A DNA stretch of 64,000 nt from Streptomyces sp. NBC_00513 (GTDB lineage Bacteria > Actinomycetota > Actinomycetes > Streptomycetales > Streptomycetaceae), in assembly GCF_041431415.1 (NCBI RefSeq), contig NZ_CP107845.1, positions 1,674,001 to 1,738,000 of the forward strand. The letters run 5' to 3'. The notes beneath the pieces are model-generated. The model had not been told where the DNA came from. It did no database searches and saw only the letters and a list, made by a program, of their open reading frames with translations. A program made the position numbers and the translations under genes. Within the stretch, counting starts at the first letter, position 1, and each line of letters begins with the position of its first letter. Of the stretch, positions 1 through 64,000 are shown one piece after another.

Positions 1-395
1 GCGGCCAGCAGGCGCAGCGTGGTGGCGCGGTCGGCGGCCGAGATCCCGGTGCTGACGCCGTGGGCGGCGCTCGCGTCGACGGAGACGGTGAAGGCCGTCT
101 GCATGGACTCGGTGTTGTTCCGGACCATCTGGGGAAGTTCGAGCCGGTCCAGCTCGGGGCCTTCCATGGGGGCGCAGATCAGGCCGCGGCACTCGCTCAT
201 CATGAACGCGATGATCTCGGGGGTGGCCTTCTCGGCCGCGAGGACGAGGTCCCCCTCGTTCTCGCGGTCCTCGTCGTCGACGACGACGATCGGGCGGCCC
301 GCGGCGATGTCGCGGATGGCCTGCTCGACCGGGTCGAGGAGGAAGGTCTCCTCGGCTGCGGCGGGCATGTCCGGCACGGGCTTGAGGGTGGTCAT
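1..395 (-). CDS. ribBA: Bifunctional DHBP synthase / GTP cyclohydrolase II, N-terminal part (cut by window edge)
   Basis: Only the first 131 codons lie in the window; the gene continues beyond base 1. They encode the DHBP synthase (RibB) domain, which turns ribulose 5-phosphate into 3,4-dihydroxy-2-butanone 4-phosphate for riboflavin synthesis. Visible signatures are the acidic metal/substrate motif [11 protein letters not shown], the ECRGLICAP segment and [15 protein letters not shown]. The GTP cyclohydrolase II half is expected off the edge, as in other actinobacterial RibBA proteins, but is not seen. The ATG overlaps the TGA of ribM as ATGA, so it is probably translationally coupled as the fourth gene of the rib operon. 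Whether ribH follows cannot be seen. Confidence 0.93.
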
Positions 396-1045
396 GCCGT
401 TGCTCCTTCGAGGGCCGGGGCGGGGGTGGCGCGCGAGCGCTGGTACCAGTCGTACGCGCCCCACAGGACGAGCGCGAAGTAGAGGACGTAGACGAGACCG
501 GAGAAGGCCAGGCCGTTGTTGAAGGCGAGCGGCACGCCGACGAGGTCGACGAGGAGCCAGGCGAACCAGAACTCCACCAGGCCGCGGGCCTGGGCGACCA
601 TGGCCACGATGGTGCCGACGAAGATGTAGGCGTCCGCCCACGGGCTCCACGACAGGTGCGGGAACAGCGTGAAGAGGCCGCCGACCGCGAGGGTGCCCAG
701 GGCCGCGCCGGCCAGGAGCAGTCCGCGCTCCTTCCAGCTCGCGGTGCGGACGGCGATGGAGCCGTCCTGGGCCTGCTGTCGGCCCTTCTGCCAGGCCCGC
801 CAGCCCCAGACGGCCACGCCGATGACGAGGAGCTGCTTGCCGACGCCGCCGGCGAGGTGGGCGGAGGCGTAGGCGGCGATGAGGATCAGGCCGGAGAGGA
901 GCTGGGCGGGCCAGGTCCATATGGAACGGCGCCAGCCGAGCGCGAGGGCGGCCAGGCCCATCAGGTTGCCGATCATGTCGGACCAGATGACCTTCTGGCC
1001 GACGACCTCGAAGGCCTCGGTGTTGAGCCAGGTCAGGGCGCTCAC
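392..1045 (-). CDS. ribM: PnuC-family riboflavin transporter RibM
   Basis: A 217-residue integral membrane protein of the PnuC fold with about seven hydrophobic segments. It begins [14 protein letters not shown] and carries Trp-rich motifs ([36 protein letters not shown]) typical of PnuC/RibM carriers. In Streptomyces, RibM encoded inside the rib operon is known to import riboflavin and its analogue roseoflavin by facilitated diffusion. The GTG start is chosen because it overlaps the ribE stop as GTGA and follows an AGGAGG-like site. An open frame continues far upstream, but only as read-through of other genes. It ends in an ATGA overlap with ribBA. Regulation is through the FMN riboswitch at the operon head. 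Confidence 0.9.
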
Positions 1046-1665
1046 TTCGACTCCTCCTGGGCGTGCAGGGGGTTCACTCCGGCGGCGAGCAGGCGTTCCA
1101 CGTACTTCGCGAGGACGTCCACCTCCAGGTTGACCGGGTCGCCGCTCCGCTTGAGGCCGAGGGTGGTCAGGGCGAGGGTGGTCGGGATGAGGCTGATGGT
1201 GAACCAGTCGGCGGCGGCCTCGACCACGGTGAGGCTGACGCCGTCCACCGTGATGGAGCCCTTCTCGACGACGTACCGCGCGAGGCCGGCGGGAAGGCCG
1301 ACCTTGACGATCTCCCAGTGCTCGGAGGGGGTGCGGGAGAGGATCGTGCCGGTGCCGTCCACGTGGCCCTGGACCAGGTGGCCGCCGAGGCGCCCGCCGA
1401 GTTCCATCGGACGCTCCAGGTTGACCCGGGACCCCTGGGTGAGGGCGCCGAGGCTGGAGCGGTTCAGGGTCTCCTGCATGACGTCGGCGGTGAACTCGCC
1501 GTCGCCGGTCTCCACCACGGTCAGGCAGACGCCGTTGACGGCGATCGAGTCGCCGTGCTTGGCGCCGTCGGTGACGAGGGGGCCGCGCAGGCGGAAGCGG
1601 GAGGCTTCCGCGAGCTGCTCGACGGCGGTGACCTCGCCCAGTTCTTCGACGATTCCGGTGAACAC
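1042..1665 (-). CDS. ribE: Riboflavin synthase, alpha chain
   Basis: A 207-residue cytoplasmic enzyme that dismutates two 6,7-dimethyl-8-ribityllumazine molecules into riboflavin and a pyrimidine. The N-terminus [10 protein letters not shown] is diagnostic. Two tandem lumazine-binding repeats are visible: residues about 1-95, with [13 protein letters not shown], and about 98-195, with [14 protein letters not shown]. The length matches the family. The start is GTG directly after the ribD TGA, with no intervening base, and the stop overlaps the ribM start. Third-step partner genes flank it, supporting one co-transcribed riboflavin operon. Confidence 0.95.
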
Positions 1666-2823
1666 TCAGTGCTCCTTGGGGGCGGTGGGGACGGCTTCGG
1701 GGACTGCGGTGACGCGGATGTCGGTGCCGATGCGGGTCGTGTCGGTGATGCGGAGACGGAGCGCGTCGGTGAGGGTGGCGACGCCGGCGTCGGCGAGGGC
1801 GTTCGGGCCAGCTCCGAGCAGGACGGGGGCGAGGTAGCCGACGACCTTGTCCACGGCGCCCGCGGCGACGAAGGCGCCGGCCAGGGTCGGGCCGCCTTCG
1901 AGGAGTACGGAGCGGGTTCCGCGCCGGTACAGCTCCGCGAGCAGCGACTCGACGGAGAGTCCGCGCGCGTCGCCGGGGAGGCGGACGACGTCGACTCCGG
2001 GCAGGTGCCGGGTGTCGGCGTCCTCGCCGACGGCGAGGAGGGTCGGCGCGGCGTCGTCCAGGACGCGGGCGCCGGGCCGGATGCGGGCGTGGGTGTCCAG
2101 GACGACCCGCAGCGGCCGGCCCGCGAGGGCCCGCGCCGCGGGTCCGCGCACGGCGAGGTGCGGGTCGTCGGCGCGCAGGGTGCCGGCGCCGACGACGACG
2201 GCGTCGACCTCGGCGCGCAGCCGGTGGACGTCGGCGCGGGACTCGGCGGAGCTGATCCAGCGGCTGGTGCCGTCGGCGGCGGCGACGCGGCCGTCGAGGG
2301 TGGCGGCGTACTTCCACAGGACGTGGGGCCGACCCAGGCGTACGGAGGTCAGCCAGGCGGCGTTGCCGTCCTCGGCCTCGTCGGCGAGGAGGCCGGCCTC
2401 GGCGGTGATCCCGGCCTCGCGCAGGGTGGCGGAGCCGCCGCCGGCCTGCGGGGTCGGGTCGGGGACGGCGTAGAGGACGCGGGTGACGCCGGCGTCGACG
2501 AGGGCCTGCGCGCAGGGGCCGGTGCGGCCGGTGTGGTTGCAGGGTTCGAGGGTGACGTAGGCGGTGCCGCCGCGGGCCGCGGCTCCGGCCGCGCGCAGGG
2601 CGTGGACCTCGGCGTGCGGGCCGCCGGCGCGTTCGTGCCAGCCTTCGCCGACGACGGAGCCGGTGGCGTCCGTGACGACGCAGCCGACGACGGGGTTGGG
2701 GCTGGTGGAGCCGAGTCCGCGGGCCGCGAGTTCGATGGCTCGGCGCATGGCGGTTTCGTCACGTACGGCGTGCGCATCACCTGCGGATGCGTCGTCGTGG
2801 TGTGGATCGACGTGGGGCGCCAC
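1666..2823 (-). CDS. ribD: Bifunctional riboflavin deaminase/reductase RibD
   Basis: A 385-residue protein carrying out the second and third steps of riboflavin synthesis. The N-terminal zinc deaminase domain shows the catalytic PHAEVHAL and the zinc-binding PCNHTGRTGPC. The C-terminal NADPH-dependent reductase (RibG-type) begins near GRPHVLWKYAATLDGR and includes VLLEGGPTLAGAF. The frame is open to base 2895, but the GTG at 2823 is preferred: it has AGGAG six bases upstream and gives the usual short lead into MRRAIELAARGLG. It is the first gene after the FMN riboswitch and directly abuts ribE. Confidence 0.93.
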   Translation of the reverse strand: MAPHVDPHHDDASAGDAHAVRDETAMRRAIELAARGLGSTSPNPVVGCVVTDATGSVVGEGWHERAGGPHAEVHALRAAGAAARGGTAYVTLEPCNHTGRTGPCAQALVDAGVTRVLYAVPDPTPQAGGGSATLREAGITAEAGLLADEAEDGNAAWLTSVRLGRPHVLWKYAATLDGRVAAADGTSRWISSAESRADVHRLRAEVDAVVVGAGTLRADDPHLAVRGPAARALAGRPLRVVLDTHARIRPGARVLDDAAPTLLAVGEDADTRHLPGVDVVRLPGDARGLSVESLLAELYRRGTRSVLLEGGPTLAGAFVAAGAVDKVVGYLAPVLLGAGPNALADAGVATLTDALRLRITDTTRIGTDIRVTAVPEAVPTAPKEH

Positions 2824-2996
2824 CGGGTCTCCTGCCTCAATCGGGCACGGACTCCGGGGCCTGTCGGGATACGACAGATGAAGCGGGTGGCACACGCGGG
2901 GACGCCGAGGCCGGATGAACGGTCCCTTCGAGACGCATCCGCTGGATACGCCGATGGACCGCCGACGGCGGCGTACCGGTGACTCGCCCGCCGCGC

Positions 2997-3122
2997 ACTG
3001 CCTCCCATCCGGACTTTAACCGTCGGTCCAGGAATTTCACCTGGTCAACCGGCCGCTGGCTGCGGACGGGTCGCGGACTATAACCGCCGGTTCGGAATTA
3101 CACCGACCCCGGAGTGCGCTGC
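2997..3122 (-). ncRNA. FMN riboswitch (RFN element) leading the rib operon
   Basis: The minus-strand reading contains the conserved RFN core: GGTGTAATTCCGAACCGGCGG, repeated in form as GGTGAAATTCCTGGACCG, then CGGTTAAAGTCCGGATGGGAG. It lies about 175 bases upstream of the ribD start on the same strand. The leader between it and ribD contains a possible expression-platform hairpin, TACGCCG (2947-2953) pairing with CGGCGTA (2969-2975). Binding of FMN is expected to reduce expression of ribD, ribE, ribM and ribBA. Edges are approximate to about ten bases. Confidence 0.93.
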
Positions 3123-3269
3123 TACTGGTACTCAGGCCAGTGTGCCACGGGTGATCGGCGGCCATGCGGGTGAGCGCGTGTGGCCTGGATCACAAACCGG
3201 CCATTCTTGAGCGTCGCTGTCGCGCCGGCCGCGCACGGCCGGCGCGGGGCGCGCACTTCCCACCGAGCG

Positions 3270-3312
3270 TTGGTCCAGACCTATTGACGGGTTGGTCTAG
3301 TCCTCTTAACGT
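3270..3312 (+). promoter_or_regulatory. Chitinase promoter with paired dre-like direct repeats (probable DasR sites)
   Basis: Two 13-base direct repeats, TTGGTCCAGACCT (3270-3282) and TTGGTCTAGTCCT (3292-3304), flank a -35-like TTGACG (3284-3289). A -10-like TAACGT follows at 3307-3312 with 17-base spacing. Paired repeats of this type overlap Streptomyces chitinase promoters and match the DasR-responsive element (consensus around TGGTCTAGACCA), through which N-acetylglucosamine metabolism controls chitinases. DasR binding is inferred, not shown. Confidence 0.85.
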
Positions 3313-3434
3313 TCCCTTCATCTTCCCAGGGAGCCGGCCCGTCGGATGTGCGCACGTCGCGGGCCAACCAGCGTCACCCTTCCGCATGTTGATGCACGTC
3401 GTGTCCTGCCATCCTCCCCTCCCCAGGAGGCACC

Positions 3435-5804
3435 ATGCCGTCCCCCACACGTACGAGAGCGATGCTCCTGGCATCCGGCGCCGCAATCGCCGGACTGCTG
3501 GTCGGCGGGCTCTCGGCCGGCGTCTCACACGCCGCCGACAACGAAACATGTCGCCCCGACGGGCTGTACAAGACGGCCGGCGTCGACGTCCCGTACTGCT
3601 CGGTCTACGACTCCGAGGGCCGCGAGAAGATGGGCGCGGACCACCAGCGCCGCGTCATCGGCTACTTCACCGGATGGCGCACCGGCAAGGACGGCACCCC
3701 CGCCTACCTCGCCAACAACATCCCGTGGTCGAAGGTCACCCACCTGAACTACGCCTTCGCCCACGTCGGCGGGGACAACAAGATCTCCGTGGGCGCGGAC
3801 AACGCGAACAACGCGGCCACCGGGATGACCTGGCCGGGTGTCGCGGGCGCCGAGATGGATCCGGCCCTCCCCTACAAGGGCCACTTCAACCAGCTGACGA
3901 AGTTCAAGAAGCAGTACCCGAACGTGAAGACCCTGATCTCGGTGGGCGGTTGGGCCGAGACCGGCGGCTACTTCGGCGACGACGGCAACCGGGTCGCCTC
4001 CGGCGGCTTCTACTCGATGGCCACCAACGCCGACGGCTCGGTCAACCAGGCCGGCATCGACACCTTCGCGAACTCCTCCGTCGAGTTCATCCGCAAGTAC
4101 GGGTTCAACGGCGTCGACATCGACTACGAGTACCCGACCACCATGAAGGACGCGGGCAACCCGCTGGACTGGCAGCTCTCCAACGCCCGCCGGGCCGGGC
4201 TGGTCAAGGGCTACGCGGCCCTCATGAAGTCGCTGCGCGAGAAGCTCGACCGCGCGGGCGCCACCGACGGCAGGCACTACCTGCTCACCGTCGCCGCCCC
4301 CTCCTCCGGCTACCTGCTGCGGGGCATGGAGACGTTCCAGATGCAGAAGTACCTGGACTACGTCAACATCATGTCCTACGACCTGCACGGCGCCTGGAAC
4401 GAGTACGTCGGCCCCAACGCCTCGCTCTTCGACGACGGCAAGGACGCCGAGCTGGCGGCCGCCAACGTCTACGGAAGCTCCCAGTACGGGGGCGTCGGGT
4501 ACCTCAACACCGACTGGGCCTACCACTACTTCCGCGGCTCCATGCCGGCGGGCCGCATCAACATCGGCCTGCCGTACTACACCCGCGGCCACAAGAACGT
4601 GCAGGGCGGCACCGACGGCCTGTGGGGCAAGGCGTCCGCGACGACCTGCCCGGCCGGCGCCGGTCTGACCAAGTGCGGTGACGGCGCGGTCGGCATCGAC
4701 AACCTGTGGCACGACAAGGACACCAACGGGGTCGAGTCCCCCGCCGGTTCCAACCCGATGTGGCACGCCAAGAACCTGGAGAAGGGGATCGTCGGCGACT
4801 ACGTCACCAGGTACGGCTTCCCCGCGAACACCACGCTGACCGGCACCTACGTCCGCAAGTACGACGCCAAGCTGGTCGCGCCGTGGCTGTGGAACGCGCA
4901 GAAGAAGGTCTTCCTCTCCACCGAGGACGAGCAGTCGGTGGCGGCCAAGGCCGACTACGTCGTGGACCGCGGCATCGGCGGCACCATGGTCTGGGAGATG
5001 GCCGGCGACTACGCCTGGAACGCCGCGAAGGGCCAGTACGAGATGGGCGACACGCTCACCTCGCTGATGTACGACAAGTTCAAGGCGGCCTCCCCGTACG
5101 GCGCGAGCAAGTCCAACACCGCGCTGCCGAAGAAGGCCGTGGACGTGGCGACGGAGTTCACCGAGTTCAAGCTCGGCGACTCCAACTACCCGATCACCCC
5201 GAAGATCAAGATCACCAACAACACCCGGACCACGCTGCCGGGCGGCACCGAGTTCCAGTTCGACTACGCGACCTCGGCTCCGAACAACGCCTCGGACCAG
5301 TCCGGGTTCGGCACGAAGGTGATCAGCAGCGACCACACCGGCAGCAACGTCGGTGGTCTGAAGGGCGACTTCCACCGGGTCTCGCTGAAGCTCCCGGCCT
5401 GGCAGACGCTGGCCCCGGGCGCCTCGGTCGACCTGGCGTTCAACTACTACCTGCCGGTCTCCACGCCCTCCAACTGGACGGTGAACATCTCCGGCACGAC
5501 CTACGCCCTCGCCGGCGACCTGGCGCGCGGCACCACGGTGGTGGAGCCGGGCACCACGACCCCGCCCACCACGCCGCCCACCACCCCGCCGACCACTCCC
5601 CCCACCACCCCGCCGACGACTCCCCCGACGACGCCTCCGGGCGGCACGTGCACCAACCCGGCGTACGTCGCGGGTCAGGTCTACAACAGCGGCAACGTGG
5701 TCTCGCACAAGGGCCGCAACTGGAAGGCCGGTTGGTGGACGCAGAACGAGGAGCCCGGCACCACCGGTGACTGGGGCGTCTGGAAGGACCAGGGCGCGTG
5801 CTGA
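3435..5804 (+). CDS. Secreted multidomain GH18 chitinase
   Basis: A 789-residue exported chitinase that cleaves beta-1,4-linked N-acetylglucosamine polymers outside the cell. A signal peptide occupies about residues 1-33 (Arg-rich start, hydrophobic core, cleavage near SHA-AD). A family 18 catalytic barrel runs from about 70 to 530, with [11 protein letters not shown] placing the general acid at Glu232 and the supporting motif ISVGGWAE. A beta-sandwich domain of about 130 residues, probably carbohydrate-binding, is followed by a Thr-Pro linker (about 707-735). The C-terminus is a Cys-bounded chitin-binding type 3 (CBM5/12) domain with [16 protein letters not shown]. The ATG has AGGAGG five bases upstream. 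It ends before a strong terminator. The paralogue identity within Streptomyces cannot be fixed from sequence alone. Confidence 0.93.
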
Positions 5805-5836
5805 CCCCCGGTCTGCCCGCTTGACCCGACGAGTGT

Positions 5837-5870
5837 GAGGACCCGGTGGCCCGGCGGCCACCGGGTCCTC
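5837..5870 (+). terminator. Intrinsic-type terminator after chitinase
   Basis: A perfect 15-base inverted repeat, GAGGACCCGGTGGCC and its complement, encloses a CGGC tetraloop 33 bases after the chitinase stop. There is no U tract, as is usual in Streptomyces. It insulates the chitinase from the sigma gene. Confidence 0.85.
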
Positions 5871-5895
5871 GCGCGTCCGCTCGTAGTCTGGTTCC

Positions 5896-6804
5896 GTGAT
5901 CACGGACAACGCCGCGACCGGAGCGGACTTCGAGGAACACCGGCCACGGATGTTCGGCATCGCCTACCGCATGCTGGGCTCCGCCCACGAGGCCGAGGAC
6001 GTCGTACAGGACGCCTGGTTGCGGTGGAACGGCGCCGACCGCGACCCGATCGCGCCCCCGGGGGCCTGGTTGGCCAAGACGGTCACCCGGCTGTGCCTCA
6101 ACCGGCTCACCTCCGCGCGCGCCCGCCGCGAGGAGTACGTCGGCCCCTGGCTCCCGGAGCCCGTCCTCACCGGGGACGGGACGCTCGGCCCGCTGGACTC
6201 GGCGGAACGGCGGGACGGAGTCTCCATGGCCCCGCTGGTGCTGTTGGAGCGGCTGACGCCGAAGGAACGCGCCGTGTACGTGCTGCGGGAGGCCTTCGGG
6301 TACGGACACCGGGAGATCGCCGGGCTGTTGGACGTCACCGAGGTCAACTCCCGACAGCTGCACCGGCGGGCGGCGGAGCGGGTGGACGCCCCCCGGCCGC
6401 GGTTCCAACCCGATCCCGGACAGTGGCGGGGGCTGGTGGAGACCTTCATGGCCGCGGCGCGCGACGGGGACCTGGCCCGGCTGGAAAACCTGCTCACCAC
6501 CGACGTGCGGTACGTGTCGGACGGCGGCGGGGTGGTGGGCGCGGCCCGGCGGCCGATCCTGGGCCGGGAGAACGTGGCCCGTTTCCTGGTGGGCGCGCTG
6601 CGCAAGTTCGTCGGCGAGGAGTCGGTCACCTTCGCGGAGGTCAACGGGGCGCCGGCGCTGGTCTTCGGCGAGGTGGCGGTGTTCCTGCCGGAATTCGAGA
6701 ATGGACTGGTCAGCGGCGCGCGGGTGGTGGTCAACCCGGAGAAGCTGGGGTTCCTGCGACGACAGCTGTCACATTCCGGGGGGCTGTCCGGTCCAGGCTG
6801 GTGA
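5896..6804 (+). CDS. ECF41-family RNA polymerase sigma factor with C-terminal SnoaL-like domain
   Basis: A 302-residue extracytoplasmic-function sigma factor. Region 2 lies at about residues 12-80 (FGIAYRMLGSAHEAEDVVQDAWLR) and region 4 at about 115-165 (LTPKERAVYVLREAFGYGHREIA). A C-terminal extension with the NTF2/SnoaL fold carries the three ECF41 hallmarks: WLPEP in the linker, DGGG and a NPEKL motif (usually NPDKL). In this family the extension replaces a separate anti-sigma factor and modulates activity. The GTG start is six bases after a TAGTCT (5884-5889) -10-like box and has no Shine-Dalgarno sequence, suggesting a leaderless message. The next gene encodes an epimerase-type oxidoreductase, the classic ECF41 partner. 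Confidence 0.92.
   Translation: MITDNAATGADFEEHRPRMFGIAYRMLGSAHEAEDVVQDAWLRWNGADRDPIAPPGAWLAKTVTRLCLNRLTSARARREEYVGPWLPEPVLTGDGTLGPLDSAERRDGVSMAPLVLLERLTPKERAVYVLREAFGYGHREIAGLLDVTEVNSRQLHRRAAERVDAPRPRFQPDPGQWRGLVETFMAAARDGDLARLENLLTTDVRYVSDGGGVVGAARRPILGRENVARFLVGALRKFVGEESVTFAEVNGAPALVFGEVAVFLPEFENGLVSGARVVVNPEKLGFLRRQLSHSGGLSGPGW
6767..6793 (+). promoter_or_regulatory. Probable ECF41-dependent promoter inside the sigma gene's 3' end
   Basis: TGTCACA (6767-6773), the published ECF41 -35 element, is followed after 16 bases by GGTC (6790-6793), one base from the CGTC -10 consensus. It lies within the last codons of the sigma gene and 41 bases before the epimerase start, so the sigma factor would drive its own downstream target. 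Confidence 0.75.
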
Positions 6805-6833
6805 ACGCACCCTCTCGGGAAGGAAGGGACACC

Positions 6834-7568
6834 ATGAACACGATCGTCGTCACCGGAGGCACCGGAAACCTCGGCTCGTTCGTCGTGACGCGGCTGCTGG
6901 CGGCGGGGCACGACGTACGGGTCCTCAGCCGGCACGCGCCCGACCACCCGGTGGACCTGACCGACGGATCCGGCCTGGACGCGGCGCTGCGCGGCGCGGA
7001 GGTGGTGGTGCACTGCGCGAGCTCCCCGCGCGGGGGTGACGACGTGGCCGCGGGGAACCTCGTGGAGGCGGCCCGGCGGGCCGGGACGGTGACCAACATC
7101 GTCTACGTCTCGATCGTGGGCGTGGACGTGGTGCCGCTCGGCTACTACGTGACCAAGCTGAAGGTGGAGCGGCTGCTGGAGGCCTCGGGGCTGGGCGTGA
7201 CGATCCTGCGGGCCACCCAGTTCCACGACCTGGTCGCGCAGGTGGTGGGCGCGGCGGCGAAGCTCCCGGTGATGCCGCTGCCGAAGGGGGTCCGGGTACA
7301 GCCGATCGCCGTCGAGGAGGTCGCGGACCGGCTGGCGGAACTGGCGGTGCCCGTCCCGGCGGGGCGGGTGGACGACATGGGCGGCCCGGAGATCCGGAGC
7401 CTGCCGGACCTGGCGCGCGCGTACCTGAAGGCGACGGGCAGGCGGCGCCGGATCGTCGCGCTGCCGCTCGCGGGCCGGGCGTACGCCGGTTTCCGGCGCG
7501 GCGGGAACCTGGCCCCGTCGCACGCGGTGGGCCGGGGCACCTTCGCGGAGTTCCTGGCCCGGCGGTAG
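6834..7568 (+). CDS. NAD(P)-binding SDR/epimerase-type oxidoreductase, ECF41 target
   Basis: A 244-residue atypical short-chain dehydrogenase (NmrA/NAD-dependent epimerase type). The dinucleotide motif VTGGTGNLG is at the N-terminus, and residues around YYVTKLKVERLLEASGL give the YxxxK-like region. ECF41 sigma factors are consistently followed by such oxidoreductases, carboxymuconolactone decarboxylases or epimerases; the physiological substrate is unknown in all of them. The ATG follows AGGAAGG. The gene sits directly behind the ECF41-type promoter, so it is the likely sole or main target. It ends at a GC-rich repeat region and faces the ROK gene. Confidence 0.88.
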   Translation: MNTIVVTGGTGNLGSFVVTRLLAAGHDVRVLSRHAPDHPVDLTDGSGLDAALRGAEVVVHCASSPRGGDDVAAGNLVEAARRAGTVTNIVYVSIVGVDVVPLGYYVTKLKVERLLEASGLGVTILRATQFHDLVAQVVGAAAKLPVMPLPKGVRVQPIAVEEVADRLAELAVPVPAGRVDDMGGPEIRSLPDLARAYLKATGRRRRIVALPLAGRAYAGFRRGGNLAPSHAVGRGTFAEFLARR

Positions 7569-7782
7569 CCGTGCGCGTGCGCCGGGCGTGCGGGAGCGGT
7601 GCGGGCCGAGCGCGGGCGGGCCGAGCGGGGGCGAGCCCCGGCCGGGTGCATCGGGTGCCGGCGGGCCCGGTGCCGGCGCGTCGGGGCCGGGCGGGGGTGC
7701 GGGCGGGCCGGGTGGGGGCGGGCGGATGGGGTCCGGGCGGATGGGGTCCGGCCCGGTGGGGTCCGCCCGGGCGCGCGTGGGG
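7569..7782. repeat. GC-rich tandem-repeat spacer between convergent genes
   Basis: This 214-base spacer holds no convincing gene. It contains two head-to-tail copies of GGCGGATGGGGTCCGG (7721-7736 and 7736-7751, period 15) and a degenerate third (around 7755-7768), preceded by irregular GGGC(C/G)GG-rich units. Long frames through it are Arg/Gly/Pro-rich low complexity, which is typical of non-coding Streptomyces DNA. Confidence 0.7.
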
Positions 7783-8970
7783 TCAGCCGCCGAAGAGCAC
7801 GGCCTGCGCCTCCTCGCGGGCGGCCAGTCTGGCTCCCGCCAGTACCGCGGCCCCGCCGAGGACCGTGGCGCGGACCTCCGTCGTGACCGGGGTCAGGGTG
7901 CCGAGGCGGGCGGCGACGCGGGCCGCCAGCGCGGGGCCGCCGGCGTGGCCGAGTTCGCCCGCCAGGACCACGCAGCCCGGGTCGAGGACCGCCGCGACGG
8001 CCGCCGCCCCGATCGCGAGGCGTTCGGCCAGCGCGTCCAGGAACGCCTCGCCGGCGGCTCCGGCGACCGCCTCCTCCGCCGGTCCCCGGAAGCCGTGTTC
8101 GACCGCCAGTGCGGTGACGGCCCGGCGTCCGGCCAGCGCGTGGAAGCCTCCACCGCAGTCGGTGTCGGACGGCAGTGCGGCCGTCCCCGGTACGGGCAGG
8201 AAGCCGATCTCCCCCGCCCCGCCGGAGGCCCCCCGGCGCAGCCGCCCGTCCAGGACCACCGCCGCGCCCACACCGGCGCCCAACCACAGCAGGACGAAGG
8301 AGTCCACGTCCCGGGCCGCGCCGATCCGCTGTTCGGCGAGGGCGGCGAGGTTGGTCTCGTTCTCCACGACCACCTTGGCCGGCAGCCGTCGCCGGAGGGC
8401 CGCCACGAGGTCCCGGTGCCAGGACGGCAGGCGCAGGGTGTCGCCGAGTTGGCCGCTGTCCGGGGAGACCAGCCCGGGAGCGCCGACGACCACGGTGTGC
8501 AGGGGGTCCGCGCCGACCTCGCGCGTCAGGGCGGCCAGCCGGTCCACGGCCTCCTCGACGGCGTCGACCGGCAGCGAGACCTCGGCCAGTGGCAGGCCCA
8601 GCAGGTCGGTGACGACGGCGGTGGCGCTGTCGGTGCGGACGTCGAGGGCGGCCAGGTGGGCGCGGCGGGCGACGATTCCGTACAGGCGGGCGTTGGGGCC
8701 GCGCTTCTGTTCCCCGGACTCCCCCACGACCTCGATCAGGCCGGCTTCGGCGAGTCGTTCCACGAGGTCGGCCACCGAGGGACGCGACAGGCCGGTCAGG
8801 TGCTTGAGCTGGGTGGCCGTGAGGGGGCCTTCGGACTGGAGGAGTCCGAGGGCGAGCCGGTCGTTGATGGCTCGGGCCGTGCTCGGCGACGCGGGCGAGG
8901 GAGCGGCGGCCGTCAGGGCCTTGGCAGGGGTCACGGCGCCCATCTTAGGGAGTCCCGGGGCATTAACCAT
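7783..8970 (-). CDS. ROK-family transcriptional repressor
   Basis: A 395-residue repressor. The N-terminal winged helix is at about residues 35-95 (TATQLKHLTGLSRPSVADLVERL). A ROK/sugar-kinase fold follows, with an ATP-like site (GLGAGVGAAVV region, read as WLGAGVGAAV) and DCGGGFHALAGR where ROK kinases have a zinc site. The usual Cys cluster CxCGxxGC is reduced to a single Cys, so zinc binding may be altered. ROK repressors release DNA on binding a sugar or sugar phosphate. The gene is divergent from a sugar-type MFS transporter, with an inverted repeat between. The start is uncertain: ATG at 8970 lies within that repeat, and ATG at 8943 is equally possible; neither has a good ribosome site. 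Confidence 0.88.
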   Translation of the reverse strand: MVNAPGLPKMGAVTPAKALTAAAPSPASPSTARAINDRLALGLLQSEGPLTATQLKHLTGLSRPSVADLVERLAEAGLIEVVGESGEQKRGPNARLYGIVARRAHLAALDVRTDSATAVVTDLLGLPLAEVSLPVDAVEEAVDRLAALTREVGADPLHTVVVGAPGLVSPDSGQLGDTLRLPSWHRDLVAALRRRLPAKVVVENETNLAALAEQRIGAARDVDSFVLLWLGAGVGAAVVLDGRLRRGASGGAGEIGFLPVPGTAALPSDTDCGGGFHALAGRRAVTALAVEHGFRGPAEEAVAGAAGEAFLDALAERLAIGAAAVAAVLDPGCVVLAGELGHAGGPALAARVAARLGTLTPVTTEVRATVLGGAAVLAGARLAAREEAQAVLFGG

Positions 8971-8990
8971 CAGGCAGGGTCCCTGATAGT
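8966..8990. promoter_or_regulatory. Probable ROK operator overlapping a leaderless MFS promoter
   Basis: ACCATCAGG (8966-8974) and CCTGATAGT (8982-8990) form a nine-base inverted repeat with one mismatch and a seven-base spacer. A -10-like TAGTTT (8987-8992) lies seven bases before the MFS ATG at 9000, and a TTAACC (8963-8968) could be its -35. A repressor here would block MFS transcription directly. Confidence 0.7.
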
Positions 8991-8999
8991 TTGCGTGTC

Positions 9000-10214
9000 A
9001 TGACCGGGGAAACCGACCTCAGCCCGGCGCGACTGCGCCATGCCCGCTTCGCCATAGCCGCCGTGTTCTGCGCCCACGGCGCCGTCACCGGCTCCTTCGC
9101 CACCCGCATCCCCTGGATTCAGGACCACGCGCAGCTCAGCGCCGGCACCCTGGGGCTCGCGCTCGCCTTCCCCGCCTTGGGCGCGGCGCTCGCGATGCCG
9201 CTGGCCGGGCGGATCAACCACCGGTTCGGCGCGCGAGCCGCGCTGCGCGGACTGCTGTCGATGTGGACGCTTTCGCTGATCCTGCCGAGCCTCGCGCCGA
9301 ACCTCGTGACGCTCTGCCTCGCGCTCTTCGTCTACGGGGCGAGCGCGGGCATGGCCGACGTGGCCATGAACGCGCTCGGCGTGGAGACCGAGAACCGGAT
9401 GGGCCGCTCGATCATGTCCTCACTGCACGGCATGTGGAGCGTGGGCGCGCTCGTCGGCTCGGCGGCGGGCACGCTCGCGGCCCACACCGGGGCCGACGCC
9501 CGCCTGCACCACCTGATCGCCGCGCTCGCGCTGACCGCGGCCGGGTTGATCGCCGTACGGGGCGTACTCGACCTGCGCAGCGCGGAGAACGCGGAGGCGC
9601 CGCCGGGCTTCGCCCTGCCCCCGAGGTCGGCGCTGTTGATCGGCGCGATCGGCTTCTGCGCGGTCTTCGCGGAGGGCGCCAGTCTCGACTGGTCCGCCGT
9701 GTACCTGCGGGACGTGCTGCACACGGACGCGGGTCTCGCCGCCGCCTCGACCACCGCGTTCGCGCTGACGATGGCCGTCGCGCGGCTCGTCGGGGACCGC
9801 GTGGTGGACCGGTTCGGCGCCGTGCGCACCGTCCGTGTGGGCGGCGTGTTGGCCACCCTGGGCGGGGTGTTGGTGGTGACCGTGCGGCATCCGGCGGCGG
9901 CCCTCACGGGGTTCGGGTTGATCGGGCTGGGCATCGCGGTCGTGGTCCCGTTGGCGTTCGCGGCGGCGGCGCGCAGCGGTCCGGCGCCCACCCAGGCCAT
10001 CGCGGGGGTGGCGACGATCACGTACACCTCCGGTCTGATCGCACCGTCGGCGATCGGCGCGGTGGCGGACGCGACCTCGCTCGTGGTCTCCTTCGGTCTG
10101 GTCACCCTGCTGGCGTTCGCGCTGGTGGTGGGGGCGGCCGTGCTGCGCCCGAAGCCCGCGGCCGGCAAGGTCGCCGCGACCAACCGGGACGAAACCACTG
10201 GAATCCAGCCGTAA
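9000..10214 (+). CDS. MFS transporter, probably for a sugar, under ROK control
   Basis: A 404-residue transporter with twelve predicted membrane segments and the MFS loop pattern GRINHRFGAR. It resembles the YbjJ/FucP-like sugar-type branch (an early conserved Gly-rich helix and SSLHGMWSVGALVGSAAG). The substrate is unassigned. Its partner is the divergent ROK repressor, and these pairs usually concern sugars. ATG at 9000 is preferred over a TTG nine bases upstream because it sits exactly seven bases from the TAGTTT -10 box and there is no Shine-Dalgarno sequence, which suggests a leaderless mRNA. Confidence 0.85.
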   Translation: MTGETDLSPARLRHARFAIAAVFCAHGAVTGSFATRIPWIQDHAQLSAGTLGLALAFPALGAALAMPLAGRINHRFGARAALRGLLSMWTLSLILPSLAPNLVTLCLALFVYGASAGMADVAMNALGVETENRMGRSIMSSLHGMWSVGALVGSAAGTLAAHTGADARLHHLIAALALTAAGLIAVRGVLDLRSAENAEAPPGFALPPRSALLIGAIGFCAVFAEGASLDWSAVYLRDVLHTDAGLAAASTTAFALTMAVARLVGDRVVDRFGAVRTVRVGGVLATLGGVLVVTVRHPAAALTGFGLIGLGIAVVVPLAFAAAARSGPAPTQAIAGVATITYTSGLIAPSAIGAVADATSLVVSFGLVTLLAFALVVGAAVLRPKPAAGKVAATNRDETTGIQP

Positions 10215-10293
10215 TATGTCGGCTGGCTCCCGTGGTTCGACACGCGGTGCGGCCCGGATGGTTGACCGGTCGGTGAAACGGGAGTGGTGGAAC

Positions 10294-11700
10294 ATGGGCT
10301 TCGGCGTGCGCTGGACCCTGCACGGAGACGGGCGGACGCCCGCCCCCGGCGCGGTGGTGCGGCCCGATGAGCGGCTGTCGTGGCCGCGGACCGCCGGGCT
10401 CGGCGCCCAACACGTCGTGGCCATGTTCGGGGCGAGTTTCGTGGCGCCGGTCCTGATGGGCCTGGACCCGAACCTGGCCATCATGATGTCGGGCGTCGCG
10501 ACGATCATCTTCCTGCTCGCGACGCGCGGTCGGGTCCCCTCGTACCTGGGCTGTTCGCTCGCCTTCGTCGGGGTCGCGGCCGCGATCCGGGCGGGCGGCG
10601 GGGACAGCGCGGTCGTGACGGGCGCGGTGTTCGTGGTCGGCGTGGCGCTGTTCCTCGCGGGCCTCGCGGTCCAGCGGTTCGGGGCGCGGATCATCCACGC
10701 GGCGATGCCGCCGGTGGTGACGGGCGCGGTGGTGATGCTGATCGGCTTCAACCTGGCGCCCGTGACGGCCTCGACGTACTGGCCGCAGGACCAGTGGACG
10801 GCGCTGCTCACCATGCTGGTCACCGGACTCGCCGTGGTGTGCCTGCGGGGCTTCTGGTCCCGGATCGCGATCTTCCTGGGCCTGGTCTTCGGGTACGCGC
10901 TCTCCTGGATCCTCGACCTGGTCTTCGGCAAGATCCACTCGACCGCGGGCGGGCCGGAGAAGATCGACCACTGGCGGCTCGACCTCTCCGGGGTCTCCGA
11001 GGCCGATTGGATCGGGCTGCCGAGCTTCCACGCGCCGGCCTTCGAATGGTCGGCGATCCTCATCGCGTTGCCCGTGGTCATCGCACTGATCGCGGAGAAC
11101 GCCGGACACATCAAGGCCGTCGGCGAGATGACCGGTGACCCGCTCGACGACAAGCTCGGCACCGCCATCGCGGCCGACGGGGCCGCGTCGATGCTGTCGA
11201 CGGCGGTGGGCGGCCCGCCCAACACCACCTACTCCGAGAACATCGGCGTCATGGCGGCCACCCGGGTCTACTCGACGGCCGCCTACTGGGCCGCCGCCGG
11301 CTTCGCCCTGCTCTTCGGCCTGTGCCCGAAGTTCGGCGCGGTCGTCGCCGCCATCCCCGGCGGGGTGCTGGGCGGCATCACCGTGATCCTCTACGGCATG
11401 ATCGGCCTGCTCGGCGCCCAGATCTGGATCAGCGGCCGGGTGGACCTGCGCAATCCGCTGAACCTGGTGCCGGCCGCGGCGGGCATCATCATCGGCATCG
11501 GCGGCGTCACGCTGAACATCACCGACAGCTTCGAGTTGGGCGGCATCGCGCTCGGCACCGTCGTGGTGATCACCGGCTACCACACGCTGCGGTACTTCGC
11601 CCCGGCGCACATGAAGCGGGACGAGCCGCCGCTCGACTCGGGTGCCTCCGACTACGACGGTCCGGAGGGCGGGGACGGGCCCGGGGACAAGCGGGGTTGA
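10294..11700 (+). CDS. Uracil-xanthine (NCS2-family) permease
   Basis: A 468-residue nucleobase:proton symporter of the cytoplasmic membrane. NCS2 hallmarks are GAQHVVAMFGASFVAP in helix 1, the substrate-site segment LIAENAGHIKAVGEMTG (catalytic Glu in helix 8) and the helix-10 motif GGPPNTTYSENIGVM with its conserved Asn. About twelve to fourteen hydrophobic segments fit the UraA fold. ATG at 10294 is chosen because GGAG lies about eight bases upstream and the protein then begins with the usual short polar leader; the open frame from 10216 adds a low-complexity extension. Uracil is the likeliest substrate; xanthine is not excluded. It is 79 bases after the MFS gene and could share its transcript. 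Confidence 0.92.
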   Translation: MGFGVRWTLHGDGRTPAPGAVVRPDERLSWPRTAGLGAQHVVAMFGASFVAPVLMGLDPNLAIMMSGVATIIFLLATRGRVPSYLGCSLAFVGVAAAIRAGGGDSAVVTGAVFVVGVALFLAGLAVQRFGARIIHAAMPPVVTGAVVMLIGFNLAPVTASTYWPQDQWTALLTMLVTGLAVVCLRGFWSRIAIFLGLVFGYALSWILDLVFGKIHSTAGGPEKIDHWRLDLSGVSEADWIGLPSFHAPAFEWSAILIALPVVIALIAENAGHIKAVGEMTGDPLDDKLGTAIAADGAASMLSTAVGGPPNTTYSENIGVMAATRVYSTAAYWAAAGFALLFGLCPKFGAVVAAIPGGVLGGITVILYGMIGLLGAQIWISGRVDLRNPLNLVPAAAGIIIGIGGVTLNITDSFELGGIALGTVVVITGYHTLRYFAPAHMKRDEPPLDSGASDYDGPEGGDGPGDKRG

Positions 11701-11776
11701 CGCCGCTTCGCCCGAACCGGCGAAGGGTACGGCCAAGTTCCCCACGCGGCGCGCTCCTGCTGCGACGCTGCCTCCC

Positions 11777-12418
11777 ATGGAAGCGGTGCTCGCGCGGATG
11801 CGCGCCCTGGACGAGCGGCTCCCCGCGCAGGACGGTGTGGCCGTCTTCAACCGGGTGTACCTGACGGTGACGCAGACGCTGCACGAACGGCTCGCGCGCG
11901 GGGCGTTCCCCGCCCCGCGCAGGGCTCAGGCCCTCAGCGTGTGCTTCGCCGAGCGCTACCTGGCGGCCGTGGAGGCGGAGCGGGCACCGGCCTGCTGGCG
12001 TCCGCTCCTCCAATACCGCCGACACCCCGGGATCCGGCCGCTCCAGCACGCGCTGGCGGGCATCAACGCGCACATCGGACACGACCTGGCACTGGCGGTG
12101 GTGGCCACCTGCCGTCACCTGGGTTGTGAACCGGCCGCGCTGGAAGGGGACTTCGACCGGGTAGGCGACACCCTGGTCTCCCTGGAGGAGCAGATCCGCG
12201 AGGACCTGATGCCGGGCCCCGACCTGCTGGAGATCGCCGACCCGTTGACCCACCTCGTGGGGTCGTGGAGCCTGGAGCGGGCCCGGGCCGGCGCCTGGTC
12301 CGCGGCCCGCCTGCTGTGGACGCTGCGGCGCGTCCCCGAACTGGCCGAGGAGTTCACCGACTCCCTGGACGCCGGCGTCGGACTGGTCGGCCGCTGTCTG
12401 CTCACCCCGCGCGGCTGA
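11777..12418 (+). CDS. DUF5995 family protein
   Basis: A 213-residue soluble, alpha-helical protein of unknown function that matches the actinobacterial DUF5995 pattern. Conserved features are RMRALDERLPAQDGVAVFNRVYLTVT near the start (long enough to be diagnostic when abbreviated), the paired-histidine GINAHIGHDLALAV, and DFDRVGDTLVSLE. The histidine-rich helix hints at metal binding, but no activity is established. The ATG at 11777 fits the conserved N-terminus; an earlier in-frame start at 11642 overlaps the permease and is rejected. Confidence 0.75.
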   Translation: MEAVLARMRALDERLPAQDGVAVFNRVYLTVTQTLHERLARGAFPAPRRAQALSVCFAERYLAAVEAERAPACWRPLLQYRRHPGIRPLQHALAGINAHIGHDLALAVVATCRHLGCEPAALEGDFDRVGDTLVSLEEQIREDLMPGPDLLEIADPLTHLVGSWSLERARAGAWSAARLLWTLRRVPELAEEFTDSLDAGVGLVGRCLLTPRG

Positions 12419-12461
12419 AACCCCCGTGCGGGCGGGAAGGGCCGCCGGCTACGCTCCCCCG

Positions 12462-13049
12462 GTGAGCAGCTTCGCCACCCATCGCCTGCGGGCCCTCGAC
12501 CCGACCCGTACGCCTCGGCGGCGGTTCGCCGCACTGCGCACCTGCGTCACGGAGTTCGCCCCGTACGGATTCCGCGCCACCTTCGACCACCTCGCGCGCA
12601 CCGCGCGCATCCCCGCCGACCCGGAACGGGACCCGGACGCGGTGGTGCGGGCGGTGGAGGAGCTGCACGCGGCGCGCGAGATCTGGCTCGCGGCGTTCCG
12701 CCCCTGGCAGGAACTGCGTCGGGCGCAGAAGCGGGCCGGTGTGCGCGTCCCCCGTCCGCCGGAGCCCTGGCGTCGGCTCCACTGCCCCGACCCCGGGTTC
12801 CACCCGGACGCGCCGCTCCCGGTCGTGATGCCGAGCATCCTGCGCGCCGGCGCCGGCCCGTGGCCGCCGCCCGTCTGTCCGGTCTGCGCGCGGGACCGCG
12901 GCACGCGGGAGCTGCGCACCGGCCACCGGGTGTACCGGTTGTGCGCGGGGTGCGGGGTGGGCCTCGGCGGGCGGGACACCGGGTTCGAGCCGGCCGTGGC
13001 CGCCGCCCGCGAGGAACGCTGGAAGTCGATCTGGCTGCGGCGGACGTGA
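12462..13049 (+). CDS. Hypothetical protein with C-terminal zinc-ribbon-like Cys pairs
   Basis: A 195-residue protein that I do not recognise. The N-terminal two thirds are Arg/Pro-rich with a predicted helical stretch (DPDAVVRAVEELHAAREIWL). The C-terminal part has CPVCARDRGTRELR followed by YRLCAGCGVGLGG, two CxxC pairs about 24 residues apart, suggesting a zinc ribbon. The GTG at 12462 lies seven bases after a TACGCT -10-like box with no ribosome site, so it may be leaderless. It faces davB across a terminator. Confidence 0.6.
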   Translation: MSSFATHRLRALDPTRTPRRRFAALRTCVTEFAPYGFRATFDHLARTARIPADPERDPDAVVRAVEELHAAREIWLAAFRPWQELRRAQKRAGVRVPRPPEPWRRLHCPDPGFHPDAPLPVVMPSILRAGAGPWPPPVCPVCARDRGTRELRTGHRVYRLCAGCGVGLGGRDTGFEPAVAAAREERWKSIWLRRT

Positions 13050-13061
13050 CGAGACGGCGGC

Positions 13062-13146
13062 GGGCACGAGAACGGGCCGCGGGTGTCGCGGGTGTGGGGA
13101 CGGGCGGTGGGCACGAGAACGGACACGGGCGCGGGCACGAGAACGG
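13062..13146. repeat. Three dispersed copies of a 14-base repeat in a convergent spacer
   Basis: GGGCACGAGAACGG occurs at 13062-13075, 13109-13122 and 13133-13146, between a plus-strand gene and the minus-strand davB. No function is evident; the third copy runs into the terminator stem. Confidence 0.7.
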
Positions 13147-13179
13147 GCCGCCGCCGCGCTGTTCGCGCGGGGGCGGCCC
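13145..13179. terminator. Bidirectional terminator between convergent genes
   Basis: GGGCCGCCGCCGCGC (13145-13159) pairs with GCGCGGGGGCGGCCC (13165-13179) with one mismatch and a five-base loop. It lies between the stops of a plus-strand gene (13049) and davB (13203). Confidence 0.8.
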
Positions 13180-13202
13180 GTGGTCACGGGGTCCGGGAGG
13201 GG

Positions 13203-14900
13203 TCAGTCCTCCGGGAGCTCCACCGGCGCGATGTCGTCGTAGACGTCGCCCGGTCCCGGGTTCGTGGTGTCGGTCGTGCCGCCGAGGTGGTGCATGACGC
13301 CCCAGACCGCGTTGAGGGCGGTCTGCACGGCGCCCTCGGCCCAGCCGGCCGTCCAGGAGATGTCGTCGCCCGCGAGGAAGATGCCGCGCTTGTCCTCGGG
13401 GAGGCGGTCCTGCATGAAGTGGGTGAACAGGCGGCGCTGGTAGCGGTAGTGGCCCGGCAGGTTCGCCTTGAACGCGCCCATGAAGTAGGGCTCGTTCTCC
13501 CAGGAGACGGTGACCGGGTTGCCGATGACGTGGCGGCGGATGTCGACCTTCGGGTAGATCTCGCCGAGGGACTTCAGCATGACCTCCATCCGCTCGTTCG
13601 CGGACAGCGGCAGCCACTTCAGGCTGTCGTCGCACCAGGTGTACGAGAGGCAGATGACGGCCGGCTTGTCGGGGCCGTTGTCCAGGAGGTAGGTGCCGCG
13701 GGTCATCCGGTCGGTCAGCGTCATCGACATGACGTCGCGGCCCGTCTCCTCGTCCTTGTCCAGCCAGAACGGCCGGTCGACGGGCACGAACAGCTTCGAG
13801 CTCTCCATGTAGTGGGTGCGCTCGATCGCCGTCCAGTGGTCGATCGGGAAGAGCGTGTCATCGCACTCGATCTTGGACAGCAGCATCCACGACTGCGCGG
13901 TGAAGATCGCGGCGCGGTACGTGCGGATGTCGCCGGTGGCGTCGGTGACCGTGATCCGGTTGCCGGCCGTGCGGTGCAGGCGGGTGACCGCCGGGCGCGG
14001 GGTGCCGTCGTGCAGGGTGGACAGCGAGGTGCCCTGGGCCCAGTGGACGATCTTGCCGGGTGCGCGGTCCCACAGGCGCAGCGGCAGCTGCTGCGAGCCG
14101 CCGACGATGCCGCGGTGGTGGTCGTCCGCCTCGGTGTAGACGACGCGGAGGATCTCCAGGATGGAGTTCGGGAAGTCGGTGTCCCAGCCACCCGTGCCGA
14201 AGCCGACCTGGCCGAAGATCTCGCGCTTGCGGAAGGACTGGAAGGCCTCGGACTTGCAGAGGAAGCCGTAGAAGGTCTCGTCGTCGAGCTTCTCGACGAG
14301 CTTGGCCCAGATCTCGCGGATGCGCGGGACGTCCCGCTCGCGCATCGCGGTGTTCATGTCGGAGAAGTCGGCGCCCTCGTCGAGGCAGGCGTTCCACGCG
14401 GCGGCGACGTCACGGTAGACCTGCGGGAGGTCGGCGATGGTCTCGGCGTAGTGGGTCTCGCCCTTGAGGTCCACGACCGTCGAGGGGGTGGCCTCGGCGA
14501 GCGGGTTCGGGAAGGGCTCGGTGACCAGGCCGACGAGGTCGATGTAGTGCTGGAGGGCCGTGGAGGACGGCGGGAAGCGCATGGCGCCCATCTCCGCGGT
14601 CAGCTCCTCGGTGCCGGCGCCCTCGAAGCCGACGGTGCGCAGCCGGCCGCCGATCTGGTCGGCCTCGTAGACGACGGGCTTGAGGCCCATCTTCATCAGC
14701 TCGTAGGCGGAGATGATGCCGGACAGTCCGCCGCCGATGACGGCGACCTCGGTGCCGAACTCCGTCGCCGGGATCTGGCCGAGCCCCGCCGGGTGGGCCA
14801 GGAAGTCGTCGTACGCGTACGGGAAGTCCGGGCCGAACATGGTGATGGGGGGCTGTCCGTCGCTGTGCGGGACGGCGGTGGTGGGCACCGTGGACGTCAT
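13203..14900 (-). CDS. davB: L-lysine 2-monooxygenase-like flavin amine oxidase
   Basis: A 565-residue FAD enzyme of the monoamine-oxidase superfamily. It aligns from end to end, as I recall it, with Pseudomonas putida DavB: ITMFGPDFPYAYDDFLAHPA at the start, the FAD motif VAVIGGGLSGIISAYELM, GLKPVVYEA, FGQVGFGTGGWDTDFPNS, TRGTYLLDNG, and the C-terminal FAD motif AGDDISWTAGWAEGAVQTALNA. DavB oxidatively decarboxylates lysine to 5-aminovaleramide. The gene immediately upstream in transcription order is a DavA-type amidase, which performs the next step. The ATG has AGGAG nine bases upstream. Substrate could be another amino acid, since tryptophan and phenylalanine monooxygenases are relatives, but the DavA pairing favours lysine. 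Confidence 0.85.
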   Translation of the reverse strand: MTSTVPTTAVPHSDGQPPITMFGPDFPYAYDDFLAHPAGLGQIPATEFGTEVAVIGGGLSGIISAYELMKMGLKPVVYEADQIGGRLRTVGFEGAGTEELTAEMGAMRFPPSSTALQHYIDLVGLVTEPFPNPLAEATPSTVVDLKGETHYAETIADLPQVYRDVAAAWNACLDEGADFSDMNTAMRERDVPRIREIWAKLVEKLDDETFYGFLCKSEAFQSFRKREIFGQVGFGTGGWDTDFPNSILEILRVVYTEADDHHRGIVGGSQQLPLRLWDRAPGKIVHWAQGTSLSTLHDGTPRPAVTRLHRTAGNRITVTDATGDIRTYRAAIFTAQSWMLLSKIECDDTLFPIDHWTAIERTHYMESSKLFVPVDRPFWLDKDEETGRDVMSMTLTDRMTRGTYLLDNGPDKPAVICLSYTWCDDSLKWLPLSANERMEVMLKSLGEIYPKVDIRRHVIGNPVTVSWENEPYFMGAFKANLPGHYRYQRRLFTHFMQDRLPEDKRGIFLAGDDISWTAGWAEGAVQTALNAVWGVMHHLGGTTDTTNPGPGDVYDDIAPVELPED

Positions 14901-14997
14901 GGGGTACGGCTCCTTGCGAACGGACTCGGGCAGGTGGGGGCGGGAGGGCGGACCGGGGGCGGGTCCGTGGGGTCCGGGGTTCCGGGGGTCTGGTGGG

Positions 14998-15798
14998 TCA
15001 GACCAGCGAGGCGTAGAGCCCCGGGCGGCGGTCGCGCAGGTAGGGGTTGGTCTCGCGCGAGGCCCGCAGCAGTTCCGGGTCGGCCTCGCCGAAGACGAGT
15101 TCCTCGCCGCGGCCGGCCCGGGTGCGGGTGACCCCGTCGGGGGCGGCCAGGCAGCTGAGGCCGACGAACTCGAACTCGCCCTCGGGGCCGGTGCGGTTGA
15201 CGTACGCGATGTACATCTGGTTCTCGAAGGCCCGGACGGGGACCAGCTGCTCGGCGACGAACTGGAACGGGTGCATCTGCGCGGTCGGGACGAGGAGGAG
15301 GTCCGTGCCGGCCAGCGCGTGCGCGCGGACGTTCTCGGGGAACTCCACGTCGTAGCAGATCAGGATGCCGATGCGGAGGCCGTTCAGGTCCGCCTGGACG
15401 ACGGGGGTGTCGCCGGGGGTGAAGGCGTCCTGCTCGAAGCAGCCGAAGAGGTGGGTCTTGCGGTGGTTCGCGAGCGCGGTCCCGTCGGGGCCGATGAGCT
15501 GCGCGGAGTTGAAGACGGCGTCGCCCGACCGCTCCGGGTAGCCGTACAGGACGGCGATGCCGTGGCGGCGGGCGATGTCGCCGATGGCGACGGCGGACGG
15601 GCCGTCGGCCGGTTCGGCGATGCCGGGGATGTCCTGGAGGTCCAGCGCGTAGCCGGTCAGGAACATCTCCGAGGTCACGAGGAGCCCGGCCCCGCCCTGT
15701 GCGGCACGTGCCGCGGCCTCGTCGAGCGCCTTCAGGTTCGCGGCGGTGTCGCCGAGCCGTCCGGAGCTCTGGAGGAGGGCGGTGCGCAGCGGGGGCAT
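14998..15798 (-). CDS. davA: 5-Aminovaleramidase-like carbon-nitrogen hydrolase
   Basis: A 266-residue nitrilase-superfamily amidase with the Glu-Lys-Cys triad visible: SEMFLTGYALD (Glu), NHRKTHLFG (Lys) and GILICYDVEFPEN (Cys). The segment EMFLTGY..ADGPSAVAIGDIA..VLYGYPER is very like P. putida DavA, which hydrolyses 5-aminovaleramide to 5-aminovalerate in lysine catabolism. It lies 97 bases upstream of davB on the same strand and probably forms a davA-davB operon. GABA-transaminase-like DavT and DavD genes, which would finish the pathway, are not in the window. An AGAGG precedes the ATG. The promoter region carries repeated GATTCGTTGCGC motifs. Confidence 0.85.
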   Translation of the reverse strand: MPPLRTALLQSSGRLGDTAANLKALDEAAARAAQGGAGLLVTSEMFLTGYALDLQDIPGIAEPADGPSAVAIGDIARRHGIAVLYGYPERSGDAVFNSAQLIGPDGTALANHRKTHLFGCFEQDAFTPGDTPVVQADLNGLRIGILICYDVEFPENVRAHALAGTDLLLVPTAQMHPFQFVAEQLVPVRAFENQMYIAYVNRTGPEGEFEFVGLSCLAAPDGVTRTRAGRGEELVFGEADPELLRASRETNPYLRDRRPGLYASLV

Positions 15799-15873
15799 GG
15801 GCGTACCTCTGTGACAGGTGGGGAGGGGGTCATTAGACGGTACGTTCGGGCGTTCGACCGGGACAAGCCGTCA

Positions 15874-15935
15874 CCGTTGCGCTCGGAGTATCGATTCGTT
15901 GCGCATTCGGCGGGTCGAGCGGCGATTCGTTGCAC
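15874..15935. promoter_or_regulatory. Repeated TTGCGC-type motif upstream of davA (candidate Lrp sites)
   Basis: CCGTTGCGC (15874-15882), GATTCGTTGCGC (15893-15904) and GATTCGTTGCAC (15924-15935) lie upstream of davA; the last two are exactly 31 bases apart, about three helical turns. The same GATCGTTGCGC core recurs before the permease-lrp operon at 21491-21501, suggesting a shared regulator. Confidence 0.55.
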
Positions 15936-15955
15936 GCACCCCCTCCGCCGCCGAT

Positions 15956-16585
15956 TCACTCGCCCGAGCGGAAGGCCGGATGGGCGCGGAGGCGACCCAG
16001 GTACGAGCGTACGGACTGCCCCGCCCCGGCCGACGCGGGGTGGTGTCGCAGCGCCACCCACAGGTCCACGTCGGTGACGGTCGGCCGGTCGCCCAGCGCG
16101 TACGGGGACCGGGCCAGGCGCTGTTCCAGCAGGGCGAGGGCGGCCGACCACCCGGCCAGGGGCGCGGTGTCGTCCAGGAGTGTCCGGACGGCCTCGGCGA
16201 GCGCGGCGGGGGCGGGCGGGGCCAGGTCGGGGCGGCCCGCGAGACCGACGGCCAGGTCGTCGAGGATGTCGGGGGTGTGGTTGCTGACCACGCGGCCGCT
16301 CCAGGTGTCGCAGAGCGCGGGAACGGTGAGGGTGCCGTCGTAGTGGTGTCCGGCGGCCTCGTACGCGGCGCGCAGGGCGGCGTGGGAGTCCGGGTCGCCG
16401 AGCACGGTGGTGCCCACGCAGTCGGCGAGGCCGAGGAGGCGCAGGGTGGTGGTCACCCGGAGCGAGCGCGGACAGTCGGCGGCGAGGTGGAGGTGGTAGC
16501 GGCGGGGGTCGGGCGAGAAGCCGCTGCCGATGCGGCCTCGCAGTGCCGGGGCGGGGGCGGTGCGGGGCAGGGTGATCTGGAGCAT
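15956..16585 (-). CDS. Glutathione S-transferase-like protein (xi-class / glutathionyl-hydroquinone reductase relative)
   Basis: A 209-residue protein related to the YqjG/ECM4 family. A thioredoxin-fold half begins at PDPRRYHLHLAADCPRSLRV, where the family has a catalytic ACPW motif; here it reads DCPR, keeping the Cys. VPALCDTWSGRVVSNHTPDILDDL matches the glutathione-side motif, and an all-helical half ends with PTVTDVDLWVALR. It is about 100 residues shorter than typical family members, which run to about 320. Streptomyces makes mycothiol rather than glutathione, so the thiol partner is unclear. ATG follows GAGGAG. A cysteine-type leader ORF lies about 260 bases upstream on the same strand. 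Confidence 0.72.
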   Translation of the reverse strand: MLQITLPRTAPAPALRGRIGSGFSPDPRRYHLHLAADCPRSLRVTTTLRLLGLADCVGTTVLGDPDSHAALRAAYEAAGHHYDGTLTVPALCDTWSGRVVSNHTPDILDDLAVGLAGRPDLAPPAPAALAEAVRTLLDDTAPLAGWSAALALLEQRLARSPYALGDRPTVTDVDLWVALRHHPASAGAGQSVRSYLGRLRAHPAFRSGE

Positions 16586-16733
16586 GGCTCTCCTCGGTCG
16601 TCGGTACCGGGGCCTGCGGGGCCGCGGGGTGGGGCGTCGGTGAGCGGTGCCCGGGCCAGGGGGCCCCGGGGCCGGGCAGGACGAGGCGCGGCGGGTGGGG
16701 AAGGGGACGCCGCGGCGCGAGCGGCCCGGCCGT

Positions 16734-16759
16734 GCCGGGGCACGGGAAGGTGCCCCGGC
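16734..16759 (-). promoter_or_regulatory. Hairpin between leader ORF and GST-like gene (possible attenuator)
   Basis: GCCGGGGCA (16734-16742) and TGCCCCGGC (16751-16759) form a nine-base stem with an eight-base loop in the untranslated stretch between the leader peptide and the GST-like start. It could be an attenuator or processing stem; there is no U tract. Confidence 0.4.
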
Positions 16760-16845
16760 CGCCGCCCGCACACGTCGGCGCGGGGGCGTGGCGAGACCGC
16801 GGGTCGGCGGGGCCTGATCGGCCGGGCCGGGAGGTGGAGAGGGCT

Positions 16846-16956
16846 TCAGGCGTGCGCGGCGAAGGCGCTGCAGACGCGGAGCAGGTCGATGTGCAGGCGT
16901 CGGGTCAGCCACGAGCGGCGCAGGGGACGCGTCCCCGCCTCGGGTGTCCGGGCCAT
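16846..16956 (-). CDS. Short leader peptide of the actinobacterial cysteine/sulfur type
   Basis: A 36-residue ORF beginning MARTPEAG and ending TRRLHIDLLRVCSAFAAHA. The motif (R)RLHIDLLRV(C/A)SA is the signature of the short leader peptides found before sulfur-assimilation and cysteine-related genes in actinobacteria, thought to act by ribosome stalling at Cys codons. Here a Cys codon is present in the motif. The exact start is uncertain; GTG two codons upstream is possible. It precedes the GST-like gene on the same strand with a 260-base untranslated interval containing a hairpin. Confidence 0.7.
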   Translation of the reverse strand: MARTPEAGTRPLRRSWLTRRLHIDLLRVCSAFAAHA

Positions 16957-17116
16957 CTCCACCGATCTCGTCCTGTCCTCGGGGCATAAACCCGCCCGTC
17001 GCGGGCGCTGACGATCCTGACCGTCCCCCGCAGTCTCACGGCGTCGCGCGAGGCCGTCAAGAAGTCGGTCACGAACCGACGACCCCGCGTATTCGACGGA
17101 AGGATCCCCGCACCTC

Positions 17117-17836
17117 ATGTCCCCCGACACGGACACCGCCACACATCCTCTCGACAACCCGGTCTGGGCGGCGCTGAGCGGCCCGCACCGCGACTTCGCG
17201 GTGCCCGGTGGGCGCGCCGCCCGCTACCGGACGGACGCGAACCCCTTCGCCGCCCTGGACGACCCGGACGACCCCCGCGCCTGGGAGGACCTCGCGGCGC
17301 TCGTGGGTCCCGGCACGGAGGTCTGGTTGACGGGGTTGCCGACGCCGCCCGCCGGCTGGGAGACGGTGTTGGCCGTACCGGGCGTGCAGCTCGACGGCAG
17401 CGCGGTGCCCGGCGAGCCGGCGCCCGAGGCGGTGCGGCTGGGGGCGGCCGACGTCCCCGAGATGCTGGAGCTGGTCCGGCTGACCGAGCCGGGGCCCTTC
17501 CTGTCGCGCACCGTCGAGCTGGGCACGTACCTCGGGATCCGGCACGAGGGCCGGCTGGTGGCGATGGCCGGGGAGCGGATGCGGCCGCCGGGCTGGACGG
17601 AGATCAGCGCGGTGTGCACGCACCCCGAGCACCGGGGGAAGGGCCTGGCGGCGCGGCTGATCCGGGCGGTGGCCGCCGGCATCCGCGAGCGCGGGGACGT
17701 TCCCTTCCTGCACGCCGCCGCGAGCAATGTGAACGCCATCCGCCTGTACACGTCGATGGGCTTCGTGCTGCGCCGCGAGCCGGTGTTCATCGGGGTGCGG
17801 ACCCCGGGCGCCCCGGGCGACGAAAAGAAGGCTTAA
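17117..17836 (+). CDS. GNAT-family N-acetyltransferase (FR47-like)
   Basis: A 239-residue protein. The C-terminal GNAT domain spans about residues 105-235, with the acetyl-CoA loop THPEHRGKGLAARL (Q/RxxGxG/A type) and the ending AASNVNAIRLYTSMGF. The N-terminal 100 residues form a family-specific helper domain. The acceptor substrate is unknown. ATG at 17117 is preceded by GGAAGGA at somewhat long spacing. A small inverted repeat GTCGGT-N5-ACCGAC (17064-17080) lies upstream. It is monocistronic as far as can be seen. Confidence 0.85.
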   Translation: MSPDTDTATHPLDNPVWAALSGPHRDFAVPGGRAARYRTDANPFAALDDPDDPRAWEDLAALVGPGTEVWLTGLPTPPAGWETVLAVPGVQLDGSAVPGEPAPEAVRLGAADVPEMLELVRLTEPGPFLSRTVELGTYLGIRHEGRLVAMAGERMRPPGWTEISAVCTHPEHRGKGLAARLIRAVAAGIRERGDVPFLHAAASNVNAIRLYTSMGFVLRREPVFIGVRTPGAPGDEKKA

Positions 17837-18263
17837 CACGGGGTTCATTGAGTGAGCGTGTCCGGCGCCTTAGGTTCGGGGTGGGTAGCGATGAACAGGG
17901 GGGTGGCGGTGGACACGCAGTGTGCGGGCGCCCATCCCACCCCCCGGCTCGCTCCGACGGGGTCGGTCCGCCGGCACTCCCGGACCCGCGTCGGCGCGCG
18001 GCGGGCCTGCGCCCCGCCGCGCCGTTCCTGAGCAACTCCCAGGCGCCCGGCCCCGATCGGGGCCCGGCGACGCCCAACGCCCCTTTCTGAGCGGGGAGTC
18101 GGCGTTTCCCCGCGTGCCCGCGCCCCCACCCCGCGGTCCCTCGCGCCGCCCGCTTCGACGGGTGGGCAGGCGGGTCGGGATTCCCTTGCGGGCGGGGATG
18201 TTTCAGGGGGCACGGAGCGGTCACACGCGGGGGAACCCACGTACCCCTCGGAAAGGAACTCCC
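17837..18263. other. 427-base intergenic region before the WhiB gene
   Basis: No gene is supported. A frame starting at 17891 (ATG, or GTG at 17909) gives an Arg/Pro-rich peptide of under 50 residues with no recognisable motif. CGCCCGGCCCCGATCGGGGC near 18051 forms a short GCCCCGATCGGGGC palindrome. The last 100 bases presumably contain the WhiB promoter, but no clear -35/-10 pair could be picked. Confidence 0.5.
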
Positions 18264-18557
18264 ATGACCGACGTCTCCCGCCTGCCGGGTTCCGCCCCCG
18301 ACAACTGGCAGTGGCAATCCCGGGCGGCGTGCCGGGACCTGGGGTCCGCCCGGTTCTTCCATCCCGCCGGTGAGCGTGGCGAGGACCGCGAGGACCGGGA
18401 CGAGGCCGCCAAGCGGATCTGCGCCGGATGTCCGGTGCGCACGGCCTGCCTCGAACACGCGCTGCGCACCCGTGAGGCCTTCGGGGTCTGGGGCGGCCTG
18501 ACCGAGGAGGAGCGGCACGCCCTCCTGGGCGGTCGTCGCGCCCCGGCCCATGTGTAG
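18264..18557 (+). CDS. WhiB-family iron-sulfur transcriptional regulator
   Basis: A 97-residue WhiB-like (Wbl) protein. Four conserved cysteines (Cys23, Cys53, Cys56, Cys62; pattern C-X29-C-X2-C-X5-C) ligate a 4Fe-4S cluster, and FGVWGGLTEEER at about 73-84 is the turn that contacts sigma region 4. Wbl proteins act as redox- or NO-sensitive partners of the primary sigma factor in development and antibiotic resistance. Which Wbl subfamily this is could not be decided. ATG follows GGAAAGGAA. Confidence 0.93.
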   Translation: MTDVSRLPGSAPDNWQWQSRAACRDLGSARFFHPAGERGEDREDRDEAAKRICAGCPVRTACLEHALRTREAFGVWGGLTEEERHALLGGRRAPAHV

Positions 18558-18735
18558 AAGAGCGTCCGGCCCGCGCGCGAGCGGGACGGGCGGCGACGGG
18601 TCGGACGTGTGAATGCGTCCGGCCCGTTTCGCTGCCCCGGTCCGGCACCCCTTGCGGCACCCCCGGCCGGGTGCGGGCCGTGGGTCGGCGAGAGCGGGCG
18701 GCGCCGTTGCCGCCGGGATAAAATTGACCGGCTGT

Positions 18736-18768
18736 GCGCATCGGCCGCGCGATGGCGCATCGGCCGCG
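18736..18768. repeat. Direct repeat before the secreted-protein gene
   Basis: GCGCATCGGCCGCG occurs at 18736-18749 and 18755-18768 (period 19), 44 bases before the ATG of the secreted protein. It may be an operator; nothing else supports this. Confidence 0.45.
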
Positions 18769-18811
18769 TGACGAGGTTCTGTCGACCGGGGGTCCCACGA
18801 GAGGAACACCC

Positions 18812-19303
18812 ATGAAGCGACGCTTTCGTCTGACCGTGCTCACCCCGCTGGCGACCGGCGCCCTCGCCGTCGGTTCCCTGGTGATCTCCTCGGGCGGCGC
18901 CGGGGCGGCCGCGCCGACGGCCACCTGTTCCACGTCGGCCACCCGGCCGGGCGGAACGGTGTCCGTGTCCGGCAGCGGGTTCGCGCCGGGGCCCGCGGTC
19001 CTGTCCTCGCCGACCGCCCAGGGCGGCCGGTTCGAGGTGGGTCCCGACGGCGCCTTCACCCTTCCGAAACGGCAGAGCGGCGCCTACACCGTCTCCCAGG
19101 GCGGCCGGGACACCAAGTGCGGTGGCGCCGACGAGGCGGACGCGCACGCCCGGGCGGGCGGCGACCCGTACAAGGCCGGTGTCGTCGCCGGGTGGGACGC
19201 GGTCAAGGGGAGCTGCGACGCGACCGCGCCGCCGTCGGCGAACCGGCAGTTCTCGAACGGTTGGACGAAGGGCGCGGCCGTGGCGCGCGAGGCGTACTGC
19301 TGA
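18812..19303 (+). CDS. Secreted protein of unknown function with two Cys pairs
   Basis: A 163-residue protein with a clear Sec signal peptide (MKRRFRLTVLTPLATGALAV, cleavage near AGA-AAP at about residue 35). An Ig-like segment with GGTVSVSGSGFAPG follows, then a C-terminal region rich in Gly/Ala with KCGGADEAD and a final Cys as the last residue. Four Cys in the mature part suggest two disulfides. I do not recognise the family. GAGAGGAA precedes the ATG. It ends before a strong terminator. Confidence 0.7.
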   Translation: MKRRFRLTVLTPLATGALAVGSLVISSGGAGAAAPTATCSTSATRPGGTVSVSGSGFAPGPAVLSSPTAQGGRFEVGPDGAFTLPKRQSGAYTVSQGGRDTKCGGADEADAHARAGGDPYKAGVVAGWDAVKGSCDATAPPSANRQFSNGWTKGAAVAREAYC

Positions 19304-19334
19304 ACGCCCCGGTCCGCCGCACGCCCCCGGGCAG

Positions 19335-19370
19335 CCGAAACGCCCCGGTCCGTGGACCGGGGCGTTTCGG
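19335..19370. terminator. Strong bidirectional terminator
   Basis: CCGAAACGCCCCGGTCC (19335-19351) and its exact complement (19354-19370) make a perfect 17-base stem. It has T/A-containing ends on both sides and separates the secreted-protein gene from the convergent lrp gene. Confidence 0.9.
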
Positions 19371-19373
19371 CGG

Positions 19374-19829
19374 CTACGCGGGTGCGCCGGAGGTGAAGCG
19401 GCGCAGCAGCGGGGAGAGGACCAGGACGGATTTGGTGCGTTCCACGAAGGGCTCGCCCGCGATCCGTTCCAGTACGCGTTCGAAGTGCCTCATGTCGGAG
19501 GCGAAGACCTGGACGAGGGCGTCCGCGTCACCGGTGACGGTGGACGCGGACACGACCTCGGGGTACCGCTCCAACCCTCGCCGGATGTCGTCCGGCGAGG
19601 TGTTGTGGCGACAGTAGATCTCGATGAAGCCCTCGGTCTCCCAGCCCATGGCGGCGGGGTCGACCCGGACGGTGAAGCCGGTGATGGCTCCCTCGGCACG
19701 CAGCCGGTCCACGCGCCGTTTGACGGCGGGGGCCGAGAGTCCGACCTCGGAGCCGATGTCCGCGTAGGAACGTCGGGCGTCCTCGGCGAGGGCGTGCACG
19801 ATGCGTTCGTCGAGATCGTTCAGTCGCAC
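19374..19829 (-). CDS. Lrp/AsnC-family transcriptional regulator
   Basis: A 151-residue regulator. The N-terminal helix-turn-helix (about residues 4-60: LDERIVHALAEDARRSYADIGSEVGLSAPAVKRRVDRL, shortened here) is followed by the RAM ligand-binding domain, with VTGDADALVQVFASDM near its core. Such proteins sense amino acids and form octamers. The GTG start lies ten bases after the stop of the cationic amino-acid permease, so the two are co-transcribed and the ligand is probably a permease substrate. The GTG is preferred to an upstream ATG at 19919 that lies inside the permease. The motif shared with the davA promoter makes it a candidate regulator of lysine catabolism. Confidence 0.88.
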   Translation of the reverse strand: MRLNDLDERIVHALAEDARRSYADIGSEVGLSAPAVKRRVDRLRAEGAITGFTVRVDPAAMGWETEGFIEIYCRHNTSPDDIRRGLERYPEVVSASTVTGDADALVQVFASDMRHFERVLERIAGEPFVERTKSVLVLSPLLRRFTSGAPA

Positions 19830-19839
19830 TGCGGGTGGA

Positions 19840-21294
19840 TCACTTCTCTGCTGTGGCCAGTCGGGAGCGGCGAATGCCGTACAGGAAGTAGAACACGAGA
19901 CCCGCTGCCATCCAGCCACCGAAAACGATCCACGTGACGGTGTCCAGGCTGAACATCATGTAGCCGCAGGCGAGGAAACCGAGGATGGGCGTGATCGGGA
20001 AGAGCGCCACCTTGAAGGTGCGCGGCATGTCGGGCTTGGTGCGGCGCAGGATGATGACGGCGACGTTGACCAGGCCGAAGGCGAAGAGGGTGCCGATGCT
20101 GGTGGCGTCGGCGAGCTTGCCGAGGGGGATGAAGGACGCGAGGATCCCGCAGAAGAGGGAAACGATCACGACGTTGGCGCGGGGGGCGCCGGTCTTCGGG
20201 TTGACCTTGGCGAAGACCTTGGGGACGAGACCGTCGCGGGACATGGCGAAGAGGATGCGGGTCTGGCCGTAGAGCACGGCGAAGACCACGGAGGCGATGG
20301 CGACGACGGCGCCCGCGGCGAGGACGACTCCCCAGAAGGTGTGACCGGAGACGTCGGTCATGATCTGCGCCAGGGCGGCCTCGGTGCCCTCGAAGTCCTG
20401 CCACGGCATGGCGCCGACGGCGACGAAGGCGACGAGGACGTAGAGCACGGTGACGATGCCCAGCGAGAGCATGATCGCGCGGGGCAGGTCGCGCTTGGGG
20501 TCCTTGGCCTCCTCACCCGCGGTGGAGGCGGCGTCGAAGCCGATGTACGAGAAGAACAGCGTGGAGGCGGCGGCGCTGATGCCGGTGATGCCGAGCGGGG
20601 CGAGCGGGGTGTAGTTGCCGGCCTTGATGCCCATGAAGCCGATGCCGATGAAGAGCAGCAGCGTGACGATCTTCACGCCCACCATGATCGAGTTGATCCG
20701 GGCGCTCTCCTTGGCGCCGCCCATCAGGAAGACCATGGCGAGCAGGACCACGATCAGCGCGGGCAGGTTGATGAAGCCGCCCTCGCCCAGCGGGGCGGAT
20801 ATCGCCTCGGGGATGGTGACGCCGATGGTGCCGTCGAGGAGTTCGTTGAGGTACTCGCCCCAGCCGACGGCGACCGCCGCGACGGACACGCCGTACTCCA
20901 GGACCAGGCACCAGCCGCAGACCCAGGCGACGAGCTCGCCCATGGTGGCGTACGAGTAGGAGTACGAGGAGCCGGAGACCGGCACGGATCCGGCCAGCTC
21001 CGCGTAGGAGAGCGCGGAGAACAGGGCGGTCAGGCCCGCGATGACGAAGGAGATCGTGACGGCGGGGCCGGCCTTGGGGGCCGCCGTGCCGAGGACGACG
21101 AAGATGCCGGTGCCGAGGGTGGCGCCGATGCTGATCATCGTCAGCTGCCACATGGTGAGCGAGCGGCGCAGCGAGCCGCCCTCGCCCTGGCCGCCCTCGG
21201 CGACCAGCTGCTCGACCGGCTTGCGGCGCAGCAAAGGATGGGCAGGCTTGCGGGGCTCTGAGGTGAGCGGTGGCGCCTGGCCGGTTTCGAGCAC
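19840..21294 (-). CDS. APC-superfamily amino acid permease (cationic amino acid transporter type)
   Basis: A 484-residue permease with about twelve to fourteen membrane helices. It belongs to the CAT/YfnA branch: MISIGATLGTGIFVVLGT in helix 1, FVIAGLTALFSALSYAELAG in helix 2, FFSYIGFDAASTAGEEAKDPKRDLPRAI in the middle (shown in pieces), and QTRILFAMSRDGLVP. Members carry lysine, arginine or related amino acids. GTG at 21294 has AAAGGAG eight bases upstream, and the 50-residue cytoplasmic N-terminus is normal for the branch. It is followed after ten bases by lrp. With davA-davB about 4 kb away, lysine is a reasonable substrate guess. Confidence 0.88.
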   Translation of the reverse strand: MLETGQAPPLTSEPRKPAHPLLRRKPVEQLVAEGGQGEGGSLRRSLTMWQLTMISIGATLGTGIFVVLGTAAPKAGPAVTISFVIAGLTALFSALSYAELAGSVPVSGSSYSYSYATMGELVAWVCGWCLVLEYGVSVAAVAVGWGEYLNELLDGTIGVTIPEAISAPLGEGGFINLPALIVVLLAMVFLMGGAKESARINSIMVGVKIVTLLLFIGIGFMGIKAGNYTPLAPLGITGISAAASTLFFSYIGFDAASTAGEEAKDPKRDLPRAIMLSLGIVTVLYVLVAFVAVGAMPWQDFEGTEAALAQIMTDVSGHTFWGVVLAAGAVVAIASVVFAVLYGQTRILFAMSRDGLVPKVFAKVNPKTGAPRANVVIVSLFCGILASFIPLGKLADATSIGTLFAFGLVNVAVIILRRTKPDMPRTFKVALFPITPILGFLACGYMMFSLDTVTWIVFGGWMAAGLVFYFLYGIRRSRLATAEK

Positions 21295-21474
21295 GAGGGG
21301 ACTCCTTTGACACTGCGGGTGGGGATTCAGGCATCGACCGCAGCGATCCGGAGCAGGAGCAGGCGGGCAGGAGCCAGCCTGGGCATGGGGGACCGCCGAG
21401 CAGGCGGTCCACGCCACTCCACGTACAGCGAGTGAGCCTACGAGCTGAGTGATACCGCCCGTAATGCACCATCC

Positions 21475-21556
21475 TTGCACATTGGCGCACGATCGTTGCG
21501 CGGATCTGTCCTGGATGGTCCTTTGTTGCGCGCGGACGATCGATCACTGCGCGACC
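21475..21556. promoter_or_regulatory. Motif-rich control region upstream of the permease-lrp operon
   Basis: Within the 439-base spacer between the divergent permease and GDSL genes, repeated TTGCGC-type elements occur. GCGCACGATCGTTGCGC (21485-21501) is a near palindrome; GTTGCGCGC is at 21524-21532 and CACTGCGCG at 21545-21553. GATCGTTGCGC here matches the GATTCGTTGCGC repeats before davA. The remainder of the spacer shows no gene. Confidence 0.5.
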
Positions 21557-21733
21557 CCCCTCCAGGCCTCCCCGACGACGCTTCCTTGACACTTCGTCAG
21601 ATCTGCCGCACGGTGCCGCCAGGACGGTGCCGCCGCCCTCACGGGTGTTCCCGCACGTGACGGGGCAGACGGGGGTGGTCGACCGCGGGGTCGGCGCGCG
21701 AGGTTCCCGTACCCGACGATCGGAGGCGAACGA

Positions 21734-22756
21734 GTGAGCGTGGCGAGACCACTGACGGCGGACGACGGGTGGTTGGGCCCCGGGCCCTTCCTGCGCGGTG
21801 TCGCCTGGCTGGACGAGGGTCGGCCCGTGCGCGCCGACCCGGCGGACACCATGCGGCTGCCCTGGGACACCGGCGAGCGGGCCGCCCTGCCCATCGGGGT
21901 GCGGTTGGAGTTCACCACCGAGTCGGCGCACGCGCTGGAGATCCGCTACCGGGCGACCGTGCCCGGCCCCACCGACGCGCTGCGCGACCTCGCGCACGGC
22001 TTCGCGCTGTGGAACCGGCACGGCATGCTCACCGAGGTCTTCACCGAGCCGGCCGCGGAGGCCGTCGTACGCGTCGGCATCACCGGCGGGCGCGGACCGT
22101 ACACCGTCCATCCGCCCGAGGCCCAGTCCCCCGTGATCCTCGGGGTGCGCGGCATCGGCGGCCCGATCTCGCCCGCCCCGACGACCCCGCGCTGGGTGGT
22201 GCACGGCGACTCGATCACCGAGGGCTGGTGGTCCACCCGCCCCGCGCACGGCTGGCCCGCCGTCGCCGGCCGGTCGCTGGGCTGGGACACCGTCAACCTC
22301 GGCTACGCGGGCGCCGCGTGCGGGGAACTCGCCACCGCCGAACAGCTCGCGGGGCTTCCCGCCGACGTGCTCACCCTGGCCTTCGGCACCAACTGCTGGT
22401 CCCGGGCGCCCTTCACCCCGGCGATGCTGTACGAGACCACGCGCGCCTTCCTCGACCTGGTCCGGCAGGGCCACCCGAGCACCCCGCTGCTGCTCCTGTC
22501 CCCCGTACTGCGCCCCGACGCCGAGCGCACGCCGAACAAACTGGGCGCCACCCTGGGCGCCCTGCGCGACGCCATGGAGCGCGCCACCCGCGAACGGATG
22601 GCCGCTGGGGACGCCCGACTGGCGCTGCTGCCCGGGCGGGACCTGCTGGGACCCGAGCACCTCGCGGACGGACTGCACCCGAACGACAACGGACACCAGG
22701 TTCTCGGCCTCGCTGTGTGCACGGCTCTGCGGCGGTCCGGGTTCGACGCGGGATAG
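21734..22756 (+). CDS. SGNH/GDSL-family hydrolase or esterase
   Basis: A 340-residue protein with an N-terminal jelly-roll domain (about 1-150) and a C-terminal SGNH hydrolase. The catalytic blocks are visible in order: VVHGDSIT (Ser, block I), NLGYAGAA (Gly, block II), AFGTNCWS (Asn, block III) and ADGLHPNDNGH (Asp/His, block V). This two-domain layout resembles carbohydrate esterases such as CE2-like enzymes. There is no signal peptide, so it probably acts in the cytoplasm. GTG follows GGAGG at 21722. The substrate is unknown. Confidence 0.82.
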   Translation: MSVARPLTADDGWLGPGPFLRGVAWLDEGRPVRADPADTMRLPWDTGERAALPIGVRLEFTTESAHALEIRYRATVPGPTDALRDLAHGFALWNRHGMLTEVFTEPAAEAVVRVGITGGRGPYTVHPPEAQSPVILGVRGIGGPISPAPTTPRWVVHGDSITEGWWSTRPAHGWPAVAGRSLGWDTVNLGYAGAACGELATAEQLAGLPADVLTLAFGTNCWSRAPFTPAMLYETTRAFLDLVRQGHPSTPLLLLSPVLRPDAERTPNKLGATLGALRDAMERATRERMAAGDARLALLPGRDLLGPEHLADGLHPNDNGHQVLGLAVCTALRRSGFDAG

Positions 22757-22873
22757 GTGAAAGACGACACACCTCTCGCGCTGAACGGTTCGCTCCCCCG
22801 ACGACGTGTCCTGCACAAGTTGCCGACGATCCGGCGACGGACTCGGCAGTCATCACACGTGGGAGAGATCAAG

Positions 22874-23827
22874 ATGGGCTTCAAGCGCGGAACCACCCTG
22901 GCCGTCGTCGCAGTCGCAGTCGCCCTTTCGGCCACGGCCTGCGGCGGAGCCGACAAGGCGGGCGGCAACACCCAGCCGGCCGGGGCCGTGGCTCCCGCGG
23001 CCGACCCCTACGGCGCCGGCGCCGGCGCGGACCCCGCGGCCGCCGCCGAGGCCAAGCCCGCCGGTCAACTGACCGTCGCCGAGAACGACAAGCTCGGCTC
23101 CGTGCTCACCGACGGCGCCGGCTTCACCCTGTACCGCTTCGACAAGGACACCCCGAAGCCGCCGAAGTCGAACTGCGAGGGCGCCTGCGCGAACACGTGG
23201 CCGATCGTCCCCGCCGGGGACGTCACGGCCGCCGCGGGCGTGGACCCGGCGCTGCTGGGCGAGGTGGAGCGCGCCGACGGCAGCAAGCAACTGACGGTGG
23301 CGGGCTGGCCGATGTACCGGTACAGCAAGGACACCAAGGCCGGTGAGACCAACGGCCAGGGCGTCGGCGGCACGTGGTTCGCCTCCGCCCCCGACGGCAA
23401 GAAGGCGGCCAAGGGGGCCGCGGCGGCGCCCGCCCCCGCCGCTCCGGAAGGCGCGGGCGAGGCGGCCGGCGCGCTGACCATCGCCAAGGACCCGAAGCTC
23501 GGCGAGCACATCGTCGACGGCAACGGCATGACCGTCTACCGGTTCAAGAAGGACAGCGCCTGGCCCATGAAGTCCAACTGCGAGGGCGCCTGCGCGGAGA
23601 AGTGGCCGGCGGTCGCCCCGGTCGACAAGGCCAACGCCAAGGGCATCATCGAGAAGGGCTACACGGTCCTGAACCGCCCCGACGGCAAGAAGCAGCAGTC
23701 GATCGACTGCTGGCCCATCTACACCTTCAGCGGTGACAAGAAGGCCGGCGACACCAACGGCCAGGGCGTCGGCGGCACCTGGTACGCCGTCTCCCCCCAG
23801 GGCAAGCTCATCACCATCGCCAAGTAG
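22874..23827 (+). CDS. Lipoprotein with tandem COG4315 (Yx[FWY]xxD) domains
   Basis: A 317-residue lipoprotein. The signal peptide ends in the lipobox SATACGG (lipidated Cys about residue 22). A low-complexity Ala/Pro linker precedes two homologous domains (about 65-175 and 200-317). Each contains the family motif (FTLYRFDKDT; MTVYRFKKDS) followed by SNCEGACA, then W(P/P)MYRYSKDTKAGETNGQGVGGTW or its equivalent with DTNGQGVGGTW. Function is unknown; the paired Cys and aromatic residues could bind haem or a quinone, but this is speculation. A terminator follows. ATG follows GGGAGAGA. Confidence 0.85.
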   Translation: MGFKRGTTLAVVAVAVALSATACGGADKAGGNTQPAGAVAPAADPYGAGAGADPAAAAEAKPAGQLTVAENDKLGSVLTDGAGFTLYRFDKDTPKPPKSNCEGACANTWPIVPAGDVTAAAGVDPALLGEVERADGSKQLTVAGWPMYRYSKDTKAGETNGQGVGGTWFASAPDGKKAAKGAAAAPAPAAPEGAGEAAGALTIAKDPKLGEHIVDGNGMTVYRFKKDSAWPMKSNCEGACAEKWPAVAPVDKANAKGIIEKGYTVLNRPDGKKQQSIDCWPIYTFSGDKKAGDTNGQGVGGTWYAVSPQGKLITIAK

Positions 23828-23848
23828 GCACCACGGACCATCCTGAAC

Positions 23849-23886
23849 GCGCGACCCCCGCCCCCTCCCCCCGGCGGGGGTCGCGC
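23849..23886 (+). terminator. Terminator after the lipoprotein gene
   Basis: GCGCGACCCCCGCC (23849-23862) and its exact complement (23873-23886) form a 14-base stem with a ten-base loop, 21 bases after the lipoprotein stop. Confidence 0.85.
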
Positions 23887-23925
23887 CCCGTTCCGCCCCG
23901 GCGGAGCGGAACCTAGACTCGCCCC

Positions 23926-24774
23926 ATGCTGCGCGCACTGGCCGTCGACGACGAGAGACCCCTGCTGGAGGAACTCCTCTACCTGCTGCGCTCCGACCCG
24001 AGGGTGCGCAGCGCCGAGGGCGCCTCGGACGCCACCGAGGCACTGCGCCGGATCACCCGGGCGCTGGAGAGCGGCCCGGACGGCCCGGACGGCATCGACG
24101 TGGTCTTCCTCGACATCCACATGGCCGGGCTGACCGGCCTGGACATCGCCCGACTGCTCGCCGGGTTCGCGCGACCGCCGCTGATCGTGTTCGTCACCGC
24201 CCACGAGGGCTTCGCCGTCCAGGCCTTCGACCTCAAGGCGGTCGACTACGTGCTGAAGCCGGTGCGTCCCGAGCGGCTGGCCGAGGCCGTCCGCCGGGTC
24301 GGCGCCCAGCTCGGCCGGGCGCAGGAGCCGCCTGCGGCGGACCTCCCGACCCCCGCGACCGGGACGGACGGCGCCGCGCCGCCGGTGGCGGCGCCTGGGG
24401 CGGGCCGCACACCGCCGGAGGTCGTCGTGGCCGACCGCGCGCCGGACCAGATCGCCGTCGAACTGGGCGGGGTCACCCGCTTCGTGGCGATCTCCGACAT
24501 CGTCCACGTGGAGGCCCAGGGCGACTACGCCCGCCTGCACACCGACGAGGGCAGCCACCTGGTGCGGATCCCGCTGTCCACGCTGGAGGAACGCTGGGCT
24601 GCCCGCGGCTTCGTCCGGATCCATCGCCGGCACCTGGTGGCGCTGCGCCGGATCGACGAACTGCGCCTGGACGGCGGCGCCACGACCGTCCGGGTCGGCT
24701 CGGCGGAACTCCAGGTCAGTCGACGCCACGCACGCGAACTCCGCGACCTCCTGATGCGCCAGGCCACCGGCTGA
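23926..24774 (+). CDS. LytTR-type response regulator
   Basis: A 282-residue regulator. The receiver domain (about 1-125) has the acidic pocket DDE near the start, phosphoacceptor Asp in VVFLDIHMAGLTG, and Lys in DYVLKPVRPERL. A Pro/Ala linker leads to the LytTR DNA-binding domain (about 175-280) with IVHVEAQGDYARLHT and FVRIHRRHLVAL. The cognate sensor is almost certainly the LytS-like kinase at 27101-28363. A TAGACT box (23914-23919) seven bases before the ATG, with no ribosome site, implies a leaderless transcript. Confidence 0.92.
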   Translation: MLRALAVDDERPLLEELLYLLRSDPRVRSAEGASDATEALRRITRALESGPDGPDGIDVVFLDIHMAGLTGLDIARLLAGFARPPLIVFVTAHEGFAVQAFDLKAVDYVLKPVRPERLAEAVRRVGAQLGRAQEPPAADLPTPATGTDGAAPPVAAPGAGRTPPEVVVADRAPDQIAVELGGVTRFVAISDIVHVEAQGDYARLHTDEGSHLVRIPLSTLEERWAARGFVRIHRRHLVALRRIDELRLDGGATTVRVGSAELQVSRRHARELRDLLMRQATG

Positions 24775-24928
24775 CCTCCGGACCGCCGACCGTCCGGCGC
24801 GCCGTTCGTCGCGCCGGGGAGGGCGTACGGCGATGCCCGGGGCCCGTCGGTCGCACCGGTCGCCTCGGCGGCCCCCGCGCCGGCCGGCCGCGCGTATCGT
24901 GGATCTTCCGGCGTGGGAGGAGCAGCGG

Positions 24929-25204
24929 TTGTCCGAGATCGAGGCGCTGTTGGACACGCTGACCGGACTGCCCCGGACCCGGCCCGCCGGGCCGGCCGAG
25001 GCCGAGGTCCTGCTGGCGCGGCTGCGCAGCGCGGCCGCCCGTTGGGCGGACCTGTTGTACGAGGCCCACGACGGCACCCGCCGGCAGTTGCCGCCGCGCG
25101 CGGAGGCCGCCCTGATGCAGGCCTTCCGGCGCGCGGAGGAGTCGTACGTGGAGCTGGAGATCGCCCTGCGCGACTGCGCGGACCACCGCGACCCGGCCCA
25201 CTGA
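24929..25204 (+). CDS. Small conserved-looking helical protein in the LytTR-symporter locus
   Basis: A 91-residue, charged, all-helical protein with no recognised family (motifs LLARLRSAAARWADLLYEAHDG and ESYVELEIALRDCAD). TTG at 24929 is preferred because GGGAGGAG lies six bases upstream and a TATCGT -10-like box is at 24895-24900. The frame is open from ATG 24833, but that extension is pure Arg/Pro low complexity. It sits between the response regulator and symporter genes and may be an accessory of that system; the role is unknown. Confidence 0.55.
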   Translation: MSEIEALLDTLTGLPRTRPAGPAEAEVLLARLRSAAARWADLLYEAHDGTRRQLPPRAEAALMQAFRRAEESYVELEIALRDCADHRDPAH

Positions 25205-25373
25205 AGGCCCCCTCCCGGTGCACCCCGACCCGCGCCGCACGGGGAGGGCGCCGACGCGGCGGTGCGCATCCCTCGCGGAGGTGCCGGAACGCGCCTGTTC
25301 GCCGGTGCGGGGCGCTGCATAGACTCCGAAAGTCCCCGCCGCCCACCGCATCTCCCCGTCGAAGGACCGCCCG

Positions 25374-27104
25374 GTGAACCAGACGTACGCGCTGACCGCG
25401 GTCACCGTCGTCGTCCTGGTCACGGTGCTCGTCGGCGCGCTGGGCCTGCGGATATCCCGGACCACCTCCGATTTCTACGTCGCCTCCCGCACCGTGGGTC
25501 CCCGCCTGAACGCGGCGGCCATCAGCGGGGAGTACCTCTCCGCCGCCTCGTTCCTCGGCATCGCGGGGCTGGTGCTGCTCCAGGGGCCGCGGATGCTCTG
25601 GTATCCGGTCGGCTACACCGCCGGTTACCTGGTGTTGCTCGTGCTGGTGGCGGCCCCGTTGCGGCGCTCGGGGGCGTACACGCTGCCCGACTTCGCCGAG
25701 GCCCGGTTGGAGTCGCAGGTGGTGCGGCGGATCGCCGTGCTGTTCGTTCTCGGGGTCGGCTGGCTCTACCTGCTGCCCCAGTTGCAGGGTGCCGGGCTGA
25801 CGCTGGAGATCCTCACCGGGGCGCCGACCTGGGTCGGCGGGCTGGTCGTGGCCGGTGTGGTGACGGCGGCGGTGGGGGCCGGCGGGATGCGCAGCATCAC
25901 CTTCGTCCAGGCGTTCCAGTACTGGCTCAAACTCACCGCCCTGCTGGTGCCGGCCTTCTTCCTGATCGCTGCCTGGGCCGGGGACGGGGCCCCGCGCGCG
26001 GGCTTCGACGCGCCGGCGGTCTTCCGTGAGCACACCGCCGTGACGGTGGGCGAGGATCTGCGGATCGCGTTGGACGAGCCGTTGGCCGTGACGGTGACCG
26101 GTCGGGTGGACGGGCGCGCCGTCGAGGGCGAGTCGCTGGTCCTGGCCGCCGGGCAGCACTCGGTACGGTCCGGCACCCGACTGGAGTTCGCGCCGGACAG
26201 CCGGGTGCCCGACGCCCGCGCGGAGTCCGGCCCGGGCCCCGCCGGCTGGTCGGAGCCGCTGTCCGGGGAGCGGCGGGGACAGCAGCTGTACGCCACGTAC
26301 GGGCTGATCCTGGCGACCTTCCTCGGCACGATGGGCCTGCCGCACGTCGCGGTGCGGTTCTACACCAGCCCGGACGGGCGCACCGCCCGGCGCACCACCC
26401 TGGTGGTGCTGGGGCTGGTCGGGGTCTTCTACCTGCTGCCGCCGGTCTACGGGACCCTGGGCCGGATCTACACGCCCGAGCTGGCGTTGACGGGCGACGC
26501 CGACGCCGCGGTGCTGGTGCTGCCGGCGCGGATGGTGGGCGGGCTGCCCGGCGAGCTGCTGGGGGCGTTGTTGGCCGGGGGCGCGTTCGCGGCGTTCCTG
26601 TCGACGGCCTCGGGGCTGACCATGGCGGTGGCCGGGGTGCTGCACCAGGACGTGCTGCCCAGGCGCGGGGTGCGCAGCTTCCGGCTCGCGGTGGTGGTCG
26701 CGATGCTGGTGCCGCTGGTGGGCGCGGTGGCGGCGACGGCGGTACCGGTGGCGGACGCGGTGGGCCTGGCTTTCGCGGTGTCCGCGTCCTCCTTCTGCCC
26801 CCTGTTGGTACTGGGCATCTGGTGGCGCGGGCTGACCCCGCCGGGGGCGGTGGCCGGGCTGATCGCCGGGGGCGGGGCGGCGCTGGGCGCGGTGGTCGCG
26901 ACCCGCGGCGGGTTGGCGGCGCCGGGCTGGGCGCACACCCTGCTGGCCTGGCCGGCGGTGTGGTCGGTGCCGCTGGGCTTCCTGACGATGGTGGTGGTGT
27001 CGCTGGGTACGAGGTCCCGGATCCCGGCGGGTACCGCGGCGACGCTGGCCCGGCTGCACCTGCCGGAGGACGTGGCCGGGCACCGGGCCGGGGACGCGCG
27101 GTGA
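25374..27104 (+). CDS. Sodium:solute symporter, cation/acetate (ActP/MctC) type
   Basis: A 576-residue SSS-family (SLC5) transporter with about thirteen membrane helices. The ActP branch is indicated by DFYVASRTVGPRLNAAAISGEYLSAASFLGIAG (in pieces), ARLESQVVRRIAVLFV and the sodium-site segment FAAFLSTASGLTMAVAGVLHQDV. An insertion of about 90 residues between helices (around 210-300), rich in beta-type sequence, should lie outside the membrane. Known relatives import acetate, propionate or pyruvate. The GTG start follows GAAGGA. The stop overlaps the histidine kinase start as GTGA, so transporter and sensor are made together. Confidence 0.88.
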   Translation: MNQTYALTAVTVVVLVTVLVGALGLRISRTTSDFYVASRTVGPRLNAAAISGEYLSAASFLGIAGLVLLQGPRMLWYPVGYTAGYLVLLVLVAAPLRRSGAYTLPDFAEARLESQVVRRIAVLFVLGVGWLYLLPQLQGAGLTLEILTGAPTWVGGLVVAGVVTAAVGAGGMRSITFVQAFQYWLKLTALLVPAFFLIAAWAGDGAPRAGFDAPAVFREHTAVTVGEDLRIALDEPLAVTVTGRVDGRAVEGESLVLAAGQHSVRSGTRLEFAPDSRVPDARAESGPGPAGWSEPLSGERRGQQLYATYGLILATFLGTMGLPHVAVRFYTSPDGRTARRTTLVVLGLVGVFYLLPPVYGTLGRIYTPELALTGDADAAVLVLPARMVGGLPGELLGALLAGGAFAAFLSTASGLTMAVAGVLHQDVLPRRGVRSFRLAVVVAMLVPLVGAVAATAVPVADAVGLAFAVSASSFCPLLVLGIWWRGLTPPGAVAGLIAGGGAALGAVVATRGGLAAPGWAHTLLAWPAVWSVPLGFLTMVVVSLGTRSRIPAGTAATLARLHLPEDVAGHRAGDAR

Positions 27105-28363
27105 CGGGCACCCTGGGCGCGGTGGCGCTCGCGGCTCCGGCCCTGGCGGGCGCGGCGCTGCTGCTGGCGTCGGGTTGGGCCGGGGGGCGGTGGCACGCGC
27201 GGCGCGGTGACCGGGCGTCGGGGCTCGACCTCGGCACTCCCGTCGAGCGGGCCACCTTCCACACGCTGCACACCGCTTCGCTGGCCGCTCCCCCGCTGCG
27301 GGCCGGCCTGACCGAGGACGCCGCCCGAAAGGCCGCGAGGCGGCTGCGGTCGCTGCTCGGCACGGAGGCGCTGTGTCTGACCGACCGGGAGGCGGTGTTG
27401 GCCTGGGACGGTCCGGGCGCCGATCACCACGAGCGGCGGGCGATGGCCCGGGTGACGGCGATGCTGGAGTCGGGGCGGAGCGTGAGCCTGCGCACCGACT
27501 GCCGGCAGCCGGGTTGTCCGCTGAAGTGGGCGGTGTTCGCTCCGCTGACCGGCGAGGACGGGATGTCGGGCGCGCTCGTCGCGTACGGCTCGCGGGAGTC
27601 CGCGGTGCTGGTGCGGGCCGCGACGGAGGTCGCGCGCTGGGTTTCGGTCCAGCTGGAGCTGTCGGAGCTGGACCGGTCGCGCACCCGGCTGATGGAGGCG
27701 GAGATCAAGGCGTTGCGGGCGCAGATCTCCCCGCACTTCATCTTCAACTCCCTGGCCGCCATCGCCTCGTTCGTCCGGACCGATCCGGAGCGCGCGCGGG
27801 ACCTGCTGCTGGAGTTCGCGGACTTCACCCGCTACTCGTTCCGTCGGCACGGCGACTTCACCACGCTGGCCGAGGAGTTGCGTTCCATCGAGCAGTACCT
27901 GGCCCTGGCGGGGGCCCGGTTCGGCGACCGGTTGAAGGTGACGCTGCGGGTGGCTCCGGAGGTGCTGCCGGTGGCGCTGCCCTTCCTGTGTCTGCAACCG
28001 CTGGTGGAGAACGCGGTCAAGCACGGGCTGGAGGACTCCACCGAGGAGTGTCGGATCACCATCGCGGCCCGGGACGAGGGCTCGGAGGCCGTACTGACCA
28101 TCGAGGACAACGGGGTCGGGATGGATCCGGCGCTGCTGCGGCGCATCCTGGCCGGGGAGCGGACCGGCTCCTCCTCGGGCGTCGGCCTGCCCAACGTCGA
28201 CGAGCGGATGCGGCAGGTGTACGGGGACGAGTACGGGCTCGTCATCGAGACCGGCGTGGGCGCCGGCATGAAGATCACCGTGCGGATCCCCAAGTACCGG
28301 GCGGGTGTGCACTCGTCGGCGCCCGGTGAACCCGGTCCGCCGCCGGGCCGGCACCGGCACTGA
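27101..28363 (+). CDS. LytS-like sensor histidine kinase
   Basis: A 420-residue kinase with one N-terminal membrane helix (about 4-24) and a GAF-like domain (about 65-190) with two Cys in CRQPGCPLKW. The LytS-type dimerisation/phosphoacceptor is QISPHFIFNSLAAI (His in SPHF), and the HATPase has LVENAVKHGLE and EDNGVGMD with GSSSGVGLPNVDERM. It lacks the multi-helix 5TM-LYT input domain of classic LytS/BtsS, so input may come from the overlapping symporter gene product or from the GAF domain. The partner regulator is the LytTR protein at 23926-24774. Confidence 0.9.
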   Translation: MTGTLGAVALAAPALAGAALLLASGWAGGRWHARRGDRASGLDLGTPVERATFHTLHTASLAAPPLRAGLTEDAARKAARRLRSLLGTEALCLTDREAVLAWDGPGADHHERRAMARVTAMLESGRSVSLRTDCRQPGCPLKWAVFAPLTGEDGMSGALVAYGSRESAVLVRAATEVARWVSVQLELSELDRSRTRLMEAEIKALRAQISPHFIFNSLAAIASFVRTDPERARDLLLEFADFTRYSFRRHGDFTTLAEELRSIEQYLALAGARFGDRLKVTLRVAPEVLPVALPFLCLQPLVENAVKHGLEDSTEECRITIAARDEGSEAVLTIEDNGVGMDPALLRRILAGERTGSSSGVGLPNVDERMRQVYGDEYGLVIETGVGAGMKITVRIPKYRAGVHSSAPGEPGPPPGRHRH

Positions 28364-28402
28364 CCCGCCTCCGGCGGCTCCGACTCGGGCGCGGCGCGAC
28401 CG

Positions 28403-29332
28403 TCAGAGGGCGGCGCGTACCGCGTCGAGGATCTCCCGGGCGCCCTCGTCGATCAATTCACCGGCCAGGGCGGCGCCGATCTTCTCGGGCGCGTCCGCGG
28501 GTCCGGTGAGGGTTCCCGACACCCTGCGGCGGCCGTCGAGGGAGGTGACCTGGGCGTGGAGGGTGAGGGTGCCGTCGGGTGCGGTGCGCGCGTGGGCTCC
28601 CACGGGAACGCTGCACCCGCCGTGCAGTTCCGCGAGCAGGGCGCGCTCCGCGCGCACCTGGGCCTCGGTGTCGGGGTCGCCGACGATGGAGAGGATCTCG
28701 CGCAGCGCGTCGGACTCCTCGCGGACCTGGATGCCGAGCGCGCCTTGTCCGGGCGACGGGGGAAAGTCCCGGAGCGGGAGGAACTCCCCCACGGCGTCGG
28801 CCAGTCCGAGCCGGTGCAGACCGGCGGCCGCGAGGACCACCGCGTCGAGCCCCTCCGTCTGGATCTTGCGGAGCCTCGGCGGCACGTTCCCTCGGATCGG
28901 TACGACGTCGAGGTCGGGTCGGACGGCGAGGAGTTGGGCCTTGCGCCGGGCGGACCCGGTGCCCACGCGGGCCCCCTCGCGCAGTCCGGCGAGCGTGGAT
29001 CCGCAGAGCGCGTCGCGCACGTCCTCGCGGACCGGTGGCGCGAGCAGTGTCAGGCCGGCCGGGTTCTCGGTGGGCAGGTCCTTGAGCGAGTGCACGACGA
29101 CGTCCACGTCGCCGCGGACGAGCGCCGCCTCCTGTTCGCTGCTGAACGCCGAGCCGCCGCTGACGGCCGAGACATCGGCCAGGAGCGAGCGACGGTCCCG
29201 GTCCCCGCCTTCGAGGATCACCCGGTGGGTGAACGCCACGTCGGGGAACCGTTCGCGCAGCGGGGCGAGGAACTCGCGGACCTGGGTCCTGGCCAGATTG
29301 CTCGCGCGCGAGCCGACGAGATACGTGGTCAC
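28403..29332 (-). CDS. hemC: Porphobilinogen deaminase (second-copy type)
   Basis: A 309-residue hydroxymethylbilane synthase that joins four porphobilinogen units. Essential features are intact: VGSRASNLARTQ at the start, VVHSLKDLPT with the catalytic Asp, GTGSARRKAQL, RGNVPPRLRKI for cofactor/substrate binding, GQGALGIQ, and Cys in LHGGCSVPVGA for the dipyrromethane cofactor. The start GTG is chosen by homology. No hemA, hemB or hemD neighbours are present, unlike the main Streptomyces haem locus, so this is probably the paralogous hemC2. Whether it serves haem, cobalamin or a specialised tetrapyrrole is not visible. Confidence 0.9.
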   Translation of the reverse strand: MTTYLVGSRASNLARTQVREFLAPLRERFPDVAFTHRVILEGGDRDRRSLLADVSAVSGGSAFSSEQEAALVRGDVDVVVHSLKDLPTENPAGLTLLAPPVREDVRDALCGSTLAGLREGARVGTGSARRKAQLLAVRPDLDVVPIRGNVPPRLRKIQTEGLDAVVLAAAGLHRLGLADAVGEFLPLRDFPPSPGQGALGIQVREESDALREILSIVGDPDTEAQVRAERALLAELHGGCSVPVGAHARTAPDGTLTLHAQVTSLDGRRRVSGTLTGPADAPEKIGAALAGELIDEGAREILDAVRAAL

Positions 29333-29452
29333 AGAAGAGCCTCTCGGATCCTGACGGGGTGTCACCAGGCTACGAGGGGCGGGGCGGTGGTGATGCAGAC
29401 AGCCGGTCGGGAAGGTCACAGCGACTCCCGTCGCCCCGGGCCGCACGGACGC

Positions 29453-29496
29453 CCGCGGCCCCGGGCCGCCCGGAGGGGGCGGGCCCGGGGCCGCGG
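29453..29496 (-). terminator. Terminator downstream of guaB1
   Basis: CCGCGGCCCCGGGCC (29453-29467) and GGCCCGGGGCCGCGG (29482-29496) form a perfect 15-base stem with a 14-base loop, 27 bases after the guaB1-type stop. It separates guaB1 from hemC on the same strand. The rest of the 190-base gap should hold the hemC promoter. Confidence 0.85.
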
Positions 29497-29523
29497 AAAG
29501 GACGCGCCGGTCGGGCGGGTGGG

Positions 29524-31034
<1,511 letters not shown>

Positions 31035-31111
31035 ACTTCATTCTCCCATGTCCTGCTGTTCGTGCCGCCCGGGTCGATCGTCCAGGACATACCGGGCCGG
31101 GTGGTTCTTTC

Positions 31112-32323
31112 CTACGGGACGTTGGTCCCGAACCGGGCGGGCCGGGGCGTCCGGGCTGGGGCTTCGAGACCTGCGATCGGGGACGGTCCGCGGTCCGCCG
31201 GGCGCCGGTGGACGGGCCCTCGGCGCTCGGCGAGCGGGAACAGCGATCCGCCGTGCCGGACCGCCGTGAACTCGGCGGCGATGGCCAGGGCGGTCTCCTC
31301 GGGCGTTCCCCCGCCGAGGTCCAGGCCGATCGGTGAGCGCAATCGGGCCAGGGCGGCTTCCGTCACCCCCTCCTCCCGCAGCCGTCCGGCCCGCTCGGTG
31401 TGGGTGCGCCGGGACCCCATGGCTCCCACGTAGGCCAAGGGCAGCCCGAGGGCCAGGGCGAGCAGCGGGACGTCGAACTTGGCGTCGTGGGTCAGTACGC
31501 AGACCGCCGTACGGGCGTCCAGGCGCCCGGCCTCCCATTCCGCGGCGAGGTGCCGGTGCGGCCAGTCGACGATCACCTCGTCGGCGTCCGGGAAGCGGGC
31601 CCGCGTGGTGAAGACGGGCCGGGCGTCGCAGACGGTGACCCGGTGCCCGAGGAAGGCACCGATCCGCGCCAGGGCGGCGGCGAAGTCGATGGCCCCGTAG
31701 ACGATCAGCCGGGGGCGTTCGGCGGCCGATTCGACGAGCAGGGTCAGCGGCTCTCCGCACAGCCCGCCGGCCGTCCCGAGCTCCGCGGTGCCGGTCCGCC
31801 CGGCCAGCAGGAGGGCCCGGACCCGCCGCGCGGCGCTCTCGTCGAGGGCCGGGGCGCCGCCGAGGCAGCCCTGGTAGGAACCGTCGGCGTGGACGGCCAG
31901 CGCCCGACCGAGCTGTTCCGGCGGCCCGGCCACCACCCTGGCCAGCGCGGCCCGCGCCCCGCCGACGGCGGCGTCGAGGACCGTGCGCAGGACGGGGCGC
32001 AGGGGGTCCTGTCCGCGCACCGGGGTGACGAGCACGTCCAGGACTCCACCGCAGGTCAGGCCGATCGCGAAGGCGTCGTCGTCGCTGTAGCCGAAGCGGT
32101 GCACGCCGCCTTCGCCGGAGGTGATCGCGTCGAGGCACAGTGCGTGCACGGCGGATTCCACGCAGCCGCCGGAGAGGGAGCCGAGGGCGGTGCCGGCGGC
32201 GTCCACGGCCAGTGAGGCGCCCGGTCCGCGCGGCGCGCTGCCGCTGACGGCGACCACGGTGGCCAGGGCGAACTCCCGCCGCTCGGCACACCACGCGCGT
32301 AGTTCCGCGGCGATGTCGAGCAT
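31112..32323 (-). CDS. XdhC/CoxI-family molybdenum hydroxylase maturation factor
   Basis: A 403-residue protein. The N-terminal XdhC domain is marked by SGSAPRGPGASL and GSLSGGCVESAVH, with Cys in the latter that handles the molybdenum ligand. The C-terminal Rossmann domain is marked by RLIVYGAIDFAAALARIGAF, YVGAMGSRRTH and LGGGTPEETALAIAAE. XdhC proteins bind molybdenum cofactor, aid its sulfuration and deliver it to xanthine-dehydrogenase-type enzymes. The client is presumably the three-subunit enzyme 5 kb upstream in the same directon. The ATG shares a base with the stop of the transposase-like gene (TGATG). Confidence 0.9.
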   Translation of the reverse strand: MLDIAAELRAWCAERREFALATVVAVSGSAPRGPGASLAVDAAGTALGSLSGGCVESAVHALCLDAITSGEGGVHRFGYSDDDAFAIGLTCGGVLDVLVTPVRGQDPLRPVLRTVLDAAVGGARAALARVVAGPPEQLGRALAVHADGSYQGCLGGAPALDESAARRVRALLLAGRTGTAELGTAGGLCGEPLTLLVESAAERPRLIVYGAIDFAAALARIGAFLGHRVTVCDARPVFTTRARFPDADEVIVDWPHRHLAAEWEAGRLDARTAVCVLTHDAKFDVPLLALALGLPLAYVGAMGSRRTHTERAGRLREEGVTEAALARLRSPIGLDLGGGTPEETALAIAAEFTAVRHGGSLFPLAERRGPVHRRPADRGPSPIAGLEAPARTPRPARFGTNVP

Positions 32324-33612
32324 CAGCGGATGTACTCGCGTCTTGTGGTCTGCCCGGGGATGAGGGGGCGCGGCGGCAGTACGGCGGGAGGCCGGCCGGG
32401 GGTCCTCGGCGGCCCCGGGTAGGGCAGGGGGGTGTGCGGTTCGGGGGCCCGGCCGGTGGCGCAGCCGAGCAGCTGTGCGGCGTGGGCGACGCTCGCGAGG
32501 GTGGCGTGGTGGTGCCAGCCCCGGAAGGAGCGGCCCTCGAAGTCGCGGATGCCGACGGGTTCGCAGGTCTCGGCGAAGTCCAGGGAGACCCGGTCGGTGA
32601 GTTTGGCGAGCAGGAAGAGCTGGGCGAGCGGCCGGTCCCCGATGTTCGTGATCCAGAACTCGGACGGCAGCAGGGCGGCTTCCGTCCAGGCTCCCACGAG
32701 CAGCAGTGGGGTGGGCGGGGCCGGCGGCGGCCGGTCCTCGGCGACGCCGGCGAGGATGGCGGCGGAGGTCAGCAGGGTCACCGCCCCCTCGGTGCGGCCG
32801 TGCCGGGTCCATTCCACGACGCGCCGCTGGGAGCGCAGCGAGTCGATGAGTTCGCGGGCGGGCGCGGTGTGCGGTCCGGGTTTGTGGCGGCCCGCGCCGC
32901 CGAAGGAGACGGGCAGCGACCCGTCGACCTTGAAGACGAACGGGATGTCCTGGAGGGCGAAGGACTCGACGCAGTAGGGCAGTTCGGCGTTGGACACCTC
33001 CATCACCACGGGGCGGCGCTGGAGTTGCCAGGTGGCGGCCATGCGCTGGACGGCGTGTACGGCGTCCTGTGCGGGGGTGAGAGAGCGTGCGGTGTCCGGG
33101 ATGCCCGCCCGTGTGCGGCGCAGCAGTTCACTGGTCCAGGGCCCGGGGAGGGTGAGGGTCCATTCGACGGGGAAGCTTGCTTCGCTGGAGGCGAGCCAGA
33201 TCCCGCCGGCCTGCTGACAGTTGGCGGTGCGGCCCAGTTGGGGGACGAACTGGCGGCCGACGCCCACGGAGGCGTCGCCGGCCTTCTCGATGACCATGGG
33301 CTGGACCACCCAGGCCAGGGGGCGCTGGGCGGTCCGTTCGAGGTGCTGTGCGAGGGACCGTCTGACGGGGGTCCAGTCCCACGGTGATTTGCTGATGAAC
33401 TGCTGGAGACTTTGTTCGACGGAACTGGCCCCGGTTCCGGCGATGTTACGGATTGTTTTCTTCCCGGTGGTCCGCACCAGTCCATTCAGATAAACGCGGG
33501 CCCAGTTTCGCTGGTCCCGCCGGGGTAATGACTCGAAGAAGAGCGAGATCAGTACGTCGATCAAATCGGAGATTTCCTTCGTGGAATCCTCCGGCAGGAC
33601 TACGCGAGCCAT
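32323..33612 (-). CDS. IS701-like DDE transposase relative, apparently catalytically dead (domesticated)
   Basis: A 429-residue protein with the overall IS701 transposase layout. An N-terminal region (FFESLPRRDQRNWARVYL) is followed by a segment aligned to the first catalytic block, reading WVVQPMVIEKAG..SVGVGRQF where active IS701 enzymes have a DDTGF-type motif before KKG. The next block reads VVMEVSNAEL where an ADxxYG motif is expected. The ending GWHHHATLASVAHAAQLL is IS701-like. The first Asp appears lost and the second replaced. No terminal inverted repeats or target duplications were found at its edges. It has a normal GGGGAGG ribosome site and overlaps xdhC by one base, suggesting a maintained cellular gene, perhaps regulatory. 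Confidence 0.75.
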   Translation of the reverse strand: MARVVLPEDSTKEISDLIDVLISLFFESLPRRDQRNWARVYLNGLVRTTGKKTIRNIAGTGASSVEQSLQQFISKSPWDWTPVRRSLAQHLERTAQRPLAWVVQPMVIEKAGDASVGVGRQFVPQLGRTANCQQAGGIWLASSEASFPVEWTLTLPGPWTSELLRRTRAGIPDTARSLTPAQDAVHAVQRMAATWQLQRRPVVMEVSNAELPYCVESFALQDIPFVFKVDGSLPVSFGGAGRHKPGPHTAPARELIDSLRSQRRVVEWTRHGRTEGAVTLLTSAAILAGVAEDRPPPAPPTPLLLVGAWTEAALLPSEFWITNIGDRPLAQLFLLAKLTDRVSLDFAETCEPVGIRDFEGRSFRGWHHHATLASVAHAAQLLGCATGRAPEPHTPLPYPGPPRTPGRPPAVLPPRPLIPGQTTRREYIR

Positions 33613-33684
33613 CTGGGCCTCCCCCGCGACCAGCTAGATCCAATACCCTACTTGACCGCGAAGAACGGCCGTAGGCCGAGACGG

Positions 33685-34332
33685 CTACTTCCTGAGGTCG
33701 CCGGCGGTTTCGAGCCGCTCTTCCTCTACCACGAGCGGGATGGGGATCTGGTTCGCCGCGTAGTAGAGCGCGATCAGGAAGTGTGCGACAAGAGTGAGTG
33801 GTGCGGAGTAGAACGACAAGAGCACTGTGAGGGGATACGCGATCGCGCCGAGGCCGAACCGCATCCGGGTCGCCCGCGCGCCCTCCTTGTCCACGCGTTC
33901 GTGGAACAGGTGGCCGACCCGTGTGACATACCACCAGAAGGCCAGGAAGGCCAAGGCGTAGAGCACGGTGATGGAACTGTAGAGGACTGCTGCGGCGTTG
34001 GCCGAACCGCCTTCCTCGACGAGGTGTTCGGCGAGCACGGTGGTGGTGTAGGGGATCACCGACACCACCATCAGCACCAGGAGGTTCAGGAACAACAGCG
34101 GTCGGTCGACGCGCTTGAGGTGACTGAAGATCGTGTGGTGGTTGACCCACATGACGCCGATGATCAGGAAACTCACCACGTATGCGGCGTAGTGCGGCCA
34201 CTGCTCCCCGACACCGTGCCAGAAGTCGCTTCCGGTTTCCTCCGGAACCTTTAGTTCCAGAACAAGGATCGTGATGACGATGGCGAATACGCCGTCACTG
34301 AATGCCTCGACCCGCGCGGTTTCGCGTTCCAT
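33685..34332 (-). CDS. TMEM175-family potassium channel-like membrane protein (DUF1211)
   Basis: A 215-residue membrane protein with six hydrophobic segments. The signature RVEAFSDGVFAIVITILVLE at the N-terminus carries the FSD motif of bacterial TMEM175 channels. WPHYAAYVVSFLIIGVMWVNHH is the second conserved block. Bacterial TMEM175 proteins form tetrameric potassium-selective channels of low selectivity. The ATG follows AGGGGAGGT. A strong hairpin separates it from the gene upstream, so it may start its own transcript with the transposase-like and xdhC genes. Confidence 0.88.
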   Translation of the reverse strand: MERETARVEAFSDGVFAIVITILVLELKVPEETGSDFWHGVGEQWPHYAAYVVSFLIIGVMWVNHHTIFSHLKRVDRPLLFLNLLVLMVVSVIPYTTTVLAEHLVEEGGSANAAAVLYSSITVLYALAFLAFWWYVTRVGHLFHERVDKEGARATRMRFGLGAIAYPLTVLLSFYSAPLTLVAHFLIALYYAANQIPIPLVVEEERLETAGDLRK

Positions 34333-34361
34333 GACCTCCCCTTTGCCATTCGGTCGAACAT

Positions 34362-34391
34362 GCGGAGAGGGCGCCGTCGCGCCCTCCCCGC
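34362..34391 (-). terminator. Hairpin terminator within the long minus-strand gene array
   Basis: GCGGAGAGGGCGC (34362-34374) pairs with GCGCCCTCCCCGC (34379-34391) with one mismatch and a CGTC loop, between the NTF2-like gene and the TMEM175-like gene. It probably ends or weakens the upstream operon. Confidence 0.75.
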
Positions 34392-34414
34392 ACACGCTAC
34401 CCAGATATTCGGGT

Positions 34415-34756
34415 TCAGCCGCCGAATCCGGCGGTCTGGCGCCAGATCCGGCCATCGCGGACCACGAGTGTCCCGAAAGCGTGCTCCGGTTCGCCGTCGA
34501 GGCTCATGATCGCCCGGTAGAAGATGGTGTCCTCGGTCTCGATGTACTCCTGGAGTTCGACCAGGGTGGGCTTGAGGGTGAGATAGCCGGTGAGCGCCTC
34601 CCGAACGGCCTCGATGCCCACCGCGGTCGCCTCGAAGCGCAACAGGGCCGCGTCGTCGGTGTAGTTCTTCATCACCGCTTCGATGTCCAGGGCGGCCAGC
34701 GCCTCCATCTGGCGGACGAAGACCGGGTGCAGTGTGGCGATGTCGTACTTGGGCAT
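34415..34756 (-). CDS. NTF2/SnoaL-like small protein
   Basis: A 113-residue alpha+beta cone-fold protein starting MPKYDIATLHPVFVRQMEAL, with the typical helix then VMKNYTDDAALLRFEATAVGIEAVREAL and the C-terminal sheet FGTLVVRDGRIWRQTAGFGG (in pieces). Such proteins are cyclases, isomerases or ligand-binding modules; no catalytic acid could be assigned. It lies 13 bases after the histidine kinase gene and is the last gene before the hairpin. Confidence 0.78.
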   Translation of the reverse strand: MPKYDIATLHPVFVRQMEALAALDIEAVMKNYTDDAALLRFEATAVGIEAVREALTGYLTLKPTLVELQEYIETEDTIFYRAIMSLDGEPEHAFGTLVVRDGRIWRQTAGFGG

Positions 34757-34769
34757 GTTCGACTCCGTT

Positions 34770-36263
34770 TCAACTGGTGAGGTTCCGCGCGGCGGTTGAT
34801 GCCGGCGGCGTGGCGAGCGGCAGCCGGACGACCATCCGGGTCTCGCCGACGCGGGAGCGGGCCGCGATCGACCCGTGGTGGCGCTGGGTCACGATCCGGT
34901 AGCTGAGGTGCAGCCCCAGGCCCGTGCCCTTGCCCACGTCCTTGGTGGTGTAGAAGGGTTCGAAGATCCGCGGCAGGACGTCCTCGGGGATGCCCCGGCC
35001 GGTGTCGATGATCTCCACGACCATGCAGACGCCCTCGGCGAAGGCGCGCAGCGTGAGCGTGCCCGCGCCGTCCATGGCCTCGGCGGCGTTGTCGACCAGG
35101 TTGGTCCATACCTGGTTCAACTCTCCTGGATAGCCCGTCAGTTCGGGCAGTTCCTCGCCGTACGCGCGCACGATGGTGATGCCGGCGAGCTTGGCGCGCA
35201 GCACGACCAGCGTGTTCTCCAGTCCCTCGGTCACCGCGAAGCGCTGCTCGGGGGCCCGGTCGAGATTGGCGTAGTCGCGGGTCGCCGCCACGAGTTGGGA
35301 GATCCGCGGACCGGCCGCCCGCAGCTCGGCGGCCAGCGACCGGATCTCCAGCAGCGCCGCCAGATGGTCCAGGGCGGCGGGCAGGGCGGGCTCGCCGATC
35401 CCCTCCAGTCGTGACCACAACCAGGCCCGCCCCACTCCGAGGTCGGAGACGCCTGACCCGAGCAGACCCGGCCGTTCGGCGCCGGCGTCCTCGGCCCAGT
35501 CGGCGATCTCCTCCTCGTCGTCGGCCTGGGCCAGAGGGTCGCTGGTCTCCGTCGGCGGCAGTTTGTCCAGTTCCTCGGCCAGTCGGTCGAGGACGGCGCG
35601 CTCGGCTCCGTCGGCGGCGGCGCCCCAGGCGTGGGCGGTGAGGGTCAGCCGTTCCAGGGCGGGGGCCAGTTCCTGCGCGGCCCGGGCCACGGCGGCGGCC
35701 GGGTTGTTCAGTTCGTGCGCGAGTCCCGCGGCGAGGGTGCCGAGCGCCTCCACCGTGGCCCGTTTGCGGGCCTGTACCTCGGAGGACTTGATCCGCCAGG
35801 CCAGCACGGGGATGAGTACGGCGGCCACCCCGTGGCAGCGGGTCAGCATCTCGAAGAAGACCGCCTTCGGGTAGCCGACGACGGTGGTCGCCGGTCCGCT
35901 CGCGGCGGCGGTCGCCACGTACGAGCCGTCCGTCAGCAGCGGCAGTTCCCCGGTGAACCGGTGCGCGGCGGTGGGCTTGCCGTCGTGTTCCTCGGCCGCC
36001 GCGCTCTCCTCCTCGGTCGAGTGTCGGGTGAGCACCTCCTCCCGCCCGTCGACCACCTTGGTGACGACCAGCCCGCCGGCGAGCAGGACGTGGAAGCACG
36101 TGGCCTCGTCGCCGTCGCGGAAGAGGATCTGCCCGTCGGCGAGGACGCGGGGTTCGGAGACCGACACCAGCCAGTCGAGTTGCTCCCCGGTGAGTCCTTC
36201 GAAGATCTCCAGTTCGTGCAGGGCCGATCGCAGTTCCGCGGTGTTCCACGGTCCGGTGTTCAC
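34770..36263 (-). CDS. Soluble sensor histidine kinase with N-terminal cyclic-nucleotide-binding domain
   Basis: A 497-residue cytoplasmic protein without membrane helices. A cNMP-binding/CRP-like domain (about 15-150) has LADGQILFRDGDEATCFHVL and a 25-residue acidic insertion. A HisKA-type helix carries AAGLAHELNNPAAAVARAA (phosphoacceptor His), and a long helical domain separates it from the HATPase domain with NQVWTNLVDNAAEAMDG, DTGRGIP and GKGTGLGLHLSYRI. No response regulator is adjacent, so it is an orphan; it may instead modulate the neighbouring partner-switch. The GTG overlaps the MFS stop as GTGA. The upstream open frame is read-through. Confidence 0.88.
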   Translation of the reverse strand: MNTGPWNTAELRSALHELEIFEGLTGEQLDWLVSVSEPRVLADGQILFRDGDEATCFHVLLAGGLVVTKVVDGREEVLTRHSTEEESAAAEEHDGKPTAAHRFTGELPLLTDGSYVATAAASGPATTVVGYPKAVFFEMLTRCHGVAAVLIPVLAWRIKSSEVQARKRATVEALGTLAAGLAHELNNPAAAVARAAQELAPALERLTLTAHAWGAAADGAERAVLDRLAEELDKLPPTETSDPLAQADDEEEIADWAEDAGAERPGLLGSGVSDLGVGRAWLWSRLEGIGEPALPAALDHLAALLEIRSLAAELRAAGPRISQLVAATRDYANLDRAPEQRFAVTEGLENTLVVLRAKLAGITIVRAYGEELPELTGYPGELNQVWTNLVDNAAEAMDGAGTLTLRAFAEGVCMVVEIIDTGRGIPEDVLPRIFEPFYTTKDVGKGTGLGLHLSYRIVTQRHHGSIAARSRVGETRMVVRLPLATPPASTAARNLTS

Positions 36264-37516
36264 GGTGTGCTCCCCTCGGCCCTGACGCGGGCGGACAGCC
36301 GCAGGGTGACGATCAGGGCCAGGGCGCACACCCCGGCGACGGCGGCCATGAAGCCGACCGAGGTGCGGTGCAGTCCGTGGATGTTGGTCAGCATTCCGGC
36401 GAGGACCGCCGGGACGCTCATGGCGAGGTACGCGAAGACGTAGACGGCGGCGGTCAGTTCGCCCCGGTGTGCGGGGTCCGCCAGGGCGCTGAGCGCCCGG
36501 AAGGAGCCGAGGAAGGCCGCGCCCCAGCCGCAGCCGAGGACGGCCGTGGCGACGAGGAACACCGGCGCCGAACCGAGACCCAGCGCCAGCAGGACCAGGG
36601 CCAGCCCGGCGAGGAGTCCGCACAGTCCCAGCACGGCGGTGCGCAGCGCCTCGGTGCGGCCGAGGAGCAGTTGGGCGCCGGTGGCGGCGCCCGCGAGCAG
36701 GGCCACGGTGGCTCCGCCGACGAGGTAGTTGGTGCTCCGGAGCAGGGACAGGGCCAGGTGCGGCCCGAGCGAGAGGTAGAAGCCGCCGACGGACCAGACG
36801 GCCACGATGGTCAGGACGAGCACGGCGAACCGGCCGCGGGAGGCGGCCGGCACCCGGATCCGGTGCGGGACCACGCGGAACCGCCCACCGGCCCCGGGAG
36901 CGCTCTCACGCATCCGGACCACGCCCGCAAGCGTGACGGCGAACGCGCCGATCAGCAGGAGGTAGCTCAGCACGGTCGGGGCGGGCGCGTACTGGACGAG
37001 CAGCCCGGCCCCGAGCCCGCCGAGTCCGATGCCCACGGTCGGTCCCGCGCTGTTGACCTGGGCGCCGAGCGCCGGCCGCGAGGGCGGGGTGAGTTCCAGC
37101 AGGGCGGCGCCCATGGCGCCGGTGGCCAGGCCCACGGCCAGGCCCTGCACGGCGCGGGCGGCGAGCAGCAGCGCCAGTCCCTGGGCCCCGGCGAACAGGG
37201 CCATGGAGACGATCGCCAGGATCAGTGCGGCGCCGAGCATGGGGCGCCGTCCGAGGGTGTCGGACAGCGACCCGAACAGCAGGAGTCCGCCGAGCACGGT
37301 GACGGCGTACAGGGCGAAGACCACCGTGATGGTGCCGGAGGACAGGCCCCACCGCTGCTGGTAGAGCACGTAGAGGGCGGAGGGAACGGAGGAGGAGAGC
37401 ATCAGCAGGACGAGGATCGCGCCCACCACGCGGAAGCCGGGGCCCGTTGTCGCTCGGGCGGGCGGGCCGGTCGGCTGCACGATGTCCCCCGCGGTCGTCT
37501 CGGTCGGTTCGGCCAC
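36260..37516 (-). CDS. MFS transporter
   Basis: A 418-residue twelve-helix transporter with the loop motif GSLSDTLGRRPML and drug-exporter-like helix 5 sequence (GPTVGIGLGGLGAGLLVQY). It resembles DHA1-type efflux carriers. The GTG at 37516 has GGGGGAG eight bases upstream and directly follows the molybdenum-enzyme FAD-subunit gene; the frame further upstream is read-through. The overlap with the downstream histidine kinase suggests coordinated synthesis. It could export the product of, or import the substrate for, the surrounding oxidoreductases. Confidence 0.85.
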   Translation of the reverse strand: MAEPTETTAGDIVQPTGPPARATTGPGFRVVGAILVLLMLSSSVPSALYVLYQQRWGLSSGTITVVFALYAVTVLGGLLLFGSLSDTLGRRPMLGAALILAIVSMALFAGAQGLALLLAARAVQGLAVGLATGAMGAALLELTPPSRPALGAQVNSAGPTVGIGLGGLGAGLLVQYAPAPTVLSYLLLIGAFAVTLAGVVRMRESAPGAGGRFRVVPHRIRVPAASRGRFAVLVLTIVAVWSVGGFYLSLGPHLALSLLRSTNYLVGGATVALLAGAATGAQLLLGRTEALRTAVLGLCGLLAGLALVLLALGLGSAPVFLVATAVLGCGWGAAFLGSFRALSALADPAHRGELTAAVYVFAYLAMSVPAVLAGMLTNIHGLHRTSVGFMAAVAGVCALALIVTLRLSARVRAEGSTP

Positions 37517-37545
37517 TGCGTCAACTCCCCCGTGGTGTGCGGTGG

Positions 37546-38367
37546 TCAGGCGAGTGCCTGGGCCCTCGCCAGGGCGCGGGCGGTGAGCACTCCCGCGAGG
37601 TGGCCGAGGTACTCGGCCGAGGTGCCGCGTCCCGGGACGAACAGCTCCCGGGGTTCGGCCCGGAACGCCGCGAGGACGGTGTCCGCGGTGTACGGGCCTT
37701 CGCGCAGCCGTTCCTCGACGCCGCGCGGGCGCAGGGCGCGGGCGGTGGCCCCGGTGACCGCGATCCGCGGCCCGTCCGGGGTGATCCGTACGGCGACGGC
37801 GCACAGCGGGTAGCGGGTGGCGCGGTCCGGGGCCTTCTCGAAGGCGGCGGCCCGCCCGCCGGGCGGGAGCAGCAGTGCGGTGATCACCGCGCCGTCGGGC
37901 ACCCCGGAGACGGCGAGCCGCTCGGCGGGGAGGGTGGAGCGGCCCGCGGGGCCGGCGAGTTCGACGACGGCGCCCGCGGCGATGGCGGCGACCGGCAGGT
38001 CGGTGGCGCGTCCGCCGGCGGCCAGGTTCCCGCCGGCGGTCCCCAGGTTGCGGACCTGGGGGTCGCCGTTGGCGCGGGCGGCGGCCGCCAGCTCGGGTGC
38101 CTCGGCCGACACCAGCGGGTGCGCGGCCAGTTCGGCGAGCGTGGTCAGCGCTCCGATGCGCAGCCCGTCGGCGGTGCGTGCGATGCCCCGGAGTTCCTCC
38201 AGGTGCCGTACGTCGACCAGCAGCCGGGCCCGGTCGGCGCCGGAGCGCAGGTCGGGCAGCAGGCTCTGGCCGCCGGCGAGGACCCGGGCGCCCGGGGCGC
38301 CGGCGAGCAGGGTCAGGGCCTCGTCGAGGGCGACGGGCCGTACGTAGTCGAATTCGGTGAGGATCAC
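37546..38367 (-). CDS. Molybdenum hydroxylase FAD-binding medium subunit (CoxM/XdhB type)
   Basis: A 273-residue FAD subunit. It shows FDYVRPVALDEALTLLA at the start, the FAD motifs VLAGGQSLLPDLRSGADR and GDPQVRNLGTAGGNLAAGGRATDLP, and the C-terminal CO-dehydrogenase flavoprotein domain with TGATARALRP. It passes electrons from the iron-sulfur subunit to NAD or another acceptor. The GTG overlaps the large-subunit stop as GTGA. Confidence 0.92.
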   Translation of the reverse strand: MILTEFDYVRPVALDEALTLLAGAPGARVLAGGQSLLPDLRSGADRARLLVDVRHLEELRGIARTADGLRIGALTTLAELAAHPLVSAEAPELAAAARANGDPQVRNLGTAGGNLAAGGRATDLPVAAIAAGAVVELAGPAGRSTLPAERLAVSGVPDGAVITALLLPPGGRAAAFEKAPDRATRYPLCAVAVRITPDGPRIAVTGATARALRPRGVEERLREGPYTADTVLAAFRAEPRELFVPGRGTSAEYLGHLAGVLTARALARAQALA

Positions 38368-40769
38368 CGGGCTTCCCCTCTCAGGCGGCGCCAGACCTTC
38401 TCGGGGGTGACGGGCATGTCGATGTGGATGACGCCCAGGTCGGAGAGCGCGTCGACGACGGCGTTGACCACGGCCGCGGCGGGCGGGACCGTGGCGATCT
38501 CGCCGGCCCCCTTGGCTCCGAGCGGGTTGTGCGGGGACGGGGTGGTGGTCTTGTCGAGGGAGAAGAACGGCGCGTCGAAGGCCCTCGGCAGGGCGTAGTG
38601 GCCCAGGTCGGAGCTGAGGAGCAGGCCGTTCTCGTCGTACTCGGCGTGTTCCATCAGGGCCTGGCCGAGCCCGTGCACGATGCTGCCCTCGATCTGGCCG
38701 AGCACCACCTTCGGGTTCCCGATGTTGCCGGCGTCGTCGACGGCGGTGTAGGCCACGACCTCGGTCTCGCCGGTCAGTTCGTCGATCTCGACGACGGCGA
38801 CGTGCGTGCCGAAGGGGTAGTTGAAGTCCGGCGGGTCGAAGTGGGTGGTCTCGTCGAGGGCCGGCTCGATCTCCGGGGGCAGTCCCCAGCCGTACCACAT
38901 GGCCATCGCCAGTTCGGCGAAGGTCTTGGTGTTCTCCTCGTTGCCCTCTTCGTACACCTTGCCGCCCGCGTAGACGACCTTCTCCTCCGGTACGCCGAGG
39001 AAGACCGCGCCGGCCTTGACCAGCTTGCTCTTGATCTTCCGGGCGGTGAGCGCGATGGCGGGCGCGGCCATGCTGTAGGAACGGGACCCGTAGGTGCCCT
39101 GCCCGTAGGGGGCCTTGAGGGTGTCGCCCTCGTAGACCTGGACGGTGTCCGGGTCTATGCCGAGTTCGTCGGCGGCGACCTGCGCGAAGACGGTGCCGTG
39201 GCTCTGGCCGGTGGAGGCGGAGCCGACGGTGACGGTGACCTCGCCGGTCGGGTGGACGCGGATGTTCGCGCTCTCCCAGGTGCCGCCGAGCATGCCCTCC
39301 TTGGACATCCGGGTGGACGGCCCGACCCCGCAGACCGCGACGTACGAGGCGATGCCGACGCCGAGGCGCTTGCCGCGGGCGCGGGCCTCGGTCTTGCGGG
39401 CGGGCATGTCGGCGTAGCCGGACAGTTCGATGGCCCGGTCGAAGTTCAGCCGGTAGTCCCCGGAGTCGTAGGTCCAGCCGAGCCCGTTGTCGTACGGGAA
39501 CTTCTCCTTCGGCACCAGGTTCTTGCGGCGGACGGCCGCCGGGTCCATGCCGATCTCGGACGCGTACCGGTCGACGAGGCGTTCCATCAGGAAGGCCGCC
39601 TCGGCGCGCCCGCTGCCGCGTTGGGCGCCGAGCGGGACGGTGTTGGTGAAGGCCGCGTAGACCTCGCAGAAGGCCGCGTCGATGTCGTACATGCCGCTGA
39701 TGGAGCGGCCCATCAGGGCGGTGGCGACGCCGGGGCCGATGGTGGAGGGGTACGCGCCCAGGTTGGCGTGGCTGGTGGCCCGCACGGCGGTGATCCGGCC
39801 GTCGCGGGTGCCGGCGAGGGTCACGTGCTGGCGGTGGTCGCGGCCCTGGACGGTGGAGTTCATCAGCCCCGTGCGGGTGTCCACCCATTTCACGGGCCGG
39901 CCCAGCGCTTTGGAGAGCAGCAGGACGAGCGGCATGTCGGGGTACAGGTAGCCCTTGGTGCCGAAGCTGCCGCCGACGGTCGGGGCGACGACGCGGAGCT
40001 TGTTGAACGGGATGCCGAGGACCAGCGCGGCGAGCAGGAAGCGGTGGTTGTGCGGGCCCTGGGTGGAGGCGTACAGGGTGTACTCGCCGGTGGCGGGGTC
40101 GTAGTCGCCTACCGCGCCGCGGGGCTCGATGGGGCTGTTGATGGTGCGCTGGTTGACCAGGTCCAGTTCGACGGTGACCTCGGCCGCGGCGATGGCCGCG
40201 TCGGTGCGGTCCTTGTCGCCGCAGGTCCAGTACGCGTTCAGGTTCCCGGGGACGGCCTCGTGCAGTTGGGGCGCGCCCTCCCGGAGGGCCTCGTCGGCCC
40301 GGGTGACCACGGGCAGCGGCTCGTACTCCACGTCGATCGCGGCCAGTGCGGCGGCGGCCTGGCGCGGGGTCTCGGCGACGACCGCGGCGATCGGGTCGCC
40401 GACGTGCCGGACGGCGTCGCCGGTCAGTACCGGGCGGGCGCCGGGAAGTCCGTAGGGGTGGGGCGGGAAGTGGCTCTCCACCCCGCCGGGTATCCAGATG
40501 CAGGGCAGCGGCATCACGTCGGTGAAGTCGGCGGCCGTGGCCACCTTCAGGACGCCCGGGAGCTGCTCCGCGGCCTTGGTGTCGATCGAGAGGATCCGGG
40601 CGTGGGCCACCGGACTGCCGAGGATGGCCATGTGGGCCGTTCCGGGCAGGTCGATGTCGGCCACGTACTTGGCCTCGCCGCGCAGGAGGTGCGGGTCCTC
40701 GCGGCTGTCCAACGGTCGACCGAGCACTCCCTGTCCCTGAAGGACGCTCTCCCCCGTCGCTGCGGTCAT
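38364..40769 (-). CDS. Molybdenum hydroxylase large (molybdopterin) subunit, CoxL/XDH type
   Basis: An 801-residue aldehyde oxidase/xanthine dehydrogenase-type catalytic subunit. Mo-cofactor motifs are VGGSFGTKGYLYP, NTVPLGAQRGSGRAEAAFLMER and GQSHGTVFAQVAADEL, and LGAKGAGEIATVPPAAAVVNA carries the catalytic Glu. The active loop reads GAQRGSGR, not the AYxCSFR of form I CO dehydrogenase, so CO oxidation is unlikely; an aldehyde or N-heterocycle substrate fits better. The ATG follows a GGAGGGTTGAGGGAG leader. Subunit order is small-large-medium in transcription. Confidence 0.92.
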   Translation of the reverse strand: MTAATGESVLQGQGVLGRPLDSREDPHLLRGEAKYVADIDLPGTAHMAILGSPVAHARILSIDTKAAEQLPGVLKVATAADFTDVMPLPCIWIPGGVESHFPPHPYGLPGARPVLTGDAVRHVGDPIAAVVAETPRQAAAALAAIDVEYEPLPVVTRADEALREGAPQLHEAVPGNLNAYWTCGDKDRTDAAIAAAEVTVELDLVNQRTINSPIEPRGAVGDYDPATGEYTLYASTQGPHNHRFLLAALVLGIPFNKLRVVAPTVGGSFGTKGYLYPDMPLVLLLSKALGRPVKWVDTRTGLMNSTVQGRDHRQHVTLAGTRDGRITAVRATSHANLGAYPSTIGPGVATALMGRSISGMYDIDAAFCEVYAAFTNTVPLGAQRGSGRAEAAFLMERLVDRYASEIGMDPAAVRRKNLVPKEKFPYDNGLGWTYDSGDYRLNFDRAIELSGYADMPARKTEARARGKRLGVGIASYVAVCGVGPSTRMSKEGMLGGTWESANIRVHPTGEVTVTVGSASTGQSHGTVFAQVAADELGIDPDTVQVYEGDTLKAPYGQGTYGSRSYSMAAPAIALTARKIKSKLVKAGAVFLGVPEEKVVYAGGKVYEEGNEENTKTFAELAMAMWYGWGLPPEIEPALDETTHFDPPDFNYPFGTHVAVVEIDELTGETEVVAYTAVDDAGNIGNPKVVLGQIEGSIVHGLGQALMEHAEYDENGLLLSSDLGHYALPRAFDAPFFSLDKTTTPSPHNPLGAKGAGEIATVPPAAAVVNAVVDALSDLGVIHIDMPVTPEKVWRRLRGEAR

Positions 40770-40774
40770 CTCCC

Positions 40775-41323
40775 TCAACCCTCCTGTCCGGAAGCGGCGG
40801 TCACGGCGTCGGCCATGGCGTCGCAGACGGCGTCCGTCCCGGGGGCCGCGGCCCGGGCCGAGGCGCAGGCGCGCTGCACGCCGCGCACGACGCCGTGGTA
40901 GCCGGTGCAGCGGCACAGGTTCCCGGTGAGCCACTCGCGGATCTCGGGTTCGGTGGGGGCGTCGCCGTCCGCCGTGTTCTCCACGAGTTCGCCCAGGGCC
41001 ATGACCATGCCGGGCGTGCAGAAGCCGCACTGGGTGCCGTGCTCCTGCCGCAGGGCCTCCTGGAGGCCGGTCAGTTCGCCGCCCGGGGTGGCGACGCCCT
41101 CGATGGTGGTCACCTCGGAGCCGGCGGCGGCGACGGTGAGGACCAGGCAGCTCTTCGCGGACCTGCCGTCGAGTCGCACGACGCACGAGCCGCACTGTCC
41201 GGTGTCGCAGCCGACCTTGGTGCCGGTCAGTCCGAGGCCGTCGCGGAGCCGCTCCACGAGGAGTTCGTTCGGCTCGGCGGTGAATTCCCTGGGTCTTCCG
41301 TTGACATTCAGTGTCAGATCCAT
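40775..41323 (-). CDS. Molybdenum hydroxylase 2Fe-2S small subunit (CoxS type)
   Basis: A 182-residue iron-sulfur subunit with both clusters intact: plant-type GCDTGQCGSCVVRLDG, and the alpha-helical QCGFCTPGMVMAL with NLCRCTGYHGVV. The C-terminus carries about 30 extra Ala-rich residues. The ATG lies inside the end of the F420-reductase-like gene (ten-base overlap). The stop is five bases before the large-subunit ATG. Confidence 0.93.
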   Translation of the reverse strand: MDLTLNVNGRPREFTAEPNELLVERLRDGLGLTGTKVGCDTGQCGSCVVRLDGRSAKSCLVLTVAAAGSEVTTIEGVATPGGELTGLQEALRQEHGTQCGFCTPGMVMALGELVENTADGDAPTEPEIREWLTGNLCRCTGYHGVVRGVQRACASARAAAPGTDAVCDAMADAVTAASGQEG

Positions 41324-41919
41324 GCGAGCGCCTGCGCTTCCGTGAGCGGCTTGTCGAAGAGCGGACCGCCGGGCTGTTGGAGAATTCCTCCGGAATGGAG
41401 CGGTCCGGTGTCCACGGGCACGAATCCCAGATCCGTGATGATTCCCGCGACGATTCCTTTCGCCTTTTCGTCGTCGCCGGCGGTGAAATGGGCCAGACGC
41501 TCGCCTCCCGCGGTGCCGGCGACGGCGAGGGTCTCGAAATGCATGGTGTTGAGGGATTTCACGATCCGGGCGCCGGGATACCACTCGGCGACGAGTTCGC
41601 TGGATCCCCGGGCCGGGTCGCGGGGGGTGTCCGGTCCGCCGAAGGCGTTGGTGGCGTCCACGAGCACGGTGTCCCGGACGGCGTCCTGGGACAGCAGTCC
41701 GCGGACGGCTTCGAAGGGGACCATCAGCACCGTGACCTCGGCCCGGGCGGCCACCTCGGCGGGGTGCGCCGCCGAGGCCGTCGGGCCGAGTTCGGCGATC
41801 AGGGGGTCGAGCGAGCGCGGTCCGCGCGCGTTGGCCAACACGACCTCGTGGCCCGCGGCCACGAGGATCCGGGCCAGTGTCGAACCGATCCGCCCGGTGC
41901 CGATGACGCCTGTCCTCAT
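41314..41919 (-). CDS. NADPH-dependent F420 reductase-family protein
   Basis: A 201-residue Rossmann protein with VIGTGRIGSTLARILVAAGHEV at the N-terminus and KSLNTMHFETL, both typical of the F420:NADP oxidoreductase (FNO)/YrrT-type family. The family either transfers hydride between NADPH and F420 or acts on small substrates. The link to the molybdenum enzyme by a ten-base overlap suggests an electron-shuttle role, but this is inference. The ATG follows GGAGCGTCA. Confidence 0.82.
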   Translation of the reverse strand: MRTGVIGTGRIGSTLARILVAAGHEVVLANARGPRSLDPLIAELGPTASAAHPAEVAARAEVTVLMVPFEAVRGLLSQDAVRDTVLVDATNAFGGPDTPRDPARGSSELVAEWYPGARIVKSLNTMHFETLAVAGTAGGERLAHFTAGDDEKAKGIVAGIITDLGFVPVDTGPLHSGGILQQPGGPLFDKPLTEAQALAWI

Positions 41920-41950
41920 TGACGCTCCTCCGTGAACGGTGGTGGGTCGA

Positions 41951-43435
41951 TCAGTCCATGCCGATCCAGACCGACTTGGTCTGGGTGTAGCTCTCCAGGG
42001 ATTCGGGCCCGCACTCGCGGCCGTATCCGGAGGCCTTGTAGCCGCCGTACGGCACGGAGGGGTCGTACTGGTTGTAGCAGTTCACCCAGACCGTGCCGGC
42101 CTTGATCTGCGAGGCGACCCGGTGGGCGCGCCGCAGGTCCTTGGTGTGGACACCGGCGGCGAGTCCGTACGCGCTGTCGTTGGCGATGCGCACGGCGTCC
42201 TCCTCGGTGTCGAAGGGGATGATCGACAGGACCGGGCCGAAGATCTCCTCCTGGGCGATGCGCATGCCGTTGTCGACGCCGGTGAACACGGTCGGCAGGA
42301 AGTAGAGGCCCTGGCTGGAGGCGCCCTCGGGGGTCCAGCCGGCGCCGCCGGTGCGCAGGATCGCGCCCTCCTTCTCGCCGACCTCGATGTAGGAGCTGAC
42401 CTTGTCGAACTGGCCGCGGTGGGCCAGCGGACCGAACAGCGTCTCGGGGTCGCGGGGGTCTCCGGGCTTGAGGGCGGCGGCCCGGCGGACCAGCCGTTCG
42501 ACCATCTCGTCGTGGATGGGGCGGTGCAGGAGCAACCGGGAGCCGGCGGTGCAGATCTCGCCCTTGTTGTAGTAGATGCCGAAGAAGGCGAGTTCCTCGG
42601 CGGCGTCGAGGTCGGCGTCGGCGAAGACGATGTTGGCGGACTTGCCGCCGAGTTCCATCGTCACCTTCTTCAGGGTGCCGGCCGACTTGCGGATGATGGC
42701 CTGGCCGACGACGGTCGAGCCGGTGAAGGCGATCTTGTCGATGTCCGGGTGGTCGGTGAGGGTCTCCCCCAGTTCCACCCCCGGACCGGTGATGACGTTC
42801 AGCACCCCGTCCGGGATCTCCGCCTCCTGGAAGAGCTCCGCGATCTTCAGCGCGGTGAGCGGGGTGGCCGGGGAGGGCTTGTGGACGACCGTGTTCCCGG
42901 CCGCGAGGGCCGGGGCGATCTTCGTCATCGAGAGCAGCAGCGGGAAGTTGAAGGGGGTGATGGCGCACACCACTCCCAGCGGTTCGCGCAGGGTGTACGC
43001 GAGCTGTCCGCCGGCCGGCGCCCGGGAGGAACCGTCCACCCGGGTGACCGCGCCCGCGTAGTAGTGCATGAGCTGTGCGGCCATCGGGGCGTCGACGGTG
43101 CTGGAGAAGGCGAAGGGTTTCCCCATGTCCACCGTCTCCAGCAGCGCGATCTCCTCCAGGTCCCGCTCGATGAGTTCACCGACCCGGTTCAGTCGCAGCG
43201 CGCGTTCCTGGGCGGACAGCCTGCTCCAGGGCCCTTCCTCGTACGCCTTGCGGGCGGCGGCCACGGCCGCGTCCGCGTCGGCGGCGGCGGCCTGGGCCAC
43301 CGGCACGATCTCCTGCCCGTCCACGGGGCTCACGTCCGGTTCGGTACGGCCGTCCCGGGCCGGGACCCATTGGCCGCCGATGAACAGCTTCCCGGGGTTG
43401 GCCAGGGGCTTGCCGCTCAGCTCGCGCTTGGTCAT
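41951..43435 (-). CDS. NAD(P)-dependent aldehyde dehydrogenase
   Basis: A 494-residue ALDH of usual length. The catalytic features are FNFPLLLSMTKIAPALAAGN, the Rossmann turn FTGSTVVGQ, Glu in MELGGKSANIVFAD, and a Cys region NKGEICTAGSRLLL (catalytic Cys in GEICTAGSR). The ending YGGYKASGYGREC is typical of betaine/aminoaldehyde or general aldehyde dehydrogenases. The ATG follows GGAAGG. Its position between a DJ-1 protein and an F420-reductase-like gene supports a role in oxidising an aldehyde made in the same pathway. Confidence 0.93.
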   Translation of the reverse strand: MTKRELSGKPLANPGKLFIGGQWVPARDGRTEPDVSPVDGQEIVPVAQAAAADADAAVAAARKAYEEGPWSRLSAQERALRLNRVGELIERDLEEIALLETVDMGKPFAFSSTVDAPMAAQLMHYYAGAVTRVDGSSRAPAGGQLAYTLREPLGVVCAITPFNFPLLLSMTKIAPALAAGNTVVHKPSPATPLTALKIAELFQEAEIPDGVLNVITGPGVELGETLTDHPDIDKIAFTGSTVVGQAIIRKSAGTLKKVTMELGGKSANIVFADADLDAAEELAFFGIYYNKGEICTAGSRLLLHRPIHDEMVERLVRRAAALKPGDPRDPETLFGPLAHRGQFDKVSSYIEVGEKEGAILRTGGAGWTPEGASSQGLYFLPTVFTGVDNGMRIAQEEIFGPVLSIIPFDTEEDAVRIANDSAYGLAAGVHTKDLRRAHRVASQIKAGTVWVNCYNQYDPSVPYGGYKASGYGRECGPESLESYTQTKSVWIGMD

Positions 43436-43467
43436 GGCTGCCTTCCGGTGTCGTGTGCGGGGGCGTG

Positions 43468-44208
43468 TCAGCCCTTCGCGAGCTGCTGTAAGAACGTCTC
43501 GGCGAGGGCCTTCGAGCTGTACGGGTTCTGGCCGGTGGTCAGCCCGCGGTCCACGACCACGTGCGAGTCCCAGATCGCCTCGGCCTTCTCGTACCGGGCG
43601 CCGAGCCTGGTGAGCTCGACCTCCAGGATCAGCGGGAGCCGGCCGGCCATGTTGGTGACCAGTTCCTCGCTGTGCGAGAAGGCGGTCATCAGGTAGCCCT
43701 CGAAGGGCCAGCGGCCCTCGCCGTCGCGCAGGGCGAGGAGCGCGGTGTGGCCGTGGCACACGGTGGCGAGCGGCTTGTCCTGGGCGATGACCCAGCGCAG
43801 GATCTGCGCGAGTTCGTCGGACTTTGGCAGGTCGCCGATGGCTCCGTGACCACCGCTGACGTAGACGCCGTCGTACTGCGCGATGTCCTTCTCGCCGAGG
43901 GATTCCAGCGCGAGGGGGTGTCGCAGTTGGTCGGTCGCCTCGATGACCCGGACGTACTCGGCGGCGTTGGCCGCGTCCTCGTTCGGGGAGCCCGCCGGGC
44001 GGACCCACTGGAGGAACTGCGGGTCGATGCTGGTCGGGTCGACGGTGGGGGCCACTCCACCGATCGTCGCCACGTCCACGGTGTGACCCGCGGCCCGGAA
44101 CAGCTCATGGGGAACCACGAATTCCTCGGCCCAGAATCCCGAGGGGTGTTGTTCCCCGTCCAGCAGATGAAGCGTGGCCTTTGCCGTCATGACGACGAGA
44201 ATCTTCAT
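43468..44208 (-). CDS. DJ-1/PfpI-superfamily protein (HchA-like)
   Basis: A 246-residue protein with the nucleophile elbow PLATVCHGHTALLAL (Cys about residue 151) and YVSGGHGAIGDLP, the layout of Hsp31/HchA-type glyoxalase III and deglycases. These proteins convert methylglyoxal to lactate without glutathione or repair glycated biomolecules. The family also includes amidases, so activity is inferred. It is one of three distinct DJ-1 proteins in the same directon. The 69-base gap upstream contains a weak hairpin (44246-44265). Confidence 0.87.
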   Translation of the reverse strand: MKILVVMTAKATLHLLDGEQHPSGFWAEEFVVPHELFRAAGHTVDVATIGGVAPTVDPTSIDPQFLQWVRPAGSPNEDAANAAEYVRVIEATDQLRHPLALESLGEKDIAQYDGVYVSGGHGAIGDLPKSDELAQILRWVIAQDKPLATVCHGHTALLALRDGEGRWPFEGYLMTAFSHSEELVTNMAGRLPLILEVELTRLGARYEKAEAIWDSHVVVDRGLTTGQNPYSSKALAETFLQQLAKG

Positions 44209-44277
44209 GATTCTCTCCTAGTTCTGGATTCGCTGCCGATTCAACACGCCCCCTGCTGGAGGCGTAAGGGGAAGGCG

Positions 44278-45024
44278 TCAGGCCCGTGATACTTCGTCAC
44301 GTGCGTCCAACGCCGACAGGATCGCGCGGAATTCACCGACCAGGGAGTGGTCGGGATGGGCTTCTGCAAATATGCGTTCTCCGTAGAGCGCCGCCATTTC
44401 CGGCACATACGGAAGGATTCCGGCGAGCGGCGCCCCGTAGACGTCCTCGGCCCGCCGTCGGACCGCGGCCCGGTCGATGCCCTCGGGCGCCATGCTCAGG
44501 ACCAGGGCTCGCCGGCAGGCCAGCCGGCCGACGAGGGCGATGGTCTCCTCGACCCCGGAGAGGTCGATCCGGTCCGCCCGCGCCATGATCATCACCACGT
44601 CGGCGCTCGCCATCGCGGTCACCGATTCGTTGTTGAGGCCGGCGTGGGTGTCGAGCAGCAGCACGTCGAGCGCGAAGTGCCCGGCCAGCCGGTCGAAGCC
44701 CTCCGGCAGGAGCCCCACGTCGTACCCGGTGGACATCAGCTCGCGCAGGGCCGGGGTCCCGGTCCGGGCCGGCACGACGTACAGCCCGGGCAGTCGGGTC
44801 CGCTGGGCCGCGGCCTCGATCTCGCAGCGTCCGAGCAGGTAGTCGGCGAGCGAGCCCGCGCCGGGTGGCAGTCGGAAGAGCAGGTCCAGGGTGGGCGACT
44901 GGATGTCGGTGTCGACCACCCCCACCCGGCGCCCCCCGGCCGCGATCAGCAGGGCGAGGTTGGCCAGGGCCGAGGACTTCCCGGTGCCGCCGCGGTGCGA
45001 GTGCGCCGCGATGGTCCGGGTCAT
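44278..45024 (-). CDS. MinD/ParA-family ATPase
   Basis: A 248-residue SIMIBI-class ATPase with a deviant Walker A HRGGTGKSSALAN (signature Lys in GGTGKS), switch I VDTDIQSPTLDLLF and switch II LLLDTHAGLNNE. There is no C-terminal amphipathic MinD helix. It starts directly after the TAG of the PP2C phosphatase gene. Related ATPases beside STAS and RsbW-type genes have no established role; spatial placement or gating of the regulator is possible. The C-terminus ends EVSRA. Confidence 0.85.
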   Translation of the reverse strand: MTRTIAAHSHRGGTGKSSALANLALLIAAGGRRVGVVDTDIQSPTLDLLFRLPPGAGSLADYLLGRCEIEAAAQRTRLPGLYVVPARTGTPALRELMSTGYDVGLLPEGFDRLAGHFALDVLLLDTHAGLNNESVTAMASADVVMIMARADRIDLSGVEETIALVGRLACRRALVLSMAPEGIDRAAVRRRAEDVYGAPLAGILPYVPEMAALYGERIFAEAHPDHSLVGEFRAILSALDARDEVSRA

Positions 45025-46284
45025 CTACGCCACCACCCTGTGACCGGCGCCGTCCACGTGCGGCCCCCGCGCCGCACGTGGCCGGTGCAGGGCCAGCATG
45101 GTGACGTCGTCGTGCTGTTCGGCGGTGCCGGTGTGCTCGCGTACCGCCCGGTCCATCCGCTCGACCGTGTCCTTGCCGCTCACCGGGGGGCCGGCGAGCA
45201 GTTCGAGCATGCGCGCGTCCCCGAGGAAGGCCCCGTCGGGACAGCGCGCCTCAGGCACCCCGTCGGTGAAGACGAAGAGGGTGTCGCCGGGGTTCACCTG
45301 GGCGTAGCCGAGGGTGTAGACGCAGTCGGGCAGCACCCCGACGGCCGGTCCGGTGACGTCCAGCGGGACGGGTACGTCGCCCGAGCCGGAGAGCAGCAGG
45401 GGCGGGTTGTGGCCGCCGTTGATGTAGACGAGGCTCCCGGTGAGCGGGTCGAGCACGCCGAAGAACAGGGTGGCGAAGTACCCCTGTCTGAGGTGGTTGC
45501 GGGTGAGGTAGCCGTTGGTGGCGGTGACCGCGTTGAGCAGGGGGGTGGCGCCGACGACGGGGGTGCGCCGGCCCCCTCCGGTGCGGCCCGCCGCCATCAG
45601 GTGCTGGAGGCCGCTGTTCTCGGCGGTGTGCCGCAGCAGTGAGCGGATCAGCGCCATGAAGAGGGCCGCGCCGACACCCTTGTCACAGACGTCGGCGACG
45701 ACGACGGCGAGGCGGCGCCCCCGGGAGAGTTCGAAAACGTCGTAGAAGTCCCCGGCGACCTGGCGTGCGGGCCGGAAGCAGACGTCGATCTCCCAGCCGT
45801 CCGGGACGGGCAGCGATTCGGGCAGGAAGCCCGCCTGGATCTCCCGACCGATCTCCAACTCCTTCTCGTATCCCATGAGTTCCGCGCGGGCGTCGGCCTC
45901 CCGCAGGGTTCGTCCGAGTCCGGCGCGCTCGGAGCAGCTGTGCAGTCGGGCCCCGACCAGGGCCGGCAGGAACGGCGGTACCAGGTAGTCGTGCCCGAGC
46001 CGCACGTGTTCCTCCAGCGCGGTGAACCCGGCCACCGTCCAGACGACCACGATGGGGGCGCCGGCCCGGCGGCGCAGCCTGCGCACGGCCACCCGTACGG
46101 ACTCCCCGTCGGCCTCGGCCGGGGCGAGCAGCACGTCGGCGACGGGCAGCGTCTCCTGGCGGTCGTGCAGCAGTTGCGACAGCGTGCGCGAGACGGGTTC
46201 CGCGTCCATCAGCCTGAGCGCGTCGAGCAGTTCGGCCGGGGGCGGGGGGTACTCGTCAAGGATGATCACGGTCGTGGAGGGCAT
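45025..46284 (-). CDS. PP2C (SpoIIE/RsbU-type) phosphatase with N-terminal receiver-like domain
   Basis: A 419-residue protein. The N-terminal 120 residues resemble a receiver fold (VIILDEYPP.., VVVWTVAGFTALEEHVRLGHDYLVPP) but lack the clear phosphoacceptor cluster, so it is probably a pseudo-receiver. A coiled linker (LMGYEKELEIGREIQAGFLP) leads to the PPM/SpoIIE phosphatase domain, with metal Asp in ARQVAGDFYDVFEL, VVADVCDKGVGAALFMAL, YINGGHNPPLLL and FTDGVPEA. RsbU-type enzymes dephosphorylate STAS proteins; the two STAS genes nearby are the obvious substrates. It overlaps the RsbW-like gene by 19 bases. Confidence 0.9.
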   Translation of the reverse strand: MPSTTVIILDEYPPPPAELLDALRLMDAEPVSRTLSQLLHDRQETLPVADVLLAPAEADGESVRVAVRRLRRRAGAPIVVVWTVAGFTALEEHVRLGHDYLVPPFLPALVGARLHSCSERAGLGRTLREADARAELMGYEKELEIGREIQAGFLPESLPVPDGWEIDVCFRPARQVAGDFYDVFELSRGRRLAVVVADVCDKGVGAALFMALIRSLLRHTAENSGLQHLMAAGRTGGGRRTPVVGATPLLNAVTATNGYLTRNHLRQGYFATLFFGVLDPLTGSLVYINGGHNPPLLLSGSGDVPVPLDVTGPAVGVLPDCVYTLGYAQVNPGDTLFVFTDGVPEARCPDGAFLGDARMLELLAGPPVSGKDTVERMDRAVREHTGTAEQHDDVTMLALHRPRAARGPHVDGAGHRVVA

Positions 46285-46739
46285 GGATCCGTCCCCTCGG
46301 CCTTCACGGTCAGCGTGCTGATGTTGCGGCTGTCCCTGCGGGCGTAGTGGTATGCGTCCACGCTGGTCAGCGCGAGATGAATACCGAGGCCGCCGACCCG
46401 CCGCCGCTGCGGGGGGACCCCGGCGGCGGGAGGCAGGCGCCCTGCGACGGGGTCGAACGCGGGCGCGGTGTCCTCGATGACGATCCGCACCCCGTCCGGG
46501 CCGGAGCAGCCGCGGACGGTGATCCGTCCGTCGCCGCCCCGGTATCCGTGCATCACGATGTTGGTGGCCAGTTCGTCCACGGCCAGCCGGATCCGGTACG
46601 TGGCTCTCTTGCCGAGCCCGGCCCGGCCGGCCAGCCGCAGGACGAACGCGGCGATGTCGCCCAGTGCCCCCACCGTCGCGGGCACCTCCAGCACACAGGG
46701 CTTCCTCGCCAGTTCGACCATGTCACCCACGGCCGTCAC
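46266..46739 (-). CDS. RsbW-like anti-sigma kinase (HATPase_c_2)
   Basis: A 157-residue GHKL kinase with IRLAVDELATNIVMHGYRG (N box), VIEDTAPAFDP (G1) and VGGLGIHLALTSVD (G2). Such proteins bind a sigma factor or, in switching, phosphorylate a STAS antagonist. No sigma gene is adjacent, so the target lies elsewhere. The GTG overlaps the STAS stop (GTGA), and the end overlaps the phosphatase start, so kinase, antagonist and phosphatase are coupled. Confidence 0.9.
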   Translation of the reverse strand: MTAVGDMVELARKPCVLEVPATVGALGDIAAFVLRLAGRAGLGKRATYRIRLAVDELATNIVMHGYRGGDGRITVRGCSGPDGVRIVIEDTAPAFDPVAGRLPPAAGVPPQRRRVGGLGIHLALTSVDAYHYARRDSRNISTLTVKAEGTDPCPPRP

Positions 46740-47047
46740 TCATCGGTGAGGATGATGCTCCGGTCCAGTCCGGCCGTGCGGATGGTCCGGGAGACGGGCT
46801 CGATGGCGCCGACCACCTTGATGGTGACGTGGTCGGCGACCTTCTGCTGGGCGAAGACCAGTGAGCGCAGTCCGGCGCTCGCCATGTAGCCGACGCCGGC
46901 CATCCGGATCTCGACGGTGCTGGTGCCGTGACCGGCGGCCTTCTCGATGGTCTGGTGGAACTCCGGTGCGGTCTTGGCGTCCAGCTCGCCCGTCAGTTCG
47001 ATCACGGTGGTGTCGCCCTCGATGCTCAGGGACACGGAAAGCGGCAT
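46736..47047 (-). CDS. STAS-domain anti-sigma factor antagonist
   Basis: A 103-residue single-domain STAS protein. The phosphorylatable Ser lies in GVGYMASAGLRSLVFAQQKV, in the usual position. It is the likely substrate of the overlapping RsbW-like kinase and of the PP2C phosphatase. It starts 16 bases after glgX with an AAGGAG site. Confidence 0.92.
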   Translation of the reverse strand: MPLSVSLSIEGDTTVIELTGELDAKTAPEFHQTIEKAAGHGTSTVEIRMAGVGYMASAGLRSLVFAQQKVADHVTIKVVGAIEPVSRTIRTAGLDRSIILTDE

Positions 47048-47063
47048 GTCAGGTCTCCTTCGG

Positions 47064-49207
<2,144 letters not shown>

Positions 49208-49211
<4 letters not shown>

Positions 49212-49558
49212 CGCGCGGCCTTCGCCTTGGCCTTGGCCTCGGCGGCCGCGGCCTCGCCGGCCGAGAAGAAGTCGAGGAAGCCGGTGGCCGACATGACGAA
49301 CCGGACCTCCTCGCTCACCCCGTACAGGGTCACCGCGACGCCGGCGTGCTGCGCCTCGCGGTAGACGACGAGCAGGGTGCGCAGACCCGCGCTGGAGACG
49401 TAGTCGACGGCGGTGAGGTCGATGCGCAGTGGCCGGCCCTCGCGGACCAGCGGCAGCAGGGCCTGGAGCAGTGCGCCCGAGGTCTCGCTGTTGATCTCGC
49501 CGGTGGCGACGAGCACGGTGGCCGTCTTGTTCCGACGTTCCTTCACACTCAGTGTCAT
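49208..49558 (-). CDS. STAS-domain anti-sigma factor antagonist (second copy)
   Basis: A 116-residue STAS protein with VDYVSSAGLRTLLVVYREA (Ser doublet at the phosphorylation site) and an unusual Ala/Lys/Glu-rich helical tail (GEAAAAEAKAKAKAAR). The tail is absent from the other STAS protein and could mediate interaction. The stop overlaps the glgX start as ATGA. Confidence 0.9.
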
Positions 49559-49595
49559 TGTCTTCCCCTCGTGTCGGGGCGCCCCCCGTTGAGCG

Positions 49596-51419
49596 CTACT
49601 TCTGGGTGACGGGCCGGAGCCGTACCTTGACCTTGACCCGTCCCTGGACGTCGGGCAGGCGGACGGTCAGGCCGTCCGCGTCGAAGTCCGTCCACGGCTT
49701 CTCGTCGATCTCGACGGACGCGACGGCCACGGATCCCGCGGGGAGCAGGTCGGGCGAGACGCGCAGCACGCGGTCGGGCAGGTTCGTGGGGTCGGGTTGG
49801 AAGTGGAAGTCCATCTCCCGACCGTTGACGAGCAGGTTGTTGTAGACGGCGGAGAGGTAGCAGAGTTCCGCCGAGTGGTACATCGACATCGAGTGGCTGC
49901 CCTTGAGGCGCTCGGTGCCGAGGAGGTACGGCGTGCCGCCGGCCAGCACGTTGAAGTAGACGGCGCCCTCATCGTGGTCGAGGAAGAAAGTGTTGTAGAA
50001 GGCCTCCGCCTGTCGGGCCTCGCGCCGGTACGCGTCCCCGCCGACGGTGCCGTTCAGGATGAGGTAGGCGAGGATCGCCTGTTCCTGCTGCCACCAGGCC
50101 TTGCGGTCGTGCCAGGCGAAACGGTGTGTCTCCTCGTCGCCGGACCTGGTCCGCTCGACCACGTCGTACCAGCCGCCGCGCTGCACGTCGCTGCCGACGG
50201 CCGGCATGATGTCGCCGATCCTGCGCGCCAGTTCCTCGTAGGCCGGCTTGGCCTTCAGCGAGTTCATCCGCATCAGGTTCCAGGCGATCTTGAGGTTGTG
50301 ACCGACGACGGCGCGGTTCTGCTGCCAGCTGTGCTCCGTGTCGGCCGACCAGTCGCGGTGGAAGCGCTCCTGGACGAACGGGCTGTTCTTGTAGTCCGGG
50401 AAGCGGTCCGCGATGGTGTCGAAGGTGTACTCCAGGAAGTCGGCGTACTTCTGCTCGCCGGTCGCCAGGTACAGGTTGATCAGGTAGGCGGGCGCGTGGT
50501 CGCCGACCGAGTTCCAGTTCTTGCGCTCCGCGTTCTCCCCCAGCGACTCGTGGTCGGCGCTGAAGAGGATCGGGTCGATGTGCGAGTAGTAGCCGCCCTG
50601 CTCCGGGTCGTGGAAGAACTTGTCGAAGAGCCGGATGGTGGCGTCGGCGTCGTTCTTGATCCGGACGTCGCCGGTTATCCGGTAGGTCTGGATCGGGCCG
50701 GCCAGGGCGTAGATCTGCTCGTACATCGGGATCGCGTCGTAGTCGTCGGAGAACTCCGAGGTGAACAGCTTGCGTTCGCTGTCCCCGTCCACGCTGATGC
50801 CGTGGTACCAGAAGACCACGTCCTCCTCGCTGTCCACGACCCGCATGTGCTTGCGCAGGTACTCGGTGCCGCGCTCGGCGACCTCCAGGTACTCGTCCTT
50901 GCCGGTCAGCAGGTAGGCCGAGGCCATGCCGTAGACCAGGCGGGAGATCGTGTCGGTCTCCTGGACATGACTGGCCGTCTTGTCCCCGCCGAGGCGGATC
51001 TCGGTGCGGTACTCGGTGAAGTCCACCGGGCCGTCGCCGAACTGCGCGCGCCGGTAGAAGGTGGCCAGCGACTCGATCTGCTTGATCCACCAGCTCGGCT
51101 CCTCGAACCGGTAGTCCTCCGCGCCGCGTCCGAGGAACACCAGCCGCTTGGCGTCGAACCGGCCTCCGTGCTCGGGGTAGTGGATGCCGTAGACGTAGAG
51201 GAAGCGGCCGGGCGAGAGCATCTCGTCGAGGTGCCCGGAGGCGTCGACGTAGGGCTCGTCGAGGTTGCGGACCAGTTCGGCGCTAGGGTCGCCGGCCAGC
51301 GACACCTCGAAGGCGCGGCCGTCCGCGGTCTTCAGGCCGAGCAGCCGGGTTCCGGAGTCGAAGCGGCTGACGTAACCGGCGATGGTGTCGGAGAAGGAGA
51401 AGCTCACGGCATCCGCCAT
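49596..51419 (-). CDS. N-acylglucosamine-2-epimerase-like (alpha/alpha)6-barrel protein with added N- and C-terminal beta domains
   Basis: A 607-residue protein. An N-terminal small beta domain (about 1-95; GYVSRFDSGTRLLGLKTADG, GRFLYVYGIHYPEHGG) precedes a six-hairpin AGE-like barrel (about 115-510) with WWIKQIESLATFYRR, YYSHIDPILFS, NRAVVGHNLKIAWNLMRM and WHDRKAWWQQEQAILAYL. The latter two carry His residues expected at the epimerase/isomerase active site. A C-terminal beta domain ends the protein. AGE enzymes epimerise or isomerise sugars such as GlcNAc, cellobiose or mannose; the substrate here is unknown. The ATG lies one base after the VOC stop. Confidence 0.78.
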   Translation of the reverse strand: MADAVSFSFSDTIAGYVSRFDSGTRLLGLKTADGRAFEVSLAGDPSAELVRNLDEPYVDASGHLDEMLSPGRFLYVYGIHYPEHGGRFDAKRLVFLGRGAEDYRFEEPSWWIKQIESLATFYRRAQFGDGPVDFTEYRTEIRLGGDKTASHVQETDTISRLVYGMASAYLLTGKDEYLEVAERGTEYLRKHMRVVDSEEDVVFWYHGISVDGDSERKLFTSEFSDDYDAIPMYEQIYALAGPIQTYRITGDVRIKNDADATIRLFDKFFHDPEQGGYYSHIDPILFSADHESLGENAERKNWNSVGDHAPAYLINLYLATGEQKYADFLEYTFDTIADRFPDYKNSPFVQERFHRDWSADTEHSWQQNRAVVGHNLKIAWNLMRMNSLKAKPAYEELARRIGDIMPAVGSDVQRGGWYDVVERTRSGDEETHRFAWHDRKAWWQQEQAILAYLILNGTVGGDAYRREARQAEAFYNTFFLDHDEGAVYFNVLAGGTPYLLGTERLKGSHSMSMYHSAELCYLSAVYNNLLVNGREMDFHFQPDPTNLPDRVLRVSPDLLPAGSVAVASVEIDEKPWTDFDADGLTVRLPDVQGRVKVKVRLRPVTQK

Positions 51420-51420
51420 G

Positions 51421-51879
51421 TCATGCACCGTCCGTTTCGTTGAAGGGCCCACCGGGCTGTCGCGGCGTGCCGTGCTCGTCCTCGTATCCCTGGCTGACCT
51501 CGACGATCACCCCGTCGGGGTCGCGGACCCACACGGTCCGCCAGCCGTGGATGAAGTCGTCGAAGTCCATTGGTCCCAGGGTCACTTCGGCCGCGTCCCC
51601 CAGCTCCGCCAGGAACGCGTCCACGTCGTCGGTCTGGAAGGCCAGGTGACGCAGCCGCCCGGGCGCCTGGGGCCCGTCGTCGTGGGCGGGGATCGCCGGC
51701 TCCGTGCCGGCCGCGAAGAGTTCCAGGTACGCGTCCCCCTGGCGCAGGAAGACGATCGTCGACTCTCCGAGGTCGACCACGCGGGCCCGCCGGAAGCCGA
51801 AGTACCGGGTGTAGAACTCCTCGGTGGCCTTCTGGTCGGCGCAGTTGAGGCCGACGTGCGACCAGACCACGGCCGCCAT
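51421..51879 (-). CDS. VOC-superfamily (glyoxalase-like) protein
   Basis: A 152-residue vicinal-oxygen-chelate protein with two beta-alpha-beta-beta-beta units: WSHVGLNCADQKATEEFYTRYFGF near the start (metal His) and RHLAFQTDDVDAF with a later VRDPDGVIVEVSQ (metal Glu). This resembles glyoxalase I or lactoylglutathione-lyase-like members. Its start shares a base with the stop of the DJ-1 gene (TGATG). Confidence 0.87.
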   Translation of the reverse strand: MAAVVWSHVGLNCADQKATEEFYTRYFGFRRARVVDLGESTIVFLRQGDAYLELFAAGTEPAIPAHDDGPQAPGRLRHLAFQTDDVDAFLAELGDAAEVTLGPMDFDDFIHGWRTVWVRDPDGVIVEVSQGYEDEHGTPRQPGGPFNETDGA

Positions 51880-52490
51880 CAGTCGGCGCCCCGGCCGCGG
51901 CCGGCCGCGATCAGCTCGATGATCCGCCGGGCGAAGAGGTGGTGGTGGGCGCCGGTGCGGCCGGTGACCAGGTCGCCGTCGACGACCACGTCCTCGTCCA
52001 CGTACTGGGCGCCCATGTTCCGGACGTCACCGACGAGGTTGTTGTGGCAGACGACCTTGCGACCGCGGATCTTGTCCGGGATCGAGGCGGCCAGCCACAT
52101 GCCGTGGCAGATGATCCCCTTGAGGACCGTCGGTTCCTCGAAGGCCCTGCGCAGCAGCTCCGTCGCCGGCGCGAGCACGTCCACGTCCTCGGTGTAGCGC
52201 AGCCGGTCGGCCACCATGCCCGAGGGCACGATGATCGCCGCGTACCGGCGCAGTTCCTCGTCGGTCAGCCCCTCCAGGGAGCGGTCGGCGGTGAACGGCG
52301 CCCGGTACTCGTGCCCGGTGAAGGTGAGGGAGTCGTTGCCCCAGAGCCGGGTCAGGAAGTCGACCTCGGCGCCCTCCTCGGCGAAGCGGTGTCGGTAGTA
52401 GAAGATCTCCGGTTCGTAGAAGTCGCTCTCGACCAGGACCGCGATCCGGGTCCCGGACAGCGCTCCCTCGCGCGGTACGGCGTCAGGCAC
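51879..52490 (-). CDS. DJ-1/PfpI-superfamily protein (protease I-like)
   Basis: A 203-residue protein with RIAVLVESDFYEPEIFYYRHRF (acidic residue near the nucleophile) and the elbow VLKGIICHGMWLAASIP with catalytic Cys. HNNLVGDVRNMGAQYVDEDVVVDGDLVTGR (in parts) is the family's C-terminal signature. Related proteins are YhbO/PfpI deglycases. GTG overlaps the GMC oxidoreductase stop by eight bases. Confidence 0.87.
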   Translation of the reverse strand: MPDAVPREGALSGTRIAVLVESDFYEPEIFYYRHRFAEEGAEVDFLTRLWGNDSLTFTGHEYRAPFTADRSLEGLTDEELRRYAAIIVPSGMVADRLRYTEDVDVLAPATELLRRAFEEPTVLKGIICHGMWLAASIPDKIRGRKVVCHNNLVGDVRNMGAQYVDEDVVVDGDLVTGRTGAHHHLFARRIIELIAAGRGRGAD

Positions 52491-54087
52491 GGGACTCTCC
52501 CTTGAGGAAGTCCGCCGCGCGCTCGGCGATCATCGCGATGGCGGTGTGGCAGTTGCCCGACGGGACGGCGGGCATCACGCTCGCGTCGACGACGCGCAGG
52601 TTGCGCACGCCGTGCACCCGCAGCTCGGGGTCGACGACGGAGAGGTCGTCGATGCCCATGCGGCAGGAGCCGGCCTGGTGGTGGTAGCTCTCGGACTTCC
52701 GCTTCACGAAGGTCCGCAGGTCCTCGTCGCTCACGAAGCCGGGACCGGGCTGGAGTTCCTGCTTGTACCAGGGCGAGAAGGCGGAGGTCGCGAAGAGCTC
52801 CCGGGCGATCTTGACGCCCTGCACCATCCGTTCCAGGTCCCAGCGGTCGCCCAGGTAGTTCGGGTCGATCAGCGGGTGGGCCAGCGGGTCGGCGCTCGCC
52901 AGCCTGATCCAGCCGCGCGAGACGGGGCGTACGACGCCCGGCAGGATGCTGACCGTGTTCGGGTGGTCCTGGCCGACGATCACGTCGAACGGCACGTGGA
53001 CGAAGGCGATCTGCAGGTCGGGGGCGGGCAGGCCGGGCCGCGAGGACAGGAACAGAGCGCTCTCGGAGAGGTTTTGTGTCGGCGCCGGGAGCGGCTGGGT
53101 GACCTCGGCCATCAGCCCGGTCAGCACGTGGTTGTGGAAGTTCTCCCCGACGCCGGGCAGGGCCGCGGTGACCTCGATGCCGTGGGCGCGCAGTTGCTCC
53201 GGGTGCCCGATGCCGGAGAGCAGCAGCAGTTTCGGGGACTCGATGGCCCCCGCCGCCACGACGACCTCCCGGCGGGCGCGTGCGGTGTGTGTCCCGGGCG
53301 AGCCGGAGTCGCCGTGGCCGTCGCGGACGGTGCGGCCGGGGAACTCCGCGGGCGGGGCGAGGCGGGTGTACTCCACGCCCGTGCAGGTGTTCCCGTCGAA
53401 CAGCAGCCGGGTGCTCTGCGCATGGGTGCGCAGGGTCAGGTTGGGGCGGTCGAGCGCCGGTTCGAGGTAGGCGGCGAGGGCGCCCTGCCGGCGGCCGTCG
53501 GCCACGTCGATGTGGTGCCAGCCGGTGCCGAACAGTCCGCGCCGGGGGCCGTCGGTGTTGAAGTCGGCGATCTCCTCGTGGCCGAGTTCCACGGCCGCGT
53601 CGATGAAGGCGCGGGAGGTCGGGTTGGGGTGGTGCCGGCCGGCGTGCGTGATCCGCTGGGGGCCCCGGGTGCCGGTGGTCGCCGCGGTGGCGTCCTCCTG
53701 TCCCTCCAGCCGGGCGAACCAGGGCAGTACGTCCTCGTACGACCAGCCGGCCGCGCCCTGGTAGGCCCAGTTGTCGAAGTCCGAGGCGTGGCCCCGGACG
53801 TGCATCATGATGTAGAGGTTGCTGCTGCCGCCGGGGGCCTTGCCGCGGGGTTCGTAGGTACGGCGGCCGTCGAGTCCGGGCTGCGGGACGCTGGTGTACC
53901 CCCAGTCGAGGGGTCCGCCGAGCAGCTTGTACCAGGAGGAGGGGTCGTCCACCTCGGGCGGGATGCGCGGGCCTCCGGCCTCCAGGACGAGGACGGTGAC
54001 GTCGGGGTCCTCGGAGAGCCGGTTGGCGAGCACGCTGCCGGCGGTGCCGGCGCCGACCACGATGTAGTCGTATGCGTCCACGGTCAT
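52483..54087 (-). CDS. GMC-family FAD oxidoreductase (choline/alcohol dehydrogenase type)
   Basis: A 534-residue flavoprotein. The N-terminal ADP-binding motif is YIVVGAGTAGSVLANRLSED, with LEAGG; GGSSNLYIMMHVRG matches GMC signature 1, and AAGAIESPKLLLLSGIG signature 2. The catalytic His is in SYHHQAGSCRMG and the second residue lies in the terminal SGNCHTAIAMIAE, where many relatives read NPN. It oxidises an alcohol to an aldehyde or ketone. Together with three SnoaL-like proteins and a ThDP enzyme upstream, it looks like part of a short biosynthetic or catabolic pathway. Confidence 0.92.
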   Translation of the reverse strand: MTVDAYDYIVVGAGTAGSVLANRLSEDPDVTVLVLEAGGPRIPPEVDDPSSWYKLLGGPLDWGYTSVPQPGLDGRRTYEPRGKAPGGSSNLYIMMHVRGHASDFDNWAYQGAAGWSYEDVLPWFARLEGQEDATAATTGTRGPQRITHAGRHHPNPTSRAFIDAAVELGHEEIADFNTDGPRRGLFGTGWHHIDVADGRRQGALAAYLEPALDRPNLTLRTHAQSTRLLFDGNTCTGVEYTRLAPPAEFPGRTVRDGHGDSGSPGTHTARARREVVVAAGAIESPKLLLLSGIGHPEQLRAHGIEVTAALPGVGENFHNHVLTGLMAEVTQPLPAPTQNLSESALFLSSRPGLPAPDLQIAFVHVPFDVIVGQDHPNTVSILPGVVRPVSRGWIRLASADPLAHPLIDPNYLGDRWDLERMVQGVKIARELFATSAFSPWYKQELQPGPGFVSDEDLRTFVKRKSESYHHQAGSCRMGIDDLSVVDPELRVHGVRNLRVVDASVMPAVPSGNCHTAIAMIAERAADFLKGESRA

Positions 54088-54099
54088 CGCGGGGCCCCC

Positions 54100-54492
54100 T
54101 CAGTCCCGGCTCAGGACTTGGAAGGGGACCGTGTCGTGGTGGTTCGCCATGTAGGCGATCTTTCCGTCCACGATCCGGAAGAAGTTCATGACCTCGGCCT
54201 CGATGGCCCCGCCGTTCGCCGCGACGGCGGTCAGGTGGGACACGGCCGCGGCCTTCTCCCCGTCGACGAGGAAGTGCACGGGCTCGTTCCGGAAGACCCG
54301 GTACATCGTCCCCATGCCCTTCATCATCGAGCGCAGGGTCTCCAGGCCCTCGATGTGGCCGGCGAGCTGCTCGTCCATGACCTGGTCGTCGGCGAACAGG
54401 TCGCACCAGCGGTCCCAGTCACCGGCATTGGCGTACTCGTAGTACTTCCGAAGGATCTCGGTCGAGCTCTCTCGTGCGTCCGACGCGCTCAT
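54100..54492 (-). CDS. SnoaL/NTF2-like protein A
   Basis: A 130-residue cone-fold protein (LRKYYEYANAGDWDRWCDLFADDQVMDEQLAGHIEG in parts; final VMNFFRIVDGKIAYMANHHD). It carries an Asp/His-rich pocket suited to general acid-base chemistry, but no specific activity can be assigned. It is the third of three adjacent SnoaL-like genes, 12 bases from each neighbour. Confidence 0.8.
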   Translation of the reverse strand: MSASDARESSTEILRKYYEYANAGDWDRWCDLFADDQVMDEQLAGHIEGLETLRSMMKGMGTMYRVFRNEPVHFLVDGEKAAAVSHLTAVAANGGAIEAEVMNFFRIVDGKIAYMANHHDTVPFQVLSRD

Positions 54493-54504
54493 CGCGCTCC
54501 TCCC

Positions 54505-54960
54505 CTATCGGTCCCTGCGGGTTCCGTCCGGTGCGAACGGCGCCCAGAACTGGCTGAACGCGGAAGCCGTGTCGCCGAAGAGCCCGTCGCGGCCCTCGAC
54601 GATCCGGCCGTCGCGCCACCGCATGAAGTGAAAGACCGGGTAGTCCATCCGCTCGTACGGGGACGTGCTCGCCGGGTCCGCGCCGTCCCGCAGGGCGACG
54701 TTGCGGCACACGTCGGCGCTGCAGTCCTCGCCGACGAGCACCGCCTGGACGTCCATCCGGAAGGTGCCGCCGGTGAGCTTGTGGGTCTGCCCCATCAGCT
54801 CCAGGAAGGCGTCGAGGCTCTCGTACCAGCCGGCCAGCGGGTGGTTGCCCGGCACCAGCCAGCGCAGGTCCTCGGAGTAGTACTCCAGGACGCGCGCCCG
54901 GTCCCCGGAGCCCAGGGCCCGGTAGGCCGCCTCGACCCGCTCCCGTGTCACTTCGGTCAT
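54505..54960 (-). CDS. SnoaL/NTF2-like protein B
   Basis: A 151-residue SnoaL-like protein (VEAAYRALGSGDRARVLEYYSEDLRWLVPGNHPLAG in parts; VFHFMRWRDGRIVEGRD). It resembles the ketosteroid-isomerase-like polyketide cyclase fold, with conserved Trp and His near PGNHPL. It is not a close duplicate of its neighbours; the three share fold but little sequence. Confidence 0.8.
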   Translation of the reverse strand: MTEVTRERVEAAYRALGSGDRARVLEYYSEDLRWLVPGNHPLAGWYESLDAFLELMGQTHKLTGGTFRMDVQAVLVGEDCSADVCRNVALRDGADPASTSPYERMDYPVFHFMRWRDGRIVEGRDGLFGDTASAFSQFWAPFAPDGTRRDR

Positions 54961-54988
54961 CGCCGCTCCTCCTCGCGGTCGCCGGCGC

Positions 54989-55420
54989 TCACAGGGCGCC
55001 GGAACCGGGCATCGGCGCCAGCTCGTTGACGGTGTACTGCTTGATCAGCGGCCCGTCCGGGCCTGCCACCAGGGTCCAGGTCTGGTCGGCGTCGAAGCCG
55101 AGCCACTGGCTGCGGGCGGCCGGCGGGTCCCAGATCTTGGCCTGCCAGTTCACGAGGACCCGGACGATCGCCCGGTCGCCCTCGATGACGGGCTCGACCT
55201 TGGTGACGGTGTGGACCTCGTCGAAGAACCGGTGGGTGACGGCCGCGTACCAGCGGCCGAAGCCCTCGTGCCCGAGGAAGGTGTCCTCGGGCACCTTGAA
55301 CTCCAGGTCCTCCGTGACGAGGGCGAGCACCCGGGCCGGCGGAAGGTGCTGGTCCAGTGCCACGTACCAGTCCTCGGTGAAGCTGCGGATCGCGTCCTCG
55401 GTCAGCCGTTCGGCGGGCAT
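54989..55420 (-). CDS. SnoaL/NTF2-like protein C
   Basis: A 143-residue SnoaL-like protein starting MPAERLTEDAIRSFTEDWY, with DLEFKVPEDTFLGHEGFGRWY and IKQYTVNELAPMPGSG. ATG at 55420 follows GGAGGAGACC; a longer frame to 55768 is read-through of the ThDP enzyme gene. It is the first of three in transcription order. Confidence 0.8.
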   Translation of the reverse strand: MPAERLTEDAIRSFTEDWYVALDQHLPPARVLALVTEDLEFKVPEDTFLGHEGFGRWYAAVTHRFFDEVHTVTKVEPVIEGDRAIVRVLVNWQAKIWDPPAARSQWLGFDADQTWTLVAGPDGPLIKQYTVNELAPMPGSGAL

Positions 55421-55482
55421 GCGGTCTCCTCCTGTCCGTGCCGGTGAGGTGGTGCGGGACTCAGATGAGGTGGTGCGGGGAC

Positions 55483-57129
55483 TCAGATCTGGATGTCGAC
55501 GAGGTACGGGCCGGGGTGGGCCAGCATCCTGGTGACGGCGGTGACCGCCTCGTCCGGCTTCTCCACCCGCGTCCCGTCCGCGCCGAGGGCCCGCGCCAGG
55601 CCGGCGAAGTCGATCTCGGGGTGGGAGAGGTCGAAGGAGCCCGGGAAGGCGTGCTCGGCGATGTCCCGCTCCTGCCAGTACCGGGTGATGTTGTCGTCGA
55701 GCAGCCGGTACTTGCGGTTGTTGCAGACCACGAACTTGGCGTCGATCCCGTGCCGGACGGCGGTCCACAGCGCCTGGTACGTGTACATCGAGCCGCCGTC
55801 CCCGGCGAAGCCGACGACGAGCCGGTCCGGGCGGGCCAGCTTGGCCCCGACCGCCCCCGGGAGGCCCACCCCGAGCGAACCGCCCCGGGTGAGGTGGTAG
55901 TCGCCCGGCCGCTCCGCCGGCAGGTACCTCGTGACCAGCGGCGAGGTGGTCAGCGCCTCGTCGAAGACGATGAGGTCGCCCCCGGTCCGCTCGGCGAGGG
56001 TCCGCAGGAAGACGGCCATCGGCGTGCCGCCGTCGTCGCTCCGCCCGCCGTCGAGGGCGGCGCGGGCCCGCTCGCGGGCCCGCGCGTCCAGCCGGGCCGC
56101 CGCGGCCGCGCGCTGCCGGGTGGTCTGCCGCTGTCGCAGTACGCCCGCCAGCGCGCGCAGCGCCTCCTTGGGGTCGGCGGCGAGGCCGAGGTCCACCGGG
56201 TGGTTCTTGGCGATCTCGTAGGCGTCGAGGTCGATGTGCACGACCTTCGCGCCCGCCCGGAAGGGGCTCTCCAGCTCGGGGAACACCTCCGGGAAGACAT
56301 AGGTGCCGACGATCAGCACCCCGTCCGCGCCGCCGATCAGCTCCTTGCTGTGCGGGCCGAACATGTGGCCCGTCTGGCCGCGGCGCAGCGGGTGGGAGGC
56401 CGCGATGTTCACCTCGGAGGAGTCGACCTCGTACACGTCGGCGCCCAACAGCTCGGCCACCGCGACGAGTTCGGCCTGCGCCCCGGAGAGGGCCACCCCG
56501 TCCCCGATCAGGACGACCGGCCGCTCGGCGGCGGCGAGGAGTTCGGCCGCCCGCCCCACCGAGGCCGGTGAGGGCGCCACGTCGGTGAGCGGCACCGAAG
56601 TGGGCAGCACGGGCTCGGAGTTGAGCTCGTCCAGCACGTCCATGGGCAGGGCCACGAACACCGGTCCGCGCGGCGGGGTCAGGGCGATCTTGACGGCCCG
56701 TCGTACGGTGCGCAGCACGGACCGCGGGTCGGTGACCCGGGTCGCGTACTTGGTGACCGGCCTCGCCATCGCCACCAGGTCGCAGGCCATCTGCGCGTCC
56801 ATGGCGTCGTAGCGGACCCCGGCGTCACCGGCGACGACGACGAGCGGGGTGTGGCCGCGCAGCGACTGGTACAGCATGCCGATGCCGTTGCCCAGGCCCA
56901 CGCCGGAGTGCAGCTGGAGCAGCGCCGCACCGCCGGTGGCGCGGGCGTAGCCGTCGGCGATGCCGGCCGCCACGGTCTCCTGGAGGGCGAGGACGTAATG
57001 GAAGTCCGCCGCCGCGTCGACCGCGTCGAGGAACCCCTGTTCCACCGTCCCCGGATTTCCGAACATCACGTGCAGACCGTCGGCCTTGAACTGCTCGATC
57101 AGCCTTTCCCGTCCGGGAGTGGCTTCCAT
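55483..57129 (-). CDS. Thiamine-diphosphate-dependent decarboxylase/ligase (benzoylformate decarboxylase-like)
   Basis: A 548-residue ThDP enzyme with the three usual domains. The cofactor-activating Glu lies in VLALQETVAAGIADGYARAT. A central nucleotide-like domain starts near PVVLIGDGVALSG. The Mg-ThDP motif is FAGDGGSMYTYQALW followed after about 20 residues by VVCNNRKY. The sequence MFGNPGTVEQGFLDAV is typical of the benzoylformate decarboxylase branch, which decarboxylates 2-keto acids to aldehydes or joins aldehydes. The aldehyde could feed the ALDH or molybdenum enzyme downstream. It lies nine bases after the leading DJ-1 gene. Confidence 0.9.
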   Translation of the reverse strand: MEATPGRERLIEQFKADGLHVMFGNPGTVEQGFLDAVDAAADFHYVLALQETVAAGIADGYARATGGAALLQLHSGVGLGNGIGMLYQSLRGHTPLVVVAGDAGVRYDAMDAQMACDLVAMARPVTKYATRVTDPRSVLRTVRRAVKIALTPPRGPVFVALPMDVLDELNSEPVLPTSVPLTDVAPSPASVGRAAELLAAAERPVVLIGDGVALSGAQAELVAVAELLGADVYEVDSSEVNIAASHPLRRGQTGHMFGPHSKELIGGADGVLIVGTYVFPEVFPELESPFRAGAKVVHIDLDAYEIAKNHPVDLGLAADPKEALRALAGVLRQRQTTRQRAAAAARLDARARERARAALDGGRSDDGGTPMAVFLRTLAERTGGDLIVFDEALTTSPLVTRYLPAERPGDYHLTRGGSLGVGLPGAVGAKLARPDRLVVGFAGDGGSMYTYQALWTAVRHGIDAKFVVCNNRKYRLLDDNITRYWQERDIAEHAFPGSFDLSHPEIDFAGLARALGADGTRVEKPDEAVTAVTRMLAHPGPYLVDIQI

Positions 57130-57138
57130 GAATTCCCC

Positions 57139-57963
57139 CTACCACCCGTAACGGGTGAGACCGTCCTCCAGCACTTCCACGATCTTCTGCCCCGTCAAAT
57201 AGGAATCGGGGGTGGAACGACCCGTCACGAACGGGTAGTCGACGATCACCGACAGGGGGTGGCCGAAATTCCCGTGGTACGCGCCGTCCGGACCGGTGGC
57301 ATCGCGCAGGATGTATTCGAGCGGGTACGGCGGCGGCCCCATGTTGAAGTCGGTGCCGAGGAATCCGGTGCCGTCCTTGTAGTCGTATTCCTTGCAGTGG
57401 CCGGTCACGTGCTTGCCCCGGATGATGCTCTCGCGGTCGCCCCAGTCGCGGGCGAAGGCCAGGCAGGCGACCCCGTAGCACTCGGCGGCCACGACCTTGC
57501 CGGCGTTCTTGAAGGCCAGGATCAGGGCGTGTACGCGTTCGTTGTTGGCGAGGTCCGCGATCGGCCCGCTGCCTCCCACCACGAGGATCGCGTCGAATCC
57601 GGCGATCTCCTCCTGGAGTCGGTCCAGATCGCGGTGGTACTGCTCCAGCCGGGGCAGGTAGTCCGCGTCGCTGGTGTACGGGCGCTCGGGGGCCCAGGCC
57701 TCGATGTCGATCGGCGAGTCCAGTCGGCTCGACTGCTCGAACTCGCGGCCGAGCCGGGCGTTCTCCTCGGTGGTCACCGAACGGCCCAGCGGTGGGTCGA
57801 CGTAGTGCGCGTCGAGGCTCGGCGGGAGGGCGTGCGCCCGCTTTCCGGTGGGTGTGGCGAATACGACTTCGTAGCCCCGCTCGTCGAACTTCGATACGGG
57901 CCCGATCAATTCCTCGGCCCAGTAACCGTGTTCGGAGACAATGACCAGAATCTTTCTGCTCAC
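57139..57963 (-). CDS. DJ-1/PfpI-superfamily protein, first gene of the long directon
   Basis: A 274-residue protein with KILVIVSEHGYWAEELIGPV at the N-terminus, LVVGGSGPIADLANNERVHAL, and the elbow GKVVAAECYGVACLAF (nucleophile Cys in AECYG). It is larger than PfpI and closer to HchA-like members with an inserted segment (PERPYTSDADYLPRLEQYHRD). GTG at 57963 follows GGAGGAATCC; the frame to 58128 is rejected because it runs through the operator repeats. Promoter and inverted repeats lie just upstream. Confidence 0.85.
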   Translation of the reverse strand: MSRKILVIVSEHGYWAEELIGPVSKFDERGYEVVFATPTGKRAHALPPSLDAHYVDPPLGRSVTTEENARLGREFEQSSRLDSPIDIEAWAPERPYTSDADYLPRLEQYHRDLDRLQEEIAGFDAILVVGGSGPIADLANNERVHALILAFKNAGKVVAAECYGVACLAFARDWGDRESIIRGKHVTGHCKEYDYKDGTGFLGTDFNMGPPPYPLEYILRDATGPDGAYHGNFGHPLSVIVDYPFVTGRSTPDSYLTGQKIVEVLEDGLTRYGW

Positions 57964-58045
57964 GGATTCCTCCAGGCGCCGCCTGTTGTCGTTGGCGTCC
58001 CCCACACTGCTTCCGCCCGGGGCCTGCGTCAAAGCGCCCGTGTGC

Positions 58046-58135
58046 GACTTCGTGAGGTAGAAGGGCAGCCCGGCCCGACACCTCACGTAGTCATCTCGCG
58101 AGGTCATGAAGTAGCCCCGACACTTCATGACCTCG
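58046..58135. promoter_or_regulatory. Operator array: two inverted repeats of a shared half-site upstream of the long directon
   Basis: First pair: GACTTCGTGAGGT (58046-58058) and ACCTCACGTAGTC (58080-58092), one mismatch, 21-base spacer. Second pair: CGAGGTCATGAAGT (58099-58112) and ACTTCATGACCTCG (58122-58135), perfect, nine-base spacer. All four halves share a core of the form ACTTCRTGA(G/C)(G/C)T. The array lies 83 bases upstream of the directon's first gene and 128 bases before the divergent zinc-finger gene, so one regulator could control both. No regulator gene is adjacent. Confidence 0.75.
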
Positions 58136-58262
58136 GCCGAATCGGTGAACCATTCCCGAAGGCCCGACTTATGGTCTGGACGCGCCGTGAATCACTGGCG
58201 CGATGAGCGGCACCACAACCGCACGCGATCGGGACGAGCGCGCGAGGAGAGGGACGGGGACG

Positions 58263-58535
58263 ATGACCATGGACCTGTTGTGCACACACGTCGACCGGAT
58301 ACGTCCGGTGAAACCCGGCACCGAGGGCTGCGAGGAGTGCCTGGTCCTGGGGGACGGCTGGGTGCACCTGCGGATGTGCCTCAGCTGCGGGCACGTGGGC
58401 TGCTGCGACTCCTCGAAGAACCGTCACGCCACCCGGCACTACCGCACCACGGAGCACCCCATCGCGGCCTCCCACGAGCCCGGTGAGGACTGGGCCTGGT
58501 GCTACGCGGACCAGCTGATGTTGGACCCGGCGTGA
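58263..58535 (+). CDS. UBP-type zinc-finger protein
   Basis: A 90-residue single-domain protein. The zinc ligands are visible in order: CTHVDRIRPVKPGTEGCEEC, LRMCLSCGHVGCCDSSKNRHATRHY and HPIAASHEPGEDWAWCYAD (ZnF-UBP pattern). In eukaryotes this finger binds free ubiquitin C-termini; in bacteria its ligand is unknown, but it recurrently accompanies thioredoxin-reductase-like genes. ATG 58263 has a GGAGAGGGACGGGG leader. The stop overlaps the next start as GTGA. Confidence 0.9.
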   Translation: MTMDLLCTHVDRIRPVKPGTEGCEECLVLGDGWVHLRMCLSCGHVGCCDSSKNRHATRHYRTTEHPIAASHEPGEDWAWCYADQLMLDPA

Positions 58536-60262
58536 GCGCGGCCCGGGAGGGGGCCCGCGTCGCCCCCGCGGGGAGCGGCACCGCCGCCGAACGCACCGAG
58601 AACCGCAAGCCCGTCATCCTGGCCGTGGACGACGACCCGCAGGTCCTGCGCGCCGTCCGTCGGGACCTGCGCAGCGCCTACGGCGACCGGTACCGGGTGC
58701 TCGGCGCCTCCTCCGCCGCCGACGCGTTGAAGATCCTGGACTCCCTCGACGAACGCGGTCACGACCCGGCGCTCTTCCTCGTCGACCAGCGGATGCCGGA
58801 CGTCACGGGGGTCGAGTTCCTGTTGGAGGCGGTCAGCCGCTTCCCCGACGCCCGCCGGGTCCTGCTGACGGCGTACGCGGAGACCGACGCGGCGATCACC
58901 GCCATCAACCGGGTCCGGCTGGACTACTACCTGCTCAAGCCGTGGGACCCGCCCCACGAGCGGCTCTTCCCCGTCCTGGACGACCTGCTCTCGGACTGGC
59001 TCGCCAACTACCGGCCCGCGTACGACGGGATCATCGTCGCCGGCCACCTGGTCTCCCCCGGCACGCACGCCGTCCGGGACTTCTTCACCCGCAACGGGCA
59101 GCCGTTCCGCTTCCTGAACGTGGAGCGGGACCCCGAGGCGCTGACCGTGATCGCCTCCGCGCACGCCGACGCGGCGCTCCCCCTGGTCCGGTTCCCGGAC
59201 GGGACGGTGCTCTCCGCTCCGACCGACACCCAACTCGCCCAGCGGCTGGGCCTGGCCACCACCGCCTCCCGCCCGCACTACGAGTGCGTGATCGTCGGCG
59301 CGGGCCCGGCGGGGCTGGCGGCCGGGGTCTACTCGGCGTCCGAGGGCCTGTCCACCCTGATGCTGGACTCCCGTGCCCCGGGCGGCCAGGCGGGCACCTC
59401 CAGCCTGATCGAGAACTACCTGGGTTTCCCCTCGGGCCTCTCGGGCGGGGACCTGACCCGCCGGGCGACCATCCAGGCCTCGCGCTTCGGCGCCGAGATC
59501 CTGCACCCGGTGGAGGTGGTCTCGCTGACCCGGGACGACCCGGCGAAGATCCTGACCCTGGCGGACGGCACGGAGATCAGCGCGGAGACGGTGCTGCTCG
59601 CGACCGGGGTCTCGTACAACCGGCTCCAGGCCCCCGGCGCGGACCGTTTCGAGGGCGCCGGTCTGTACTACGGAGCGGCGACCACGGAGAGTTCGGCCTG
59701 CATCTCGCAGCACGTGTTCATCGTGGGCGGCGCGAACTCGGCCGGGCAGGCGGCGGTGCACTTCGCCAAGTACGCGGCCCGGGTGACGATCCTGGTCCGG
59801 GCGGCCTCGCTCGACGACAGCATGTCCCGCTACCTGATCGACGAGATCGAGCGGACCCCCAACATCGAGGTCCGGGTGCGGACGACGGTGGTCTCGCTGG
59901 ACGGTGACGAGCACCTGGAGCGGCTGACGCTGCACGACGCGGAGACCGGCGAGGACAAGGAGGTGCCGGCCCGTTTCATGTTCACCTTCATCGGCGCCCG
60001 CCCGCACACGGACTGGCTGGCGGGGGTGGTGGAGCGCGACGAGTACGGCTTCGTCCTGACCGGTTCCGACCTGATCGCCAACGGCGGGGAGCTCCCGCAG
60101 GAGTGGAGCCTGGAACGCGCGCCCTACCCCCTGGAGACGAGCGTGCCGGGGGTCTTCGCGGCGGGCGACGTGCGCGCCCACTCCGTCAAGCGGGTCGCGT
60201 CGGGGGTGGGCGAGGGGGCGATGGCGGTCTCCCTGATCCACCGCTACCGCTCGATGGGCTGA
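58532..60262 (+). CDS. Receiver domain fused to thioredoxin-reductase-like FAD oxidoreductase, lacking the redox CxxC
   Basis: A 576-residue fusion. The N-terminal response-regulator receiver (about 25-150) has VILAVDDDPQVL, phosphoacceptor Asp in ALFLVDQRMPDVTG, TAYAETDA and Lys in LLKPWDPP. A middle linker is a glutaredoxin-like segment (about 165-250). The C-terminal thioredoxin-reductase fold has FAD motif VIVGAGPAGLAAGVYSASEG, NADPH motif FIVGGANSAGQAAVHFAKYA and VFAAGDVRAHSVKRVASGVGEGAMAV (in parts). Where true reductases have CAxC, this protein reads YYGAATTESSAC, so only one non-aligned Cys remains. It is therefore probably a flavin NADPH oxidase or electron carrier, not a dithiol reductase. 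It is coupled to the zinc-finger gene. Confidence 0.9.
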   Translation: MSAAREGARVAPAGSGTAAERTENRKPVILAVDDDPQVLRAVRRDLRSAYGDRYRVLGASSAADALKILDSLDERGHDPALFLVDQRMPDVTGVEFLLEAVSRFPDARRVLLTAYAETDAAITAINRVRLDYYLLKPWDPPHERLFPVLDDLLSDWLANYRPAYDGIIVAGHLVSPGTHAVRDFFTRNGQPFRFLNVERDPEALTVIASAHADAALPLVRFPDGTVLSAPTDTQLAQRLGLATTASRPHYECVIVGAGPAGLAAGVYSASEGLSTLMLDSRAPGGQAGTSSLIENYLGFPSGLSGGDLTRRATIQASRFGAEILHPVEVVSLTRDDPAKILTLADGTEISAETVLLATGVSYNRLQAPGADRFEGAGLYYGAATTESSACISQHVFIVGGANSAGQAAVHFAKYAARVTILVRAASLDDSMSRYLIDEIERTPNIEVRVRTTVVSLDGDEHLERLTLHDAETGEDKEVPARFMFTFIGARPHTDWLAGVVERDEYGFVLTGSDLIANGGELPQEWSLERAPYPLETSVPGVFAAGDVRAHSVKRVASGVGEGAMAVSLIHRYRSMG

Positions 60263-60277
60263 GAGCGAACACGGCCT

Positions 60278-60316
60278 CCGTTGCCCGCCGGACGCTTGCG
60301 ATCAAGCGGGCAACGG
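60278..60316. promoter_or_regulatory. Inverted repeat and probable leaderless promoter before the 60333 gene
   Basis: CCGTTGCCCGC (60278-60288) and GCGGGCAACGG (60306-60316) form a perfect 11-base inverted repeat with a 17-base spacer. It could serve as terminator of the upstream gene or as operator. A TTGCGA (60296-60301) and a CAACGT (60320-60325), 18 bases apart, would place transcription start at about the ATG (60333). Confidence 0.55.
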
Positions 60317-60332
60317 ATGCAACGTTGATTAC

Positions 60333-60848
60333 ATGATTACAGCCGAGCAACAGACACAGCTCCGCACCTGGTTCTCGGACCGCCTGCCGGTGGACGTCTA
60401 CGCGTCGCTGGTGTCGGTCACCGTCGACCGCGAGGAGATCACGGTCATCGGGACCGCGCCGGCGAACGAATCGGCTGCGGACTTCCGCGAACGCACCCGC
60501 GAGCAGCGCGTCGAGGTCGCCCGCGAGGCGGAGGAGCTCTACCGCCGCAAGGTCGCCTGGGGCGTCCGCTCCGGCGCGGAGACCACCGTCTTCACCCACC
60601 TCGCGGTGCCCGTGATGACCCGGCTCCGCCAGAGCGAACGCCAGGTCCTCGACACCCTGGTGGCCGGCGGCGTCGCGCGCAGCCGGGCCGACGCCCTCGC
60701 CTGGTGCGTACGCCTGGTCGAGCGCAACACCGACGCGTGGCTCACCGAGCTCCGCGACTCCCTCGACAAGGTCCGACAGGTCCGCTCCCAGGGCCCCGAC
60801 CTCGACGCGGACACGGACTCCAACATCAAGAAGTCCGGGTCCGAATAG
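60333..60848 (+). CDS. Conserved-looking protein of unknown function
   Basis: A 171-residue protein. Residues 1-70 look like an alpha/beta domain (VDVYASLVSVTVDREEITVIGTAP), and residues 90-150 are helical, with RQSERQVLDTLVAGGVARSRADALAWCVRLV, which resembles a ribbon-helix-helix or MetJ/Arc-type dimerisation segment. DNA binding is possible but unproven. There is no ribosome site; the promoter elements suggest a leaderless mRNA. The C-terminus is acidic and polar. Confidence 0.65.
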   Translation: MITAEQQTQLRTWFSDRLPVDVYASLVSVTVDREEITVIGTAPANESAADFRERTREQRVEVAREAEELYRRKVAWGVRSGAETTVFTHLAVPVMTRLRQSERQVLDTLVAGGVARSRADALAWCVRLVERNTDAWLTELRDSLDKVRQVRSQGPDLDADTDSNIKKSGSE

Positions 60849-60925
60849 CCGAAAACGTCGCCGGGAACGCAAGATCGCGGAAGGCTGGCCGGGACCACCT
60901 GAACCCAGGGAGAGGCACGCACACC

Positions 60926-61255
60926 ATGACCACCACCGTCGAATACATCCGCTACCGGATCGCCCCGGGCGATCAGCAGGAGTTCGAGGCGGCGTACGCC
61001 CGGGCCGCCGAGTCGCTCGCCGCCTCGCCCGAGTGCATCGACTACGAGCTGGCCCACAGCGAGGAGGAGGCCGAGCGCTACATCCTCCGCATCCGCTGGA
61101 CCTCGGTCGCGGACCACCTGGAGGGCTTCCGCAAGGGCGAGCAGTTCCCGGCGTTCTTCAGCGCGATCCGCCCGTACGTGAGCAACATCGAGGAAATGAA
61201 GCACTACCGGGTGACCGACGTGGTCGGCCCGGGGAAGGCCGCCTCCCGGTCATGA
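60926..61255 (+). CDS. Antibiotic biosynthesis monooxygenase (ABM)-domain protein
   Basis: A 109-residue ferredoxin-like fold protein with the ABM pattern: VEYIRYRIAPGDQQEFEAAYARAAESLAASPECIDYELAHS in parts, then YILRIRWTSVADHLEGFRKG. Members act as cofactor-free monooxygenases or haem-degrading enzymes. The stop overlaps the truncated haemoglobin start as ATGA. In some Streptomyces these two domains are fused in one polypeptide, supporting joint function. ATG follows GGGAGAGG. Confidence 0.87.
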   Translation: MTTTVEYIRYRIAPGDQQEFEAAYARAAESLAASPECIDYELAHSEEEAERYILRIRWTSVADHLEGFRKGEQFPAFFSAIRPYVSNIEEMKHYRVTDVVGPGKAASRS

Positions 61256-61743
61256 GCGCCTCGCCCGACACCACCCCCACCATCTACGAGTGGATGGGCG
61301 GCGAGGAGGCGATGAACCGCCTCGCCGACACCTTCTACGGACACGCGCTGCGCGACGAGATCCTCGCCCCGGTCTTCGCCGGCATGGACGCGGAGCATCC
61401 CCGGCACGTCGCCGTCTGGCTGTCGGAGGTCTTCGGCGGCCCGAAGGACTACACCGCCCACCACGGCGGCCACCGGCACATGGCCACCAAGCACCTGGGC
61501 CGAGGCATCACCGAGAAGCAGCGCCGCCGCTGGGTGGACCTGCTGCTCGACACCGCCGACGAGGTCGAGCTCCCGACGGACCCCGAGTTCCGGGCGGTCT
61601 TCGTCTACTACATCGAATGGGGGACCCGGATGGCGCTGATCTACTCGGGCGCCAATCCCCCGCCGGTCGACGCGGCCGACATCCCGGTCTGGTCCTGGGG
61701 CCAGACCCCGCCGTGGGTCCCCAAGCCGCCCAAGACCCCGTGA
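61252..61743 (+). CDS. Group II truncated haemoglobin (TrHbO type)
   Basis: A 163-residue two-over-two globin. Features are TIYEWMGGEEAMNRLADTFYGHAL (B helix aromatic pair), LAPVFAGM, and HHGGHRHMATKHLGRGI with the proximal His in KH. RRRWVDLLLDTADEV contains the conserved G8 Trp of group II. A C-terminal Trp/Pro-rich extension of about 25 residues follows. Such globins bind oxygen tightly and handle NO or peroxide. It is coupled to the ABM gene by a four-base overlap. Confidence 0.92.
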   Translation: MSASPDTTPTIYEWMGGEEAMNRLADTFYGHALRDEILAPVFAGMDAEHPRHVAVWLSEVFGGPKDYTAHHGGHRHMATKHLGRGITEKQRRRWVDLLLDTADEVELPTDPEFRAVFVYYIEWGTRMALIYSGANPPPVDAADIPVWSWGQTPPWVPKPPKTP

Positions 61744-61798
61744 CCCGGTGGGGGCCCCGGCCCCCACCTTCCCGCCCCGCCGGTTCAGTCCCGCCGGT

Positions 61799-62227
61799 TC
61801 AGTCCCGCCGAGGGCCGCGGCGCGGCGGCCGGGGCGAGTCCCCGCCATCCGCCGCCGGCCCGTCCGCCAGCAACACGGTCAGCGGGGTCGGCGGTCCCTC
61901 GTCGTCCCGCGCCCAGAAGTCCGCGGCCTCCTCCAGGATCTCGCGCAGGGTCTCCCAGTCACCCGGTCGGGCCCGCTCGTACCCGCGCCAGGAGGTCACC
62001 GCGAGCAGCCGTCCCGGCGCCGCCGGCAGCCACGACAGGTCGATCAGCGCGTCCGCCAGAGCGTCCCAGTTGCCGCCGAACCACTCGGGGACCCGCAGCG
62101 TCTCGCCGAGGCGCCGCATCAGCTCGGCCTTGCTCCGCACCCCGTCCAGGTCCAGGTCCAGGGTCGTCCACCCCGCCTTCCTCGCGGCGGCGAGTGCCGG
62201 GCCCAGCGGCTGCGCTTCGAGGGTCAT
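61799..62227 (-). CDS. Barstar-family ribonuclease inhibitor
   Basis: A 142-residue protein with the barstar core DLDLDGVRSKAELMRRLGETLRVPEWFGGNWDALADALIDLSWLP (in parts); the FGGNWDAL segment carries the acidic patch that fills barnase-type active sites. It has about 45 extra residues at the C-terminus, Arg/Pro-rich. ATG overlaps the stop of the secreted RNase gene (ATGA), making it its immunity partner. Confidence 0.9.
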   Translation of the reverse strand: MTLEAQPLGPALAAARKAGWTTLDLDLDGVRSKAELMRRLGETLRVPEWFGGNWDALADALIDLSWLPAAPGRLLAVTSWRGYERARPGDWETLREILEEAADFWARDDEGPPTPLTVLLADGPAADGGDSPRPPRRGPRRD

Positions 62228-62685
62228 CGGAGAACCGCCTTGAAGGTCTCGTAATGGTCGTCCGTGTAGAAGAACTCCCCGCCCTCGCCCGTCACGATCC
62301 GCCGGGCCCCGCGGTCGCGCGCCCCCGGTGTCGTCACGGTGAACTCGTGGTAGTGACCGCGCTTCTGCCGGGGCAGTGCCTTCTCGAAGTTCCCGAAGAC
62401 GGTCCCGTCCTGCCGGTACGGGTACGGCCCGCCCTTGTCGATCAGCGCCAGCACGTCACGCGCCTGCCGCGGCAGCGCGTCCGCGCGTACCGTGGCCATC
62501 CCCTTCGCCCACTTCGGCACGGCGGCGTCGCCCCCGATGGGGGCGGAAGCCGAGCCGGAGGCAGGCGTGGCGGCGGTGGGCGCGGGATTCTTCGCGCCGC
62601 AGCCCGCCGCACCGACCAGCGCGACACAGAGGAACAGCGCCCCCAGCACACGCAGCAACGATCGGGGCACGTTCCGAAAGATCAT
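62224..62685 (-). CDS. RNase Sa/barnase-type ribonuclease with lipoprotein signal
   Basis: A 153-residue protein with a lipobox VGAAGCG (Cys about residue 29), an Ala/Pro-rich linker and a C-terminal guanyl-specific RNase domain. GPYPYRQDGTVFGNFEKALP matches RNase Sa. The catalytic residues are Glu in YHEFTVTTPG, Arg in ARRIVTGEG and His in YTDDHYETF. Most Streptomyces RNase Sa enzymes are freely secreted with a disulfide; here the paired Cys are missing and a lipid anchor is predicted instead. The downstream barstar protects the cell. Confidence 0.92.
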   Translation of the reverse strand: MIFRNVPRSLLRVLGALFLCVALVGAAGCGAKNPAPTAATPASGSASAPIGGDAAVPKWAKGMATVRADALPRQARDVLALIDKGGPYPYRQDGTVFGNFEKALPRQKRGHYHEFTVTTPGARDRGARRIVTGEGGEFFYTDDHYETFKAVLR

Positions 62686-62734
62686 GCACCGATCGTGCCA
62701 AATATCCGATTCGCTCGCGAATCGCCCGGTGGCC

Positions 62735-62956
62735 TCAGAGCGCGGCCATCTTGGTGTAGGGACTCAGGATTCGTTTCTGGACCGACCCGAAGTCGACGAG
62801 AACGGCGATCCCCTCCTCGATACCGACGACACGGCCGAGACCGTGTTCGTCGTGAGTAACCCGGTCGCCCACGTTGAAGTGCCGCAAGGGCGCTTCCACA
62901 GGGGCCTTGAACGGGCTGGACGGCAAATGGCGGCGAGGTACTGCTGACTTTGTCAT
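62735..62956 (-). CDS. Small Tudor/CarD-like protein (UvrD C-terminal-domain type)
   Basis: A 73-residue protein: FNVGDRVTHDEHGLGRVVGIEEGIAVLVDFGSVQKRILSPYTKM (given in overview) is a single SH3/Tudor-like beta barrel resembling the RNA-polymerase-binding C-terminal domain of UvrD/PcrA and the CarD N-terminal domain. It may contact RNA polymerase. ATG at 62956 lies near AGTTCC-type leader without a good ribosome site; a longer frame is read-through of the regulator gene. Confidence 0.7.
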   Translation of the reverse strand: MTKSAVPRRHLPSSPFKAPVEAPLRHFNVGDRVTHDEHGLGRVVGIEEGIAVLVDFGSVQKRILSPYTKMAAL

Positions 62957-63051
62957 TGAACCCAGTATGCGCCCCACAGGCCGCCTCACGGTCCGCCGTT
63001 CGGATCTCAATTCCGGCACCATCCGCACCACCGACCCCCGACGGGGCCCGG

Positions 63052-64000
63052 TCAGTCGTCCGGGTCGGCCCGCTCCAGCGCCGGCCGCAGCCCCGGCGCG
63101 GATTCGGTGAGCAGGTAGTCGGCCACCGCCGTGTCCGTGACGAGGCTGGTCACCAGGCCCGACCGGAGCACGGCCCCGATCGCGGAGGCCTTGCGCAGCC
63201 CGCCCGCGATGGCCACGACCTCGGGGATCCGGCGCAGTCGATCCGCCTCGACGGTGATGCACCGTTCGCCCAGGTCCCGTCCGACCCGACGACCCTCGGC
63301 GTCGAACAGATGCGCGGACATCTCGGCGGCGACGCCCAAGGAGGCGTAGTGCTCCCGTTCCTCGTCCGTCAGCATGTCGTGGACCGTGGAGATGCCCGTC
63401 TCCCAGGAACCGATGGAGACGGCCGCGACGGTCACCTTGTCGAAGTACTCGAAGGCGCGCGCGATGCCCGTCTGACCGCGCAGCGCGGCGGCCGTCGCCG
63501 GGTCGGGCAGCAGCATGGGGGCGTAGATGGGGTGCGCGTCGCCGCCGGAGACCTGCGCGGCCCTGCGTACGGCCTCCACGGAGCCGCGCTCGGCGGTCCC
63601 CGCGTCGTACACGCCGGTCAGCTGGACCACCGTGCAGGGAGGCAGGCGGTGCAGGGAGGCGGCCATGTGAATGGTCGACCTGCCCCACGCCAGACCCAGT
63701 ACGTCGCCCTCGTTGACGAGCTCGCCGAGGAGGTCGGCCGCGACCGCGCCGAGGTTCTCCGGGTCGGGAGCGTCCTCGGTCGCGTCGGCCGGCGACTCCA
63801 CGACGACCGCGTGGCGCAACCCGTACCGGGCCCGGAGCGCGTCCGACCGCTCCGCGTCCAGCTCGGCCGGGACCCGGATCTCGATGCGCACGAGATCGCG
63901 TTCCAGCGCCGTCTCCAGGACCCGGGCCACCTTGAAGCGGCTCACGCCGAACTCCTCGGCGATCTGGATCTTGGACTTTCCCTCCAGGTAGAAGCGGCGC
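63052..64000 (-). CDS. SorC/DeoR-type sugar-binding transcriptional regulator (N-terminus cut by window edge)
   Basis: The reading frame is open to the right edge, so the start lies beyond 64000. Visible at the N-terminal side is the end of a helix-turn-helix (KSKIQIAEEFGVSRFKVARVL). A SorC-type sugar-phosphate-binding domain follows, with VLGLAWGRSTIHMAASLH, VQLTGVYDAG, VSIGSWETGISTVHD and IPEVVAIAGGLRKASAIGAVL. About 315 residues are present, nearly the whole protein. The ligand is unknown. The stop precedes the Tudor-like gene by 95 bases. Confidence 0.9.
   Translation of the reverse strand, partial: RRFYLEGKSKIQIAEEFGVSRFKVARVLETALERDLVRIEIRVPAELDAERSDALRARYGLRHAVVVESPADATEDAPDPENLGAVAADLLGELVNEGDVLGLAWGRSTIHMAASLHRLPPCTVVQLTGVYDAGTAERGSVEAVRRAAQVSGGDAHPIYAPMLLPDPATAAALRGQTGIARAFEYFDKVTVAAVSIGSWETGISTVHDMLTDEEREHYASLGVAAEMSAHLFDAEGRRVGRDLGERCITVEADRLRRIPEVVAIAGGLRKASAIGAVLRSGLVTSLVTDTAVADYLLTESAPGLRPALERADPDD

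What the first reader, a model, noticed from the sequence alone, without database searches (positions are those of the whole stretch)
31112..57963. Twenty-seven-gene, 27-kb minus-strand directon joining aldehyde/redox enzymes, a partner-switch and a molybdenum hydroxylase
Seen: 27 consecutive genes on one strand, no gap above 82 bases, thirteen directly overlapping or abutting junctions, one hairpin at 34362-34391, and an operator array at the head. Members include three different DJ-1 proteins, a ThDP decarboxylase-like enzyme, a GMC oxidase, three SnoaL-like proteins, a VOC protein, an AGE-like sugar enzyme, GlgX, a full STAS/RsbW/PP2C set with a MinD-like ATPase, ALDH, an F420-reductase-like protein and a three-subunit Mo hydroxylase with its maturation factor. 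Inference: a reactive-carbonyl or sugar-aldehyde pathway whose expression or activity is governed by stress-type partner switching. I know of no described system with this composition.
Basis: partly seen in the sequence, partly recalled or inferred. Interest (0 to 1): 0.9.

Follow-up and report, generated by a model that had tools for sequence, protein, structure and literature searches.

The report
Glycogen partner-switch cluster with dead transposase
A long block of Streptomyces genes turns out to be built around a glycogen-linked control module also found in cyanobacteria, enlarged here with aldehyde-oxidising enzymes and with a former transposase gene that has lost its cutting residues but was kept in every close relative checked.

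Summary
The block is real: 27 minus-strand genes (31112-58005), largest gap 82 bases. The same genes in the same order recur in the S. lavendulae group and, without ALDH and the transporter, in Sphaerisporangium melleum. In many relatives it sits with GlgE, GlgB and maltokinase-like genes, so alpha-glucan metabolism is better supported than carbonyl chemistry. In more divergent Streptomyces, AGE and GlgX stay together but the switch was mostly not found (RsbW/PP2C in 2 of 15 loci). Targets, operator-binding protein and substrates are unknown.

The parts
58047..58133 (.). Head operator array: four ACTTCRTGASST-like sites (58047-58058 +, 58080-58091 -, 58101-58112 -, 58122-58133 +) between the divergent zf-UBP and DJ-1 genes
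   Evidence: at least one site matching my pattern in 26 of 26 aligned heads
58263..58535 (+). zf-UBP protein, divergent neighbour kept with the cluster
   Evidence: PF02148; 26 of 26 type A loci, 1 of 54 others
58532..60262 (+). Response-regulator/pyridine-nucleotide-disulphide oxidoreductase fusion, divergent neighbour
   Evidence: PF00072 and PF07992; 26 of 26 type A loci, 5 of 54 others
57139..58005 (-). DJ1a, ThiJ-like/PfpI
   Evidence: conserved C176
55483..57129 (-). ThDP enzyme, benzoylformate-decarboxylase-like
54989..55420 (-). SnoaL-like A
54505..54960 (-). SnoaL-like B
54100..54492 (-). SnoaL-like C
52483..54087 (-). GMC oxidoreductase, alcohol/choline-oxidase-like
   Evidence: H470 and N512 conserved
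51879..52490 (-). DJ1b, PfpI-like; core member
   Evidence: 74 of 80 loci
51421..51879 (-). VOC/glyoxalase-fold protein
49596..51419 (-). AGE-fold sugar isomerase-like protein with extra N- and C-terminal beta parts; core member
   Evidence: K377 in place of the Glu of sugar 2-epimerases in 97 of 97
49208..49558 (-). STAS1, anti-anti-sigma-type protein
   Evidence: 78 of 80 loci
47064..49211 (-). GlgX glycogen debranching enzyme, between the two STAS genes
   Evidence: TIGR02100 695 bits over cut-off 641; 79 of 80 loci
46736..47047 (-). STAS2
   Evidence: 74 of 80
46266..46694 (-). RsbW-type kinase/anti-sigma
   Evidence: E41 and N45 conserved; 70 of 80
45025..46284 (-). PP2C phosphatase with N-terminal receiver-like domain, RssB-like layout (IcfG counterpart)
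   Evidence: no Asp in the window protein at the presumed acceptor place
44278..45024 (-). MinD/ParA-like ATPase
   Evidence: 53 of 80
43468..44208 (-). DJ1c, HchA/glyoxalase-III-like
41951..43435 (-). Aldehyde dehydrogenase
41314..41919 (-). F420/NADP oxidoreductase-like Rossmann protein
40775..41323 (-). Mo hydroxylase [2Fe-2S] subunit
38364..40769 (-). Mo hydroxylase catalytic subunit, loop AQRGSGR, GAKGAGE present
37546..38367 (-). Mo hydroxylase FAD subunit
36260..37516 (-). MFS transporter
34770..36263 (-). Cyclic-nucleotide-binding domain plus histidine-kinase-type ATPase
34415..34756 (-). SnoaL-like D
34360..34393 (-). Conserved RNA hairpin after SnoaL D (terminator- or processing-type)
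33685..34332 (-). TMEM175-type potassium channel-like protein
   Evidence: PF06736
33687..33698 (+). Further operator site ACTTCCTGAGGT, at the stop codon of the TMEM175 gene, upstream of the IS701-like gene
   Evidence: site with at most 1 mismatch in 27 of 27 sequences
33643..33666 (-). Promoter-like GTT-N15-GGGTAT, 31 bases before the IS701-like start
   Evidence: GGGTA kept in 23 of 27 by reading
32323..33612 (-). IS701-like protein without the DD motif of transposases (domesticated transposase)
31112..32323 (-). XdhC-type aldehyde oxidoreductase maturation factor, overlapping the IS701-like gene by one base

Best explanation
An accessory, partly horizontally moved metabolic-control island built on an icfG-type core. 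SHOWN: the core (DJ-1, AGE-like enzyme, STAS, GlgX, STAS, RsbW kinase, PP2C, often a MinD-like ATPase) is a syntenic unit found from cyanobacteria to Streptomyces, and in the window's clade it is fused to a decarboxylase/SnoaL/GMC/VOC front and an aldehyde-oxidising Mo-hydroxylase tail. INFERRED mechanism: RsbW phosphorylates the STAS proteins and so keeps its own partner bound; the PP2C, switched through its receiver-like domain (which lacks the phospho-acceptor Asp and so probably binds a partner or ligand), dephosphorylates them; free STAS protein then takes RsbW off its target, most likely an unlinked SigB-family sigma factor, less likely an enzyme of the block such as GlgX. The output is mobilisation of alpha-glucan by GlgX, with the AGE-like isomerase, DJ-1, ALDH and Mo hydroxylase handling the reducing sugars and aldehydes that arise. 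Expression comes from at least two promoters, the head and one before the IS701-like gene, which share one operator motif.
For: Synteny: AGE-STAS1-GlgX consecutive in 77 of 80 loci, AGE-STAS1-GlgX-STAS2 in 72, followed by RsbW-PP2C in 62 or PP2C-RsbW in 5 (the 80 are the best of 576 confirmed matches of a capped scan). Identity matrices of AGE and GlgX, PP2C, RsbW correlate at r 0.90, 0.93, 0.90 (n 51, 47, 47; 0 of 999 permutations reach them). Synechocystis slr1852-1862 has the same kinds of members; Slr1861 is kinase of Slr1856, Slr1859 and Ssr1600 and anti-SigC, IcfG dephosphorylates Slr1856 (PMC12329169 abstract and passages; PMC8670252 passages). Kinase, phosphatase and STAS residues are kept. 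GlgE, GlgB and maltokinase-like genes in 18, 22 and 15 of 54 non-type-A loci; one such island on a linear plasmid. DJ1c-CoxS-CoxL beside the core in a different arrangement in two Streptosporangium loci (L066, L072). Operator at head and before the IS701-like gene.
Against: Among 15 more divergent Streptomyces loci (AGE 55-61% in 13 of them) GlgX lies near AGE in 12, but RsbW and PP2C were found in only 2, the two with AGE above 70%; some stretches end at contig edges (L133, L140) or were cut short (L132), and window queries may miss distant relatives. So AGE-GlgX is wider than the switch. No sigma gene lies near the core: 0 hits in 96 loci, though only 7 of my 15 sigma queries were real sigma sequences. 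The AGE-like enzyme has Lys for the Glu of sugar 2-epimerases, so its reaction may differ. DJ1a correlates poorly with AGE (r 0.24, 35 of 999 permutations reach it). GlgE, GlgB and maltokinase-like genes are absent beside the core in type A (0 of 26). The correlation test has no control with unlinked genes, so shared species descent contributes. No expression data.
Confidence: 0.55

Rival explanations
1. Only the icfG-type core is a working unit. The front and tail are unrelated genes that accumulated beside it and are kept in one young clade by shared descent.
For: Tail genes are rare outside type A: CoxL in 2 of 54, ALDH in 1 of 54 other loci; DJ1a-AGE correlation weak; XdhC not found in 3 of the 7 tails not chosen by XdhC.
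Against: Sphaerisporangium melleum, another family, carries most of the same island with head operator, hairpin, tail operator and IS701-like gene; CoxS/CoxL/DJ1c lie beside the core in another arrangement in Streptosporangium; one operator motif at head and tail.
Confidence: 0.28
2. A biosynthetic gene cluster for a small specialised metabolite, with SnoaL proteins, ThDP enzyme, GMC oxidase and VOC protein as tailoring enzymes and the partner switch as pathway regulator.
For: SnoaL, ThDP and GMC families are common in such clusters (general knowledge); on plasmid NZ_CP108009.1 the sister island lies about 17 kb from condensation-domain and phosphopantetheinyl transferase genes and about 7 kb from a butyrolactone-type pair.
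Against: Pfam shows no PKS, NRPS or terpene enzyme and no glycosyltransferase among the 27; the core with GlgX reaches cyanobacteria.
Confidence: 0.1
3. The IS701-like gene is an ordinary insertion sequence that happened to land in the directon.
For: NCBIfam calls it an IS701 transposase well above cut-off, 286 against 150 bits.
Against: Same place in 26 of 26 tails; spacer to the TMEM175 gene 71-73 bases and overlap with XdhC of one base in 18 of 18 Streptomyces tails measured; catalytic acids gone; median dN/dS 0.178, maximum 0.279 over 324 pairs; no second copy above 43% identity in the genome.
Confidence: 0.02

Closest known systems
icfG operon of Synechocystis sp. PCC 6803 (slr1852-slr1862)
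   Same: AGE-like, STAS, GlgX, STAS, PP2C and RsbW in one block (papers); S. salina locus L071 shows DJ1b (32%), AGE (62%), STAS, GlgX (62%), STAS, PP2C and RsbW hits to window proteins
   Different: PP2C and RsbW are in the other order; the cyanobacterial phosphatases resemble the window's only in the phosphatase domain, not in the N-terminal part (my reading); no hit to Mo hydroxylase, ALDH, MFS, TMEM175 or IS701-like genes in L071; type A has about 20 more genes
GlgE pathway genes of Streptomyces (glgE, glgB, maltokinase pep2)
   Same: Found beside the same core in the sister type (L154 and others)
   Different: Absent beside the core in type A; the window's genome has a GlgE gene elsewhere, at G000:C1:5311011
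RssB of Pseudomonas aeruginosa (receiver plus PP2C, PDB 3eq2)
   Same: Best fold match of the PP2C gene product and best sequence match in PDB
   Different: 22% identity; no Asp at the presumed acceptor place in the window protein
Sugar 2-epimerases and D-mannose isomerase (AGE superfamily)
   Different: Extra N- and C-terminal beta parts; Lys377 in place of Glu; curated NCBIfam cut-off not reached
IS701-family transposases
   Same: Whole-length homology, 286 bits
   Different: Catalytic acids lost, single copy, fixed position, purifying selection

Membership tests
icfG-type partner-switch/glycogen cluster | GlgX gene between two STAS genes, with AGE-like gene next to them | tested here: met
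   Window order AGE-STAS1-GlgX-STAS2; 72 of 80 loci
icfG-type partner-switch/glycogen cluster | RsbW kinase and PP2C phosphatase in the same unit with functional residues | tested here: met
   Residues conserved; both genes in the window, each in 70 of 80 loci
icfG-type partner-switch/glycogen cluster | Same members in a Synechocystis locus | tested here: met
   L071 (S. salina): DJ1b, AGE, STAS, GlgX, STAS, PP2C, RsbW; PP2C/RsbW order swapped. PCC 6803 itself only through papers
icfG-type partner-switch/glycogen cluster | RsbW phosphorylates the STAS proteins and binds a sigma factor; effect on carbon metabolism | not testable with these tools
   Reported for Slr1861 and SigC in PMC12329169 (abstract and passages read)
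IS701 transposase (mobile) | Family profile above curated cut-off | tested here: met
   NF033540 286 bits, cut-off 150
IS701 transposase (mobile) | Acidic catalytic residues (identity of the catalytic Asp recalled) | tested here: not met
   [IV]DD in 5 of the 7 plasmid-borne relatives fetched; VQP in the window; none of the cluster-linked proteins keeps both Asp
IS701 transposase (mobile) | Stand-alone element, variable position, several copies | tested here: not met
   One-base overlap with XdhC, constant spacers, 26 of 26 tails, one copy
Aerobic CO dehydrogenase (form I CoxL) | AYRCSFR active-site loop (recalled) and family cut-off | tested here: not met
   Loop is AQRGSGR; TIGR02416 636 bits against cut-off 991
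AGE-superfamily sugar 2-epimerase/isomerase | (alpha/alpha)6 AGE fold | tested here: met
AGE-superfamily sugar 2-epimerase/isomerase | Glu in the GHxxE motif of characterised 2-epimerases | tested here: not met
   GHNLK, Lys in 97 of 97, against GHNSE in 8h1k
AGE-superfamily sugar 2-epimerase/isomerase | Epimerase or isomerase activity | not testable with these tools
   no assay

The most novel reading that the evidence does not exclude
The catalytically dead IS701-like protein is the missing DNA-binding regulator of the island. It binds the ACTTCRTGASST sites at the cluster head and before its own gene, so a former transposase has become an autoregulated operon regulator tied to a partner switch that controls glycogen and aldehyde metabolism.
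Probability: 0.2. Interest if true: 0.85.

Novelty: new variant of a known kind. Interest (0 to 1): 0.6.

Why it matters
The icfG operon is described, in the papers I saw, from Synechocystis as a hub for carbon and glucose control. Finding the same unit, with the same order around GlgX, in Streptomyces, other actinomycetes, a Chloroflexi MAG, a Trueperaceae MAG and a Terrimicrobiaceae MAG, and beside GlgE-pathway genes, suggests that its general job is control of alpha-glucan stores rather than of photosynthesis, and it offers a genetically tractable host for finding the target of the switch. The retained dead transposase with a shared operator is a concrete, cheap test of whether a transposase became a transcription regulator.

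Tried and rejected
IS insertion: rejected. CO dehydrogenase: rejected by loop and cut-off, although the best PDB sequence match is a CoxL. Linked sigma factor: none found, but 8 of the 15 query ORFs were picked wrongly, so only 7 queries were valid (my reading of that output). Genome-wide regulon of the operator: not supported, 11 exact matches against 7 for the reversed control pattern. SigB-type promoters: the recalled consensus GNNT-N14-16-GGGTAY has 2 matches in the window, none in the block, against 8.9 in shuffles; the looser GTT form has 4 against 2.5. Operator before IS701-like genes of the sister type: no exact site seen. Known RNA families in 28000-61000: none at gathering score. Papers on an actinobacterial icfG cluster or a domesticated IS701: in the library, with the terms, three searches gave no paper and the 11 papers listed by the others did not look relevant by title and start of abstract (open-licence papers only; not opened except PMC6520443). 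PMC6520443 was followed because its kinase is a maltokinase paralogue; its described cluster has other members (passages). AprG, an AGE-fold transaldolase, made me ask whether Lys377 is a Schiff-base lysine; no paper held, left open.


Full report
OBSERVATION. Gene calling by codon-position GC gives 27 consecutive minus-strand genes from 31112 to 58005, largest gap 82 bases, 9 junctions at or below zero. The run goes on to 28403 (29 genes); the next longest run in the window has 6. The window lies at 1.674-1.738 Mb of contig C1 of an 8.62-Mb assembly; relatives are Streptomyces.

CONSERVATION IN CLOSE RELATIVES. 26 of the 80 (L001-L024, L049, L065) carry the window's type, here called type A; L001 is 98-100% identical and may be the same species. 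Within the stretch each locus holds, the gene order is the window's, apart from L049 (Sphaerisporangium melleum), where no ALDH hit appears and about 1.5 kb lies between MinD and DJ1c. For the tail I first fetched 19 regions: 18 of the 23 genomes, chosen because a close XdhC match was placed there, and one (G012). All 19 have cNMP-HATPase, SnoaL D, TMEM175, IS701-like and XdhC in order; 17 of 19 show MFS (S. melleum, L121, lacks it; L130 is cut off before it). Of the five genomes left out, two are Streptosporangium (not type A) and three were followed next: seven further type A genomes (L011, L015, L018, L019, L020, L022, L024) have the IS701-like gene in 7 of 7 and XdhC in 4 of 7, once on a separate contig; in L155, L156 and L160 no XdhC hit lies between the IS701-like gene and the next gene of the window. 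Prevalence of the AGE-like gene at E 1e-100: 27 of 199 Streptomyces genomes, 12 of them at 90% identity or more including the window's own; 1 of 296 in a phylum-wide draw, the window's own genome.

THE CORE IS THE icfG UNIT. Over the 80 loci: STAS1 78, GlgX 79, DJ1b 74, STAS2 74, RsbW 70, PP2C 70, MinD-like 53. Consecutive on one strand: AGE-STAS1-GlgX 77; AGE-STAS1-GlgX-STAS2 72; then RsbW-PP2C 62, or PP2C-RsbW 5. Of the eight loci without STAS1-GlgX-STAS2, five (L043, L050, L063, L068, L079) end within or just after the stretch in question. The range covers Actinomycetota, Cyanobacteria, a Trueperaceae MAG, a Chloroflexi MAG and a Terrimicrobiaceae MAG. Synechocystis salina (L071) has DJ1b (32%), AGE (62%), STAS, GlgX (62%), STAS, PP2C, RsbW. 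In Synechocystis 6803 the icfG operon slr1852-1862 holds Slr1855 (annotated N-acetylglucosamine 2-epimerase), Slr1856 (STAS), Slr1857 (GlgX/isoamylase), Slr1859 (STAS), IcfG (PP2C, Slr1860) and Slr1861 (kinase, anti-SigC) (PMC12329169: abstract and passages; PMC8670252: passages). Shi 1999 is cited through those papers only; it is not held. Identity matrices correlate: AGE-GlgX r 0.90, AGE-PP2C 0.93, AGE-RsbW 0.90, AGE-STAS2 0.83, AGE-ThDP 0.79, AGE-DJ1b 0.59 (each 0 of 999 permutations), AGE-DJ1a 0.24 (35 of 999); no unlinked control was run.

LIMIT OF THE CORE. From the 27 Streptomyces genomes I fetched 15 with lower AGE identity. With window queries GlgX lies near AGE in 12 of 15, but RsbW and PP2C were found in only 2 (L145, L146, AGE 73-74%). 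Six (L133, L134, L135, L137, L138, L141) show GlgX, AGE and an IS701-like gene and no other window gene. L132 and L140 are short or cut. So the AGE-GlgX pair is wider than the switch, or the switch there is too divergent for these queries.

SHELLS. Among the 54 non-type-A loci of the 80: GlgB 22, GlgE 18, maltokinase-like 15, EthD 21. The annotated plasmid island L154 (NZ_CP108009.1) reads transposase (IS701-like), maltokinase, FAD oxidoreductase, EthD, glutamine-amidotransferase-domain protein (DJ1a relative), ThDP, DJ-1, AGE, STAS, GlgX, anti-sigma factor antagonist, ATP-binding protein, SpoIIE phosphatase, MinD, GlgE, GlgB, TrkA-C, cation:proton antiporter. Type A has none of GlgE, GlgB and maltokinase beside the core; the window's genome has a GlgE gene elsewhere. 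CoxS, CoxL and a DJ1c relative lie on the other side of the core, in opposite orientation, in two Streptosporangium loci (L066, L072). These facts favour alpha-glucan metabolism as the common theme and aldehyde oxidation as an addition.

THE DEAD TRANSPOSASE. The protein scores 286 bits against NF033540 (cut-off 150). I fetched seven plasmid-borne relatives. Five (L147-L151) keep [IV]DD; the other two, one of them the gene of the sister island, do not. The window reads VQP there, ME for D at the second acidic site, and FAETC in place of YxELK; no cluster-linked protein keeps both Asp of the first motif. Two paralogues elsewhere in the window's genome (L082, L083) have lost them too, so decayed IS701-like proteins are not unique to this island. 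Which Asp is catalytic is recalled; six proteins of the divergent Streptomyces loci (L133-L135, L137, L138, L141) and L139 keep the first one. Median dN/dS among 26 type A sequences, S. melleum left out, is 0.178 (324 pairs, maximum 0.279), like five neighbour genes (medians 0.083-0.205). IS701-like genes also lie within the stored stretch in 26 of 54 non-type-A loci and in several divergent Streptomyces loci near AGE; the window's genome has 6 matches at E 0.001 or better in 8.6 Mb, so chance at that density would give about one in 54 loci. Many of the 26 are one clade, so they are not independent; Planobispora, Sphaerisporangium, Actinoplanes, Nonomuraea and Streptosporangium give separate arrangements.

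REGULATION. The head carries four ACTTCRTGASST-like sites. In 26 of 26 aligned heads at least one site matches my search pattern; the full set of four degenerates in many. Among exact matches in the whole genome only the head groups such sites. A further site with at most one mismatch begins 85-88 bases before the IS701-like gene in 26 of 26 Streptomyces sequences (window included) and 75 bases before it in S. melleum, 27 of 27. In the window it overlaps the last codons of the TMEM175 gene, so coding constraint may contribute; in S. melleum the measured TMEM175-to-IS701 distance is 646 bases, so there coding does not seem to explain it. Upstream (250 bases) of DJ1a in 38 other loci the relaxed motif (one mismatch, both strands counted) occurs at 0.83 per kb against 0.086 per kb in whole loci, but only 4 of 38 loci carry it (L030, L048, L061, L074). 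Between SnoaL D and TMEM175 an 18-pair hairpin is kept, with 6 pairs doubly changed, in 17 of the 20 sequences at hand (three were not put in). A GTT-N15-GGGTAT element follows the tail operator; GGGTA is kept in 23 of 27 by my reading, yet such elements are not enriched in the window, and the likeness to SigB-type promoters is recalled.

HOW IT WORKS. Shown: shared core, conserved residues, conserved regulatory sites. Inferred: a kinase/phosphatase partner switch controlling a sigma factor or enzyme so that GlgX-driven glucan breakdown is matched to stress or carbon state, with aldehyde-handling enzymes added in this clade. The regulator of the operator is unknown. Pfam shows no transcription-factor family among the 27 proteins, which makes the transposase descendant a candidate. 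Against it: L059 and L060 have only weak head sites (2 mismatches) and no IS701-like gene in the stored stretch, and no exact site was seen before IS701-like genes of the sister type.

VERDICT. Known kind in its core, new variant as a whole; the domesticated IS701-like gene with a shared operator is the most surprising part.

Noticed in passing
58263-60262 and 34770-36263: The response-regulator/disulphide-oxidoreductase and cNMP-HATPase genes recur near the core in other genera (one or both in L030, L044-L046, L059, L061, L062, L074), suggesting a separate redox signalling set tied to the island.
   Followed up: partly
L154 (NZ_CP108009.1 222000-265000): The sister-type island is carried on a linear Streptomyces plasmid, about 17 kb from condensation-domain genes and about 7 kb from a butyrolactone-type regulator pair.
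   Followed up: partly
L047 and L065: Streptomyces sp. ISL-87 holds both island types, at about 74% and 94% AGE identity to the window.
   Followed up: no
L049: Sphaerisporangium melleum carries type A (AGE 85%) while three other Sphaerisporangium species have another type at 74% and S. album one at 64%, which points to horizontal transfer.
   Followed up: no
43468-44208 and 32323-33612: Among the genes checked TTA codons occur only in DJ1c (codon 240) and the IS701-like gene (codon 29), so bldA could limit both.
   Followed up: no
33685-34332; L154:40360-42097: Potassium or cation transport recurs: a TMEM175-type channel in type A, TrkA-C plus cation:proton antiporter in the sister type.
   Followed up: no
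G000:C1:7112246-7117606: Another GlgX relative of the window's genome lies about 3.3 kb from a Sigma70 region 3 match.
   Followed up: no
49596-51419: AprG, an AGE-fold transaldolase, is among the structural matches; the invariant Lys377 could hint at aldol chemistry rather than epimerisation.
   Followed up: partly
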